This document shows positions 1 through 31,134 of a DNA stretch of 31,134 bases, in pieces. The DNA is taken from positions 1 through 31,134 of the IMG/VR virus record IMGVR_UViG_3300042879_001547. The stretch is one strand, 5' to 3'. Within the stretch, counting starts at the first letter, position 1. The number at the start of each line of letters is the position of its first letter. Both the position numbers and the translations under genes were made by a program. The DNA comes from a virus. The notes beneath the pieces were generated by a model. That model searched no databases. It saw only the letters and a program-made list of their open reading frames with translations, and was not told the origin of the DNA.

Positions 1-158
1 CTCTTCATCAAGAAGAGGACTTTGAAGTATTATCTTTTAATACTATTGATGAGTTTATGTATGCTCTAACAGATATTCGCAAAACAAACAACATTATCTG
101 GTATGTAATTCCACCAGGATTGATTGACCCCCCCCCTATTAATGAGAATGTCAAATGA
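1..158 (+). CDS. C-terminal part of an unknown protein, cut by the window edge
   Basis: Reading from base 3, 51 codons run without a stop to the TGA at 156-158, which overlaps the ATG of the next gene by two bases. The visible tail ends PPGLIDPPPINENVK. A run of nine C (128-136) encodes the PPP stretch. I do not recognise the protein. The tight stop-start overlap supports that this frame is real. Confidence 0.6.
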   Translation, partial: LHQEEDFEVLSFNTIDEFMYALTDIRKTNNIIWYVIPPGLIDPPPINENVK

Positions 159-355
159 CTGAACCACTAAATCACAAACTTGATGTAAGTAAAATTCAAA
201 CTCTTGAAGATGTGCGAAATGTCTTTGAGTGTATGAATTTGTATGCTTCTGCTGAAGAAGGCAACGAAAAGTATGAACTCCTCAAAGAGTATTTTACTAT
301 TCCTTATGTTGCTGAAAAGATTGTGTTGAAATGGGAGAATATGAAAAATGACTGA
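155..355 (+). CDS. Small acidic protein, unknown function (66 aa)
   Basis: The start is the ATG of an ATGACTGA junction, and the stop of the upstream gene lies inside the same eight bases. The product looks helical, with a KLDVSKIQTLEDVRNVFECM stretch near the N terminus and no membrane segment. It is translationally coupled to both neighbours; its own stop lies inside the next ATGACTGA. No function is assigned. Confidence 0.65.
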   Translation: MTEPLNHKLDVSKIQTLEDVRNVFECMNLYASAEEGNEKYELLKEYFTIPYVAEKIVLKWENMKND

Positions 356-875
356 AAAAATAGGATACAAACTCAATCCAAACAAACTCAAAGGAGCACC
401 TCAAAGTATTCTTCCTTATGTTGTTGGTGCTTTTTATTACACAGAAGATTTTGAGTATTTTGATGTAATCAAACCTTATCTTGATATTCCTGAACCACCC
501 AAATCATTAGAAGAAATCCAACAAGAATGTGAGGAGAAGTTTGATGATTTGATTGAGAGAACAAAGAATAGTTTTTATAAGTCAAAGTATATTGCTGAAA
601 CTTTGTATGATACAAAGTTCAATAGAATTATTGAGAACTTTGAGTATGCGAAGGAACACGGACAATTTCTACAAAAATCTATACTAACTTATAGCACTTC
701 TCTTGGAACAAATAATATTGCTTCCAGTTTTGTAATCAAACAAGGAAATAAACACGAAGGTTATTATACAATTGGAAATGGTTATTTAAGGTTCTATATG
801 CCTTATAAACCGAATGCTATTACTCGTTGGTTTATGAATAAATGTCTTTCTATTAGATGGGTGGATGAAAAATGA
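348..875 (+). CDS. Unknown phage protein with aromatic, basic C terminus (175 aa)
   Basis: Starts at an ATGACTGA junction overlapping the previous gene by 8 bases and ends in an ATGACTAA junction. Residues about 52-105 are highly charged and probably helical. The last 40 residues are rich in Tyr, Phe and Trp and close with ITRWFMNKCLSIRW, an amphipathic segment that could associate with a membrane or a partner protein. I believe proteins with this kind of tail occur in other cyanophages but cannot name a family. Confidence 0.7.
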   Translation: MTEKIGYKLNPNKLKGAPQSILPYVVGAFYYTEDFEYFDVIKPYLDIPEPPKSLEEIQQECEEKFDDLIERTKNSFYKSKYIAETLYDTKFNRIIENFEYAKEHGQFLQKSILTYSTSLGTNNIASSFVIKQGNKHEGYYTIGNGYLRFYMPYKPNAITRWFMNKCLSIRWVDEK

Positions 876-1075
876 CTAAACTATCAGCAGCAGACCTTAT
901 GGTAATTCATAACACTCTTTATAAAAGTTTGAGTGTCGTTGGAAATAGTATTTGGACACAAGAAACCAGAGAAAGAGTTATGGATAAGGTGTCTATTATT
1001 ATGGAACAAATGAAAGCAGAAGTTGTCTGTGGTGATGTAGAACCTATTGTAGTGAGTGGAGATGTTGGAGGTTGA
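872..1075 (+). CDS. Small unknown protein (67 aa)
   Basis: Coupled to the gene before by a 4-base ATGA overlap in an ATGACTAA junction, and to the next by TGATG. The first 50 residues look helical; the C terminus is Gly/Val-rich (GDVEPIVVSGDVGG) and may be flexible. Not recognised. Confidence 0.6.
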   Translation: MTKLSAADLMVIHNTLYKSLSVVGNSIWTQETRERVMDKVSIIMEQMKAEVVCGDVEPIVVSGDVGG

Positions 1076-1380
1076 TGATGAGTAATCCTCTTATAGACAA
1101 ATATAATGAAATCTACGGAAAGAAAGAGATTAAAAGTCCAATAACTTTATCAGACCCAAATATTTCACTTACAACAATACCATCAGTAGCAACATCCAAT
1201 ACAGGTATTACAAAGGCATCAAATACTTACACATCTCACGATATTCAAGATACGGAGAAAACTTTTCTACAAGTCGCAGATAAAATCAAACAAGGGAAAG
1301 CAAAGGTATCAAGTATGAGTATGGAAATGGATATAATGAGTGGAACAAAAATAACCTTTGAGGTTTATGTTGACAATTGA
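1075..1380 (+). CDS. Unknown protein with Ser/Thr-rich linker (101 aa)
   Basis: I start at the ATG at 1075, which shares a base with the upstream stop (TGATG); a TTG lies one codon earlier and a second ATG one codon later. An N-terminal charged helix is followed by a Ser/Thr-rich segment (about residues 22-60) and a C-terminal part ending TKITFEVYVDN that reads like a beta strand. Function unknown. Confidence 0.65.
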   Translation: MMSNPLIDKYNEIYGKKEIKSPITLSDPNISLTTIPSVATSNTGITKASNTYTSHDIQDTEKTFLQVADKIKQGKAKVSSMSMEMDIMSGTKITFEVYVDN

Positions 1381-1522
1381 AGAACTCCAAAAATACTTGG
1401 ATGACCATAACATTACATTTGAAGAGTATATGAGAGCAAATATGATTACTGATGAAGAAAAGAAATATATTGATAAGATATGGATGGATGCGATTTATAG
1501 GAACTTTGGTGAGGACACTTGA
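1367..1522 (+). CDS. Very small helical protein (51 aa)
   Basis: An ATG inside the 3' end of the previous gene opens 51 codons ending at the TGA at 1520-1522, within the first regulatory cassette. The product begins MLTIEELQKYLDDHNITFEE, is acidic and looks wholly helical. Overlap style, composition and stop placement resemble neighbouring genes, which is the main support. Not recognised. Confidence 0.55.
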   Translation: MLTIEELQKYLDDHNITFEEYMRANMITDEEKKYIDKIWMDAIYRNFGEDT

Positions 1523-1570
1523 AGAACTGGCACAGGGGATGCTCTGGGTGCCTCTGGATGCCTTATAATA
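1513..1570 (+). promoter_or_regulatory. Punctuation cassette 1: dyad, weak hairpin, -10 box
   Basis: The dyad is CACTT (1516-1520), four bases, AACTG (1525-1529), continuing to CTGGCACA (1527-1534). After a 29-base gap comes TATAATA (1564-1570), followed by CTTTCATACACACAGA. GGCAC (1529-1533) can pair with GTGCC (1548-1552). No good -35 hexamer is visible. It separates the gene ending at 1522 from the one starting at 1593. Confidence 0.7.
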
Positions 1571-1592
1571 CTTTCATACACACAGAAACCTG

Positions 1593-1802
1593 ATGACTTA
1601 TTCAATCACAAAAGAATTTCGTATTCACCACGAAGAGGATGGTTGGTTCTACCAATTCACTGATGATGGTGATGGTTGTATTGAAATTGAGTATTATGAA
1701 ATGATTGATGGTGTGGAAACCCAAGAAGGAAGTTCTTTTAGTATTGAAAAAAAAGGTATTTCACAATTCATCAATGTTCTGGAGCAAATGAGAAATGACT
1801 GA
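1593..1802 (+). CDS. Small beta-rich protein, unknown (69 aa)
   Basis: First gene after cassette 1, about 23 bases past its -10 box. The alternating sequence around FRIHHEEDGWFYQFTDDG suggests a small beta sheet. Its stop lies within the ATGACTGA that starts the next gene. No recognised domain. Confidence 0.65.
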   Translation: MTYSITKEFRIHHEEDGWFYQFTDDGDGCIEIEYYEMIDGVETQEGSSFSIEKKGISQFINVLEQMRND

Positions 1803-2004
1803 AAGAGCAAAACAAATCTATGATGCTTGGGAAGAAGAGTATTGCCTACAAAAAGATTTCTGCGAACATCGTGCCCTTTCTGCTGCTATTCGTATAATTG
1901 CAGATGAATTATCATACACAATCTTTATGCCGAATAACGATGTAAGGGTAGTTGATACTCGGGTTCTTTATGAACTTGCTAATGAATTGGAAGACACTCT
2001 CTAA
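1795..2004 (+). CDS. Small helical protein, unknown (69 aa)
   Basis: Starts at ATGACTGA with an 8-base overlap. The TAA stop (2002-2004) lies inside the dyad of cassette 2, so the last codons double as regulatory sequence. The protein ends LYELANELEDTL, a motif echoed in the protein encoded at 2656-2853 (LELANELEELK), which suggests the two are distant relatives. Confidence 0.65.
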   Translation: MTERAKQIYDAWEEEYCLQKDFCEHRALSAAIRIIADELSYTIFMPNNDVRVVDTRVLYELANELEDTL

Positions 2005-2049
2005 ACTGGCACAAGGACACTCCAAAGTCCCACCAGATGCCTTATAATA
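1992..2049 (+). promoter_or_regulatory. Punctuation cassette 2
   Basis: CACTC (1995-1999), four bases, AACTG (2004-2008) continuing into CTGGCACA (2006-2013); gap of 29 bases; TATAATA (2043-2049). The following CTTTCATACACACAGA is the same as in cassette 1. GGAC (2014-2017) and GTCC (2027-2030) can form a short hairpin in the gap. The dyad overlaps the 3' end of the upstream gene. Confidence 0.7.
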
Positions 2050-2071
2050 CTTTCATACACACAGACACCTG

Positions 2072-2257
2072 ATGATTTCCAACGAACTTCTCAATCAACT
2101 TCAAGAACTTACTCAATCTGCTAATCTTTTACCTTCTGTTGAGAGTTCTATTCACAATCTAATGTTGAGTGTTTATCAAGAAGGATATAGTGATGGTTTT
2201 GATGATGGTAGATATGAAGAAAGTTATATCAATTCTATGAATTATCTTGGAGATTGA
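2072..2257 (+). CDS. Small protein with a GYSDGF motif (61 aa)
   Basis: First gene after cassette 2. It has a helical N-terminal half and then QEGYSDGFDDGRY. Variants of this Tyr/Gly/Asp motif recur in the proteins at 3249 and 4734, suggesting a small paralogous group. The stop shares bases with a TTGACTGA junction. Confidence 0.6.
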   Translation: MISNELLNQLQELTQSANLLPSVESSIHNLMLSVYQEGYSDGFDDGRYEESYINSMNYLGD

Positions 2258-2448
2258 CTGAAATGAGATACTACGAAAGTAGAACCTACGAACACCAGTG
2301 CGACTTTGATGCTAAAAACAGAGCACAAAAAGCATCACAAGATTACTACAACAAGTGGATAAATCTTCGTAAAGAAGTTCGTAATCTTGTAAGAGAACAA
2401 AACCTCACCATTACTCCTGAATTTTCTAAACTCATTGGACTGAAATGA
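2254..2448 (+). CDS. Small basic helical protein, probable TTG start (64 aa)
   Basis: The junction here reads TTGACTGA where neighbours have ATGACTGA, so I take TTG at 2254 as start, giving MTEMRYYES. The alternative is ATG at 2263, three codons later. The product is rich in Arg, Lys and Tyr (KWINLRKEVRNLVREQN). Function unknown. Confidence 0.55.
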   Translation: MTEMRYYESRTYEHQCDFDAKNRAQKASQDYYNKWINLRKEVRNLVREQNLTITPEFSKLIGLK

Positions 2449-2654
2449 CTAACCACATCATTCCCAAAGTCGCATACATTCCTCTGGAATACCATATGTC
2501 CGTTGAAGATTTCTTGGAAGTTTGGAAGGATATGGAAATGGAAGAGGAACCAACCCAAGAAGATTATGATACTGCTGTTCTTGATAGGGCACGATCGTAT
2601 TTTTATGATATGAGAGGATTATTTGAAAAGTACATTCGTTTGGAGGATGCCTGA
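2445..2654 (+). CDS. Small acidic protein, unknown (69 aa)
   Basis: Begins at an ATGACTAA junction. The sequence VEDFLEVWKDMEMEEE is strongly acidic and the rest is probably helical. A TGGAGG near its 3' end (2641-2646) is placed to act as ribosome binding site for the next gene. Confidence 0.6.
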   Translation: MTNHIIPKVAYIPLEYHMSVEDFLEVWKDMEMEEEPTQEDYDTAVLDRARSYFYDMRGLFEKYIRLEDA

Positions 2655-2655
2655 A

Positions 2656-2853
2656 ATGAAAATGACTAAAGAGGCACAAGCAGTCGCAGATGCTATTGAA
2701 GAAGTGAGATTTGACTGGGGTGATATGGAACAATCTCATCCTCATACTATTGCTGTTGCTACTCTTCGTAAAGTTGTAGAAGAACTCAAGTGGATTGGTA
2801 TTACTGAAAAGAACATTCTTGAACTTGCGAATGAACTGGAGGAACTGAAATGA
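2656..2853 (+). CDS. Small helical protein, unknown (65 aa)
   Basis: ATG 2656 is 9 bases after TGGAGG, a good Shine-Dalgarno distance, so I prefer it to ATG 2662, which carries the recurring ATGACTAA sequence. The body EAQAVADAIEEVRFDWGDME and the ending LELANELEELK are helical and acidic; the ending resembles the protein at 1795-2004. Confidence 0.6.
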   Translation: MKMTKEAQAVADAIEEVRFDWGDMEQSHPHTIAVATLRKVVEELKWIGITEKNILELANELEELK

Positions 2854-3074
2854 CTAACGAAGAAAAACTCACACTTCTCCTCAAGGTTCTCAAAGAATAC
2901 GCAGAGGTAAAACACTGCTATGATGTATATGGAGATGATTATACTCCAAGTGCTGGTAGTTATGATGATGCCTTTGAAGATGGTTGTGCTTATGGTGAGA
3001 TTACCTTTGCCCGCACTATGCTAGAATGTATTGGTGAAAAGTTTGAATACCCTTGTATGAAAGAAAATGACTGA
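2850..3074 (+). CDS. Small acidic protein, unknown (74 aa)
   Basis: ATGACTAA start overlapping the previous stop by 4 bases. The middle is Tyr/Asp-rich (YDVYGDDYTPSAGSYDDAF), followed by a helix with CAYGEITFARTMLE. Three cysteines are present, in no recognised metal-binding spacing. Confidence 0.6.
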   Translation: MTNEEKLTLLLKVLKEYAEVKHCYDVYGDDYTPSAGSYDDAFEDGCAYGEITFARTMLECIGEKFEYPCMKEND

Positions 3075-3252
3075 ACGAGTAAAATTCGCACAAGTATCCA
3101 GAGTAATCTGCCCCAAGACTGGTGTTCATTATCTTGATGCGATTAGTGCAGATGGAATTCATTACTCTGCTGAAATGTCTCCTAATATTGAAAAATGGTT
3201 AGTTTTTACCAAACCTTGGAGTGCCAACCGACAACAACCATTAGACCTATGA
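3067..3252 (+). CDS. Small unknown protein (61 aa)
   Basis: Starts at ATGACTGA. The sequence reads as short beta strands (VSRVICPKTGVHYLDAIS). Its stop is inside the next ATGACTAA junction. Not recognised. Confidence 0.6.
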   Translation: MTERVKFAQVSRVICPKTGVHYLDAISADGIHYSAEMSPNIEKWLVFTKPWSANRQQPLDL

Positions 3253-3476
3253 CTAAACATCCAGCAAACGATTGGGACTTTGATGATACAATTGAAGAAG
3301 AATTTCAGGAATGGTTTAATGACCTTAATGGTGGTTTTGCACTTCGTAGTGAATATTTTTTCGGTGATGCGGAGGTAGAAGATGTGAAGACCCGTCAGGA
3401 TTTGATGTATAAGTGGGTTCATTCCGCATTTTTGGAAGGATACAAGATGGGTAAGTTTAGTAAGCATAATAAATAA
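3249..3476 (+). CDS. Small acidic protein with EGYKMG motif (75 aa)
   Basis: I choose ATG 3249 because it is the ATGACTAA junction overlapping the upstream stop; an in-frame ATG at 3195 would add 18 residues lying in the coding region of the previous gene. The acidic half (DWDFDDTIEEEFQEWFND) is followed by AFLEGYKMGKF, like the motif in the proteins at 2072 and 4734. It is the last gene before a terminator. Confidence 0.6.
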   Translation: MTKHPANDWDFDDTIEEEFQEWFNDLNGGFALRSEYFFGDAEVEDVKTRQDLMYKWVHSAFLEGYKMGKFSKHNK

Positions 3477-3511
3477 TATTGCTTATGTGTGTCGCAACCA
3501 TAGCAGAGATT

Positions 3512-3533
3512 GGGTGCTTTCGGGCACCTTTTC
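3512..3533 (+). terminator. Intrinsic terminator
   Basis: GGTGC (3513-3517) pairs with GCACC (3524-3528) around a six-base loop and is followed by TTTTCTT. It ends the string of early-type genes and lies directly before the late promoter. Confidence 0.7.
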
Positions 3534-3536
3534 TTG

Positions 3537-3544
3537 TATAAATA
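3537..3544 (+). promoter_or_regulatory. T4-type late promoter TATAAATA
   Basis: An exact TATAAATA, the late promoter consensus recognised by the gp55-type sigma factor of T4-like phages. It starts four bases after the terminator's T tract and 29 bases before the gene at 3573. Confidence 0.75.
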
Positions 3545-3572
3545 GTATTGCGGCACAACATAAAGCAGAACT

Positions 3573-4295
3573 ATGGAACTCAAAGAGTATCACTATGTCT
3601 ATTATTCCTATGAGGAATATGGTAGAGGATATTTTGGTAGTAGAACTTGTAAATGCTTACCTGAAGAAGATGTAAAATATTTTGGTTCTTTTCACGATAA
3701 GACATTCAATCCAACACAGAAGATAATTTTGAAAAGTGATTATGCTACAAGAGAGGAAGCATATGCAGATGAAATTATTTTACAAGAATACTATAAGGTA
3801 ATTGAAAATCCACACTTTGCTAATAAATCATATCAAACCTCTACAAAATTCTGCTATACACCATCTTTTGAGGAGGCAAGTATGAGAGGAAAAAAACAAC
3901 ATAAAAACAAATTGGGAATGTTTCAACTTACAACAGAAGAAAGAGTTGAACTTGGAAAAAGAAATGGTGCCTATACAAGAGATAATAAACTTGGTATATT
4001 TACACTAACAAGTGAAGAATTATCTGCTTCTGCTAAAAAAGCATATGCAAATGGACTTGGAAAATTACCAAAAGAAGTGCGAAGTGAGTATGGTAGAATG
4101 GGAGCAAGAATACATATGCAAAATGGAACTGGTATTTTTTCACTAACACCAGAACAAAAAAGTGAATTATCAAAAAGAAATAACGCACAAAAATGGATGT
4201 GCCTTGAAACTGGTTATGTTTCTAACTCTGGTGGTTTATCAAAATACCAGAAAGCAAAAGGTATTGATACTTCTAAAAGGAAACGAATAGCATAA
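3573..4295 (+). CDS. GIY-YIG-like putative homing endonuclease with repeats (240 aa)
   Basis: Residues 1-90 carry a diverged GIY-YIG-type nuclease domain of a kind I associate with T4-like phages: YVYYSY (8-13), GYFGSR (19-24, with Arg24), and EEAYADEIIL with Glu67 as a possible catalytic acid. Four copies of a roughly 24-residue unit follow, starting near residues 114, 140, 162 and 186 (LGMFQLTTEE, LGIFTLTSEE, LGKLPKEVRS, TGIFSLTPEQ), probably DNA-binding modules. A C-terminal segment (205-238) has LETGYVSNSGGLSKYQKAKG. Such genes are usually selfish free-standing elements that cut phage DNA. It sits alone behind a late promoter, unlike its neighbours. The ribosome binding site is weak. Confidence 0.7.
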   Translation: MELKEYHYVYYSYEEYGRGYFGSRTCKCLPEEDVKYFGSFHDKTFNPTQKIILKSDYATREEAYADEIILQEYYKVIENPHFANKSYQTSTKFCYTPSFEEASMRGKKQHKNKLGMFQLTTEERVELGKRNGAYTRDNKLGIFTLTSEELSASAKKAYANGLGKLPKEVRSEYGRMGARIHMQNGTGIFSLTPEQKSELSKRNNAQKWMCLETGYVSNSGGLSKYQKAKGIDTSKRKRIA

Positions 4296-4353
4296 GGACA
4301 CTTTACAAACTGGAACACGGGCACTTGAAATCAGGTGCCCTTTGTTATATAAT
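4296..4353 (+). promoter_or_regulatory. Punctuation cassette 3
   Basis: GGACACTT (4296-4303), four bases, AACTG (4308-4312) in CTGGAACA; gap of 30 bases from 4317 to TATAAT (4348-4353). TTGAAA (4325-4330) lies 17 bases before the -10 and is a fair -35 element. A strong hairpin occupies the gap. Confidence 0.75.
4319..4345 (+). terminator. Intrinsic terminator inside cassette 3
   Basis: GGGCAC (4319-4324) pairs with GTGCCC (4335-4340) around a ten-base loop, then TTTGTT. Its T tract merges with the -10 box of the next promoter. Confidence 0.7.
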
Positions 4354-4359
4354 GTCCTT

Positions 4360-4737
4360 ATGAAACAATCAACTCAAATGAAAGACCTTGAACTGGGACA
4401 AATGCTATTCGGCAATCCCACAGAGGAATATAGTGTTCCTCGTGAGAAATGGATGGGTGGTCCATTCCAAATCTTGATTGATGCGATTACAGAAAAGACA
4501 GGAGAAAAAGATTATGGATACACTCCACATTTCTCCAACGACTTCTTTACTATTCGTCCTTATTATTGGGGGGATGAAGAAGATGAAATTGATAAACCTA
4601 ACTTTGAAATCCCAAGTGAAAACTTCCGTTTGACTTGGTATAAGTATCCTTTTAGGAGTTCTTATGCGAGTGAGAAACTTACTCCAAAGAGGTGGAACGA
4701 CATTATTCAAAAATGTATTAAGAGTTTGGAAGAATGA
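4360..4737 (+). CDS. Conserved-looking phage protein with LGQMLFGNP motif (125 aa)
   Basis: ATG 4360 lies seven bases past the -10 box, so the mRNA may begin at or next to the start codon (leaderless); no ribosome binding site is visible. The motif ELGQMLFGNP near the N terminus resembles short phage proteins I have seen in unrelated phages, but no function is known to me. The C-terminal half is Tyr/Trp-rich, ending in a helix (KRWNDIIQKCIKSLEE). Confidence 0.7.
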   Translation: MKQSTQMKDLELGQMLFGNPTEEYSVPREKWMGGPFQILIDAITEKTGEKDYGYTPHFSNDFFTIRPYYWGDEEDEIDKPNFEIPSENFRLTWYKYPFRSSYASEKLTPKRWNDIIQKCIKSLEE

Positions 4738-4946
4738 CTGACGAACAAATCCTTGAACTTGCTAAAACCTATGGGTTTGATAGACACATAAGTAAAACAA
4801 CACACGACATTTACTGGGAATGTGATGAAGATGACCTCTTGAAGTTTGCCCGAGAACTCTATGATGAGGGTTATACTAAAGGTTTCAAAGTAGGGCACGA
4901 TGCTGGTTGGGAACTAAATGAAGAAGTATCACGCAGAGGATTATGA
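4734..4946 (+). CDS. Small acidic protein with DEGYTKGF motif (70 aa)
   Basis: ATGACTGA start. A helix (EQILELAKTYGF) is followed by WECDEDDLLKFARELYDEGYTKGFK (given as a contiguous region at residues about 28-52). The last part matches the Tyr/Gly motif seen in the proteins at 2072 and 3249. I believe similar small proteins occur in other phages. Role unknown. Confidence 0.6.
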   Translation: MTDEQILELAKTYGFDRHISKTTHDIYWECDEDDLLKFARELYDEGYTKGFKVGHDAGWELNEEVSRRGL

Positions 4947-5089
4947 CTTACGAAGTTCAAACTTGGGATGACGTAGATAAAACTGTGTATTATGAAACCG
5001 TAGAGGATGCTATTGATTATGAGAGTGCTCGTGATATAATTGTAGAGAAGTATCCAAATCGTAAAGTAATTGCTGTGATTAGAAAATGA
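4943..5089 (+). CDS. Very small protein, unknown (48 aa)
   Basis: The ATGACTTA start overlaps the previous TGA and the stop overlaps the next ATGACTGA. The product is acidic at the N terminus (MTYEVQTWDDVDKTVYYETV) and ends in a basic strand (NRKVIAVIRK). The perfect fit between two coupled genes is the main support. Confidence 0.6.
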   Translation: MTYEVQTWDDVDKTVYYETVEDAIDYESARDIIVEKYPNRKVIAVIRK

Positions 5090-5805
5090 CTGAATTTCAA
5101 CCAACTCCACAAACACCAGAGCAAGTAGATGAAGGTCTGCGTAATGCTTTTAGACAAGCAATGAAAGATGGTGTGATGGATGCTACTCCTTACCTGAAAC
5201 AAATGACTTACAAATCCGATATTCAAAAAACTGAAAAAGAAATTGCCGTCTTACAAAAAAAACTTGAACTCCTCAAAGAGATTGAAACACATAAATCTCA
5301 ACCAAGAATGAACCTTCAATTTAATGTTAAGGGTGAGGTTGTCTCTTATAATGATGAGGTTTATTATCGTCTTGAATTTACTGATGGAAGTCATGGTTGG
5401 TATAAGAAAAAACATACTGTTGATGGTTTAGTAATGGTTGCTATTACTGATGGTGAAACTCGTCGTTTGCTTGAAGGATTATGGTTTAATGATGTGAAGA
5501 AGGGGAAGTATGATGAACCTTATCGTAATGTGAGAGCATATTGGGATGAGAAAGATAATCCTGCTTCATACATTACCGATGAGGTTGTGAATAGGTTAGT
5601 GAAAAAATATCAAGCACAAAAACTTTTTAATAGATTGGTAGATGAACTTGGTTATGATTTTGATGCTTGTAATGATGTTGTAGATTTGGTGGAGAGTTGG
5701 TTGCCTGAACCTCAATCAGCAGCAGGAAGTCAAAATGTAGATACTGAATTGCTTGTTGATGGGTTTAATCATTGCTTGCAAAAAATGAAGGAGATGCTAC
5801 GATGA
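5086..5805 (+). CDS. Unknown protein with coiled coil (239 aa)
   Basis: Starts at ATGACTGA. Residues about 44-71 form a likely coiled coil (KTEKEIAVLQKKLELLKEIE); a beta-rich middle (about 76-125) contains a Tyr-Arg-Leu-Glu-Phe strand and a GSHGWYKKKH turn; the rest is helical. The coiled coil suggests an oligomer. I cannot name a family. It is the largest product of this six-gene string. Confidence 0.7.
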   Translation: MTEFQPTPQTPEQVDEGLRNAFRQAMKDGVMDATPYLKQMTYKSDIQKTEKEIAVLQKKLELLKEIETHKSQPRMNLQFNVKGEVVSYNDEVYYRLEFTDGSHGWYKKKHTVDGLVMVAITDGETRRLLEGLWFNDVKKGKYDEPYRNVRAYWDEKDNPASYITDEVVNRLVKKYQAQKLFNRLVDELGYDFDACNDVVDLVESWLPEPQSAAGSQNVDTELLVDGFNHCLQKMKEMLR

Positions 5806-6242
5806 CTGAACATAATCTCCCTGTGCCTGATGATATGTCGTGGGTTAATCTCACTCAAGAAGAAGTAGAAGAACTCCGCAACAAAAAACACGAATTGACT
5901 GAATATGGCAAAGAACAACTGAGGAAACTTATGAAAAATCAAGAACCATATCCCGACGAAATGTTTGAGGAAGCCGAACGTCGTGAAAAGAGTAATCGTG
6001 TTCTACAACGATATAATGACTTCTACAATATGGAATGTGCTGGACTTCCTCACGGTACACCTATCACACCAGAACATCAACAAATGATTGCATTCCAATC
6101 TATGATTGACGCTCTGCGTTGTGAGAACCTGAATCGTGAGTATAATGAGATTACTATTTCTGATATTGAGGATTTGATTGCACGATTGGATGAACAAGCG
6201 ACTGAATTTCTTAAAAGAGTTGAAAAACTAAAGAATGAATGA
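5802..6242 (+). CDS. Unknown highly charged helical protein (146 aa)
   Basis: ATG 5802 is the ATGACTGA junction and lies 8 bases after AAGGAG, the best ribosome binding site in this string. The product is dense in Glu, Lys and Arg with almost continuous helix prediction by eye, ending DEQATEFLKRVEKLKNE. Not recognised. Confidence 0.65.
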   Translation: MTEHNLPVPDDMSWVNLTQEEVEELRNKKHELTEYGKEQLRKLMKNQEPYPDEMFEEAERREKSNRVLQRYNDFYNMECAGLPHGTPITPEHQQMIAFQSMIDALRCENLNREYNEITISDIEDLIARLDEQATEFLKRVEKLKNE

Positions 6243-6636
6243 AGAATCACGAAAGAAAGCACTTGAATATGGAATAGAAGCAATTCACAAGTATTCTGAT
6301 GCGATGAAAGAACTTGCAGAGATTGAGAGGCAAGAGAGGGAAGAGATGGAAAATCCAACCTATCGTTTCTTTGCGATTGATTACTGTGCCACTGGTGAAG
6401 GTCGTTCTATTTGGTTACAAATCTGCCGTTATGATCTTGATGGAGAAAGAGATTATGAGTTCACAAAATTTGCAAACTTTGTTAATTATGATCATTATCT
6501 ACGCGGATGTGATGAACTTACAGAGCGAGAGTTTCTGGATAAGTATACGCGATTTATTCCTAACCTGATTGCCAATATGCTTCGGGATAAAACTATTGGT
6601 ACTTGGCAAACGCATTTGCACTTTAACTTATCATAG
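6235..6636 (+). CDS. Unknown protein, helical N terminus and beta-rich core (133 aa)
   Basis: Overlaps the upstream gene by 8 bases. Residues 1-40 form a charged helix; residues 43-75 look like strands (YRFFAIDYCATGEGRSIWLQ). The TAG stop shares its last base with cassette 4. Function unknown. Confidence 0.65.
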   Translation: MNEESRKKALEYGIEAIHKYSDAMKELAEIERQEREEMENPTYRFFAIDYCATGEGRSIWLQICRYDLDGERDYEFTKFANFVNYDHYLRGCDELTEREFLDKYTRFIPNLIANMLRDKTIGTWQTHLHFNLS

Positions 6637-6694
6637 GACACTTTCTAAACTGGCACAACGGCACTTCACAGGTGCCCTTTGATACACTATAATA
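6636..6694 (+). promoter_or_regulatory. Punctuation cassette 4
   Basis: GGACACTT (6636-6643), four bases, AACTG (6648-6652) in CTGGCACA (6650-6657); gap of 30 bases; TATAATA (6688-6694), followed by CTCTCATACACACAGAG. TTCACA (6665-6670) is a near-consensus -35 at a spacing of 17. It opens the longest string, which runs to 16901. Confidence 0.75.
6660..6680 (+). terminator. Terminator-like hairpin inside cassette 4
   Basis: GGCAC (6660-6664) pairs with GTGCC (6672-6676), followed by CTTT. The stem is short and the T tract weak, so termination may be partial. Confidence 0.5.
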
Positions 6695-6716
6695 CTCTCA
6701 TACACACAGAGGACTG

Positions 6717-6980
6717 ATGACTTTCCAACCCTATAACATTGTTCCTGGAACCGAAATCCTTCATAGTTTGACTGATGTTTATGAACTTTGTGACGAAGAG
6801 GAAGGAATGACCTATCGTGTAGAACTCAACGCTGATAATGGTGGAGTTTACATTAAGTCCAGTGAAAAGGGACACGAAGAAGGTTCTAAAAACATCACCG
6901 AAGATATGTCTATCGGCAACAAACAACTTTCCATCGTTGTTGCTCGTCGTATTCTGGAACTTTATGGAGAACTGAAATGA
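6717..6980 (+). CDS. Small unknown protein (87 aa)
   Basis: First gene after cassette 4. Mixed alpha/beta by eye, with a Tyr-Arg-Val-Glu-Leu strand and a terminal helix VVARRILELYGELK. Its stop overlaps the next ATG by 4 bases. Confidence 0.65.
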   Translation: MTFQPYNIVPGTEILHSLTDVYELCDEEEGMTYRVELNADNGGVYIKSSEKGHEEGSKNITEDMSIGNKQLSIVVARRILELYGELK

Positions 6981-7153
6981 ACCTCACATACAATATCAAA
7001 CAGTTCTGGTTGCGAAGATTGATGTGGAGATGGGCATATCAAACTTGGAGTGATCTTATGAGTTATGATGGAACTGACCCTGAATGGGACTTTGAGGATT
7101 ATCACAATATGTTTTGGGACTATTTGAACTACGGATATATTAGAGACTTATGA
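6977..7153 (+). CDS. Trp-rich small protein, paralog of 8588-8965 (58 aa)
   Basis: Coupled at both ends by 4-base overlaps. Seven tryptophans in 58 residues. The segment WSDLMSYDG...FWDYL matches WRDLMTGNY...FWDYL in the protein at 8588, so the two are probably relatives. A basic aromatic N terminus (FWLRRLMWRWAYQTW) could be membrane-active. Function unknown. Confidence 0.6.
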   Translation: MNLTYNIKQFWLRRLMWRWAYQTWSDLMSYDGTDPEWDFEDYHNMFWDYLNYGYIRDL

Positions 7154-7368
7154 CTAAACTCTGTAAAGATTGTAAGTGGTATCGTAAGTCCTGGATTGAG
7201 CATCTTACTGGTATGGGAGACGGTTATGATAGATGTGCTTCTCCAAACACTACACGAAACCTTGTAACTGGATATGAAAAAAGGTTTTGTGATATGTTGA
7301 GAGCAAAACGATATGAATATCTTGATTACTCTTGTCGTCCTGATGGTAGATTTTGGGAGGCAAAATGA
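7150..7368 (+). CDS. Small Cys-containing, possibly zinc-binding protein (72 aa)
   Basis: ATGACTAA start. It has a CKDCKWY pair (Cys5, Cys8), further cysteines near 29, 47 and 62, and ends SCRPDGRFWEAK. I associate the pattern CxxCxxY, then Cys, then C-PDG-F-E with a small phage and bacterial family that probably binds zinc. The role is not known. The next gene's ribosome binding site (GGGAGG, about 7355-7360) lies in its 3' end. Confidence 0.65.
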   Translation: MTKLCKDCKWYRKSWIEHLTGMGDGYDRCASPNTTRNLVTGYEKRFCDMLRAKRYEYLDYSCRPDGRFWEAK

Positions 7369-7586
7369 ACGAAAGAGACACTGACTACTTTAAGAAAGAC
7401 AAGACATTATACAATCCTGATGAGTTTCTTCTGGATGATATTAAAGCATATCATTTTGAGGTAATGGATGAAGGGCAGCACGTCTGGATGGCATTTTACC
7501 TTGCCGATGGTAGCACAGGACACTTGAATATTTTCCTGAATGGTGGTAGGATACAGACCCGCTATGAGGAATGGGATGAGGTTTGA
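7365..7586 (+). CDS. Small acidic protein, unknown (73 aa)
   Basis: ATG 7365 follows GGGAGG at a good distance and overlaps the upstream stop by 4 bases. An N-terminal Asp/Lys/Tyr-rich region precedes strands (HVWMAFYLADGSTGHLNIFL). Not recognised. Confidence 0.65.
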   Translation: MNERDTDYFKKDKTLYNPDEFLLDDIKAYHFEVMDEGQHVWMAFYLADGSTGHLNIFLNGGRIQTRYEEWDEV

Positions 7587-7929
7587 AAACCCAACAAAAT
7601 GGGAACTCTTCCTTGATGGATTTCGTAATGTCCTGTATATTCTTGACTGTTATGATGACGGTGATGAATGGGGTTATGGTGAGTTCTGGGAGAGTTTGAG
7701 TATTGGTTGGTTTCAGGAATACATCTATCCTTATGATGACCCTTACAATCTAACCATCAGTCCAGAACGTAGGTTGAGATTGGGACAAGAACCAGAAAGG
7801 ATTATTGTATCCGCAGAAGCATATGATGAACTTGTGCGACGAATCAATGAACCACAAGACCCTGCTGTGGTGGAAAGAATTAAAGAAATTATGAACCGCA
7901 AAGCACCTTGGGATGATAACAATGACTGA
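7576..7929 (+). CDS. Protein with DUF1778/TacA-like C-terminal motif (117 aa)
   Basis: I choose ATG 7576 (MRFENPTKW), five bases after GAGGA; in-frame ATGs at 7540 and 7564 are possible. The N-terminal half is aromatic and acidic. Residues about 79-113 (IIVSAEAYDELVRRINEP and then a VVERIKEIMNRKAPWDD segment) resemble the C terminus of DUF1778 antitoxins, which neutralise GNAT toxins. No toxin-like gene lies beside it, so antitoxin function is only a similarity. The first half also resembles its neighbours at 6977 and 8588 in richness of Trp, Tyr and Asp. Confidence 0.6.
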   Translation: MRFENPTKWELFLDGFRNVLYILDCYDDGDEWGYGEFWESLSIGWFQEYIYPYDDPYNLTISPERRLRLGQEPERIIVSAEAYDELVRRINEPQDPAVVERIKEIMNRKAPWDDNND

Positions 7930-8059
7930 AATTGAAAAGCAATTGGAAAAAATCGCAGAAGAACTTGGTGGGAAACTTTCCTACTATATTTGTAGTGATA
8001 AGTATACTGAACACCGTAAAATCGTGATAGAATATGGACTTACCAGGAAAGAACGATAA
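7922..8059 (+). CDS. Very small protein, unknown (45 aa)
   Basis: ATGACTGA start overlapping the previous stop by 8 bases. It begins with a helix (MTEIEKQLEKIAEELGGKLS) followed by a strand and a basic end. The next gene starts inside its last 26 bases. Confidence 0.55.
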   Translation: MTEIEKQLEKIAEELGGKLSYYICSDKYTEHRKIVIEYGLTRKER

Positions 8060-8225
8060 AATCGTCAGACTTTATCTTGATTCACCACATCACGGCACCT
8101 GGATTTGGGAACGTGAAGATGGAACTCATTATGCTCAAATGAGATATGGGAAAATTACATATTATGAAGTTCATGTAGAAAATGATAGATGGGTCTTTGA
8201 TGAGGAGATAGATGTCTCTAACTGA
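8034..8225 (+). CDS. Small beta-rich protein, unknown (63 aa)
   Basis: Begins inside the upstream gene (26-base overlap). Strand-like repeats (RLYLDSPHHGTWIWERED, then YYEVHVENDRWVFDEE) suggest a small barrel or sheet. Function not recognised. Confidence 0.6.
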   Translation: MDLPGKNDKIVRLYLDSPHHGTWIWEREDGTHYAQMRYGKITYYEVHVENDRWVFDEEIDVSN

Positions 8226-8397
8226 AAAGGCAAAAATCTATTACAATGTTTGGTGCTGTGCCTATCGTCGTAGATATGCTGCGAAACTCAAACAAGATTG
8301 GGAATTGTATGACCGTGAACATCAAACTTTGCTAATGTGCCTTAAAATAGCAAAGTGGAATCAATTTGACACAGGAAAAACAAACTACTTAAAATGA
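8212..8397 (+). CDS. Small basic helical protein (61 aa)
   Basis: Overlaps its neighbour by 14 bases. Rich in Lys, Arg and Tyr (YNVWCCAYRRRYAAKLKQDW). Its basic charge contrasts with the acidic proteins around it and could mean nucleic-acid or partner binding; that is inference. Confidence 0.6.
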   Translation: MSLTEKAKIYYNVWCCAYRRRYAAKLKQDWELYDREHQTLLMCLKIAKWNQFDTGKTNYLK

Positions 8398-8588
8398 CCC
8401 AAACATTTAAACAAACTTGTGATAAACCTTATGATCGCCATGATTATAAGTTAGTTTATGAAGATGGTAAAGAGGTCATCTTTGATAATTATGAAGATGT
8501 CCAAGTGACTTGGTTTCAGCGTGGTGGAAACTTTTTGAGTCACATTGAGGTTTTAGACAAGAAACAAAAGAAAAAGGGGTTTGCATAA
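8394..8588 (+). CDS. Small protein, unknown, cyanophage-like (64 aa)
   Basis: ATGACCCA start with a 4-base overlap. The sequence YKLVYEDGKEVIFDNYEDVQ, a strand-turn-strand, followed by a basic tail (KKQKKKGFA), resembles small cyanophage proteins I remember. The stop TAATG couples it to the next gene. Confidence 0.65.
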   Translation: MTQTFKQTCDKPYDRHDYKLVYEDGKEVIFDNYEDVQVTWFQRGGNFLSHIEVLDKKQKKKGFA

Positions 8589-8965
8589 TGTTTAGCACAC
8601 CAGTTAGAGGAACAGCAAAAAAGAAAACCACCCTGAACTGGTGGGAATATTGGATTGGACACTGTTGGATGACAGGGTGGCAAACTATTGGTATGTCATT
8701 CCGCAACTGGCGTGACCTGATGACTGGTAATTATCAGGGATATGCTCTGATGTTTTATGATGATCCTTATGAGGAATGTTATAGTTGTTTCTGGGATTAT
8801 CTTGGTGATGACGATGTGTTGCCTAAAGATTTTCTTGAGGGTTTATTAGAAATGTCTGCACGTATTGATCGTGGTGAAGAAAAACTCATTCCAATGGATG
8901 AGAATTTTATGAATAGACTTAAAGATCTTGTAGAAGGTGTAGAGTTAGATGATGACGATATTTGA
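8588..8965 (+). CDS. Trp-rich protein, paralog of 6977-7153 (125 aa)
   Basis: Starts on the last base of the upstream stop. The N-terminal half is full of Trp and aromatic residues (NWWEYWIGHCWMTGWQ) and shares W-DLM and FWDYL segments with the 58-aa protein at 6977. The C-terminal half is an acidic helix ending in a run of aspartates. Role unknown; the aromatic region may contact the membrane. Confidence 0.65.
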   Translation: MFSTPVRGTAKKKTTLNWWEYWIGHCWMTGWQTIGMSFRNWRDLMTGNYQGYALMFYDDPYEECYSCFWDYLGDDDVLPKDFLEGLLEMSARIDRGEEKLIPMDENFMNRLKDLVEGVELDDDDI

Positions 8966-9143
8966 TATGTTTCACGATGAGCGTCGTTATGGTTGGGTAG
9001 TGGATAGTCGCTATCAATGGATCAATATGCTTACTAAAATGCAGAAGAATAATCCAAGACGTTTTAAAGAGTTTCAGTACTCACAGGAGACCATTTATCA
9101 TTACCTAGATAGAATACAACAGGAGCAAAATCTTTACGACTAA
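8949..9143 (+). CDS. Small basic protein, unknown (64 aa)
   Basis: Starts within the previous gene; ATG 8949, 8952 and 8967 are all possible. The product is rich in Arg, Tyr and Gln (HDERRYGWVVDSRYQWINML). Its TAA shares a base with the next ATG (TAATG). Confidence 0.6.
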   Translation: MMTIFDMFHDERRYGWVVDSRYQWINMLTKMQKNNPRRFKEFQYSQETIYHYLDRIQQEQNLYD

Positions 9144-9619
9144 TGAGCGAAGTAACTTTTAAGAAGCACAGAGTATTCCGTGAAACTCAGTCAGTTATCT
9201 TCTACGATATTTCGGTAGAAGGTTCGAACGCATCTGACCTTGTGGTTCATGAAGGACCTGCTATTTCTCCACCTGATGATATTGTAGGGGCAAAGCAGTT
9301 TTATATTCATTATCACCAGATTGACCACAACCGTGTTCTGTCTGGTATTCGCACATTTGAACTTGTAAATCCTGATTGGAGATATCCTTATCACATCGTT
9401 CATCTTAATCGTAGCTCTGGTGCTCTCGTCATTCCTCAGAGAACATATCATCGTTCTTGGTCAGGGGAGGAAGGATCTATTGTAATCAATCAAGCAATTC
9501 GTGATGATGAGTTTGATGATAAGACAGAGTTTATTCCTATATCAGCAGCACAAAACGAAGACCTTTATCGCATCCTTGCACACGAAAAACCAGTCATTCA
9601 TACACTTGGAGAAATGTGA
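9143..9619 (+). CDS. Cupin-like protein (158 aa)
   Basis: Residues about 53-70 read IHYHQIDHNRVLSGIRTFEL, reminiscent of cupin motif 1 (HxH, then a strand), and residues about 96-118 read PQRTYHRSWSGEEGSIVINQ, like cupin motif 2 (P, then H, then N). That would place it in the RmlC/WxcM-type jelly-roll superfamily, which includes sugar isomerases and epimerases as well as non-enzymatic proteins. I see no sugar-nucleotide gene nearby, so the substrate is unknown. TAATG start and TGATG end couple it to its neighbours. Confidence 0.5.
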   Translation: MSEVTFKKHRVFRETQSVIFYDISVEGSNASDLVVHEGPAISPPDDIVGAKQFYIHYHQIDHNRVLSGIRTFELVNPDWRYPYHIVHLNRSSGALVIPQRTYHRSWSGEEGSIVINQAIRDDEFDDKTEFIPISAAQNEDLYRILAHEKPVIHTLGEM

Positions 9620-9780
9620 TGAACTTTACACCTGAACAATACAAATTAATCTTTACTGCTGTTCGCCGTTATCAGATAGAAAAGACTGGTATGAACGGAA
9701 AAGAGTATCACGATTGCAGCGAAATACTTGACGAACTCTTTGATTTCGCCTATACTCAACGTGTTGAGCAACCTACCTGA
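9619..9780 (+). CDS. Small conserved cyanophage-type protein (53 aa)
   Basis: TGATG coupling at both ends. The pattern FTPEQYKLIFTAVRRYQIEK followed by CSEILDELF and VEQPT is one I remember from several T4-like cyanophages. It looks wholly helical. Function unknown. Confidence 0.7.
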   Translation: MNFTPEQYKLIFTAVRRYQIEKTGMNGKEYHDCSEILDELFDFAYTQRVEQPT

Positions 9781-9953
9781 TGGATTACACCGAAGAATTT
9801 CCTTTTGATCAGTTTCCTTGGAAGTTGGTACACCAAGATGGAAAAGAAACTCGCAAATGCTATTTTCAAACGGAAGAGCATCGTAAAAAACACATTGATC
9901 GCTACAAACTTAAAAAGAAAGATATCAAGTTGAGCTACAAATATGAAGTATGA
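9780..9953 (+). CDS. Small basic conserved cyanophage-type protein (57 aa)
   Basis: Begins on the final A of the upstream TGA. PWKLVHQDGKETRKCYFQTE and the Lys-rich end RYKLKKKDIKLSYKYEV are familiar from cyanophage genomes. Strongly basic C-terminal half, so nucleic-acid binding is possible. The gene order 9619-9780-9950 appears to be a coupled set. Confidence 0.65.
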   Translation: MDYTEEFPFDQFPWKLVHQDGKETRKCYFQTEEHRKKHIDRYKLKKKDIKLSYKYEV

Positions 9954-10564
9954 AACTCATATCTCAACAAGATCCATTCCCACATTTGATTGTCGATGAC
10001 ATTTATTCTGAAGATGAACTTAAATTAATCTGGCAAGAGTTAGATTTTTTATGTCATTTAGAAAAGTGGAATCCACCTGAAAAAACAGGAACCGCCACAG
10101 ACTGTCAAAAGAAACCAATGAAAAATAATTTTGGTTTATTTCTTGATGGTGAAGATGGTATCTACAAAGATAGAAAAATCTCAAGTATTCTTTCTGTTAA
10201 TCGAAAGGTATTGGACAAAGAAATACTGGGTGAATATGTCAAACTATCTTTTGGATATCAAACTTCTCTTCAATCAAATCGTGATACAACATTGGTAAGT
10301 TACTACGAAGATAGTCATTATTATAAAAGACATAATGATAGTGCAATTTTAACTGCACTAACTTGGTTTTATAAAGAACCAAAAATGTTTTTTGGTGGTG
10401 ATTTAATCTTTTCAGATTACAATAAGTTTACAATTCCACTCAAAAATAATAGAGCAGTTTTATTTCCTTCATTTTTATTTCATGAGGTTGAGGAAATTTG
10501 TATGCCTGAGCACAAACCTGGATATGGTAGATACTGCATGGCACAATTTTTTATGATTGTATGA
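9950..10564 (+). CDS. 2-oxoglutarate/Fe(II) oxygenase, prolyl 4-hydroxylase-like (204 aa)
   Basis: The iron-binding triad is visible: His128 and Asp130 (RHNDS) and distal His178 (FHEVEE), with Arg194 (GRYCMAQF) as the likely 2-oxoglutarate-binding residue. These lie on the usual double-stranded beta-helix order: HxD, then FFGGDLIF, a strand pair, then PSFLFHEV. Such oxygenases hydroxylate Pro, Lys, nucleobases or small molecules; several copies are typical of cyanophages and their substrates are mostly unknown. The ATG overlaps the upstream stop by 4 bases. A TATAATA begins directly after the stop. Confidence 0.85.
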   Translation: MKLISQQDPFPHLIVDDIYSEDELKLIWQELDFLCHLEKWNPPEKTGTATDCQKKPMKNNFGLFLDGEDGIYKDRKISSILSVNRKVLDKEILGEYVKLSFGYQTSLQSNRDTTLVSYYEDSHYYKRHNDSAILTALTWFYKEPKMFFGGDLIFSDYNKFTIPLKNNRAVLFPSFLFHEVEEICMPEHKPGYGRYCMAQFFMIV

Positions 10565-10571
10565 TATAATA
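10565..10571 (+). promoter_or_regulatory. Possible internal promoter -10 box TATAATA
   Basis: TATAATA lies immediately after the stop of the oxygenase gene and 23 bases before ATG 10594, with TGAGG as ribosome binding site between them. Unlike the cassettes it has no dyad at the 28-30 base distance, and no clear -35. Confidence 0.5.
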
Positions 10572-10593
10572 AACTTGTATTGAGGTTTAAAAA

Positions 10594-10764
10594 ATGACGA
10601 CTCGATCTTATACGCAAAAAGATGGCACTGTCTGGGAATGGAAAGAAACTCCAGAAGTTTCCAAAGCATTAAAAGATTATCACTCTCAAGTCTCTGGTAA
10701 TTATCCAGTTCCTCTCCATGCACCACATCCTTATCTGAAAGATGGAAAACAAGAAACTAATTGA
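10594..10764 (+). CDS. Small unknown protein (56 aa)
   Basis: ATG 10594 lies 8 bases after TTGAGG. Sequence MTTRSYTQKDGTVWEWKETP and a Pro/His-rich end (YPVPLHAPHPYLKDG), probably extended. The next gene starts inside its last 23 bases. I believe related proteins exist in cyanophages. Confidence 0.6.
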   Translation: MTTRSYTQKDGTVWEWKETPEVSKALKDYHSQVSGNYPVPLHAPHPYLKDGKQETN

Positions 10765-10951
10765 TGACTGCTTTTATATCGAAGAAAAAAAGTATGGACT
10801 TTGGTATTCCACAGACAAAGAAGGTAATGGACTTATCACCTCTCTCACTGAACAGTCGTGTGTTCAAGCAACCCGTTTTTATCTTAAAGGACGGCAGGAA
10901 GGTTGGCCTGAGACCAGAACTTATGAAGGTGAAGTAGGTGGCAAATTGTGA
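10742..10951 (+). CDS. Small conserved cyanophage-type protein (69 aa)
   Basis: YGLWYSTDKEGNGLITSLTE, then ATRFYLKGRQEGWPE and a Gly-Gly-Lys-Leu end, resembles a small protein I remember from T4-like cyanophages. Function unknown. The stop overlaps the GTG start of the next gene (GTGA). Confidence 0.65.
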   Translation: MENKKLIDDCFYIEEKKYGLWYSTDKEGNGLITSLTEQSCVQATRFYLKGRQEGWPETRTYEGEVGGKL

Positions 10952-11181
10952 TCAAGGCAATTAGAATACTACTTTGGAATATAGTTTCTGATTTGGAATC
11001 TCGCCTTTATCCTTATGAAATTGATGATAGTCAAGATTACTATTACACAGTAAAAAATGATGATACTGGAGAGGAATATATGATTATCGAATGGATTAAA
11101 TCTTTTGATGAGAGAATTAGTAAACTCCAAGAAGATATGATGTATGTGCAAAATCAATTGAATAGGATAAAATCAAAATGA
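10948..11181 (+). CDS. Small coiled-coil protein with GTG start (77 aa)
   Basis: GTG 10948 overlaps the upstream TGA by 4 bases; no in-frame ATG lies nearby. The N terminus is hydrophobic and amphipathic (IKAIRILLWNIVSDL), the middle Asp/Tyr-rich, and the C terminus a coiled coil (DERISKLQEDMMYVQNQLNR). The similar design of the next protein suggests the pair may associate. Confidence 0.65.
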   Translation: MIKAIRILLWNIVSDLESRLYPYEIDDSQDYYYTVKNDDTGEEYMIIEWIKSFDERISKLQEDMMYVQNQLNRIKSK

Positions 11182-11399
11182 TTAAAAAAATCATAGACTG
11201 GATTCTTGCACCATCAAAAAAACCCATTGTCGAAGATCACATTGATCTCTACACTAAACTTATGGAGTTAGAAAATCGTATAGAACTATTAGAGAGTGAA
11301 AATGTAGAGACAACTAATGAACTTTATCGTATGGAGAACTCTTTAGATGCTCGTATAGATATTCTTGCTGAACGTTGTAGGATTGATTACGATGTATGA
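11178..11399 (+). CDS. Small coiled-coil protein (73 aa)
   Basis: Overlaps the gene before by 4 bases and starts with MIKKIIDWIL, much like MIKAIRILLW there. Residues about 25-65 form a continuous coiled coil (KLMELENRIELLESENVE). Possibly a membrane-tethered oligomer; that is inference. Confidence 0.65.
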   Translation: MIKKIIDWILAPSKKPIVEDHIDLYTKLMELENRIELLESENVETTNELYRMENSLDARIDILAERCRIDYDV

Positions 11400-11580
11400 G
11401 GATCTAGATTGTTTTGAGAAAGCATTGTCTCATTTTGGTACAAGAGTAGATATTATTGTTGCCCTTGAGTTGGGTGATAAGATTGACTCAGAAACTGCTT
11501 ATAAGATGATCAAAGAAGAACTCAAACAACTTAAAAAAATTCGTAAGAAACATAAGGATACTGACTGCGATGACTGCTGA
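11392..11580 (+). CDS. Small conserved cyanophage-type protein (62 aa)
   Basis: ATG 11392 (MYEDLDCFEKALSHFGTRVD) overlaps the upstream stop by 8 bases and matches the N terminus I recall for a protein common in T4-like cyanophages. A Lys-rich helix (EELKQLKKIRKKHKD) and a terminal CDDC follow. Function unknown. Confidence 0.7.
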   Translation: MYEDLDCFEKALSHFGTRVDIIVALELGDKIDSETAYKMIKEELKQLKKIRKKHKDTDCDDC

Positions 11581-11737
11581 TAGTCTTAAAATTACACAAA
11601 ATGAGGATGGTTCCTTCACAATGGACTGGGACCCAGAGGACCCAAACTGGAAGTGGCTCAATGGGTTGACTTCCAAAGAAATTCAAGTTATTATGGAACA
11701 AGCAATTCAGAGCAAACTCGATGACCTCCGACTTTGA
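11570..11737 (+). CDS. Small acidic conserved cyanophage-type protein (55 aa)
   Basis: MTADSLKITQNEDGSFTMDW, DPEDPNWKWLNGLTSKEI and a helix make a short recognisable pattern of cyanophage genomes. It overlaps the gene before by 11 bases and the next by 17. Role unknown. Confidence 0.65.
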   Translation: MTADSLKITQNEDGSFTMDWDPEDPNWKWLNGLTSKEIQVIMEQAIQSKLDDLRL

Positions 11738-12503
11738 TTATAAAAAGTATTCACTCGAAAAACTGCAAGACTGGGTTCATGATGCCCTAAGCACGGGTGA
11801 AGCATCACCTCACGAAATCTACTCTGCGATTCGTGAAGCAGTTCGTGAAGATTACTACTACTATAAAGATCATACCAGTCGTGCTTCTGGACTTCTTGAA
11901 CTATTGAGTGGTCATCGTCCTGTTAAAGATGCAAAATGGGATGAGTGGGAACAAACACATTATCCAGAAGAAGTTAAAGATGATGGTATGCGTCCATGGG
12001 GTCATAGTGATCTAGAATATCAAGTTGCTAATAATAAAAAAGGTACATTTGTTGGATGGAATTATACCGCAACAGGTGAAAAAGTTTCTGAGCAACCATC
12101 AAAGAATGGTGTCTCCAATCTAGAATATACAAAAGCAAAGATTGAGGCAAATTCATCCTGGAATGATGGATTTACTCGTGAATACTATCAAAAGATTGTT
12201 GATAAGTATGAAGGTAAACAAGATAAAGTAAAGAAGTGGGTTCTTCCTGTTGAAGAAGTCAGAGATGAAGATACTGATAAAGATGAATATTGTGTAACAT
12301 TCCCTGAGGATCTTCTAGAAGCAGCAAATCTGAAAGAAGGTGATCAAGTCGAGTGGATAGATAAAGGTGATGGTTCTTATCTTCTCAAAAAAGTTGAGAA
12401 ATCAATGACTCATCAAGAAATGCTTGATGCTGGATATTGGATGACCGATGATGGTTTTTGGATGAAAAAATCCAAAGAAGAAATTGCACCAGATCAATGT
12501 TGA
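11721..12503 (+). CDS. AbrB-like domain protein with central insertion (260 aa)
   Basis: Residues 1-66 (starting MTSDFDYKKYSLEKLQDWV) and 193-229 (YCVTFPEDLLEAANLKEGDQ followed by a VEWIDKGDGSYLLKKV strand pair) match a protein I remember as conserved in T4-like cyanophages. The second part has the look of a SpoVT/AbrB swapped-hairpin DNA-binding domain. Between them, about residues 75-160 form a hydrophilic segment that contains SDLEYQVANNKKG and SNLEYTKAKIEAN, two related pieces, and seems longer than in relatives I recall. About 30 residues follow the AbrB-like part. Likely a DNA-binding regulator; the target is unknown. Confidence 0.65.
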   Translation: MTSDFDYKKYSLEKLQDWVHDALSTGEASPHEIYSAIREAVREDYYYYKDHTSRASGLLELLSGHRPVKDAKWDEWEQTHYPEEVKDDGMRPWGHSDLEYQVANNKKGTFVGWNYTATGEKVSEQPSKNGVSNLEYTKAKIEANSSWNDGFTREYYQKIVDKYEGKQDKVKKWVLPVEEVRDEDTDKDEYCVTFPEDLLEAANLKEGDQVEWIDKGDGSYLLKKVEKSMTHQEMLDAGYWMTDDGFWMKKSKEEIAPDQC

Positions 12504-12694
12504 TTGATTATATAATTTGTGGAATCAATATTTTTTGTCACATAGATAATTTAAATCACCAATTAAAAGGACAAAAATACCCACCAGATGTTGCAGAACT
12601 ATGTCGATATTTTGAGAAACAAAAAACAGAACTCCCTGATTATTGCAAGTGGGGAGATGAACCAAAACCACCAAGAAGAAGGAGTGAATTTTAA
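12497..12694 (+). CDS. Small unknown protein (65 aa)
   Basis: ATG 12497 lies just before the upstream TGA (7-base overlap). A hydrophobic start (MLIDYIICGINIFCHI) is followed by a Pro- and charge-rich tail (GDEPKPPRRRSEF). Possibly membrane-associated. The stop TAATG couples it to the next gene. Confidence 0.55.
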   Translation: MLIDYIICGINIFCHIDNLNHQLKGQKYPPDVAELCRYFEKQKTELPDYCKWGDEPKPPRRRSEF

Positions 12695-12924
12695 TGGCAT
12701 TGTCTGAATCAGTTGAGTCAAGTTTAAAAGAGGCAGAAGCATCTCTGCGTAATGCTCTGGCATATGCTGCTCGTCAAGAACGCCCGATGGTTTGTAGTGT
12801 CATTGCAGATCTTATTACTCGTATTGAATCACTCCAAACTACAGATAGTCTGCTAGATAAACTGGAAAACCGCAAACCAGGTGATTCTGGTTTCTTTGGA
12901 ACATTTTTTGGGAAAGATGACTGA
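12694..12924 (+). CDS. Small conserved cyanophage-type helical protein (76 aa)
   Basis: The sequence SVESSLKEAEASLRNALAYA, then SVIADLITRIESL and a GDSGFFGTFF end resembles a conserved small cyanophage protein. It appears entirely helical until the glycine-rich tail. Its stop is within an ATGACTGA junction. Confidence 0.7.
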   Translation: MALSESVESSLKEAEASLRNALAYAARQERPMVCSVIADLITRIESLQTTDSLLDKLENRKPGDSGFFGTFFGKDD

Positions 12925-13282
12925 ACCTAACGAATTTGGTAAAGCATTAAAAGAATGGTGGGATTCTGATGCCTGTAAGGAAATGCAGAAGTCTCACCAA
13001 GAAAGTCTAGAAAAAGCAGTAGGAAAGTACTTTATGCTTTCCGAATCTGATAAACTTGATATGCTCCAAGCAATCTGCTATATTATGTGTAAGGCAGAGA
13101 GTGAAGGAACTAGTCATCGCGGTCTTCAGGATTCATTAGGAGTTTATCCTGCTGGTTTCTGGGTGACTGAATTGATGGACGTTCACAATGCTTTGTGGTC
13201 CTACTATCACGATCAAAAGAGAGAAAAAGAACTGCAAGATGATCTTGATGCACTTGATAAATTTTTAGAAAATAAGGAGTAA
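12917..13282 (+). CDS. Conserved cyanophage-type protein (121 aa)
   Basis: ATG 12917 is an ATGACTGA junction. Recognisable pieces are FGKALKEWWDSDACKEMQ, LDMLQAICYIMCKAESEGTS and FWVTELMDVHNALWSYYHD, a pattern I recall from T4-like cyanophages. It is helical with four cysteines and has no known function. AAGGAG at 13275-13280 serves the downstream synthase gene. Confidence 0.7.
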   Translation: MTEPNEFGKALKEWWDSDACKEMQKSHQESLEKAVGKYFMLSESDKLDMLQAICYIMCKAESEGTSHRGLQDSLGVYPAGFWVTELMDVHNALWSYYHDQKREKELQDDLDALDKFLENKE

Positions 13283-13285
13283 AAT

Positions 13286-14461
13286 ATGGTTTCTCCAGCG
13301 TATGTTGTTGGTTATGGAATGATCGATGCTTTAGGTAATAATCCAGGTGATTGTTTCCTGAATATGGTGAATAATAATGATTATTCTGTTGAGTTAGACT
13401 TTATGGGTGATCATAAGATTCATCGTGGTATTCCTGTCGATGATTCTTTGCTGCAACTTCCTGAGGAGTTTACTCCTAAGATTCTTGCTAACATGACCCG
13501 AGCACAGCAATTTGCACTTCATGCGACCGATCAGGCATTAAAGATGTCTGGTCTTCCTTTGTCTTCAAATGTTGCTGTGATTGTATCATCGGTTTCGAAC
13601 GATGTGGAGTTTTTGGATGGTAACTTTCAGAAACTAAAGGATAATAAGAGAGTTAATCCATTTAAGGTTGTCAATCGTATTCCTGATATTATTTCAGGAC
13701 AGATTTGTAGTCATTATGGTTTTATGGGAGCATCTTTTGCACTCTATGCTTCTTGTGCAACGGGAATGTACTCGCTTGATTATGCGATGCGAATCCTTGA
13801 TGAATATGATTATGTCATCGTTGGTGGTGCAGATGCTGGTGTATTTGAGATTGCAATGAAATACTTTGCTGCCATTGGTGCTCTTGGAAATACCAATGCA
13901 CCTTTCGATGACAGCAGAGAAGGGTTTGTAATGGGTGAGGGTGCTGGTGTTTTGATTCTGCAGAGTGAAGAGAAGGTCCAAGAATTTAATAGCACTAAAC
14001 ACGCTAAACTGTATCCTGTTGGTGCTGGATCTGATGCTTTTGATCTCACTGCCCCTGCTGATGATGGGCGAGGAGCAAAGATTGCACTTGACAAAGCACT
14101 CAAGGGAATTGATCGTATTGATGCTGTAAATGCACACGCTACATCAACTCCTGTTGGTGATCCTGTAGAGTATCAAGTTATCACGGATAGATACCCTAAT
14201 ACTCCAATCTATGCACCAAAGAGTAAGATTGGACATACTCTTGCTGCTGCGAGTATTCTTGAGGCAATCTATGCAATCGTATCAATGAAGAATAAATTGA
14301 TTCCTCATTGCCAAAATATGGTAGAATGTTCTTATGATGTACATAAAGTTCTTGTAAAAGAACCAACTGCAATGACTGGTGATGTATTGAGAACTCTCAA
14401 CAATTCATTTGGATTTGGTGGTAAATGTGCTTGTCAAGTTATTGAGGTGAGTCATGACTGA
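13286..14461 (+). CDS. Beta-ketoacyl-ACP synthase II-like enzyme (391 aa)
   Basis: A full-length condensing enzyme of the KAS I/II (FabB/FabF) thiolase fold, slightly shorter than the usual 400-415 residues. The catalytic set is intact: Cys157 in ASCATGMYS, His284 in NAHATSTPVGDPVE, Lys314 and His317 in KSKIGHTLAA, plus the C-terminal NNSFGFGG loop (372-379). The family joins an acyl chain on the Cys with malonyl-ACP. No ACP, ketoreductase or acyltransferase gene is in the window, so it would have to use host partners or modify a single step. AAGGAG precedes the ATG by 5 bases. It overlaps the first oxygenase gene by 8 bases in an ATGACTGA junction, so the three genes are probably made together. 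Confidence 0.88.
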   Translation: MVSPAYVVGYGMIDALGNNPGDCFLNMVNNNDYSVELDFMGDHKIHRGIPVDDSLLQLPEEFTPKILANMTRAQQFALHATDQALKMSGLPLSSNVAVIVSSVSNDVEFLDGNFQKLKDNKRVNPFKVVNRIPDIISGQICSHYGFMGASFALYASCATGMYSLDYAMRILDEYDYVIVGGADAGVFEIAMKYFAAIGALGNTNAPFDDSREGFVMGEGAGVLILQSEEKVQEFNSTKHAKLYPVGAGSDAFDLTAPADDGRGAKIALDKALKGIDRIDAVNAHATSTPVGDPVEYQVITDRYPNTPIYAPKSKIGHTLAAASILEAIYAIVSMKNKLIPHCQNMVECSYDVHKVLVKEPTAMTGDVLRTLNNSFGFGGKCACQVIEVSHD

Positions 14462-15095
14462 ACCAGCGTTTTGGGATTCATATCTTCTAGAAGAACCTTG
14501 TTGCAAAGAGTTTCTGGATAACTGGTCCAATCTAAAGAGAGATGTTTTCTTTGCAATCGAAAAGTATCCACAGTTTTTTGTTGATTATCCAAAATATAAG
14601 GTAACTCTTCCAGGAACTGATCAGAAGGTTAGAATGTATGAAAATACTTGGAAAGTAACTGCCTGGTCCAAATTTGATGAAATGTACTCTGAAGTGGATC
14701 GAGTTGGTAAAAAACTTGGAGATAGTGTAGAAAAACTTATTAATCGTTATATTAAAAAGAATATTCCTGATACATATGCAATCATTGAGAAGTATCAACA
14801 GCAGGATGTTCTTTCTAATGTATTTGTAAGTATTCTTTCTCCAGGAACTGTGATTCACCCCCATCAAGGACACTCAAAAGAATATATGAGGTGTCATATT
14901 GGTCTAGTTTGTGATCCTGGTTGTAAGATCACTGTTGGAGATGAAACCAAAACTTGGGAAGAAGGAAAACTGATTGCATTTAAAGATGGCGGTCCTTATT
15001 ACCACAGTGTGAAACATGAGGGAAATTGTGATAGAATTATATTCTCTTTTGATCTTAAGTTAGATTATCTAAAACAATATATTCCAGAACTATGA
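14454..15095 (+). CDS. Aspartyl/asparaginyl beta-hydroxylase-like oxygenase, copy 1 (213 aa)
   Basis: The Asp/Asn hydroxylase pattern is clear: IHPHQGH (His135, His137), MRCHIGL (Arg146, His148), a DPGCKITVGDE strand pair, EEGKLIAFKDGGPYYHSV with His184, and Arg194. In this family iron is held by two histidines and 2-oxoglutarate by an arginine. Members hydroxylate peptidyl Asp/Asn, lipid-linked groups or free metabolites. The neighbouring synthase makes a carrier- or lipid-bound substrate conceivable, but that is inference. It is about 45% alike by eye to the next gene, a tandem duplicate. A 4-base overlap links them. Confidence 0.82.
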   Translation: MTEPAFWDSYLLEEPCCKEFLDNWSNLKRDVFFAIEKYPQFFVDYPKYKVTLPGTDQKVRMYENTWKVTAWSKFDEMYSEVDRVGKKLGDSVEKLINRYIKKNIPDTYAIIEKYQQQDVLSNVFVSILSPGTVIHPHQGHSKEYMRCHIGLVCDPGCKITVGDETKTWEEGKLIAFKDGGPYYHSVKHEGNCDRIIFSFDLKLDYLKQYIPEL

Positions 15096-15751
15096 GTTTA
15101 GTAGAAATTATCGAACCTCCCTTTTGGGAAGATGAACTGACAGAAGTTCCTCTTTATCAATCTCTTCTCAAGAATTATGAGAAGATTCGGGAAGAAGTAT
15201 TAAAGTTTATTGATAGACCAAACGGAATGTTTGACTATCCAAAGTATGATGTTTATCGGGATGATGGATATACCAAGATTCCTTTGTATGAAAATCTGTG
15301 GAAGGCAGTTCCATTTTCACAATTTATTGGTGAGTTCATCTACACAGAAGGGGAAGATCTTATTGCACATTACGTGAACAAGATTGTATCCTTTACAAAA
15401 GAAAACTGCCCTACTCTTGCTGAAAGTATCAAAGATCTGGAGGATCAGAACTATATTGCAAATTGCTTTATAAGCAAACTAACTCCAGGTTCTGTGATCA
15501 ATCCTCATCGAGGTAGAACAGATCAGTTTATGCGAGTTCATATGGGATTGGATTGTGATCCAGGTTGTGTGATCACAGTTGGTAATGAGCAGAGAGTTTG
15601 GGAAAATGGCAAGATCATTGCATTTAAAGATGGTGGACCTTACCCACATTCTGTGAAGCACAACGGAACAAAACAAAGAATTATTGCATCTTTTGATGTT
15701 GATCTCAATTATCTTAAAACCATTGTTCCTAAGTTAAACCAATTTCCTTGA
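15092..15751 (+). CDS. Aspartyl/asparaginyl beta-hydroxylase-like oxygenase, copy 2 (219 aa)
   Basis: Paralog of the preceding protein, colinear throughout: FDYPKYDV, YENLWKAVPFSQF, INPHRGRTDQFMRVHMGL (His139, Arg148, His150), CDPGCVITVGNE, FKDGGPYPHSVKHNG (His186), Arg196. The first His of the HPH motif in copy 1 is Asn137 here, while the residues thought to bind iron are kept. Two diverged but complete copies suggest two substrates or two positions. The last gene of the synthase-oxygenase set; 92 bases without a clear gene follow. Confidence 0.82.
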   Translation: MSLVEIIEPPFWEDELTEVPLYQSLLKNYEKIREEVLKFIDRPNGMFDYPKYDVYRDDGYTKIPLYENLWKAVPFSQFIGEFIYTEGEDLIAHYVNKIVSFTKENCPTLAESIKDLEDQNYIANCFISKLTPGSVINPHRGRTDQFMRVHMGLDCDPGCVITVGNEQRVWENGKIIAFKDGGPYPHSVKHNGTKQRIIASFDVDLNYLKTIVPKLNQFP

Positions 15752-15843
15752 TTAAGATATATTACATGATCCCAAAGAAAACATTAAGTTTCTAGATAGT
15801 ATTGTATTGTAATGCTAACATTGAGTCAAATCGCCAAACAACT

Positions 15844-16035
15844 ATGACTCTTGCAAAAACTGGCACCGAAGTTCTTACAAAAGAAGAATGGGATGAACTT
15901 GTTGCACTTAAGGATGCAATTACATATGCTCCGCAAACAGTTTCTGCAGAAAAAATGGAAAAGTTCACTGAACTTATGGTCCGTTCTCTGGAGGGAAAGT
16001 CCGATTCTCCGCCTCCTAAAAATTGGAAAGATTAA
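15844..16035 (+). CDS. Small conserved cyanophage-type protein (63 aa)
   Basis: I start at ATG 15844 (MTLAKTGTEVLTKEEWDELV), although a TTG 42 bases upstream is in frame. The pattern APQTVSAEKMEKFTELMVRS is one I recall as conserved in cyanophages. The 92 bases before it are AT-rich with TATTGTAATGCT-like sequence (about 15804-15815) that might hold a weak promoter; nothing else is seen there. Confidence 0.65.
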   Translation: MTLAKTGTEVLTKEEWDELVALKDAITYAPQTVSAEKMEKFTELMVRSLEGKSDSPPPKNWKD

Positions 16036-16051
16036 TCCTTAAGATACTAAT

Positions 16052-16696
16052 ATGTTAAAAGACCTTGTAAATGAATGTTTTGATTTAAAAAAGTCATCTT
16101 TACCTGAATGGTTAGATGAAACGATCGAAAACGATGTTGCTATTATCAATAGTTATGCTTGGACTGCCGACCAATGCCGTCGTATTCGTATTTGTGATCT
16201 TGACATTAAGGGGAAGTTTACCGCCGAGACCCTAGTCATCTATCCCGAATATTGTTATGAAACTCCGATATTTGGTACGGAATATATTCGAATTGGAACC
16301 AAGAAGTATTTTGGTGCGACTGATTTTCACCCTGTTCGTGGCGATACAGAGTACGAACAACAGTACGTTTTAAACTATCTTGGCGAGTTTCCTGATAGAG
16401 ACCAGGAAAATTCTAAATTTTATGATCTGACTAAGTATTTCTCCAAGAAGTTCTGGACTTCCAAGAGAGATTGTGATTTTTATGAAGAATATATAGAGAT
16501 AACAAGAAAATACTTGGAACAATATAAATTATGTCTTGCGGAAACTGAACAAGGATCTGTTGACAAACAGTTCCATCAAGACTATGATGTTCACATGGCA
16601 GCGAAAGATCCAGCACACGGGATCTTAAAAGCCTATTACTCTGAACAATTTGCAACTGATTATATACACACCTTTCTTTTCGATCTCAATGGATAA
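16052..16696 (+). CDS. Ferredoxin-dependent bilin reductase (214 aa)
   Basis: Family features in order: CRRIRICDLD (42-51), the LVIYPEYCYETPIFGTEYI core (61-79), GATDFHPV with Asp91, YDLTKYFSKKFW (124-135), and KDPAHGILKAYY with Asp186, ending TFLFDLNG. Asp91 and Asp186 align with the two proton-donating aspartates of phage PebS (Asp105 and Asp206). The family reduces biliverdin to phycobilins with ferredoxin electrons. Cyanophages carry several subtypes (PebS, PebA, PcyA, PcyX-like); I cannot decide which this is, and the DPAHG form looks closer to PebB/PcyX-like proteins. The gene is directly coupled to cp12 by 8 bases. Confidence 0.85.
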   Translation: MLKDLVNECFDLKKSSLPEWLDETIENDVAIINSYAWTADQCRRIRICDLDIKGKFTAETLVIYPEYCYETPIFGTEYIRIGTKKYFGATDFHPVRGDTEYEQQYVLNYLGEFPDRDQENSKFYDLTKYFSKKFWTSKRDCDFYEEYIEITRKYLEQYKLCLAETEQGSVDKQFHQDYDVHMAAKDPAHGILKAYYSEQFATDYIHTFLFDLNG

Positions 16697-16901
16697 CATC
16701 GACCAACATATTCAGAAAGATATTGGTATTCTGAATGACCCACAAATATCACCTCAAGCACGTAGACATACTGAGGAAGAACTTGAGGCACTAGAAACAT
16801 ACAAAGTAAATCATCCTGAAGACACTCACGATCCTACACCATTAGAACTTTACTGTGATACTCATCCTGATGCACCAGAGTGTAGAATTTACGAGGATTG
16901 A
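16689..16901 (+). CDS. cp12: CP12 Calvin-cycle regulator (70 aa)
   Basis: The C terminus TPLELYCDTHPDAPECRIYED is the CP12 signature: a cysteine pair (CDTHPDAPEC) and the acidic RIYED end that binds GAPDH. The N-terminal Cys pair of host CP12 is absent, as I recall for cyanophage forms, and is replaced by a helix (DNIDQHIQKDIGILNDPQ). Phage CP12 is thought to block GAPDH and phosphoribulokinase, shifting carbon to the pentose phosphate pathway for nucleotide synthesis. ATG 16689 overlaps the bilin reductase gene by 8 bases. It is the last gene before cassette 5. Confidence 0.88.
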   Translation: MDNIDQHIQKDIGILNDPQISPQARRHTEEELEALETYKVNHPEDTHDPTPLELYCDTHPDAPECRIYED

Positions 16902-16960
16902 GGACAGTTCACAAACTGGCACAAGGGGGGTTCTCGGGGCGCTGGGGACCCCTTATAATA
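16902..16960 (+). promoter_or_regulatory. Punctuation cassette 5
   Basis: GGACAGTT (16902-16909), four bases, AACTG (16914-16918) in CTGGCACA (16916-16923); here the dyad core CAGTT/AACTG is perfect. Gap of 30 bases, TATAATA (16954-16960). The gap holds a strong hairpin. The -35 region is poor. Confidence 0.75.
16927..16952 (+). terminator. Hairpin inside cassette 5
   Basis: GGGGTTC (16927-16933) can pair as RNA with GGACCCC (16946-16952), including one G-U pair, followed only by TT before the -10 box. The sequence differs from other cassettes while the pairing is kept. Confidence 0.55.
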
Positions 16961-16984
16961 TATGGGTAATCAACAAACGCCCCA

Positions 16985-17371
16985 ATGGCAACCCGCTCTC
17001 GCATTGGCATCGAACTTCGTGACGGTTCTATTCTCTCTGCTTACCACCACTGGGATGGTTATGAGTCCTGGTTGGGTCGCATTCTGAAGACGCACTACAA
17101 TAGCAAAGAACTCGCTGCCGAACTGATTGATGGTGGCGATATGAGCACCTGTTGGAATGATGACAATCAACCCGAGTATTATAGTGCTCGCGGTGAGAAT
17201 TGCCCTCCTCGCCTTGATGCTGACCTGTGTGAGTATCTTCTTCCTGATAATAGTGAAGAGTATGCTTATGTCTTCCGTAGTGGTGAGTGGGTTTGCTATA
17301 ATATGCATCAGTTTGATGATAGCAAACTGCCTGAAATTGTTGAAATCCCCTCTGCTGCTCTTGCTGCTTGA
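16985..17371 (+). CDS. Conserved phage protein, MATRSRIGI family (128 aa)
   Basis: The N terminus MATRSRIGIELRDGSILSAY followed by HHWDGYESWLG is a pattern widely seen in phages and some bacteria, where it has no assigned function. Residues 60-90 include a possible acidic loop. It follows cassette 5 by 24 bases. Codon choice is richer in C and G than in the string upstream, which may mean a separate origin. Confidence 0.75.
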   Translation: MATRSRIGIELRDGSILSAYHHWDGYESWLGRILKTHYNSKELAAELIDGGDMSTCWNDDNQPEYYSARGENCPPRLDADLCEYLLPDNSEEYAYVFRSGEWVCYNMHQFDDSKLPEIVEIPSAALAA

Positions 17372-17374
17372 TCT

Positions 17375-17554
17375 ATGAAAATTCTCACTCTTGCTTTCGG
17401 TGTAATTGTCCTTGCTGTTGCTGGTCTCTTCTTTGAGGCGTGGTTGCTTGGACTGATTCTGTCTTGGTTTGGTGTAACCTTGTCCTTCTGGCAGAACTTT
17501 GCTATCATCTTCCTTGCTAATCTTATCTTCAAATCTAACGTTTCTTCAAAATGA
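17375..17554 (+). CDS. Small membrane protein (59 aa)
   Basis: Almost wholly hydrophobic: residues about 4-20, 22-38 and 42-53 could be two or three membrane helices, ending in a short polar tail (FKSNVSSK). It starts one codon after the upstream stop and ends in an ATGACTAA junction. No family recognised. Confidence 0.65.
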   Translation: MKILTLAFGVIVLAVAGLFFEAWLLGLILSWFGVTLSFWQNFAIIFLANLIFKSNVSSK

Positions 17555-17973
17555 CTAAAGTGGTCTATAATGCCTGCTTCGGTGGGTTCAATCTGTCCCG
17601 TGAAGCGTGCAAGCGTTACTGGGAAATCAAAGGTCAAGAAGTTTGGATTGAAGATGGTGACTTCATGGATATGTTCACTGTTTGGTTGGTTCCACCCGAA
17701 GAACGTCTTACAAAACCAGAAGATTGGTATTCTGCACCAATTGAAGAACGAATTGCTTACAATAAAAAGTATTCCGAACAAACTTGGAGTGACCATAATA
17801 TTGTCCGTCACGACCCTATTCTTGTTCAAGTTGTAGAAGAACTGGGTGACAAAGCAAACGGAATGTGTGCTAAACTTGCTATTGCCAAAGTCTCTGGTCC
17901 TTATCGTATTGATGAATATGATGGATCTGAGAGTGTTGTAGAACCCGATGGTTACGATTGGATTACTCCCTGA
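17551..17973 (+). CDS. Conserved phage protein of unknown function (140 aa)
   Basis: VVYNACFGGFNLSREACKRY at the start, IVRHDPILVQVVEELGDKAN and the ending YRIDEYDGSESVVEPDGYDW form a pattern I know from many phages of unrelated hosts. No activity is known. ATGACTAA start overlaps the membrane-protein gene by 4 bases. Confidence 0.8.
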   Translation: MTKVVYNACFGGFNLSREACKRYWEIKGQEVWIEDGDFMDMFTVWLVPPEERLTKPEDWYSAPIEERIAYNKKYSEQTWSDHNIVRHDPILVQVVEELGDKANGMCAKLAIAKVSGPYRIDEYDGSESVVEPDGYDWITP

Positions 17974-17992
17974 ACTTTATTTGAGGTAAATT

Positions 17993-18400
17993 ATGAAACA
18001 ACAAAACGGTTTTATTGATCCTGCTGTTGCTGCAATCGTTGTTGGTGTAGTTGTGGTTGGTGGTCTCATCTTTATCGGTGGTCCCCAGTATAATGTGTGG
18101 CAACAATCTCTTGCTGGTAAGGCAGAACTGCAAAAGGCAGAATACACTCGTCAGGTAGCAGTGCTGGAAGCACAAGCAAAGAAAGATAGTGCTCAACAAC
18201 TTGCTGATGCCGAAATCATCCGTGCTACTGGTGTTGCTAAAGCAAACCAAATCATCGGTGATAGTCTGAAAGACAATCGTGAGTATCTTCAGTATCTGTA
18301 TATCACTGGGCTGGAGGAAGGTTCCAACAAAGGTAATGTGACGATCTATGTGCCTACCGAAGGTGGTATGCCTGTGCCCACGCTTCAGATGAACAAGTGA
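17993..18400 (+). CDS. Membrane-anchored helical protein, SPFH-like tail (135 aa)
   Basis: A membrane helix at residues about 10-30 (AAIVVGVVVVGGLIFIGG) is followed by a long Ala/Gln/Lys-rich helix (42-95) containing ADAEIIRATGVAKANQII, and an extended end. Such helices resemble those after band-7/SPFH domains of prohibitin-like proteins, but the band-7 core is absent. GAGGTAAATT before ATG 17993 is a fair ribosome binding site. Last gene before cassette 6. Confidence 0.65.
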   Translation: MKQQNGFIDPAVAAIVVGVVVVGGLIFIGGPQYNVWQQSLAGKAELQKAEYTRQVAVLEAQAKKDSAQQLADAEIIRATGVAKANQIIGDSLKDNREYLQYLYITGLEEGSNKGNVTIYVPTEGGMPVPTLQMNK

Positions 18401-18454
18401 CACTTTAACAACTGGTACACGACCCGCCCACAAGGCGGGTTTTCTGCTATAATA
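18399..18454 (+). promoter_or_regulatory. Punctuation cassette 6
   Basis: GACACTT (18399-18405), four bases, AACTG (18410-18414) in CTGGTACA (18412-18419); gap of 28 bases; TATAATA (18448-18454), then ACAAGGTAGTTGAGGA. The left arm overlaps the stop codon of the upstream gene. Confidence 0.75.
18422..18443 (+). terminator. Intrinsic terminator inside cassette 6
   Basis: ACCCGCC (18422-18428) pairs perfectly with GGCGGGT (18434-18440), then TTT. The strongest terminator of the window, placed directly before the -10 box. Confidence 0.8.
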
Positions 18455-18476
18455 ACAAGGTAGTTGAGGACTTCTT

Positions 18477-18602
18477 ATGGATCTATCTGAACTGATTGAG
18501 GAATTTCGGGAAATTGCATTGTATGATTCCGATCCCCAAGATTGGATGGGTATTCTTGAATCTGATGACTACTGGGTGCCAGATCAAGAACTGGCATACT
18601 GA
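18477..18602 (+). CDS. Very small acidic protein (41 aa)
   Basis: The only gene between cassettes 6 and 7. GAGGA lies 8 bases before the ATG. The product is acidic (MDLSELIEEFREIALYDSDP) and its last codons (V-P-D-Q-E-L-A-Y) are spelled by the dyad of cassette 7. It may be a genuine micro-protein or a short leader whose translation affects the next cassette. Confidence 0.55.
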   Translation: MDLSELIEEFREIALYDSDPQDWMGILESDDYWVPDQELAY

Positions 18603-18635
18603 CCTCTCAGGGTGCCCTCTGGGTGCCCTATAATA
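18576..18635 (+). promoter_or_regulatory. Punctuation cassette 7
   Basis: GTGCCAGAT (18576-18584), four bases, AACTGGCAT (18589-18597): a seven-base-arm inverted repeat lying in coding sequence. Gap of 30 bases after 18598, TATAATA (18629-18635), followed by TTCTCATACACAAGGGA. Two GGGTGCC direct repeats sit in the gap. Confidence 0.75.
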
Positions 18636-18661
18636 TTCTCATACACAAGGGAACAACCCCG

Positions 18662-19108
18662 ATGACCACCACGACCTTCGCTGACTACGCTGCCCAGCAA
18701 GAAGCGCGGCAGAACATCGCTAACGCCGTTCTGGCGCACACCTACGCCCTCTGTGAGGCACTGCGGCAGAACTATCTGGAAACTGCCATCAAGGGGCACA
18801 AGCGGCACGTTGAGAAGGGTGAAAACGCTGAGTATCACATCGCCTGCATTGAGAAACTGCGTAATGGCATTTCTCCTGTTGACTTCATTGTTGATAGTGG
18901 TCGTAAGTATCACAAAGTTATCTTTGTTGATGGTGGTGGTTCTCGTTCTGTTCACGCTTTTATTGATAAAAAGACTGGTCAAGTTTACAAGTCTGCATCT
19001 TGGAAAGCACCTGCTAAGGGTGTTCGCTTTGATCTTCGTCTGATTGAGCAGCGTGAATGGTTGCTGCAACACGCTGACTGGGCGGGTGGTTATCTCTATC
19101 TTCGCTGA
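18662..19108 (+). CDS. Conserved phage protein of unknown function (148 aa)
   Basis: I start at ATG 18662; a GTG 39 bases upstream overlaps the -10 box and is rejected. A helical first half (TFADYAAQQEARQNIANAV) and a beta-rich second half (KVIFVDGGGSRSVHAFIDKK, then GQVYKSASWKAPAKGVRFDL) form a pattern seen in other phages. The first 100 bases are markedly GC-rich compared with the rest of the window. Function unknown. Confidence 0.75.
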   Translation: MTTTTFADYAAQQEARQNIANAVLAHTYALCEALRQNYLETAIKGHKRHVEKGENAEYHIACIEKLRNGISPVDFIVDSGRKYHKVIFVDGGGSRSVHAFIDKKTGQVYKSASWKAPAKGVRFDLRLIEQREWLLQHADWAGGYLYLR

Positions 19109-19111
19109 TCA

Positions 19112-19576
19112 ATGAAAAAACTTATTCTTTCTCTCATCTTTACACTTCCAACTGCTGCTGCAGTTCCTGCACAAGCACAATACGTTGGTCCTGCTTGTGT
19201 AGATGTTCGCCAAGTAAATGTTCCTGGTGGATATGATCAGTATGGAAACTATTATCCACCCACAACCCGACCTGTGCAGGCACAAGTTCCTTGCAACTAT
19301 GGTATAAGCAACCAGTATTTCTATGAACAAAGGGGATATGGTCCTGGTCCATATCAACAAGGATATCAACGAGTTTGTAATCCTAATGCTGGTGCTGCTA
19401 TGGGTGCTGGTCTTGCTGGAGCACTTTCTGGTGGAACTGGTTACAATTACAGCAACAACTGGTCTAACAATTATAGTCGTGGAAGTTCTTCTGGGAGTTA
19501 CAACAGCAGTTACCGAAACAACAACTCTTGGGCATTGTTTGGTGCAGGATTGGGTGCTATGATGTTTAGTTGCTGA
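19112..19576 (+). CDS. Secreted Gly/Tyr/Asn-rich protein with signal peptide (154 aa)
   Basis: A clear Sec signal peptide (MKKLILSLIFTLPTAAAVPA) with an AQA cleavage site near residue 22. The mature part has a Tyr/Pro/Gln-rich half and a Gly/Asn/Ser-rich half (YNSSYRNNNSW), ending in a hydrophobic GAGLGAMMFSC. Cysteines near 29, 61, 88 and 154. An exported protein is unusual for a tailed phage; it may act in the periplasm or outer membrane, or mimic a host surface protein. It begins 3 bases after the upstream gene. Confidence 0.65.
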   Translation: MKKLILSLIFTLPTAAAVPAQAQYVGPACVDVRQVNVPGGYDQYGNYYPPTTRPVQAQVPCNYGISNQYFYEQRGYGPGPYQQGYQRVCNPNAGAAMGAGLAGALSGGTGYNYSNNWSNNYSRGSSSGSYNSSYRNNNSWALFGAGLGAMMFSC

Positions 19577-19674
19577 TGACAATGCTAACTTGGTTATTTC
19601 TATGGATTCTGTTAGGTATTCCTTTGGGAGTAATTATTGGAAACTTGATTGAAACACCCGATGACTACGACTGA
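19576..19674 (+). CDS. Single-pass membrane micro-protein (32 aa)
   Basis: Begins on the last base of the upstream TGA. One hydrophobic helix (LTWLFLWILLGIPLGVIIGN) with an acidic tail (ETPDDYD). Similar in design to small phage membrane proteins. The start-stop coupling is the main support. Confidence 0.5.
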   Translation: MTMLTWLFLWILLGIPLGVIIGNLIETPDDYD

Positions 19675-19795
19675 CAAACTGATCTTCATTTCTTCGTTCA
19701 TTTGGTTTTTGCACTGGGGTCAATGTCTTACATCACTCTTTCTGGATACGGTTATTCTAAACGCCTCTGTGAGGACGTTACCACTTGGTTTCTGA
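19661..19795 (+). CDS. Doubtful small hydrophobic ORF (44 aa)
   Basis: It starts with ATGACT, as many genes here do, overlaps the membrane micro-protein by 14 bases and runs 73 bases into the metalloprotease gene in another frame. The hydrophobic stretch LIFISSFIWFLHWG could span a membrane. It may equally be chance. Its value would be to couple translation of the downstream gene. Confidence 0.3.
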   Translation: MTTTDKLIFISSFIWFLHWGQCLTSLFLDTVILNASVRTLPLGF

Positions 19796-20199
19796 ATCGA
19801 TTCCTTCCACGACACAAGATTGAGGTGGAGATTCTTCATCGTGGTCTGAAACGTGAAGGAGTTTATGGTTACTGTGATTATGTGGGTGAGTCTTATCGTC
19901 CCCGTGAGTTTCTGATTGAGATTGGCACCTATTTTGATGAGGAGTTGTATATAAAAACTCTTTTGCATGAACTGGTTCATCTGCGCCAGTGGGTAGTCGG
20001 TTCGCTGCGGTCCAAGCGTGGAAAAATGTACTATGGTAAAGAACCCGTTGAAAATTACGACTATTGGCATCAACCACACGAAATTGAGGCACGAGAGCAA
20101 GAAGAAACCCTATATCTTGAGTATTTGATTGAGAAAAACCGTGTGCCAGTTCAGAAAGTGGTACAGTTCTTTCCAAACCGCCTGATGCAGGCAGTATAA
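19723..20199 (+). CDS. HExxH metalloprotease-like protein (158 aa)
   Basis: The zinc motif HELVH (His82, Glu83, His86) lies in LLHELVHLRQW, and WHQPHEIEAREQE (116-128) offers Glu120 or Glu122 as third ligand, the arrangement of SprT-like and related minigluzincin-type peptidases. Length suits a single catalytic domain. No signal peptide, so it would act in the cytoplasm; substrate unknown. I start at ATG 19723 rather than a TTG seven codons earlier. Its 3' end contains the dyad and hairpin of cassette 8, and its TAA stop lies inside the -10 box. Confidence 0.7.
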   Translation: MSYITLSGYGYSKRLCEDVTTWFLNRFLPRHKIEVEILHRGLKREGVYGYCDYVGESYRPREFLIEIGTYFDEELYIKTLLHELVHLRQWVVGSLRSKRGKMYYGKEPVENYDYWHQPHEIEAREQEETLYLEYLIEKNRVPVQKVVQFFPNRLMQAV

Positions 20200-20201
20200 T
20201 A
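20143..20201 (+). promoter_or_regulatory. Punctuation cassette 8, within a coding 3' end
   Basis: GTGCCAGTT (20143-20151), four bases, AAGTGGTACA (20156-20165); gap of 29 bases; TATAATA (20195-20201). The whole cassette lies in the last 57 bases of the protease gene plus two bases. Confidence 0.7.
20180..20192 (+). terminator. Hairpin inside cassette 8
   Basis: GCCTG (20180-20184) pairs perfectly with CAGGC (20188-20192) around a three-base loop. There is no T tract, so termination is uncertain. Confidence 0.4.
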
Positions 20202-20221
20202 AACACAGTCACAAACACATC

Positions 20222-21346
20222 ATGGGCGCTGGTTGCACCAAAGATCATTTCATTCAGGATGCTGCAGAAGCGTACATTGTGTACCTTCTGCAAGCACATG
20301 CTGTTGAGAATGAAGTTGCCATTACTGATGATGTGATTCAAAAGCATCACACTTTCACTCAGTATTGTGAGGATCGTGATGTGCTGGATGAGTTTAACAA
20401 GAGTGTCTACAAGGAAAACATTGATGCTGTTGTTGATAAGTTCTTTTCTGATTTGCTTGCCAAGTATCCTGGACGCAAGTTTGACTTTGTAGATGTTGAG
20501 CGTGAGTTTAGGGATAAGAAACTGAAAGGTGATTTTGTCATTCAGTTTGAGGATGCTTCCACTGTTTCTTTCTCTCTCAAGAACTACAAAAAAGGTTTTA
20601 ATCGCATTCAGTTGTGCTCTGGTACTTGGCACTCTTTTCTGAATAATTTCTTGTTCGAATCTGCTGGCGTTGGTACATTCATTGATCCTTTCACTCAAGA
20701 GGTATTTCAGGGATGTGATCGTGAATATCGTGATGATCTGATTGAGAAACTGGGTTATAGTGCTCTCAAAGATGTGTATAACTTCTTTGACACTGTGAAT
20801 GATACCATCAAAGAGTTTTACACTTATGGTGAGCAAGCACGTTACTGGAGTAATGTGTCTTCTCAGTGGAAGAGTGATTGTGCATCCTATGGTCTGAAAG
20901 CAGCAGAAACTATCATCTCTGCTCTGGATTCAATCTCTAAAGATGCAGTTAAGAGTCGCATCATCAAGATGGCAGGACTCAACTATGATGAGGAGATTCT
21001 GCTTGTTGGTAAGGGCAAATATCTGTGCTCCCTGTTTAATCAGAAGTATGCACAGATTCTGGAGCGTGTCAACTCTGATGAATCTGTGGTAGAATATACT
21101 ACAAATAAGAAGGGTGTTCTGTTCACTCTGCGTGATTCTGCTGGTGTGATTGTGAGCATCGAAGTTCCTTTCACTCTGCAAAAGAATGGTGCCTGGTATC
21201 TTCCTAAAGCGAAATACTCTGGTGCTCAATATCACGAGAAGGAAGGTGTTGACCTGGTTCATGGTGAGCGCCGCCCTAAGAAGTCTAAGGAGATTTCTAC
21301 CTCTATCAATACCTATCTTAATCTCAAGAAAGCAGGAGTGTGCTGA
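20222..21346 (+). CDS. Candidate PD-(D/E)XK restriction-type nuclease (374 aa)
   Basis: Not recognised as a named family. Residues 102-124 read KGDFVIQFEDASTVSFSLKN and KKG: Asp104 in a GDF turn, a strand, then Ser118-Leu-Lys120. An Asp followed by a strand ending SxK is how many type II restriction enzymes present a PD-(D/E)XK site. The N-terminal 95 residues are helical, and the C-terminal part has strand-rich segments (VLFTLRDSAGVIVSIEV) and a basic end. It is the first gene of a three-gene string with two DNA methyltransferase genes, bounded by cassettes 8 and 9, which fits a restriction-modification set. A methyltransferase helper or specificity protein is the alternative. Confidence 0.5.
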   Translation: MGAGCTKDHFIQDAAEAYIVYLLQAHAVENEVAITDDVIQKHHTFTQYCEDRDVLDEFNKSVYKENIDAVVDKFFSDLLAKYPGRKFDFVDVEREFRDKKLKGDFVIQFEDASTVSFSLKNYKKGFNRIQLCSGTWHSFLNNFLFESAGVGTFIDPFTQEVFQGCDREYRDDLIEKLGYSALKDVYNFFDTVNDTIKEFYTYGEQARYWSNVSSQWKSDCASYGLKAAETIISALDSISKDAVKSRIIKMAGLNYDEEILLVGKGKYLCSLFNQKYAQILERVNSDESVVEYTTNKKGVLFTLRDSAGVIVSIEVPFTLQKNGAWYLPKAKYSGAQYHEKEGVDLVHGERRPKKSKEISTSINTYLNLKKAGVC

Positions 21347-22242
21347 TGCAGTTTGATGTTGTGGCAACGAATCCCCCATTTCAGGATTCTACAAAGAAGA
21401 AGAAAACACAACACAAATTGTGGATTGATTTCACACAACGTGCATTTGATAAGTGGTTAAAACCTGGAGGAATTCTCCTTCAGGTTTCTCCTAGTAGTTT
21501 TCTATCACCATCCAATAAGATCCTGAAGATCTTCCAAGAAAAGATGGTGCTGTTTCTGAATCTTGATACCAAGAAATACTTTCCCGATGTTGGAAGTACC
21601 TTTGCAGATTATGCAATCGTAAACACTAGCAGTAGGTTTCAGCAAACACAAATCACTACAGATAGTGGTACTTTTCTGAAAATACTTGACAATTCTGTAT
21701 TCTATCTTCCGAATGATATCTGTGAGGAAGCGTATGCAGTTCATAAGAAAGTTATCTTCGATCAAAAGGATAAGTTGGATGTTAGGTATGATTATGTGAC
21801 CTGTCACAACGTGCTGATTCATCGCAATGATACCATCAGCAAGGTCAAGACCGATGTTCACATTCATCCTATCTTCCATACAAACTCTCAGGTCTGGTAT
21901 TCACAAGTTCGGCAGGATTGGGCAGACAAGAAGAAGGTAATGTGGTCCCGCAGTGGATATACAAAACCATTCTATGATAATGGTGTGTATGGTGGAACTG
22001 ATATGGCATATTATGTGTTGGTTCCTGATGATGAGAGTGGTCTCAATCTATTGAGCAATCTCAATACAAAGTTGATGAAGTATATCCTAAAGACTGCCAA
22101 GTGGTCTGGATTTGGTAATGAGAAAGTATTCCGTGCATTGCCAAATCTTCCGATGGATCGTAGACTGTCAGATCTGGAAATGTATGTGTTGTTTGGATTA
22201 ACCGAAGAAGAGAGAGATTATGTTGAGAACCACGTGGGATAA
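21346..22242 (+). CDS. DNA adenine methyltransferase, catalytic/target part (298 aa)
   Basis: The protein begins MQFDVVATNPPFQD, so the catalytic motif IV (NPPF, residues 9-12) stands at the very N terminus. PGGILLQVSPSSFLSPSNKI follows as in Eco57I/TaqI-type adenine methylases. The region after residue 150, with VMWSRSGYTKPFYD and AKWSGFGNEKVFRALP, resembles target-recognition parts of these enzymes. The SAM-binding motif I is missing and is instead encoded by the next gene. ATG 21346 follows AGGAG at 8 bases and shares a base with the upstream stop. The product probably needs its downstream partner to be active. Confidence 0.75.
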   Translation: MQFDVVATNPPFQDSTKKKKTQHKLWIDFTQRAFDKWLKPGGILLQVSPSSFLSPSNKILKIFQEKMVLFLNLDTKKYFPDVGSTFADYAIVNTSSRFQQTQITTDSGTFLKILDNSVFYLPNDICEEAYAVHKKVIFDQKDKLDVRYDYVTCHNVLIHRNDTISKVKTDVHIHPIFHTNSQVWYSQVRQDWADKKKVMWSRSGYTKPFYDNGVYGGTDMAYYVLVPDDESGLNLLSNLNTKLMKYILKTAKWSGFGNEKVFRALPNLPMDRRLSDLEMYVLFGLTEEERDYVENHVG

Positions 22243-22675
22243 GATCAGGGATTGCATGAACGATCACACCTATATGGGTGAGATTGATCGTGATGCCTAT
22301 CGGATCAAGGCAACAGCAGAAATCTTCACGCCCACCGACCTGGTGATTAGGATGCTGCAGCGGGTGAACCTGAGCAATTTTGCTCCTGGCAAGACGGTGC
22401 TCGATCCTGCCTGTGGTGATGGGCAGTTTCTCACTGGAGTCAAGTGGATTAAGGTCTTATTTCACAATATGAGCGAAGAAGATGCCCTAAAAGACATCTA
22501 TGGGGTGGATATTATGCGAGATAATGTAGAACTTTGTAAAAAGCGGTTGGGAGGCGGCACGATCCTGCTAGGGGACGCTCTCAACCCCGAAAAACGCATA
22601 AAAGATCAAAGTGATGCTGAACATGATCAAATGCGGAGGTTGTTTCTAAATCAGGTTACGGTGTTCCTGGATTGA
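22220..22675 (+). CDS. DNA adenine methyltransferase, SAM-binding part (151 aa)
   Basis: Contains motif X (AEIFTPTDLV, 33-42), motif I (LDPACGDGQFL, 61-71), motif II (YGVDI, 94-98) and a motif III-like LLGDALNP (116-123), then ends without motif IV. It is therefore the missing half of the methyltransferase encoded just before, with which it overlaps by 23 bases. Order of halves is reversed relative to gamma-class enzymes and matches the beta-class order. ATG 22257 is an alternative start. Cassette 9 begins five bases after its stop. Confidence 0.75.
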   Translation: MLRTTWDKIRDCMNDHTYMGEIDRDAYRIKATAEIFTPTDLVIRMLQRVNLSNFAPGKTVLDPACGDGQFLTGVKWIKVLFHNMSEEDALKDIYGVDIMRDNVELCKKRLGGGTILLGDALNPEKRIKDQSDAEHDQMRRLFLNQVTVFLD

Positions 22676-22679
22676 CCCT

Positions 22680-22737
22680 GTGCCAGTCTGAGAACTGTCC
22701 ACTCTGCCCTCAGTCTGCCCTATTCTGCTCTATAATT
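22680..22737 (+). promoter_or_regulatory. Punctuation cassette 9
   Basis: GTGCCAGTC (22680-22688), four bases, AACTGTCCA (22693-22701); gap of 28 bases; TATAATT (22731-22737), followed by ACAAGGTAATCAAGGGA. That initial transcribed sequence is shared with cassettes 6 and 10. Confidence 0.7.
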
Positions 22738-22760
22738 ACAAGGTAATCAAGGGAACCGCA

Positions 22761-22922
22761 ATGGTCACCGACACTACACAGGACGCACAGATCCGCCGTA
22801 CCATTCAGAAAACGATTGAGCAGGAAATGCCTCTGCGTTTGCTGAAGCGCATTGTTTATGAGGTGCGCTGTGAGGAACTGGGCATTCGCCCTGATGGTTG
22901 GAAACTTTACCCCGAAGACTGA
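22761..22922 (+). CDS. Small unknown protein (53 aa)
   Basis: First gene after cassette 9; AAGGGA lies 7 bases before the ATG. Helical and basic (IRRTIQKTIEQEMPLRLLKR), ending with ELGIRPDGWKLYPED. Its start region is GC-rich relative to downstream genes. Not recognised. Confidence 0.6.
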   Translation: MVTDTTQDAQIRRTIQKTIEQEMPLRLLKRIVYEVRCEELGIRPDGWKLYPED

Positions 22923-22923
22923 A

Positions 22924-23133
22924 ATGGCACTCTCTAACAACACCATCATTAAGCTGTCAGAGGCACTTTCCTCTGATGTTGCTGATTATATTATGGATCA
23001 ACCTGAGTTTTTTGATCTGATGGTGCAGTTGATTCCTGAGGCAATTCATGCTAAACTTGGCGACGTAGATAATCAGGTTGCTGCTGAACTTTCTATGTGT
23101 ATTTCTGAGCGTCTTGTATTGAAAGGAATTTAA
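22924..23133 (+). CDS. Small helical acidic protein (69 aa)
   Basis: ATG 22924 comes one base after the upstream stop. The sequence IIKLSEALSSDVADYIMDQP and QLIPEAIHAKLGDVDNQVAA looks all-helical and amphipathic. Function unknown. Confidence 0.6.
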   Translation: MALSNNTIIKLSEALSSDVADYIMDQPEFFDLMVQLIPEAIHAKLGDVDNQVAAELSMCISERLVLKGI

Positions 23134-23135
23134 TT

Positions 23136-23366
23136 ATGATTATGTTAAAACCAATTACTGCTTATCCCGCATTGGCATTAATTGCAATCAGTGCATTTTC
23201 TTTAGGTGGAGCACTCTCCAGTCAAAGAATCATTAATGATACTCTCAAACTGTGCAATCAGAAGCCACTTGAGTGTAAGTTTAAGTATGACATTTTGATG
23301 TACAATGAGACTGGACGAGTTCCTTACAAAGAAGAGAAACCTAAACCTGCTGCTGTCAAAAAATGA
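23136..23366 (+). CDS. Single-pass membrane protein (76 aa)
   Basis: A membrane helix at residues about 8-26 (AYPALALIAISAFSLGGAL) and a soluble tail with two cysteines (LCNQKPLECKF) ending in a Lys/Pro-rich stretch. The cysteines could form a disulfide if the tail faces the periplasm. I recall related small phage proteins of unknown function. Its stop overlaps the next ATG. Confidence 0.65.
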   Translation: MIMLKPITAYPALALIAISAFSLGGALSSQRIINDTLKLCNQKPLECKFKYDILMYNETGRVPYKEEKPKPAAVKK

Positions 23367-23740
23367 TTAAGTCCCTCATTATTGCAACTACACTTCTCTT
23401 TGCTGCTCCTGTTTTTGCACAAACTGAAACAGTAGTTAAAAAGAAAGAGTACAAACCTTTTCGATATGAAACTCCCTGTCAGTTGGAGACTGGTAGTAAT
23501 ATCTACGAAGATACTTGTGTAGTAATCGAAACTCGTGAAACTGGTGGAGCACTGAGGACACGTAATATTTTCTCCAATAAATGGAAACTGACTATCAAAG
23601 GTCGTTTTGATAAAGAAAAGGGATATTTGACTTGGGATAATTACAATAAGCGTGAGTATAAATGGGATTACCAAGTTGGTGGAAATGGATGGAGTTATGT
23701 AATGCCTGGTGTTCTTCTTGAAAACATTTCTTGGGATTGA
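23363..23740 (+). CDS. Exported protein with signal peptide (125 aa)
   Basis: Signal peptide MIKSLIIATTLLFAAPVFA with cleavage after VFA (residue 19). The mature part has two cysteines (residues about 39 and 52) likely bridged, then strands with ETRETGGALRTRNIFSNKW, FDKEKGYLTWDNYNKREY and a YVMPGVLLENISWD end. I believe it belongs to a small exported family found in marine phages. Probably periplasmic; role unknown. Confidence 0.65.
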   Translation: MIKSLIIATTLLFAAPVFAQTETVVKKKEYKPFRYETPCQLETGSNIYEDTCVVIETRETGGALRTRNIFSNKWKLTIKGRFDKEKGYLTWDNYNKREYKWDYQVGGNGWSYVMPGVLLENISWD

Positions 23741-23742
23741 TA

Positions 23743-23931
23743 ATGAAACCCAACTTTCGTAAAGTATTGGAGATGGCACTTGAAGAAGGTGTCCGTTATG
23801 GATATAATCGTGCCCATAAACACGTAGAAAATCCACACGAAGATGCTGTGGTTGATTGTGTCGTCGATGGTGCAATGAACTCACTGTATGAATGGTTTGA
23901 CTTTGAGGATAATTGTAATGAAAACGCATAA
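23743..23931 (+). CDS. Small helical protein (62 aa)
   Basis: ATG 23743 follows the upstream stop by two bases. The pattern VLEMALEEGVRYGYNRAHKH with a downstream acidic helix is familiar from cyanophages. Three histidines sit in the middle. Function unknown. Confidence 0.65.
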   Translation: MKPNFRKVLEMALEEGVRYGYNRAHKHVENPHEDAVVDCVVDGAMNSLYEWFDFEDNCNENA

Positions 23932-24079
23932 TATTTTTCTTCTTTTGTTCGGAGTTATTGTAGGTTTTTTGATCTCTTACAATTTAACTCCCGAAAGAAC
24001 TCAGCACCATACATCTACTGTCTCTGGATCCTCTGGAGATCTTAAATGCACTACATCTTGTGTTACTAAAGAACAATGA
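23918..24079 (+). CDS. Single-pass membrane protein (53 aa)
   Basis: GAGG lies about 10 bases before ATG 23918. One hydrophobic helix (IFLLLFGVIVGFLISYNL), then a Ser/Thr-rich tail with two cysteines (KCTTSC). It overlaps the genes on both sides (14 and 4 bases). Confidence 0.6.
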   Translation: MKTHNIFLLLFGVIVGFLISYNLTPERTQHHTSTVSGSSGDLKCTTSCVTKEQ

Positions 24080-24279
24080 ATGAAATCGAAGTAAAACTAA
24101 ATGTTCATGAAGTTGGTGTAATTCTATCTGCACTTCAATTACTTGGACTTAGAGAAGAAAACCAAATTGCAAGAGAATATGGAAGTGTGCCAGCACTGTA
24201 TAACAAACTCTATACGCTCTTCGAGCAGATGGACACTTCGGAAACTGGCCTACGGAACGACGTGGTGCCGTCCTTCTGA
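24076..24279 (+). CDS. Small helical protein (67 aa)
   Basis: ATGAATGA start overlapping the upstream stop. IEVKLNVHEVGVILSALQLL and a second helix look like a small helical bundle. The last 16 codons (DTSETGLRNDVVPSF region) are the dyad and gap of cassette 10, and the TGA lies two bases before the -10 box. Confidence 0.6.
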   Translation: MNEIEVKLNVHEVGVILSALQLLGLREENQIAREYGSVPALYNKLYTLFEQMDTSETGLRNDVVPSF

Positions 24280-24288
24280 CCTATAATA
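24231..24288 (+). promoter_or_regulatory. Punctuation cassette 10, mostly in coding sequence
   Basis: GGACACTT (24231-24238), four bases, AACTG (24243-24247) in CTGGCCTA; gap of 29 bases; TATAATA (24282-24288), then CAAAGGTAATCGAGGGA. ACGG and CCGT in the gap can pair weakly. Confidence 0.7.
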
Positions 24289-24313
24289 CAAAGGTAATCG
24301 AGGGAGACACCCC

Positions 24314-24547
24314 ATGCAACTGACCTCCACCACTGGCACGATGGTTGTGGATTACTTCCCCATCGAAGGTAGCACTCAGTTCATCTACAAAGTTCTGAAG
24401 TTTCAGGGTGTTGATACGATGAGCACCAAGTGTATCACCAAGCGTGACTTTGTGCGTGAGTGTGAGGAGCGCATTGGTATGGGTTATGAAGTGACTGGTT
24501 TTAACACCGAAGCGGTGAAAGTTAATCCTATGGCAGGTGCTTGCTGA
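24314..24547 (+). CDS. Small unknown protein (77 aa)
   Basis: Follows cassette 10 with GAGGGAG as ribosome binding site. Beta-rich start (LTSTTGTMVVDYFPIEGSTQ) and a helix with CITKRDFVRECEERIG. The 5' end is GC-rich relative to the following genes. Not recognised. Confidence 0.65.
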   Translation: MQLTSTTGTMVVDYFPIEGSTQFIYKVLKFQGVDTMSTKCITKRDFVRECEERIGMGYEVTGFNTEAVKVNPMAGAC

Positions 24548-24696
24548 TGAAAACTTATTCTTGGTTCTTTCTTGTGATTGCCATTCTGATGTGGAATGGC
24601 ATGTTGATTAAGCGCGATCAACAACTGTTTAAAGCATACGACAAAGCGTGTGCTGAACTTCCTCAACCTCACCCCGATTGCCGCTACGCAAAATGA
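24547..24696 (+). CDS. Small membrane protein (49 aa)
   Basis: Begins on the final base of the upstream TGA. One helix (YSWFFLVIAILMWNGMLI), then a soluble tail with two cysteines (CAELPQPHPDC), the same helix-plus-cysteine-pair design as the proteins at 23136 and 23918. Confidence 0.6.
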   Translation: MKTYSWFFLVIAILMWNGMLIKRDQQLFKAYDKACAELPQPHPDCRYAK

Positions 24697-24836
24697 GTCA
24701 AATTCTTTCTCCTCTTTGGTATCAATACCTGAGTATTCTTCAGGAAGATGCACCTGAACTGGTGGACGAATATCTTGAGAATACTGCCGCTAGACTTGAG
24801 ATGACTGTTGATTACTTTACTGCCGAGTTTCTATGA
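24693..24836 (+). CDS. Small acidic helical protein (47 aa)
   Basis: A 4-base overlap at each end. SPLWYQYLSILQEDAPELVD and a terminal EMTVDYFTAEFL are similar in layout to the 48-aa protein at 29736 (ELELPVDYYVQEFV), suggesting distant relatedness. Function unknown. Confidence 0.6.
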   Translation: MSQILSPLWYQYLSILQEDAPELVDEYLENTAARLEMTVDYFTAEFL

Positions 24837-25003
24837 ATCAAGAAACCAAATTCATTCTGGCACTGATGCAGATTGATAATCTTACTTCACTGCTTGAGGG
24901 TAATGAGTATCAACAATTCTTTTATTCTCATTTGATTCCAATTCAGGTAGAACTCAAAAGGCAGTTGACAAACATCAAAGATTCATCTACAATTAAGGAG
25001 TAA
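24833..25003 (+). CDS. Small helical protein (56 aa)
   Basis: Overlaps the upstream gene by 4 bases. ILALMQIDNLTSLLEGNEYQ followed by a second helix with a Lys-rich end. An AAGGAG lies at its 3' end just before the stop, 14-19 bases before the next ATG. Confidence 0.6.
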   Translation: MNQETKFILALMQIDNLTSLLEGNEYQQFFYSHLIPIQVELKRQLTNIKDSSTIKE

Positions 25004-25016
25004 TTTACACAAGCAA

Positions 25017-25250
25017 ATGAAGTATCTTTATCTCGTTGATTATTGGGTTCCGTTTCCTTCCTCTGAGTATGGTGGCGTAGTTAGTGTCATCGCAGAGAAT
25101 GACAATGAGTGCCATGATGTTCTTCTAGAATGGCGTGATGAGTGTGAAGATTCTCATGATGCCCGTATTATGGAGCGAGTTGTGAATGCCCATAAGTTTG
25201 CTCTTGTCGATGAAGAACCTTCTCGCATTGTTGATAGTTTTACGACCTGA
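25017..25250 (+). CDS. Small conserved cyanophage-type acidic protein (77 aa)
   Basis: YLYLVDYWVPFPSSEYGGVV, then a strand and helix with CHDVLLEWRDE. I recall this pattern from cyanophages, where it is unannotated. The AAGGAGTAATTTACACAAGCAA spacer gives a rather distant ribosome binding site. Confidence 0.65.
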   Translation: MKYLYLVDYWVPFPSSEYGGVVSVIAENDNECHDVLLEWRDECEDSHDARIMERVVNAHKFALVDEEPSRIVDSFTT

Positions 25251-25256
25251 TGTGTT

Positions 25257-25421
25257 ATGGAACAACTTTATAAGATCTCTCAGTTTTTCACCACTGGTTG
25301 GGAAGTAACAGATACGAAATTATCGAAAGAGAATTGTGATCTTCTTCTTTCACGTTATGTGCGAGAGGGTGTGAATCCGAATCATTTGAGAGCAACCACT
25401 GACGATGAATCTAATTCCTGA
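25257..25421 (+). CDS. Small unknown protein (54 aa)
   Basis: ATG 25257 comes six bases after the upstream stop. QFFTTGWEVTDTKLSKENCD and LLLSRYVREGVNPNHLRATT; the design (YKIS-FTTGW, then CD-LL) is one I remember from phage genomes. The next gene overlaps its 3' end by 17 bases. Confidence 0.6.
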   Translation: MEQLYKISQFFTTGWEVTDTKLSKENCDLLLSRYVREGVNPNHLRATTDDESNS

Positions 25422-25692
25422 ATTTCCACACAAAGCACCCAAAGGTTATTATTATGAAAGTGAATCCTTTAAACGTAATGTTGTTGCAATCTGGATTCAT
25501 CATCGTGATGGGTTTGATTACAATAATCGTAGCCCAGTTCGTAGTATCTGGGGGTTCTACAACTCCAAAACAAAACAATACCACTCACCCGTCAATAGTA
25601 AGACCGTTGGTGAGTGTGTAAATATACAGAATACCTCACCGTATTCAGCAATGATTCCTAAGCAAACACCTCTCGAATCAGCATTTGTATGA
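25405..25692 (+). CDS. Conserved cyanophage-type protein (95 aa)
   Basis: Strand-rich: GYYYESESFKRNVVAIWIHH, VRSIWGFYNSKTKQYHSPVN, then TPYSAM-like Pro/Ser-rich end (NTSPYSAMIPKQTPLESAFV). The pattern is familiar from T4-like cyanophages. Coupled to the next gene by a 4-base overlap. Function unknown. Confidence 0.7.
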   Translation: MNLIPEFPHKAPKGYYYESESFKRNVVAIWIHHRDGFDYNNRSPVRSIWGFYNSKTKQYHSPVNSKTVGECVNIQNTSPYSAMIPKQTPLESAFV

Positions 25693-25976
25693 GTTACGTC
25701 CCTGAAGTAAACGACTACGTTAAATGGAAAGAACACATCGAAGGATGGGTTTACTTTAAGGATGGTCAGTATATTACGATTGAGATTGGAGTCAGACCAA
25801 AGAATGAAGAAAATTACGAAGCATGTTCAATTCATCGTAATGATCGTTTGATGGTACTTTGCTATAAGAATCAATGGAAAGAACTGGAGTATGTTAGATC
25901 AAGGAAATCCGTCTATGAAGAAGAGGAAAACTGTTTGGAGGTTGTGGGCGAAGGCACTGGGAGAGAAAGCGAGTAA
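25689..25976 (+). CDS. Conserved cyanophage-type protein (95 aa)
   Basis: SYVPEVNDYVKWKEHIEGWV, a strand pair with YITIEIGVRPK and RLMVLCYKNQWKELEYVRSR. A small beta domain by eye, which I recall as common in cyanophages. The membrane-protein gene that follows starts 62 bases before its stop. Confidence 0.7.
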   Translation: MSYVPEVNDYVKWKEHIEGWVYFKDGQYITIEIGVRPKNEENYEACSIHRNDRLMVLCYKNQWKELEYVRSRKSVYEEEENCLEVVGEGTGRESE

Positions 25977-26184
25977 AGATGACAAAGAATCAGATCACGT
26001 GGCTGGTATACGGTCTTTTCTATTCGCTACCTATCTTATCACTAATTGTTTTATTGTTGCAGGGGTCATAAGGCACTGGAACGATTCATCTATTATTATT
26101 GAAATTCATGAAGTACCAAGTAACCTACCTCAAACCCAAGAAACAAGGTTATTCCAAACAAATCGCAACTTTGCTTACGATTGA
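25915..26184 (+). CDS. Membrane protein with basic N terminus (89 aa)
   Basis: ATG 25915 gives MKKRKTVWRLWAKALGEKAS, a basic helix, then a membrane segment at about residues 36-54 (LFATYLITNCFIVAGVI) and RHWND. This N-terminal part matches a protein I remember from cyanophages. The last 25 residues lie in a region also read by the next gene in another frame, so this end may be a recent extension. Confidence 0.65.
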   Translation: MKKRKTVWRLWAKALGEKASKDDKESDHVAGIRSFLFATYLITNCFIVAGVIRHWNDSSIIIEIHEVPSNLPQTQETRLFQTNRNFAYD

Positions 26185-26266
26185 GGATGCATCCTTCTGG
26201 GAGAAATGTGTAAAGCAGCAAGGATGCAAAGAGATTGAGATTGTGCCAGTATGGAGTGAATCTTAA
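26108..26266 (+). CDS. Small unknown protein (52 aa)
   Basis: Begins 77 bases before the end of the previous gene, the longest overlap of the window. MKYQVTYLKPKKQGYSKQIA, a strand with TLLTIEDASFWEKCVKQQG and a final strand look like a compact alpha/beta protein known from cyanophages. The late promoter of the adhesin gene follows 10 bases after its stop. Confidence 0.6.
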   Translation: MKYQVTYLKPKKQGYSKQIATLLTIEDASFWEKCVKQQGCKEIEIVPVWSES

Positions 26267-26275
26267 GGTATTCTG

Positions 26276-26282
26276 CTAAATA
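26276..26282 (+). promoter_or_regulatory. Probable late promoter CTAAATA
   Basis: CTAAATA is a common variant of the T4-type late promoter in cyanophages as I recall. It lies 29 bases before the adhesin gene, the same distance as at 3537. Confidence 0.65.
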
Positions 26283-26310
26283 AGCAATAAAGGGATACTT
26301 GTAATTCATA

Positions 26311-27519
26311 ATGGCAATTACCGTCCAAGGAAGTTCACAGTTTACCACACAGTTTCCATCAGGGACATTTACAGATGTCAAATTCAGTAAACTGAGAGAT
26401 GTCTTTAAAGGTCCACAAGGAACATTTGTTCCTGTTGGTATTGTCACATCAACAGGAACATCAATCTCTGCGCGTGAGTTATTGAGAAATACCAATGTGA
26501 CACCAGCAGCGGGTGAATATCAGACAGATCCAATTATGCCTGATGCGACTGAAAATGCAGCAGTCTCAACAGGTGCGGATTGGAAGGTATCACAGTTTAA
26601 GAATACCATCAAGTTTTATGTTGTTGACCAGACAGTCGGAACTGATAACGACAGAGCAAACTTTAACTCCAGTATTGTAAACTGGAATGGTAATCTCAAC
26701 AAATCAATTCGCAAGTTCATTACAATCAGTGGTCGTTGTTATTCGACAACATCAGCAACTCCTGCGATTAACTTCTCAGAAGGTGCATACAATCTGAATG
26801 TTTATATGAATCCAAATTCCCGTGTCTATGGATCGGGTGGAACTGCAGGAACTGCAGCAGTCAGAAATGGTGGATTTGGTGGTGATGCCATTCAGGTAAT
26901 CTCAAGTACAGGTAAAGTTAGAGTTTACTTGTATTCGACCACCAATGTTTATGGTGGTGGTGGCGGTGGAGCAAAAGGCGCTACGGGTGATACAGGACCA
27001 ACAGGATTGTGCCCACGCCGTGAAACCTATCAGTCAGGATGTAACTGTGGTAGTTGTCCTGGTTGCAATGGTGGTTGGAGTCGCTTTGGTTGCCCATCTT
27101 GTGGTGGATGCAGTTGTGGAAAGGGTGGATGCAGTCAAACTCAATATGCGGCACAATGTGAAAGAATTGTATTTGATACAAAACCAGGTGCTCCTGGTGG
27201 TGAAGGTGGCAATGGTGCTGCAGGTCGTGGATGGAATAACTTTAATGGTACATTAACAGGATCAAATGGTGCTGGCGGCACCAGTGGTGGATGTGATACT
27301 TATGGTCCTGCACCAGGATCCAATGGTGTCACAGGTGAAAAAGGTGGCGATTCAGGTGACTGGGCCGCTGCAGGTGCATCAACTGATACTGGTGGCGGCG
27401 GACAATGGCAAGGTAATGGTGGAGTCGGTGGAGCAGCAGGAAGAGCAGTCACAGGGTCCAATTATCAGGTCGAAGGTACACTCAACTCCACAACAATCAA
27501 AGGAAACTTTAACCCATAA
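26311..27519 (+). CDS. Glycine-rich tail adhesin or fibre protein (402 aa)
   Basis: Residues 1-95 contain FSKLRDVFKG and ISARELLRN, a layout I associate with short structural adhesins of cyanophages. From residue 173 the protein is glycine-rich (YGSGGTAGTAAVRNGGFGGD, YGGGGGGAKG) with a collagen-like GATGDTGPTG (223-232). An insertion at 234-283 holds eleven cysteines (CNCGSCPGC, CPSCGGCSCGKGGC). Further Gly-rich loops follow to residue 382. Polyglycine loops of this kind form host-recognition tips in T4-like gp38 adhesins. It is driven by a late promoter, and its TAA stop lies in the next late promoter. Confidence 0.78.
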   Translation: MAITVQGSSQFTTQFPSGTFTDVKFSKLRDVFKGPQGTFVPVGIVTSTGTSISARELLRNTNVTPAAGEYQTDPIMPDATENAAVSTGADWKVSQFKNTIKFYVVDQTVGTDNDRANFNSSIVNWNGNLNKSIRKFITISGRCYSTTSATPAINFSEGAYNLNVYMNPNSRVYGSGGTAGTAAVRNGGFGGDAIQVISSTGKVRVYLYSTTNVYGGGGGGAKGATGDTGPTGLCPRRETYQSGCNCGSCPGCNGGWSRFGCPSCGGCSCGKGGCSQTQYAAQCERIVFDTKPGAPGGEGGNGAAGRGWNNFNGTLTGSNGAGGTSGGCDTYGPAPGSNGVTGEKGGDSGDWAAAGASTDTGGGGQWQGNGGVGGAAGRAVTGSNYQVEGTLNSTTIKGNFNP

Positions 27520-27522
27520 ATA
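27515..27522 (+). promoter_or_regulatory. Late promoter CATAAATA over a stop codon
   Basis: CATAAATA differs from TATAAATA at one base. The TAA stop of the adhesin gene (27517-27519) is inside it. The next gene starts 28 bases later. Confidence 0.65.
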
Positions 27523-27549
27523 ATCGAAAAGAACTGAATTACTGTAATT

Positions 27550-28089
27550 ATGTCTGACAATATCGAATACCCATCAGTTCCTGAGATGGGTGCGAATCTT
27601 GCAAAGTTTGCATTTGATCTGATCAAGAAGAGTATGAAAGGCGATGCTCTACTTGTATCCAAAGAGATCTCTGATGAAAGAATGGAGATCTGTAAGTCTT
27701 GTGAATACTATGATGCTGAGCAATTACGTTGCAGGCATTGTGGTTGTTTCCTGGAGCATAAGGTCAAGTGGGCATTAGATTCTTGTCCAATTGAGAAATG
27801 GGCAGCATCTGATAAAGATTGGGTTGATGGCGGTAAGTTCGAAGAATTGTATAATCATGTGAAATTAGGTACAGAACCAACATCACCTTATATGTTAGAT
27901 CAAGGTGATATTCCAGACTTCCCCGATCCCGAGACTACGCCCGTGGGGTTTGTGTATGTCTATAAGGGTACGGAGTGGATGTTCACAGGCGAATCATGGG
28001 TGCCTCATGACTCTCACACAGACACAGAGTTGCAGTTAAAGAGAGAGTTGGATAAAAAGAAACCAACAGACTTTCCTGGTGAATACTAA
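27550..28089 (+). CDS. Late protein with zinc-ribbon cysteines (179 aa)
   Basis: Cys48, Cys51 (ICKSCEYYD) and Cys61, Cys64, Cys66 (CRHCGC) with Cys79 (DSCPIEKW) form a zinc-ribbon knuckle pair followed by W-rich sequence. I recall this domain in structural-region genes of T4-like cyanophages. The C-terminal half (FVYVYKGTEWMFTGESWVPH) looks like a small separate beta domain. It lies behind a late promoter, so a virion or assembly role is plausible. It meets the minus-strand nuclease gene tail to tail with a 4-base overlap. Confidence 0.72.
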   Translation: MSDNIEYPSVPEMGANLAKFAFDLIKKSMKGDALLVSKEISDERMEICKSCEYYDAEQLRCRHCGCFLEHKVKWALDSCPIEKWAASDKDWVDGGKFEELYNHVKLGTEPTSPYMLDQGDIPDFPDPETTPVGFVYVYKGTEWMFTGESWVPHDSHTDTELQLKRELDKKKPTDFPGEY

Positions 28090-28826
28090 CGGACGTAAAA
28101 CCACCAATAACCTTTCCAACTATAACGACCAGGATTCTTCAGACTTTTGAGAATCCCCTGTTTGTCAGTACACTCAAAGCCCCGAACAGCAGCATTCACA
28201 CTCTCATATCGAACCTCAATTTGTTCAGTCTTTTTATTGACACCAAACACCGCTTTCTTCTTTTCTTTTTCTTCTAGTATTTGCCAACGATGACCATAGG
28301 CAATACGGTAATGTCTGGCAGCAGATAGAATGTTTGCACGGTTATTCGGATTACCTGTCACTTGAGTTGCTGCTTCTCTTGCACTTGTGTATTCAGTGCA
28401 TACACCAGTCTCTAAGTTCTTTCCTTTGATTTTAAGACCTGTCTTCTTACCATCTCCCCGTGTATTCTCATTCCATTGGATTAGATTGGGAGATGTTTTA
28501 CGTGGTTGTTTCTTTATAGGTTTAATCTCCTCCCGCTTTTCCTGCATTGGAATCACAGCTTTTACTACATTATACTCAGGATTATATTGTTCGATCCAAT
28601 AGTTTGTTTTCTCAGTAAATTCAGATTCATCACATTCATCTATCTCTTTAATCATAAAGTTATGCACACCGTGTTCTCTGAATGCCTTATGTAATGGTTC
28701 AGAGGACATTCTCTTCGATCTCTCTATGTGGTGTACCCATTCTTTATTCATCGCAAGTGTGGTGTTTCCCACGTACTTGTGCCCATTTTGCTTGTTGAGA
28801 ATGAGGTAAATGATGCCTCTTGCCAT
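28086..28826 (-). CDS. GIY-YIG family protein, apparently catalytically dead (246 aa)
   Basis: The N-terminal domain has GIIYLIL (4-10) and KYVG (17-20), the two strands of GIY-YIG nucleases, plus PLHKAFREHG and NYWIEQYNPEYNV. Aligned with I-TevI, the catalytic Arg27 position is Glu29 (NKEWVHH) and the catalytic Glu75 position is Thr74 (TNYWI), so cutting is doubtful. Two NUMOD1/IENR1-type DNA-binding segments follow (about 145-200 and 208-244: TEYTSAREAATQV and YESVNAAVRGFECTD). The only minus-strand gene in the window. It could act as a DNA-binding repressor or be a decaying homing endonuclease. Confidence 0.75.
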   Translation of the reverse strand: MARGIIYLILNKQNGHKYVGNTTLAMNKEWVHHIERSKRMSSEPLHKAFREHGVHNFMIKEIDECDESEFTEKTNYWIEQYNPEYNVVKAVIPMQEKREEIKPIKKQPRKTSPNLIQWNENTRGDGKKTGLKIKGKNLETGVCTEYTSAREAATQVTGNPNNRANILSAARHYRIAYGHRWQILEEKEKKKAVFGVNKKTEQIEVRYESVNAAVRGFECTDKQGILKSLKNPGRYSWKGYWWFYVR

Positions 28827-28832
28827 ATCTAT

Positions 28833-28889
28833 AACACAGTGTGCTTTTGGTTTTTATAACACTGTATGTATAATTAATAACACGGTATG
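28833..28889 (-). repeat. Three short repeats upstream of the minus-strand gene
   Basis: AACACAGTGTG (28833-28843), AACACTGTATG (28858-28868) and AACACGGTATG (28879-28889) lie 7-63 bases before the start codon of the minus-strand gene. The first contains the palindrome CACAGTGTG-like core. They may be operator sites for that gene. Confidence 0.45.
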
Positions 28890-28959
28890 ATAGATTTGAT
28901 GATAGGTTAGGAATATTGTATGGTATAGTTAATGTTAGATTAAATATATGTTAGTGTTT

Positions 28960-28966
28960 TATAATA
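28960..28966 (+). promoter_or_regulatory. Possible -10 box with no clear gene
   Basis: TATAATA followed by TTCTCAATAATTATG resembles the start of cassette 7 transcripts, but no dyad precedes it and no gene above 14 codons follows before the repeat cluster. If active it would make a short RNA reading into the repeats. Confidence 0.3.
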
Positions 28967-28994
28967 TTCTCAATAATTATGTTTAATTGAGAAT
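28966..28994. repeat. Inverted repeat, first copy of a bracketing dyad
   Basis: ATTCTCAAT (28966-28974) and ATTGAGAAT (28986-28994) are perfect arms around 11 bases. The same arm sequence recurs at 31036-31062. The rest of the gene-free stretch 28827-29314 holds AT-rich DNA to about 29060, a short GC-rich patch near 29080, and then the CTCGACGAG repeats. Confidence 0.6.
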
Positions 28995-29120
28995 CATTTA
29001 GGTTAATTGATGAGAATGCTGGTTCTTGTAGCAACCTTTACCTGTATAGCATAAGACGCGGAGTTTGTCAAGCCCCACCCCCCGCGCCAGGTTCCCAGAC
29101 CCACACAAGACTCATAAGAT

Positions 29121-29407
29121 CTCGACGAGACGCCCGAGTCTTATAATTCTCGACGAGATACACATCAGATATCATTATATCAGCATTCCTTAACAAATCT
29201 CGACGAGAATACATATATACTCATATCTCGACGAGAACGGGTGAGCATAAGGGCTTGCAATCTCGTCGAGATATGTGCTACAATCATACAATCAATCATC
29301 AATCTCGACGAGCTATGTACGACGACTACGATCTCGACTATACATACGCAACAGATTACTCATACGATCTCGACGAGTATTATGCACAAGATGCAGAGCT
29401 CGACGAG
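29121..29407. repeat. CTCGACGAG repeat cluster 1
   Basis: Full copies start at 29121, 29149, 29199, 29227, 29304, 29369 and 29399, with one reversed copy (CTCGTCGAG, 29262) and one partial (29333). Most read TCTCGACGAGA, a dyad with five-base arms around a single A. Distances are 28-50 bases. The last three lie within the gene at 29315. Candidate protein-binding iterons. Confidence 0.8.
29255..29284 (+). promoter_or_regulatory. Promoter with a repeat in its spacer
   Basis: TTGCAA (29255-29260), 18 bases, TACAAT (29279-29284): a good sigma-70-type promoter. The reversed repeat CTCGTCGAG (29262-29270) fills the first half of the spacer and another copy (29304) sits just before the gene, positions expected of operators. 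Confidence 0.6.
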
Positions 29408-29464
29408 GATTATGCACGAGATGGGCAAGATTACGAAACGCTTGCATATCGTCATTACGCATGA
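29315..29464 (+). CDS. Tyr/Asp-rich acidic small protein built on DNA repeats (49 aa)
   Basis: MYDDYDLDYTYATDYSYDLD begins a product with about twelve Asp, four Glu and eleven Tyr among 49 residues and few basic residues. The repeat CTCGACGAG is read in frame as Leu-Asp-Glu (YDLDE, AELDE). I start at ATG 29315, downstream of the predicted promoter; an in-frame ATG at 29273 lies upstream of the likely transcript start. High acidity fits a DNA-mimic type protein, but coding status is uncertain because the repeat itself generates this composition. Confidence 0.45.
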   Translation: MYDDYDLDYTYATDYSYDLDEYYAQDAELDEDYARDGQDYETLAYRHYA

Positions 29465-29470
29465 TATAAT
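29465..29470 (+). promoter_or_regulatory. Probable -10 box TATAAT
   Basis: TATAAT starts one base after the stop of the acidic protein gene and lies 24 bases before ATG 29494. No dyad cassette precedes it and no clear -35 is seen. Confidence 0.45.
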
Positions 29471-29493
29471 CTAATAAAACGCACGAGAAACAC

Positions 29494-29652
29494 ATGACTC
29501 TCACACACGCTAAGCGTACTCTACGTGTCACGTTAGATCTTATGTGTTATGATGATCTGGACGTGGATGCAATTGATTGGCGCGAATTGCTGAAACTGGA
29601 ACCCAACGAGGATATCCACGTTACCATCAAGGAATACGATCCGTTCGAATGA
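29494..29652 (+). CDS. Small unknown protein (52 aa)
   Basis: MTLTHAKRTLRVTLDLMCYD, then DLDVDAIDWRELLKLEPNED and HVTIKEYDPFE: a strand, a helix and a strand. I recall related short proteins (LRVTLDLE...DWRELL) from cyanobacterial phages. The stop lies three bases before cassette 11. Confidence 0.65.
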   Translation: MTLTHAKRTLRVTLDLMCYDDLDVDAIDWRELLKLEPNEDIHVTIKEYDPFE

Positions 29653-29653
29653 T

Positions 29654-29711
29654 GTGCCAGTTTGAGATCTGGCACAAGACCCCTTGATCTCTGCCACGTG
29701 GTGGATTAATA
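29654..29711 (+). promoter_or_regulatory. Punctuation cassette 11
   Basis: GTGCCAGTT (29654-29662), four bases, ATCTGGCACA (29667-29676): seven-base perfect outer arms. After a gap of about 28 bases comes ATTAATA (29705-29711); TTGATC (29684-29689) may be a -35. CCAC and GTGG (in 29693-29703) can form a small hairpin in the gap. Confidence 0.65.
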
Positions 29712-29735
29712 TTCTCACAGTTCGAAATTAAACCA

Positions 29736-29882
29736 ATGTGTGGTCCTGCCTTCGATTATACCTTCGAAGATTTCCTGAATGATGCTTCCCCCGAAGAATG
29801 GGCGGAATGGGAAAACAAAGCGGCAGAACTTGAGTTGCCTGTGGACTACTATGTCCAGGAGTTCGTTGCTTGTGCCAGTTGA
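29736..29882 (+). CDS. Small acidic protein (48 aa)
   Basis: MCGPAFDYTFEDFLNDASPE, EEWAEWENKAAELE and LPVDYYVQEFVACAS. The final Cys-Ala-Ser-stop is spelled by the left arm of cassette 12. The layout resembles the protein at 24693. Function unknown. Confidence 0.6.
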   Translation: MCGPAFDYTFEDFLNDASPEEWAEWENKAAELELPVDYYVQEFVACAS

Positions 29883-29931
29883 GGAAGTGGCACAATGAGG
29901 GTTTACAGGGTCCCTGAGTCCTGGTAAATTA
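29872..29931 (+). promoter_or_regulatory. Punctuation cassette 12
   Basis: GTGCCAGTT (29872-29880), four bases, AAGTGGCACA (29885-29894); gap of 30 bases; TAAATTA (29925-29931), with TTTACA (29902-29907) as a -35 at a spacing of 17. It is followed by CATTCGTCGCTGAGA, nearly repeated in cassette 13. Confidence 0.65.
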
Positions 29932-29952
29932 CATTCGTCGCTGAGAAATCCG

Positions 29953-30162
29953 ATGATTTTCGCCATCTCCAAACTCAACAATTGCACCTACACTCTGGAT
30001 GCAAACAATCAGCGGGTTCTGATGTATGCTCCGCTGCTGCCTGATGGTTCATACGAAACTGCAGGATCTGCCTATGATTGGGTAGAATGGGATCGCCTGG
30101 ATGGTGATATCCTCGAAGAAGCAGATCGCATTCACAAACTCCTGCTGGCGGAGGTGAAGTGA
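29953..30162 (+). CDS. Small conserved cyanophage-type protein (69 aa)
   Basis: CTYTLDANNQRVLMYAPLLP, then WVEWDRLDGDILEEADRIHK. Mixed strands and a terminal helix. I recall it as an unannotated cyanophage protein. The Leu-Ala-Glu codons near its end include GGAGG, the ribosome binding site for the next gene. Confidence 0.65.
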   Translation: MIFAISKLNNCTYTLDANNQRVLMYAPLLPDGSYETAGSAYDWVEWDRLDGDILEEADRIHKLLLAEVK

Positions 30163-30353
30163 TGGAATTCGTTAACTACGTGAAGTCTTTCTATGGTCCT
30201 GGTGGAATTTATGATATGGGTGCCACCAATGAGATGATCATCGATGCCACATTTAAATATATCACCAGTGGTGCTCATTTTTGTGGTGATAGTTTTGATC
30301 GTGAACACGTGCGGGATATTATGATCGATGAGTTCGGGCTTGTGCCAATCTGA
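30162..30353 (+). CDS. Small conserved cyanophage-type protein (63 aa)
   Basis: ATG 30162 begins on the last base of the upstream TGA, 7 bases after GGAGG. FVNYVKSFYGPGGIYDMG, then FCGDSFDREHVRDIMID: the FYGPGGIY and GDS-DRE-VRDI pattern is one I associate with cyanobacterial phages. Its last codons form the left arm of cassette 13. Function unknown. Confidence 0.7.
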   Translation: MEFVNYVKSFYGPGGIYDMGATNEMIIDATFKYITSGAHFCGDSFDREHVRDIMIDEFGLVPI

Positions 30354-30400
30354 GAACTGGCACACACCCCCTTGCGGTCCTGACCAATCCGTTCTACATT
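30342..30400 (+). promoter_or_regulatory. Punctuation cassette 13
   Basis: GTGCCAATC (30342-30350), four bases, AACTGGCACA (30355-30364); gap of 29 bases; TACATTA (30394-30400), with TTGCGG (30372-30377) as a possible -35. It serves the ArdA-like gene. Confidence 0.65.
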
Positions 30401-30424
30401 ACATTCGTTCCTGAGACACACACC

Positions 30425-30904
30425 ATGCTGACTGGTTCCAACCTGCTGAACAAAGTGAACGAAATGCAGGCACAAAACCCGCCTGCTAAGATGTCTGAAA
30501 TCGTTCGTGCCTGTGGGTATGAGCGTGATGGCAAACTCAAGTATACCGAATTCTACACTGAGTTGCTGACTGTCAAGGGACTGATCAACAATGATGTTCT
30601 GGAGGAGAATGAGATCTCCGAAGAGTATCAGGAAGTGTACACCAAACTCTGTGAAGATTATGGTCGTGATCCTGTGAATGCATTCCTTGAACTGCACGAT
30701 GATGAGTCGCTGCTTGAGTACTTCGAAGATTCGTATCAGGGTCGTTATGATTCTGAGGCAGACTTTGCTGAAGAGTTTACCACCAATGTGTATGCGTTTG
30801 ATGCACCTTCGTTCGTGGTAGTTGATTGGGATGCTACCTGGAACTGCAATCTTCGTTATGATTTTGATTTCGAAGATGGGTTCGTGTTCAGCAAAAACTT
30901 CTAG
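30425..30904 (+). CDS. cyAbrB-like domain fused to an ArdA-like antirestriction domain (159 aa)
   Basis: Residues 1-53 (LTGSNLLNKVNEMQ, EIVRACGYERDGKLKYTEFY, ELLTVKGLI) follow the N-terminal pattern of cyanobacterial AbrB regulators (LTG-LL-KV, CGY, FY-ALL-AKG). Residues about 68-159 follow the C-terminal parts of ArdA: NAFLELHDDESLLEYFEDSY, QGRYDSEADFAEEF, a WNCNLRYDFDFEDGFVFSKN end. ArdA is an elongated acidic mimic of B-DNA that blocks type I restriction enzymes; this half is indeed very acidic. The protein is similar in length to ArdA (about 165 residues), with its first domain replaced. It is likely to act early against host restriction. The domain calls rest on motif recall. Confidence 0.7.
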   Translation: MLTGSNLLNKVNEMQAQNPPAKMSEIVRACGYERDGKLKYTEFYTELLTVKGLINNDVLEENEISEEYQEVYTKLCEDYGRDPVNAFLELHDDESLLEYFEDSYQGRYDSEADFAEEFTTNVYAFDAPSFVVVDWDATWNCNLRYDFDFEDGFVFSKNF

Positions 30905-30910
30905 AAAAAT

Positions 30911-30979
30911 CTAGTCGAGACGCGCATCATCATCAGTAATCTCGACGAGATGCGCGTCATTCATCATAATCTCGACGAG
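30911..30979. repeat. CTCGACGAG repeat cluster 2
   Basis: A variant CTAGTCGAGA (30911-30920) and full copies at 30941 and 30971; shortened forms occur near 31005 and 31091. Spacing of 30 bases and flanks such as CGCGCATCAT are shared. The cluster starts just after the ArdA-like gene. Beyond it, to the window end, I see no gene. Confidence 0.75.
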
Positions 30980-31035
30980 ACACACATCATCATCTAGATA
31001 CACATCTCGACACACATATGCACATCTAGATACAA

Positions 31036-31062
31036 TTCTCAATAAGGTCTAGTTATTGAGAA
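31036..31062. repeat. Inverted repeat, second copy of the bracketing dyad
   Basis: TTCTCAATAA (31036-31045) and TTATTGAGAA (31053-31062) are perfect ten-base arms around GGTCTAG. The arms match those at 28966-28994. Confidence 0.6.
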
Positions 31063-31098
31063 GCGGAGCGGCTGACCAGTTCTTTACACTCTCGACGC

Positions 31099-31120
31099 GC
31101 ACATAGCCCGCCTTATGTGC
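31099..31120. repeat. Hairpin near the window end
   Basis: GCACATA (31099-31105) and TATGTGC (31114-31120) are perfect seven-base arms around GCCCGCCT. No T tract follows, so an intrinsic terminator is not supported; the role is open. Confidence 0.4.
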
Positions 31121-31134
31121 AAGAATATGTGCTT

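Follow-up and report, generated by a model that had tools for sequence, protein, structure and literature searches.

A dyad-spacer-TATAAT module as a probable promoter class of T4-like cyanophages

T4 middle promoters carry a MotA box near -30, and the late promoters of P2 (Ogr) and P4 (Delta) have a dyad near -55 and a poor -35 element, with a phage activator working on the host sigma-70 polymerase. The site of NtcA is centred near -41.5. Doron et al. 2016 reportedly described a novel early-gene regulatory element in cyanophage Syn9 that is conserved among T4-like cyanophages. A 2010 review called it unclear how early and middle genes are transcribed in T4-like cyanophages, described these phages as lacking motA and asiA, and mentioned a putative middle promoter for P-SSM4 and Syn9 and none for P-SSM2, S-PM2 or S-RSM4 (PMC2984593). 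Excerpts of a further paper describe promoter-early stem-loops (PeSLs), composites of a terminator and an early promoter in T4-like phages, print a potential stem-loop at S-PM2 11369-11391 in that context, and report a host-like early promoter at S-PM2 5322-5350 (PMC4503421).

The window analysed here is a stretch of 31,134 nucleotides of viral DNA, one strand (IMG/VR record IMGVR_UViG_3300042879_001547, positions 1 to 31,134). The sequence-only reading had proposed thirteen dyads, each followed by a -10-like box 28-30 bases past its right arm. All thirteen were present, at most one base from where they had been placed, and the gap between right arm (AACTGGCACA) and box was 28, 29 or 30 in 13/13. 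We put at roughly 0.8 the probability that these modules represent a promoter class of T4-like phages infecting Synechococcus and Prochlorococcus, acting as set out below; module sequence, fixed spacing, start signature, gene position, phage spread and the lack of RNA covariation were observed directly.

Modules of the window:
1513..1576, + strand: module 1; dyad 1513-1532, TATAAT at 1564, predicted +1 at 1576, ATG at +18
1992..2055, + strand: module 2; dyad at 1992, TATAAT, predicted +1 at 2055, ATG at +18
4296..4360, + strand: module 3; dyad at 4296, strong terminator-like hairpin 4319-4340, TATAAT, predicted +1 at 4360, ATG at +1 and +19
6636..6700, + strand: module 4; dyad at 6636, spacer hairpin, TATAAT, predicted +1 at 6700, ATG at +18
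16902..16966, + strand: module 5; dyad at 16902, strong spacer hairpin, TATAAT, predicted +1 at 16966, ATG at +20
18398..18460, + strand: module 6; dyad at 18398, spacer hairpin CCCGCC/GGCGGG then TTTT, TATAAT, predicted +1 at 18460, ATG at +18
18577..18641, + strand: module 7; dyad at 18577, TATAAT, predicted +1 at 18641, ATG at +22
20144..20207, + strand: module 8; dyad at 20144 within the 3' end of ORF 19702-20199, TATAAT, predicted +1 at 20207, ATG at +16
22681..22743, + strand: module 9; dyad at 22681 with variant right arm AACTGTCCAC, TATAAT, predicted +1 at 22743, ATG at +19
24231..24294, + strand: module 10; dyad at 24231, TATAAT, predicted +1 at 24294, ATG at +21
29655..29717, + strand: module 11; dyad at 29655, weak box ATTAAT, predicted +1 at 29717, ATG at +20
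29873..29937, + strand: module 12; dyad at 29873, weak box TAAATT, predicted +1 at 29937, ATG at +17
30343..30407, + strand: module 13; dyad at 30343, weak box TACATT, predicted +1 at 30407, ATG at +19

A scan of the window with a matrix trained on 109 sites from other viral contigs returned, at a score of at least 16, exactly the 13 named sites, and none in the reversed window or in any of 10 dinucleotide shuffles; above a score of 9, the two strands together gave 18 unmerged matches, and the reversed control gave 2. The matrix and all 109-site statistics derive from sites preselected for an exact TATAAT and right arm, among them three of another type (L054, L121, L123) with no left arm and a TTGACA-like -35. 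The proposed core CASTT-N4-AASTG was exact in 8/13 window copies, compared with 0.26 expected per shuffled strand, but the other five deviated, in the left arm (CACTC in module 2, CAGAT in module 7, CAGTC in module 9, CAATC in module 13) or in the right arm (ATCTG in module 11, 29655). The GGCACA continuation likewise held in part, TGGCACA being exact in seven copies and not in the rest, and the claimed TATAATA box read TATAAT exactly in ten copies, but ATTAAT, TAAATT and TACATT in the last three. These poor boxes count against the promoter reading. The pattern AA[CG]TGG-N30-42-TATAAT occurred nine times on the + strand of the window and never on the - strand (0.11 expected). All 13 modules lie directly ahead of a start codon, with an ATG beginning at +16 to +22 when counted from the predicted +1. 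No Rfam family was found in the window at gathering scores.

The claim that each module restarts transcription, as a promoter with a dyad near -50, was supported by spacing, start signature and ATG geometry. Pairs of AACTGGCACA and TATAAT had a gap of 28-30 in 117/146 cases (121 loci). Analysis of 320 symmetric dyads, with right-arm sequence ignored, revealed exact TATAAT at gaps of 28, 29 and 30 in 12, 33 and 18 cases, at gap 31 in 6, and at each of the other gaps from 15 to 45 in 0-2; counting against the class, 130 of the 320 have no -10-like box at 28-30, and reversed genomes alone yield 129 symmetric dyads. The spacing is constant irrespective of what the spacer contains, and spacers are not conserved between copies. 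With the predicted +1 set seven bases after the box, +1 was a purine in 105/109 sites and +2 a T in 90/109; in the set found without the right-arm pattern (n=103), the counts were 91 and 74. An annotation-free search found an ATG at +14 to +24 in 131/188 sites, and this interval held 133 ATGs against 17-53 in five other 11-base stretches. By annotation, the next CDS begins 60-130 bases past 20/24 dyads in S-SRM01 (19% of random positions) and 70-95 bases past 10/16 dyads in P-SSM2 (6% of random positions), both ranges having been chosen after the data were seen.

The dyad centre lies at -52.5 to -54.5 relative to the predicted start (around -53.5), and no column at -36 to -28 is conserved in the viral modules (information at most 0.26 bit). 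A TTGACA/TATAAT scan passed 3/13 window modules (4325, 6665, 29902) among the matches listed, six weaker ones being left off; modules 1 and 2 fail this criterion by eye, and TTG[AC][AC] occurs inside 11/109 viral spacers. A canonical sigma-70 promoter, with a TTGACA-like -35 located 16-18 from the -10, was rejected, since the majority of copies have no -35. At 15/175 sites the opposite side of the dyad also held a box of at least 5/6, versus 4-7 at shifted offsets; several of these 15 are sites scored on the wrong strand, and we do not claim bidirectional promoters from one dyad.

Phage sequences were scanned with the same matrix (score of at least 16), and the counts were compared with the mean of 10 shuffles:
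S-SRM01: 32 sites, 0.8 in shuffles
S-PM2: 22 sites, 0.6 in shuffles
Syn9: 11 sites, 0.2 in shuffles
P-SSM4: 11 sites, 0.7 in shuffles
P-SSM2: 20 sites, 0.8 in shuffles
S-CRM01: 26 sites, 0.3 in shuffles
S-RSM4: 14 sites, 0.8 in shuffles
P-SSM7: 15 sites, 0.5 in shuffles
DSL-LC03: 7 sites, 0.3 in shuffles
S-SZBM1: 6 sites, 0.7 in shuffles, 1 in reversed control
S-CREM1: 4 sites, 0.4 in shuffles, 1 in reversed control
P-HM2, first 50 kb: 7 sites, 0.2 in shuffles
Window: 13 sites, 0 in shuffles
T4: 0 sites, 0 in shuffles
Ma-LMM01: 0 sites, 0.6 in shuffles

Thus 13 sequences contained more modules than their shuffles, with the excess doubtful in S-CREM1 and S-SZBM1, where only 1/4 and 2/6 sites, respectively, have an ATG at the expected place; at this score T4 and Ma-LMM01 contained no module. 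The reversed S-SRM01 control gave 3 sites, so some forward sites there are surely chance, as surely is Syn9 site 157284, which lies inside nrdA with no ATG nearby. With the simple pattern only and no matrix, S-SKS1 gave 7 matches, two with ACTGGCA and module-like spacing, and P-SSP7 and Syn5 gave none. Proteins resembling those of nine panel phages accompanied 91/92 in-phase loci, compared with 18/28 out-of-phase loci; the in-phase loci are cyanophage-like. Modules concentrate in the small-gene region: one 30-kb stretch holds 18/20 sites in P-SSM2 and another 17/32 in S-SRM01, and 5/11 Syn9 sites lie within the small-gene run gp60-gp93. Positions of Syn9 sites include 44788, 48572, 51014, 51225, 53010, 127506, 130367, 148756 and 162067.

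The hairpin that had been noted in the gap proved to be a frequent extra, not a constant part. When the 13 window spacers were folded, stability was clearly above that of shuffles only in modules 3, 4, 5 and 6 (z <= -2.3), whereas a perfect stem of at least 5 occurred in 46/109 viral spacers against about 10 expected from shuffles, 25/109 sites having both such a stem and a T-rich tail. The proposed 'end' signal is supported only in part: the hairpin is a common passenger (46/109), but most modules lack a strong one (4/13 in the window have one).

In the mechanism that we favour, a dimeric activator would bind the 20-bp dyad (consensus TGNCA[C/G]TT-N4-AA[C/G]TGNCA, centre about 53.5 bp ahead of the start) as double-stranded DNA, bring a host sigma-70-type polymerase to the -10 box TATAATA and the initiator (A/G)-T-A, and so substitute for the -35 element. 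That the dyad is an activator site, as had been suggested, is probable from the sequence evidence, with a dimer the most likely form. The dyad often overlaps the stop codon of the preceding gene, the start would lie about 18 bases 5' of the next ATG, and each module would start a run of small genes, probably for host takeover and expressed early. Because only spacer length is constrained, the spacer can carry a terminator in many copies, and many spacers would thus double as intrinsic terminators ending upstream transcription. For the activator itself, a phage-encoded or virion-carried protein is favoured. More tentatively, a single dedicated activator, belonging to an undescribed family and either synthesised immediately or brought in by the virion, may control the takeover genes of T4-like cyanophages. 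It would read the dyad at -53.5, act on host polymerase and replace the missing MotA/AsiA/Alt system, with the free spacer serving a second time as a terminator; a single module of about 65 bp would then close one gene string and open another.

The search for such an activator covered 48 Syn9 ORFs that have relatives in six phages rich in modules, ten of these ORFs being scanned against Pfam and nine against PHROGs, and window ORFs with relatives in at least 4 phages. The conserved unknown proteins examined included no recognisable DNA-binding regulator besides a patchy MazE/AbrB-like domain; the MazE/AbrB-like ORF 11721-12503 has patchy relatives, and none of the Syn9 or window candidates convinced. 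Binding of the dyad by a picocyanobacterial host regulator borrowed by the phage, with the same promoter and layout, is an unlikely alternative that nonetheless has points in its favour: according to PMC2984593, T4-like cyanophages have no homologues of MotA, AsiA, Alt or Mod, and unmodified host polymerase is presumed to transcribe their early genes; should the promoters act immediately upon injection, a host factor would be the simplest supplier. However, TGNCASTTN4AASTGNCA occurred in 62/386 cyanobacterial genomes versus 23 for the reversed control, and in genomes of at most 3.0 Mb (a rough stand-in for picocyanobacteria) in 7 versus 7, counted by eye; these small genomes exhibit no excess, so a host regulon using such sites does not show up in them, and one was rejected. 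Among 80 of at least 117 spacer-matched matches in genome contigs, one cyanobacterium appeared, and the remainder were spread across unrelated bacteria and an archaeon. Some larger cyanobacteria contain a related intergenic dyad.

An improbable alternative holds that the module persists chiefly because it serves gene shuffling as a short homology cassette, with transcription secondary. Modules do sit between small genes, and PeSLs have been proposed to mediate shuffling in T4-like phages (excerpts of PMC4503421, citing Arbiol 2010 and Comeau 2014); the authors of PMC4503421, however, thought shuffling of this kind improbable for S-PM2, a genome in which PeSLs seemed too sparse, and in our modules the spacers vary between copies while the constrained features are those of promoters. 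A symmetric operator at a fixed place would also fit a repressor or silencer switching these promoters off, but this is quite improbable, as the site lies far upstream (-53.5) and leaves the -10 region free, and the absent -35 element would fit a need for activation. Most improbable is an RNA hairpin at the upstream message's 3' end (a processing site, stabiliser or terminator part): many dyads do lie at the stop codon of the gene ahead of them, and folding is conceivable for some perfect copies, but the conserved feature is the phasing to the -10 box, and facing bases at the variable step (n=103: C/C 34, G/G 16, G/C 24, C/G 8) were complementary in 32, fewer than the roughly 41 expected by chance, and C/C or G/G in 50. 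The earlier suggestion of RNA structure is thus not borne out; the covariation expected of an RNA stem is missing from the arms, so we read the dyad as DNA.

On the promoter reading, the 188 predicted sites across 13 Synechococcus/Prochlorococcus phage sequences provide predicted starts for many unnamed small genes, the dyad offers a short DNA bait for fishing out the activator, and the module gives a handle on how picocyanobacterial viruses switch on takeover genes. T4-like cyanophages do without T4's early and middle switching proteins.

Among known systems, an NtcA-activated promoter was rejected, as GTA-N8-TAC (the motif given in PMC3037559) does not appear in the column counts from 103 modules and the dyad centre lies near -53.5. 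A T4-type late promoter (TATAAATA box alone) was also rejected: window boxes read TATAAT in 10/13 and TATAAATA in none, and, unlike that promoter, the modules add a dyad at a fixed distance. T4 middle promoters resemble the module in combining a host -10 box with a stand-in for the -35, but the MotA box is not a dyad and the module has no conserved column near -30 (at most 0.26 bit), so identity was rejected; moreover, the module is present in P-SSM4, Syn9, P-SSM2, S-PM2 and S-RSM4 alike. The statement that no named phage promoter class has this layout calls for qualification: PeSL composites had already been named in T4-like phages, Doron et al. 2016 reportedly described an early-gene element in Syn9, and the P2 Ogr promoters are laid out similarly. 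The dyad centre at -52.5 to -54.5 and weak -35 match the P2 Ogr layout, in layout only; the Ogr/Delta dyad differs in sequence and serves late genes of temperate phages. The dyad may well be the early-gene element that Doron et al. 2016 reported for Syn9, a phage of the same group whose small-gene run holds 5/11 of its dyad sites. The literature covered, in the parts available, contained no description of the dyad (including PMC5312081, PMC5780444, PMC4503421, PMC2984593, PMC3037559, PMC2297514, PMC9004378, PMC5490813, PMC6414667, PMC10452541, PMC6359870 and PMC5082946), and the PeSL account in the excerpts of PMC4503421 makes no mention of it. The host-like early promoter printed there for S-PM2 has no module, so not every early promoter belongs to the class, and the other S-PM2 stem-loop of those excerpts, 16829-16854, is not a module. 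The S-PM2 stem-loop 11369-11391, in contrast, coincides exactly with the hairpin in the spacer of the S-PM2 module at 11349. A PeSL, as described in those excerpts, is a composite of terminator and early promoter, a make-up that the module may share; in the module, however, the hairpin is an optional part, placed so that it separates an activator-type dyad from the -10 box.

All 13 dyads that the sequence-only reading had placed in the window were confirmed at their positions, and the gap from the end of the right arm to the -10-like box was 28–30 bases in every copy. The motif itself was looser than that reading had held: the core CASTT-N4-AASTG was exact in 8/13 copies and deviated in the remaining five, the continuation TGGCACA was exact in only 7/13, and the box was an exact TATAAT in 10/13, with weaker boxes in the last three copies. 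The 109 sites used to train a matrix came from other viral contigs; three of them (fetched loci L054, L121 and L123) represent a different type that has a TTGACA-like -35 and lacks a left arm. At a score of at least 16 this matrix recovered exactly the 13 window sites, and none in the reversed window or in any of ten shuffles; this cut-off was our own choice, and lower ones give matches in the controls too.

Scanning of viral contigs for AACTGGCACA-N20-40-TATAAT gave at least 120 stretches, to which the S-SRM01 locus was added. Among the matches listed and this locus, the gap was 28, 29 or 30 (14, 71 and 32 pairs, respectively) in 117 of 146 AACTGGCACA...TATAAT pairs, and every other gap was represented by four pairs at most. 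To avoid the bias that a constant right arm brings, a symmetric dyad matrix was run on the window and nine phages, ten sequences in all; of the 320 dyads, 12, 33 and 18 had an exact TATAAT at gaps of 28, 29 and 30, respectively, 6 had one at 31, and each other gap within 15–45 accounted for 0–2, in a scan loose enough to yield 129 dyads from reversed genomes and 130 of the 320 with no box-like hexamer at 28–30. Among the matches listed, 91 of the 92 contigs with an in-phase pair encode proteins resembling those of nine phages of our panel of named T4-like cyanophages, as do 18 of the 28 contigs with out-of-phase pairs only. The right-arm pattern also caught the different promoter type of L054, L121 and L123 at S-SRM01 157818 and S-SKS1 81451; its layout is AACTGGCACAA or a variant, CCAGTTG, usually a TTGACA-like -35, and TATAAT, with no usual left arm where seen.

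A purine lies seven bases past the box at 105 of the 109 viral sites and T comes next at 90 (91 and 74 of 103 modules in the symmetric-scan set), which fits start positions +1 and +2. With the purine as +1, the dyad would be centred at about -53.5 (-52.5 to -54.5). Information content is at most 0.26 bit across -36 to -30, and a standard -35/-10 scan is passed by 3/13 window modules. Without any use of annotation, 131 of 188 sites were found to carry an ATG between +14 and +24, counted from the predicted start; the ATG count in this stretch was 133, against 17 to 53 in five others of equal length. All 13 window modules have ATG at +16 to +22, and among the phages the +14 to +24 placement holds for 8/11 sites in Syn9, 16/20 in P-SSM2, 24/32 in S-SRM01 and 7/7 in DSL-LC03, being rarer in S-SZBM1 (2/6) and S-CREM1 (1/4). 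Annotated CDS starts lie 60–130 bases past 20 of 24 dyads on the + strand of S-SRM01 at 44.3–89.4 kb (random positions, 19%) and 70–95 bases past 10 of 16 in P-SSM2 (random, 6%), both ranges having been chosen after the data were seen. Many dyads overlie the stop codon of the preceding gene. Window ORF 19702–20199, in which an HELVH motif was read by eye, and P-SSM2 58095–58592 (PSSM2_074, annotated PF06114) each run at their 3' end into a module. At module 3 (4296–4378) the predicted start coincides with an ATG, as in a leaderless transcript, and a second in-frame ATG stands at +19; because the latter matches the spacing of other modules, the gene probably starts at 4378.

In related cyanophages, where the sequence-only reading had suggested looking for the arrangement, sites exceed shuffles throughout the listed panel, with S-CREM1 and S-SZBM1 doubtful as carriers; the training contigs can include near kin of these phages.

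Sites at matrix score ≥16, with the reversed control in parentheses and the mean of 10 shuffles.
S-SRM01: 32 (3), 0.8
S-PM2: 22 (0), 0.6
Syn9: 11 (1), 0.2
P-SSM4: 11 (0), 0.7
P-SSM2: 20 (2), 0.8
S-CRM01: 26 (0), 0.3
S-RSM4: 14 (0), 0.8
P-SSM7: 15 (0), 0.5
DSL-LC03: 7 (0), 0.3
S-SZBM1: 6 (1), 0.7
S-CREM1: 4 (1), 0.4
P-HM2, first 50 kb only: 7 (0), 0.2
Window: 13 (0), 0

The same matrix scan found no sites in T4 (reversed control 0, shuffles 0) or in Ma-LMM01 (1 and 0.6). The densest 30 kb held 18/20 sites in P-SSM2, 17/32 in S-SRM01, 17/26 in S-CRM01, 11/15 in P-SSM7, 12/22 in S-PM2 and 5/11 in Syn9, and is a run of small, mostly unnamed genes in the annotation of S-SRM01, P-SSM2 and Syn9. Such small-gene regions probably hold takeover genes. 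Other Syn9 sites lie at the starts of gp150 (a peptidase gene), cobS and gp203, with ATG at +18, +20 and +17, respectively, and that at 157284, inside nrdA, probably arose by chance. In Syn9, the sites 44788, 48572, 127506 and 148756 have an ATG at +16 to +19, but an annotated CDS that begins upstream of where the RNA is predicted to start; either these genes were annotated as starting too early or the start prediction is off.

The two half-sites are spaced by 12 bp, roughly one turn of the helix, which would suit a predicted dimeric protein. The strict dyad was present in 62 of 386 cyanobacterial genomes and its reversed control in 23, an excess that stems from larger genomes, several of which carry one common dyad, intergenic where opened; genomes of at most 3.0 Mb, a rough guide only to picocyanobacteria, showed no excess (7 vs 7, counted by eye). 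Since no host regulon is visible in the small genomes, the comparison favours a phage protein as the binder, with a host factor that reads looser sites as the less likely alternative. Among those conserved phage proteins of unknown function that were inspected, no clear regulator was found. The alternative that the dyad forms RNA structure is not supported, because of 103 modules only 32 show complementary facing bases at the variable half-site step (C or G), and 50 show C/C or G/G, against about 41 complementary expected from the product of column counts if the sides were independent; the dyad is thus not kept as an RNA stem.

The common dyad of the larger cyanobacteria L363, L364 and L367 reads TGACACTTTCTTAACTGACA, or differs little from it, and is separated by a few hundred bases from genes resembling pentapeptide-repeat genes by eye. 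The window makes up an entire virus record of 31,134 bases and is densely filled with small ORFs, mostly on the + strand; among named phages it is closest to T4-like ones of Synechococcus (S-SRM01 first, S-PM2 second). Its ORF 11721–12503 encodes 260 aa that match a MazE/AbrB-like domain weakly towards the C-terminus (PF04014, E 3.5e-05, slightly short of the curated threshold); this protein has relatives in S-SRM01 and DSL-LC03, and weaker ones in P-SSM2, S-SZBM1 and S-RSM4. Positions 13286–14461 encode a beta-ketoacyl synthase carried by the phage (Pfam PF00109, E 3e-27; PF02801, E 2e-20), and 16052–16696, slightly upstream of module 5, a ferredoxin-dependent bilin reductase (PF05996, E 5e-29). 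A second repeat family, TCTCGACGAGA, clusters around the last three modules (29120–29408 and 30910–31100), with 7 exact window copies and 27 matches with at most two mismatches on both strands (6 expected); it recurs in S-SRM01 at about 91 kb, adjoining the module-rich region (positions 907, 964 and 996 of stretch L264), and in further fetched loci.

Perfect stems of at least 5 were found in 46/109 viral spacers (about 10 expected from shuffles) and of at least 6 in 29/109 (about 2 expected), and 25/109 combined a stem of at least 5 with a T-rich tail. The hairpin described for the window's spacers held for 4/13, which fold clearly better than shuffles; the other nine do not. Given these proportions (46/109 and 4/13), the hairpin is an optional passenger and the spacer is constrained in length alone; it may be reused as a terminator. 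One module spacer (locus L074) contains a AATCTCGACGAGATT hairpin related to the repeat TCTCGACGAGA, and 22681–22743 represents a sub-class with phased TCTGCCC-like repeats behind the right arm AACTGTCCAC or a near variant, resembled by the spacers at Syn9 44788 and S-SZBM1 98858.

Doron et al. 2016 reportedly described a novel regulatory element of Syn9 early genes, conserved among T4-like cyanophages. We put the probability that this element is the dyad module at about two in three; because the two are likely the same, the modules are best filed as a variety of phage promoter that depends on an activator, and part of the finding has probably been published before. In their discussion of the promoter-early stem-loop (PeSL) of T4-like phages, Puxty et al. 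2015 give S-PM2 11369–11391 as a potential stem-loop, which is identical to the spacer hairpin of the module at 11349; no module corresponds to the second S-PM2 stem-loop named there, 16829–16854, or to the host-like early promoter that they place at 5322–5350 (PMC4503421). A review (PMC2984593) describes cyanomyoviruses as without homologues of alt, modA, modB, motA and asi, and calls the control of early and middle transcription unclear. There, sigma-70-like motifs precede early-gene homologues in S-PM2 and Syn9 and were not found in S-RSM4 (PMC2984593). The same review places a putative middle promoter in P-SSM4 and Syn9, and not in P-SSM2, S-PM2 or S-RSM4; the dyad module occurs in P-SSM4, Syn9, P-SSM2, S-PM2 and S-RSM4 alike.

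What the first reader, a model, noticed from the sequence alone, without database searches (positions are those of the whole stretch)
13286..15751. Coupled beta-ketoacyl synthase and tandem Asp/Asn hydroxylase-like genes
Seen: an intact condensing enzyme (Cys157, His284, Lys314, His317) overlaps a first oxygenase gene by 8 bases, which overlaps a second, related oxygenase gene by 4 bases. Established: condensing enzymes act on ACP-bound chains, and Asp/Asn hydroxylase-like enzymes hydroxylate peptides, lipids or metabolites. Inference: a three-gene cassette in which a chain is extended or condensed and then hydroxylated, perhaps changing host lipids or making a small product. It lacks an ACP, so host ACP would be used.
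Basis: partly seen in the sequence, partly recalled or inferred. Interest (0 to 1): 0.78.

Follow-up and report, generated by a model that had tools for sequence, protein, structure and literature searches.

The report
Phage fatty-acid-type synthase with linked hydroxylases
A virus that probably infects cyanobacteria carries a fatty-acid-building enzyme gene overlapping two genes for oxygen-using enzymes, and the same enzyme recurs in about 80 other aquatic phage fragments, often beside different oxygenases and fatty-acid genes, which suggests that these phages modify acyl chains during infection.

Summary
The trio is real: a FabF-like ketoacyl synthase (KAS, 13286-14461) overlaps one AspH-like Fe/2OG oxygenase gene by 8 bases, which overlaps a second by 4. 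The genes are under purifying selection. The KAS belongs to a virus-centred clade distinct from bacterial FabF/FabB, seen in about 80 IMG/VR loci and in no cultured phage found here. The exact trio is not obligatory: KAS relatives have zero to three AspH-like genes nearby. But KAS-oxygenase linkage recurs with several oxygenase families: 21 of 34 non-redundant loci have one within four genes, and a Pfam-only scan gives 14/118 near against none among listed families of 129 far proteins. Other KAS loci add fatty-acid genes: desaturases (13/34), FabI, AcpS, ACP, acyl-ACP desaturase, MaoC. Best explanation: an acyl-chain extension and oxidation module using host carrier protein. The KAS role is supported by context in relatives; the hydroxylase substrate (acyl-ACP, product or protein) is open. 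fabF plus desaturase was already noted in freshwater pelagimyophages, so this is a new variant of a known kind.

The parts
13286..14461 (+). FabF-like beta-ketoacyl synthase of a virus-centred clade; catalytic Cys157, His284, Lys312, His317
   Evidence: Pfam PF00109/PF02801; FabF fold Z about 52; residue mapping; dN/dS 0.086 against L001
14454..15095 (+). AspH-like Fe/2OG oxygenase 1; motifs PHQG...RCH and GPYYHSV; overlaps the KAS gene by 8 bases
   Evidence: PF05118 86 bits; motifs; overlap
15092..15751 (+). AspH-like Fe/2OG oxygenase 2; His139, Gly141, Arg148, His150, His186, Arg196; overlaps oxygenase 1 gene by 4 bases
   Evidence: PF05118 91 bits; AlphaFold2 pLDDT 89.9; human AspH Z 19.8

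Best explanation
The KAS is a phage version of FabF that condenses an acyl chain held on host acyl carrier protein (inferred from fold, complete active site and the fatty-acid genes beside its relatives). The two AspH-like Fe(II)/2-oxoglutarate oxygenases, whose overlapping genes suggest coupled translation, then hydroxylate that chain or the molecule it ends up in (inferred). The three genes are one local form of a wider phage module: a viral KAS plus variable oxygenases plus, in some phages, desaturase, FabI, AcpS, ACP or a MaoC dehydratase, that changes host acyl chains or lipids during infection. Shown: gene order, overlaps, active-site completeness, purifying selection, recurrence. Inferred: catalysis, substrate, product and benefit to the phage.
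For: KAS domains, fold and active site. AspH-like domain, fold and iron/2OG residues. One clade of 35 viral KAS plus three Deinococcales, split from FabF/FabB with SH-aLRT 100. 21/34 non-redundant loci have an oxygenase within four genes; density 48/254 near against 17/576 far (profiles seeded partly from neighbours, so biased upward). Pfam-only scan: Asp_Arg_Hydrox 8, 2OG-FeII_Oxy_3 5, PhyH 1 among 118 near proteins, none among the listed families of 129 far ones. Partners in relatives confirmed by Pfam: FabI 240 bits, AcpS 42 bits, FA_desaturase, MaoC; ACP, FA_desaturase_2 178 bits, PhyH. Desaturase in 13/34 loci. The membrane desaturase profile matches acyl-CoA desaturase structures, E 2.7e-8.
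Against: In 13/34 non-redundant KAS loci no oxygenase was detected within four genes (several loci are cut by contig ends and divergent families may be missed). AspH-like proteins occur in phages without a neighbouring KAS, e.g. P-HM1 TlmH, and one is core to pelagimyophages (PMC7029224). AspH1 is only 57% identical between window and L001 while the KAS is 88%, so the two do not evolve in step. The iron site resembles the protein hydroxylase AspH. No fatty-acid partner gene was recognised in the window itself.
Confidence: 0.55

Rival explanations
1. Two independent activities in one transcription unit: the KAS alters host fatty acids, while the AspH-like enzymes hydroxylate Asp/Asn residues of a phage or host protein. 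Gene overlap only reflects compact phage genomes.
For: AspH-type iron site, and best fold match is human AspH, Z 19.8 against 13.2 for the next family. AspH-like genes without a neighbouring KAS in P-HM1 and others. KAS without AspH nearby in L002, L005, L006, L040, L041.
Against: KAS is linked to several different oxygenase families, more often than distant genes are. Bacterial relatives checked lie in NRPS clusters, i.e. carrier-bound chemistry.
Confidence: 0.28
2. A small carrier-protein-based biosynthetic pathway that makes a specialised product (for example a hydroxylated acyl compound joined to an amine), rather than remodelling bulk membrane lipid.
For: Related loci add an amidinotransferase (profile match to inosamine-phosphate amidinotransferase 1bwd E 1.6e-23, also HsvA and SxtG), a class-III aminotransferase and SpeD, ACP and AcpS, plus arrays of oxygenases on both sides of the KAS.
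Against: None of these extra genes is in the window; no loading or release enzyme was recognised; the neighbours may be unrelated metabolic genes.
Confidence: 0.12
3. The KAS is a catalytically altered or regulatory protein, e.g. a decarboxylase or an ACP-sequestering decoy that limits host fatty-acid synthesis.
For: The segment GSGIGG of FabF is replaced by SSVSND or similar, and an 8-10 residue loop after residue 203 is missing in the viral sequences compared.
Against: All four catalytic residues are kept in 16 diverse members; co-occurrence with FabI, desaturases and AcpS in relatives fits synthesis rather than blockade.
Confidence: 0.05

Closest known systems
FabF (beta-ketoacyl-ACP synthase II)
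   Same: Fold (Z about 52 over 382-386 residues) and Cys-His-Lys-His active site
   Different: About 26-31% identity; 228 bits against a FabF equivalog cut-off of 494; separate clade; changed segment and missing loop
Human AspH oxygenase domain and PF05118 family
   Same: Fold Z 19.8, His-x-Gly...His iron site and Arg/His 2OG residues
   Different: About 26% identity, no TPR domain, substrate unknown
LpxO / OlsC acyl hydroxylases
   Same: Same Pfam family; the only NCBIfam matches of both proteins
   Different: 27-41 bits against cut-offs of 500 and 450
Pelagimyophage PMP-D lipid genes (PMC7029224)
   Same: fabF, stearoyl-CoA desaturase, speH and a 2OGFeDO protein reported in freshwater SAR11 phages; loci such as L013 show this combination
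   Different: The window has an AspH-like pair and no desaturase was found in it; its DNA similarity is to Synechococcus T4-like phages
acpP-fabF-fabG of Rhodobacteraceae prophages (PMC8224337)
   Same: Phage-carried fatty-acid elongation genes
   Different: Reported in the bacterial fab gene order; their sequences were not compared here

Membership tests
Elongating ketoacyl synthases (FabB/FabF type) | N- and C-terminal ketoacyl synthase domains | tested here: met
   PF00109 E 3e-27, PF02801 E 2.2e-20
Elongating ketoacyl synthases (FabB/FabF type) | Catalytic Cys-His-Lys-His | tested here: met
   Cys157, His284, Lys312, His317
Elongating ketoacyl synthases (FabB/FabF type) | Condensing activity on ACP-bound chains | not testable with these tools
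   Needs enzyme assay
FabF equivalog | Score over TIGR03150 cut-off | tested here: not met
   228 bits against 493.75; separate clade
Asp/Asn beta-hydroxylase family PF05118 | Domain match over gathering score | tested here: met
   86 and 91 bits against 22.6
Asp/Asn beta-hydroxylase family PF05118 | AspH-like iron and 2OG residues (His-x-Gly, His, Arg) | tested here: met
   PHQG/PHRG, GPYYHSV/GPYPHSV, Arg196
Asp/Asn beta-hydroxylase family PF05118 | Hydroxylation of peptidyl Asp/Asn | not testable with these tools
   Needs assay
LpxO or OlsC lipid hydroxylases | Score over NCBIfam cut-off | tested here: not met
   27-41 bits against 500/450
Phage fatty-acid module | Own ACP in the locus | tested here: not met
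   No ACP found in the window; among the loci only L008 has one
Phage fatty-acid module | Recurrent KAS linkage to acyl-modifying genes | tested here: met
   (in relatives; in the window only the oxygenases)

The most novel reading that the evidence does not exclude
Aquatic phages share a modular, virus-evolved carrier-protein pathway built on a phage-specific ketoacyl synthase, with swappable arrays of oxygenases, desaturases and amine-adding enzymes, that makes a hydroxylated acyl product not made by the host.
Probability: 0.25. Interest if true: 0.85.

Novelty: new variant of a known kind. Interest (0 to 1): 0.6.

Why it matters
Phage lipid genes are known mainly as single desaturases or host-like fab genes. 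A phage-specific KAS clade that recurs beside oxygenases and other fatty-acid enzymes, in phages similar to Synechococcus phages, in SAR11-phage-like contigs and in a 333 kb viral contig, would mean that acyl-chain chemistry is a repeated target of infection. It gives about 80 loci and a concrete set of genes to test, and may give a context for some of the many 2OG oxygenases of aquatic phages whose purpose is unknown.

Tried and rejected
Chance ORFs or decaying genes: rejected by dN/dS and conserved overlaps. Recent capture from a cyanobacterial host: unlikely, the KAS is 27% identical to the Synechocystis KASII structure 1e5m and outside the FabF clade (no picocyanobacterial FabF was in the tree). 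Cultured phages: INPHARED hits to the KAS were 26-35% identical and appear to be mostly bacterial contigs or host-type fabB/fabF genes. Fixed trio: rejected. LpxO control: the family search found no hit in the 14 control genomes, so the LpxO iron site could not be compared directly. A search with AspH2 alone in IMG/VR found nothing. First genome-contig scan empty; the second gave two Deinococcales loci with chromosomal neighbours. Promoter scan no better than shuffles. Roitman 2018 on cyanophage desaturases is not held, so its gene neighbourhoods were not checked. The near/far test is seed-biased and was repeated with Pfam alone. Related loci are not independent, so the P values are indicative only. 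Gene starts in relatives come from a simple longest-ORF caller, so overlaps of more than about 15 bases may reflect the wrong start.

Full report
What is there. The three genes are as described: KAS 13286..14461, AspH-like 14454..15095 and 15092..15751, overlapping by 8 and 4 bases. Pfam gives both ketoacyl synthase domains and Asp_Arg_Hydrox twice. The window is a 31 kb virus record with short 80-86% DNA matches to the Synechococcus T4-like phages S-PM2 and S-SRM01 and a bilin reductase at 16052..16696, so a cyanobacterial host is likely but not proven.

KAS. The AlphaFold2 model (pLDDT 88) matches FabF with Z about 52, and the Synechocystis KASII at 27% identity. It scores 228 bits to the FabF equivalog, cut-off 494. 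With a diverse profile, 116 IMG/VR stretches encode a relative and 80 were kept. A tree places 35 viral KAS and three Deinococcales sequences together, apart from FabF/FabB with SH-aLRT 100, the Deinococcales nested among viral ones. Two of these Deinococcales genes have chromosomal neighbours (ClpX, ClpP, Lon; YchF), so virus-to-cell transfer is likely. Hits in cultured phage records are 26-35% identical and appear to be mostly bacterial sequence. Two differences from FabF seen across the viral sequences compared are the segment SSVSND (or similar) for GSGIGG and a missing loop after residue 203; they suggest, but do not show, another substrate or another ACP contact.

Oxygenases. Both carry His-x-Gly...Arg-x-His...His...Arg, the AspH arrangement. 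The model of the second (pLDDT 89.9) matches human AspH with Z 19.8, next family 13.2. Relatives carry one (L001), two (window, L042, there with His-x-His) or three (L019, L044, L045, L047, L049) copies; in the three-copy sets the first copy has lost the distal His (GPYFISM) but is under purifying selection, dN/dS 0.02-0.04. KAS relatives L002, L005, L006, L040 and L041 have none detected within four genes. L003 has an AspH-like gene on the other strand, converging on the KAS.

Linkage. In 34 non-redundant loci, 21 have an oxygenase within four genes, of several families: AspH-like arrays, a Pfam-invisible family with conserved HxD...H...R, 2OG-FeII_Oxy_3 types and PhyH. Because the detecting profiles were partly seeded from neighbours, I repeated the test with Pfam alone: 14 matches among 118 near proteins, none among the listed families of 129 distant ones. 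Only 25 of the 74 distant families are listed, so single matches could be hidden; with three hidden the Fisher P is 0.004. Related loci are not independent, so this is indicative.

Fatty-acid genes. Thirteen of 34 loci carry a desaturase. SAR11-phage-like loci among L051-L065 have AcpS, desaturase, two oxygenases and KAS close together, with FabI a few genes upstream in seven of them. L008 has an ACP, P4H-like oxygenases, KAS, an acyl-ACP desaturase and PhyH. L070 has a MaoC-like protein, an AspH-like protein and a desaturase. L010/L013-type loci add SpeD and an amidinotransferase. This is the main reason to read the window KAS as acyl-chain chemistry. None of these partners was found in the window.

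How it most likely works. Host holo-ACP delivers an acyl chain; the KAS extends it; the AspH-like enzymes hydroxylate the chain or its product. Bacterial relatives of the second oxygenase lie in NRPS clusters in the three plasmid cases checked, compatible with carrier-bound substrates. The rival, protein hydroxylation unrelated to the KAS, remains serious because of the AspH-type iron site and the AspH-like genes without a neighbouring KAS in other cyanophages.

Known work. PMC7029224 noted fabF, stearoyl-CoA desaturase, speH and a 2OG enzyme in Fonsibacter phages; PMC8224337 reported acpP-fabF-fabG in prophages; PMC10653327 reported fabF/fabG/fabZ in viral samples at 1,000 m. I found no report, in the open papers searched, of a phage-specific KAS clade with oxygenase arrays. 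Verdict: new variant of a known kind.

Noticed in passing
L051:2781-9200, L053:3073-9227, L064: SAR11-phage-like loci with FabI, AcpS, membrane desaturase, two Pfam-invisible oxygenases and KAS: the most complete phage fatty-acid module seen.
   Followed up: partly
L008:3669-10804: ACP, P4H-like oxygenases, KAS, acyl-ACP desaturase and PhyH within 7 kb.
   Followed up: partly
L019:7378-8052, L044:9219-9893: First of three AspH-like paralogues lacks the distal iron His (ISM for HSV) yet has dN/dS about 0.04; possibly a non-catalytic partner.
   Followed up: partly
L035:3040-4455, L036:7920-9161, L102: Cell-encoded members of the viral KAS clade in Deinococcales genomes, alone among chromosomal genes in the two checked.
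   Followed up: partly
L013:10222-11304 and relatives: Amidinotransferase (profile matches inosamine-phosphate amidinotransferase, HsvA, SxtG) near SpeD and an array of AspH-like genes.
   Followed up: no
L032:3919-4995, L031:3851-4927: Class-III aminotransferase and desaturase upstream of the KAS.
   Followed up: no
window:16052-16696: Bilin reductase only about 25-29% identical to cyanophage PebS/PcyA, just downstream of the trio.
   Followed up: partly
window:9950-10564: Further 2OG-Fe(II) oxygenase-like protein (phrog_61).
   Followed up: no
window:21340-22675: DNA methyltransferase matches in two overlapping ORFs, possibly a split gene.
   Followed up: no
window:28086-28826: HNH/homing endonuclease on the minus strand.
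   Followed up: no
window:11721-12503: Protein with a C-terminal MazE/AbrB-like domain a few genes upstream of the KAS, with relatives at the same place in L001 and L019.
   Followed up: no

Follow-up and report, generated by a model that had tools for sequence, protein, structure and literature searches.

The locus and its surroundings

The stretch of DNA analyzed here, hereafter called the window, is the whole of IMG/VR record IMGVR_UViG_3300042879_001547 (31134 bases), which is possibly a fragment and resembles the T4-like cyanophages S-SRM01 and S-PM2 in patches (bases 1-24900 compared). It contains a gene (Table 1) whose ATG is the first start codon past the preceding in-frame stop and whose GC content is 45 %, against 39 % for the window. 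By sequence comparison, the encoded protein consists of the N-terminal domain of cyAbrB, a cyanobacterial AbrB regulator, joined to an acidic unit corresponding to domains 2-3 of ArdA. On the same comparisons it is neither a canonical ArdA, as it lies below the Pfam cut-off and has no domain 1, nor a cyAbrB, as it has no AbrB domain. A second copy was not found in the window: an HMM of the C-terminal part matched no further window ORF, and an HMM of host cyAbrBs matched no further window ORF below E 2.

Table 1 Features of the cyAbrB-ArdA fusion gene and its upstream DNA.
Feature	Position	Strand	Remarks
GTGCCA...TGGCAC hairpin	30342..30363	+	Third of three; over the end of the upstream ORF
Conserved leader TTACATTCGTTCCTGAGA	30399..30416	+	Begins 26 nt before the ATG
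Fusion gene, 159 aa	30425..30904	+	ATG at 30425, stop at 30902-30904
cyAbrB N-terminal domain, residues 1-53	30425..30583	+	HMM, hhalign, BLASTP, model
Cys30 codon of the R-A-C-G-Y motif	30512..30514	+	Taken to correspond to the glutathionylated cyAbrB2 cysteine
Linker, residues 54-61	30584..30607	+	Low model confidence, residues 56-61 at pLDDT <50
Acidic ArdA-like part (domains 2-3), residues 62-159	30608..30901	+	Pfam, PHROG, hhalign, model, charge

In several relatives, the leader TTACATTCGTTCCTGAGA precedes the fusion gene by an equal distance, and in exact form it occurs in 44 of 358 loci; it is absent at the corresponding place in the aligned upstream stretches of two loci, L007 and L022. 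Promoter-like sites near the gene were no more numerous than expected by chance (8 found against 6.0 expected, sd 2.8), and we therefore do not claim the leader as a promoter. Hairpins of the GTGCCA...TGGCAC type, of which none is expected by chance, lie over or beside the ends of small ORFs at 29654-29675, at 29872-29893 and at the position given in Table 1; about 35 nt after the latter two, a leader TTACATTCGT..CTGAGA stands ahead of the next gene. Many copies of TCTCGACGAG, both direct and inverted, flank this block of small genes at 29100-29420 and 30916-31039. Scans for Rfam families and tRNAs gave no match in the window.

Several other genes of the window were recorded. A beta-ketoacyl synthase (13286-14461; Pfam ketoacyl-synt, E 3e-27, plus the C-terminal domain) adjoins a gene with an Asp/Asn beta-hydroxylase domain. 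The 260-aa ORF at 11721-12503 has a MazE/AbrB-like stretch at residues 192-227 (Pfam MazE_antitoxin, E 3.5e-5, 24.1 bits, just below the cut-off). An Eco57I-type methylase domain is encoded at 21340-22242 (Pfam, E 1.6e-8) and is followed at 22220-22675 by an ORF that looks methylase-like by eye; together they are perhaps a split or rearranged modification gene.

The N-terminal part is related to host cyAbrB

From the sequence alone, the preliminary description had read the first 53 residues as the N terminus of a cyAbrB and the remainder as the later domains of ArdA, and had proposed profile searches of both halves and structure prediction as checks. Both assignments were borne out. An HMM built from 12 host cyAbrBs only matched residues 1-53 of the ORF (E 5.2e-10), and one built from nine cellular ArdAs only detected the C-terminal part at E 8.3e-8. 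When 5000 shuffles of the same protein were scored with these two models, the best values were 0.03 and 0.0021, respectively, which rules out chance resemblance of either part. In hhalign, the N-domain profile matched cyAbrB with a probability of 99.4 % (E 9.5e-22), and in BLASTP residues 1-53 were identical to a cyAbrB of Synechococcus WH7803 at 27 of 58 positions (E 1e-13). The identity to one WH7803 paralogue amounts to 55 %, whereas the WH7803 paralogues share 42 % with each other.

A scan of the genomes of 84,980 species, in which an alignment of phage-type N-terminal parts only (A2) served as the query, returned 458 stretches, 311 of them encoding a relative. The best 80 of these 311 were all cyanobacterial and 44-53 % identical over a span of residues 1-53 to 1-58, and an AbrB-like domain comes after the N-domain in those of the best 80 whose sequences were inspected. 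Nine long open frames considered as fusions of the N-domain to large host proteins were rejected, as all nine are ordinary cyAbrBs with an open frame upstream. In the proteins scanned, the cyAbrB N-domain is spanned by no Pfam family. The AbrB-like DNA-binding domain PF14250 begins at residue 48 in the WH7803 cyAbrB and at residue 38 in two other cyAbrBs, so that it leaves the greater part of the N-domain uncovered, and annotation and family scans miss this part. PF14250 itself had no match in the fusion protein at E 10, nor in the record at E 1.

Modeled alone (36 sequences; pLDDT 88.0, pTM 0.68), the N-domain is predicted to form three helices (residues 4-15, 23-29 and 40-51) with a short beta hairpin between the second and third. 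Structural comparison with VIA gave weak rows that included several helix-turn-helix proteins, such as 7bef_G (Z 4.3, rmsd 2.5, 46 residues aligned) and Lrp 2gqq (Z 2.9, rmsd 2.8, 43 aligned), while Foldseek returned nothing at E <1 for the N-domain model.

The C-terminal part is an acidic relative of ArdA domains 2-3

The Pfam ArdA profile (PF07275) matched residues 60-137 with E 0.015 and 16.4 bits, against a cut-off of 27 bits; the match covers profile positions 59-135, and its late start implies that ArdA domain 1 is absent from it. PHROG 36653, 'anti-restriction protein', matched residues 61-159 at E 5.6e-17, and hhalign of the whole fusion against the nine cellular ArdAs aligned columns 71-145 only (96.8 %, E 2e-10), such that residues ~70-147 of the fusion protein match ArdA domains 2-3. 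An AlphaFold2 model of the whole protein (32 sequences; pLDDT 84.8, pTM 0.56) had ArdA 2w82_B as its best VIA-align row (Z 6.6, rmsd 2.5, 82 residues aligned, model residues 74-157 on chain residues 75-164), and the next row followed at Z 4.3. This structural match comes from VIA as a second look and not from Foldseek, which found nothing below E 1.1 for the whole-protein model. Sequence searches of the PDB with the protein, the fusion profile and the N-domain profile gave no match and missed ArdA itself, an NCBIfam scan of the fusion protein gave weak chance matches only, and Pfam at E 10, in which ArdC-N was sought, returned ArdA alone.

By composition, the C-terminal part of the window protein has a net charge of -24 over 106 residues, and the fusion ORF has the strongest negative charge per residue among the 27 window ORFs examined (-0.145; median -0.038). 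Over 49 complete fusions, the mean net charge is -24.6 for the C-terminal part (range -19 to -30) and -0.8 for the N-domain.

The preliminary description would have fallen if the N-terminal part were simply the usual first domain of ArdA. This is ruled out by two results. First, hhalign of the N-domain profile against ArdA gave no match (probability 0.2 %, E 0.37, 13 columns). Second, a 250-aa protein of genome G272 (L248:1745-2497) has the N-domain followed by a complete three-domain ArdA, with the Pfam ArdA profile matching residues 77-231 on positions 1-144 at 83.4 bits, classical first domain included. A first domain of the IYVACL.SYN..L.G.W type was sought in the window protein by hhalign and Pfam and is absent. 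In a 224-aa protein of the viral contig L271, the N-domain lies ahead of a longer, divergent ArdA and probably also stands before a domain 1. Above the cut-off, ArdA was found in 11 of 292 genomes of a phylum sample and in 4 of 350 of a family sample; an ArdA bearing the N-domain occurred in one genome per sample, both times G272. The G272 gene lies in an island-like chromosomal stretch (L349, C1:1934000-1953500) with a tRNA-Val within 20 kb, and some ORFs there look, by eye, like those of a tyrosine recombinase, a ThiF-type protein and a large helicase/primase.

Occurrence in phages and hosts

Among 349 loci, the N-domain was present in 305 ORF entries, of which 95 have an ArdA part, 190 are AbrB-like by motif and 20 belong to neither group. 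The 95 fusion entries correspond to 50 distinct sequences, since some contigs were counted more than once, and 49 of these are complete. The remaining 20 comprise 15 distinct sequences, which by eye are four fusions truncated at contig ends, six further AbrBs, the L248 protein and four other proteins. A tblastn search with the window protein against phages matched 27 records. Translation revealed the fusion in the isolates S-CBP1, DSL-LC07 and WH11-B, all T7-like cyanophages, and matches over 92 % of the query, which are candidates for the same architecture, were obtained for 7B11-B and S-B28. The translated proteins of S-PM2 and S-TIM54 have no N-domain, although BLAST spanned 92 % of the query for S-PM2. 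Judged from these sequences, the joining of a cyAbrB N-domain to ArdA is widespread in cyanophages. The isolate proteins are annotated as 'antirestriction' or 'hypothetical'; S-CBP1 infects Synechococcus CB0101 and WH11-B infects WH7803.

In S-CBP1, WH11-B and DSL-LC07 (3/3), the block ahead of the phage RNA polymerase gene has the fusion as its fifth annotated gene. In these three genomes, gene order thus places it among the early genes of T7-like cyanophages, in what we take to be the counterpart of the T7 zone where ocr lies.

Of 201 picocyanobacterial genomes, 197 encode N-domain proteins and 64 encode HSDR_N, counts that may miss cases in incomplete genomes; a cyAbrB-type target is thus near-universal in these hosts, whereas the type I R subunit is not. 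Complete cyAbrB homologues (~105-166 aa) are also present on many viral contigs (L177, L180, L186, L203, L273, L330 and others), with two on L273. The N-domain further occurs in large picocyanobacterial proteins with a hydrophobic N-terminus and long repeats (L245:632-2401 and 2740-6072, minus strand; L246:1721-6130, minus strand), the repeats of the 589-aa L245 protein being Pfam LRV, and at the front of a 388-aa protein with a BRCT domain at its end (L247:1469-2635, plus strand; Pfam, E 1.1e-12).

Conservation and selection

Five residues (G4, L7, G31, G36 and Y44) are invariant in all 49 complete distinct fusions. For 22 close relatives including the window, dN/dS was 0.22 in the N-domain and 0.23 in the C-terminal part, indicating purifying selection on the two parts alike. 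At the protein level the N-domains are on average more similar (50.9 % identity versus 41.8 %), but dS is lower there as well and dN/dS is equal, so that the higher identity is no sign of tighter selection on this domain.

In the N-domain tree, the fusions require three label changes, one of which involves a wrong label: L165, labeled viral_AbrB, is a fusion cut by the contig end. The starred branches force at least two changes, one cause being the mislabeled L165. In the ArdA tree, the S-PM2-type proteins are placed among the fused ones, a placement that would fit loss of the N-domain. Both trees are built on few columns (60 and 98) and weigh little on a single versus a repeated origin of the fusion.

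The window protein has three cysteines, C30 in the CGY motif and two in the C-terminal part. The CGY cysteine is the only one in 13 of 14 other cyanobacterial cyAbrBs and lies at position 28-36 over all 14; it is taken to be C34 of cyAbrB2 in PCC 6803. Over the 49 complete fusions, this position is Cys in 34, Ala in 14 and Ser in one; S-CBP1, DSL-LC07 and WH11-B have Ala.

Discussion

The literature background was taken from the available parts of PMC9241938, PMC13421787, PMC4264147, PMC11368403, PMC5512222, PMC3969726, PMC7824862 and PMC8501957. In these parts, cyAbrB2 is reported as an H-NS-like nucleoid protein with AT-rich targets and a proposed role in protection from foreign DNA, an interaction between cyAbrB1 and cyAbrB2 is reported, and one cyAbrB paralogue is reported to be essential in Synechocystis. 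Glutathionylation of the cyAbrB2 cysteine reportedly affects oligomerization and DNA binding, according to the accessible part of a review, while an eLife paper states, in the part at hand, that earlier studies gave no biochemical data on cyAbrB2 oligomerization. A mapping of the role of the N-domain within cyAbrB was not found in the portions of the literature surveyed. The preliminary description had suggested that the fusion might pair with host cyAbrB, bind restriction enzymes or dimerize. These functions appear plausible, because an interaction of cyAbrB1 with cyAbrB2 and an H-NS-like nature of cyAbrB2 are reported, and because the N-domain resembles one host paralogue no less closely than the paralogues resemble each other.

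Since the protein joins a cyAbrB domain to a DNA mimic, it would most simply be a decoy for cyAbrB. We tentatively favor, with a probability of about 0.4, an early counter-defense protein of cyanophages in which a host-derived targeting domain directs a DNA mimic at host cyAbrB. The N-domain would associate with host cyAbrB, which shares this domain and is believed to assemble into homo- and hetero-oligomers; it would thereby bring the acidic, DNA-like ArdA surface to the AbrB DNA-binding face. This could pull cyAbrB away from the incoming AT-rich DNA of the phage and from host promoters, in the manner of phage proteins that antagonize H-NS-type silencers. Inhibition of type I restriction enzymes by the ArdA part may come in addition, and in the Cys-bearing lineage the association may depend on redox state through the conserved cysteine. 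A more specific version, in which the protein joins cyAbrB in mixed complexes and removes these from phage DNA, making it a redox-tunable anti-silencing protein of cyanophages and of a tRNA-linked island, is doubtful. We know of no earlier counter-measure against a cyanobacterial nucleoid protein.

For a decoy acting on cyAbrB we count the domain homologies, the ArdA match of the model, the acidity of the C-terminal part, the purifying selection and kept residues, the early gene position in all three isolates, the near-universal cyAbrB-type target in picocyanobacterial genomes compared with the less common type I R subunit, the reported cyAbrB biology and the precedent of LUZ24 gp4. Against it we count that S-PM2-type ArdAs do without the N-domain, that Ala replaces Cys in the T7-like fusions read, that dN/dS of the N-domain is no lower than that of the C-terminal part, that type I R subunits are present in about a third of the host-family genomes (64/201), and that the weak helix-turn-helix look-alikes of the N-domain model (Z up to 4.3) make DNA binding possible.

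Ordinary anti-restriction through inhibition of type I (or BREX-like) enzymes by the ArdA part, with an N-domain that only stabilizes or dimerizes the protein in place of domain 1, is possible, though on balance we think it unlikely. The homology and acidity of the C-terminal part and the hosts with HSDR_N agree with it, the N-domain occupies precisely the place of the missing domain 1, and ArdA proteins are said, in the part of the literature seen, often to carry long N- or C-terminal extensions. However, the L248 protein, and probably that of L271, add the N-domain before ArdA domain 1, which argues against a mere substitute, and the N-domain derives specifically from a host DNA-binding regulator. 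We regard as improbable that the N-domain is itself a helix-turn-helix-like DNA binder that brings the ArdA part to the entering phage DNA, a role that has been suggested for ArdC-N of polyvalent proteins. Its predicted three-helix fold and the weak helix-turn-helix-type matches point that way, the N-domain is joined to other architectures in hosts, and ArdC-N joined to ArdA offers a conceptual precedent in the available text of PMC5512222; yet the Z-scores are within the range of common arrangements, the near-neutral N-domain is attached to a strongly acidic partner, and cyAbrB already possesses a separate AbrB DNA-binding domain. That the protein is a phage transcription regulator or autoregulator using the N-domain as in cyAbrB, with a degenerate ArdA-like part as spacer, is very improbable, for although viruses carry complete cyAbrB homologues too, the ArdA-like part is under purifying selection with its net charge kept in 49/49 complete fusions, and the AbrB domain is absent.

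If the protein is indeed a decoy for cyAbrB, this would establish an action of cyAbrB against phage DNA, which has so far only been suggested, and the phage protein would be a tool for switching cyAbrB off. Even if it only blocks restriction, it defines a mobile cyAbrB N-domain without a Pfam match here and explains early cyanophage genes annotated as hypothetical or antirestriction. S-CBP1 and WH11-B are isolates that encode the fusion and are amenable to immediate testing.

Comparison with known systems

A description of a cyAbrB-ArdA fusion was not found in the literature searched, which left subscription journals mostly outside. The polyvalent ArdC-N + ArdA proteins described by Iyer et al. 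2017 (PMC5512222, in the part available) likewise join ArdA to a possibly targeting domain, but the partner domain differs; the same text reports few polyvalent proteins in cyanobacteria. The part seen of PMC7824862 concerns AbrB domains of jumbo phages in general.

The C-terminal part of the fusion is homologous to domains 2-3 of ArdA (Tn916 Orf18, PDB 2w82) and shares its strong acidity, whereas the fusion has the cyAbrB N-domain instead of a domain 1 and remains below the Pfam cut-off. The S-PM2-type cyanophage ArdA (YP_195106) has related domains 2-3 but a different N-terminal part without the cyAbrB domain. With cyAbrB1 and cyAbrB2 the fusion shares the N-terminal domain of ~53 residues including the CGY cysteine, but it has the acidic ArdA part in place of the AbrB DNA-binding domain. 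By translation, the proteins of S-CBP1, DSL-LC07 and WH11-B have the same architecture as the window protein, and matches were also obtained in 7B11-B and S-B28; the former three differ in the Cys to Ala replacement and in a longer C-terminal part.

T7 gp5.5 and T4 Arn are phage antagonists of nucleoid silencers, and to our knowledge the fusion has no sequence relation to proteins of this kind. LUZ24 gp4, a phage antagonist of MvaT according to the available part of the literature, resembles the fusion in its proposed action, which would relieve silencing by a host nucleoid protein; unlike such antagonists, the fusion borrows a domain of the target family.
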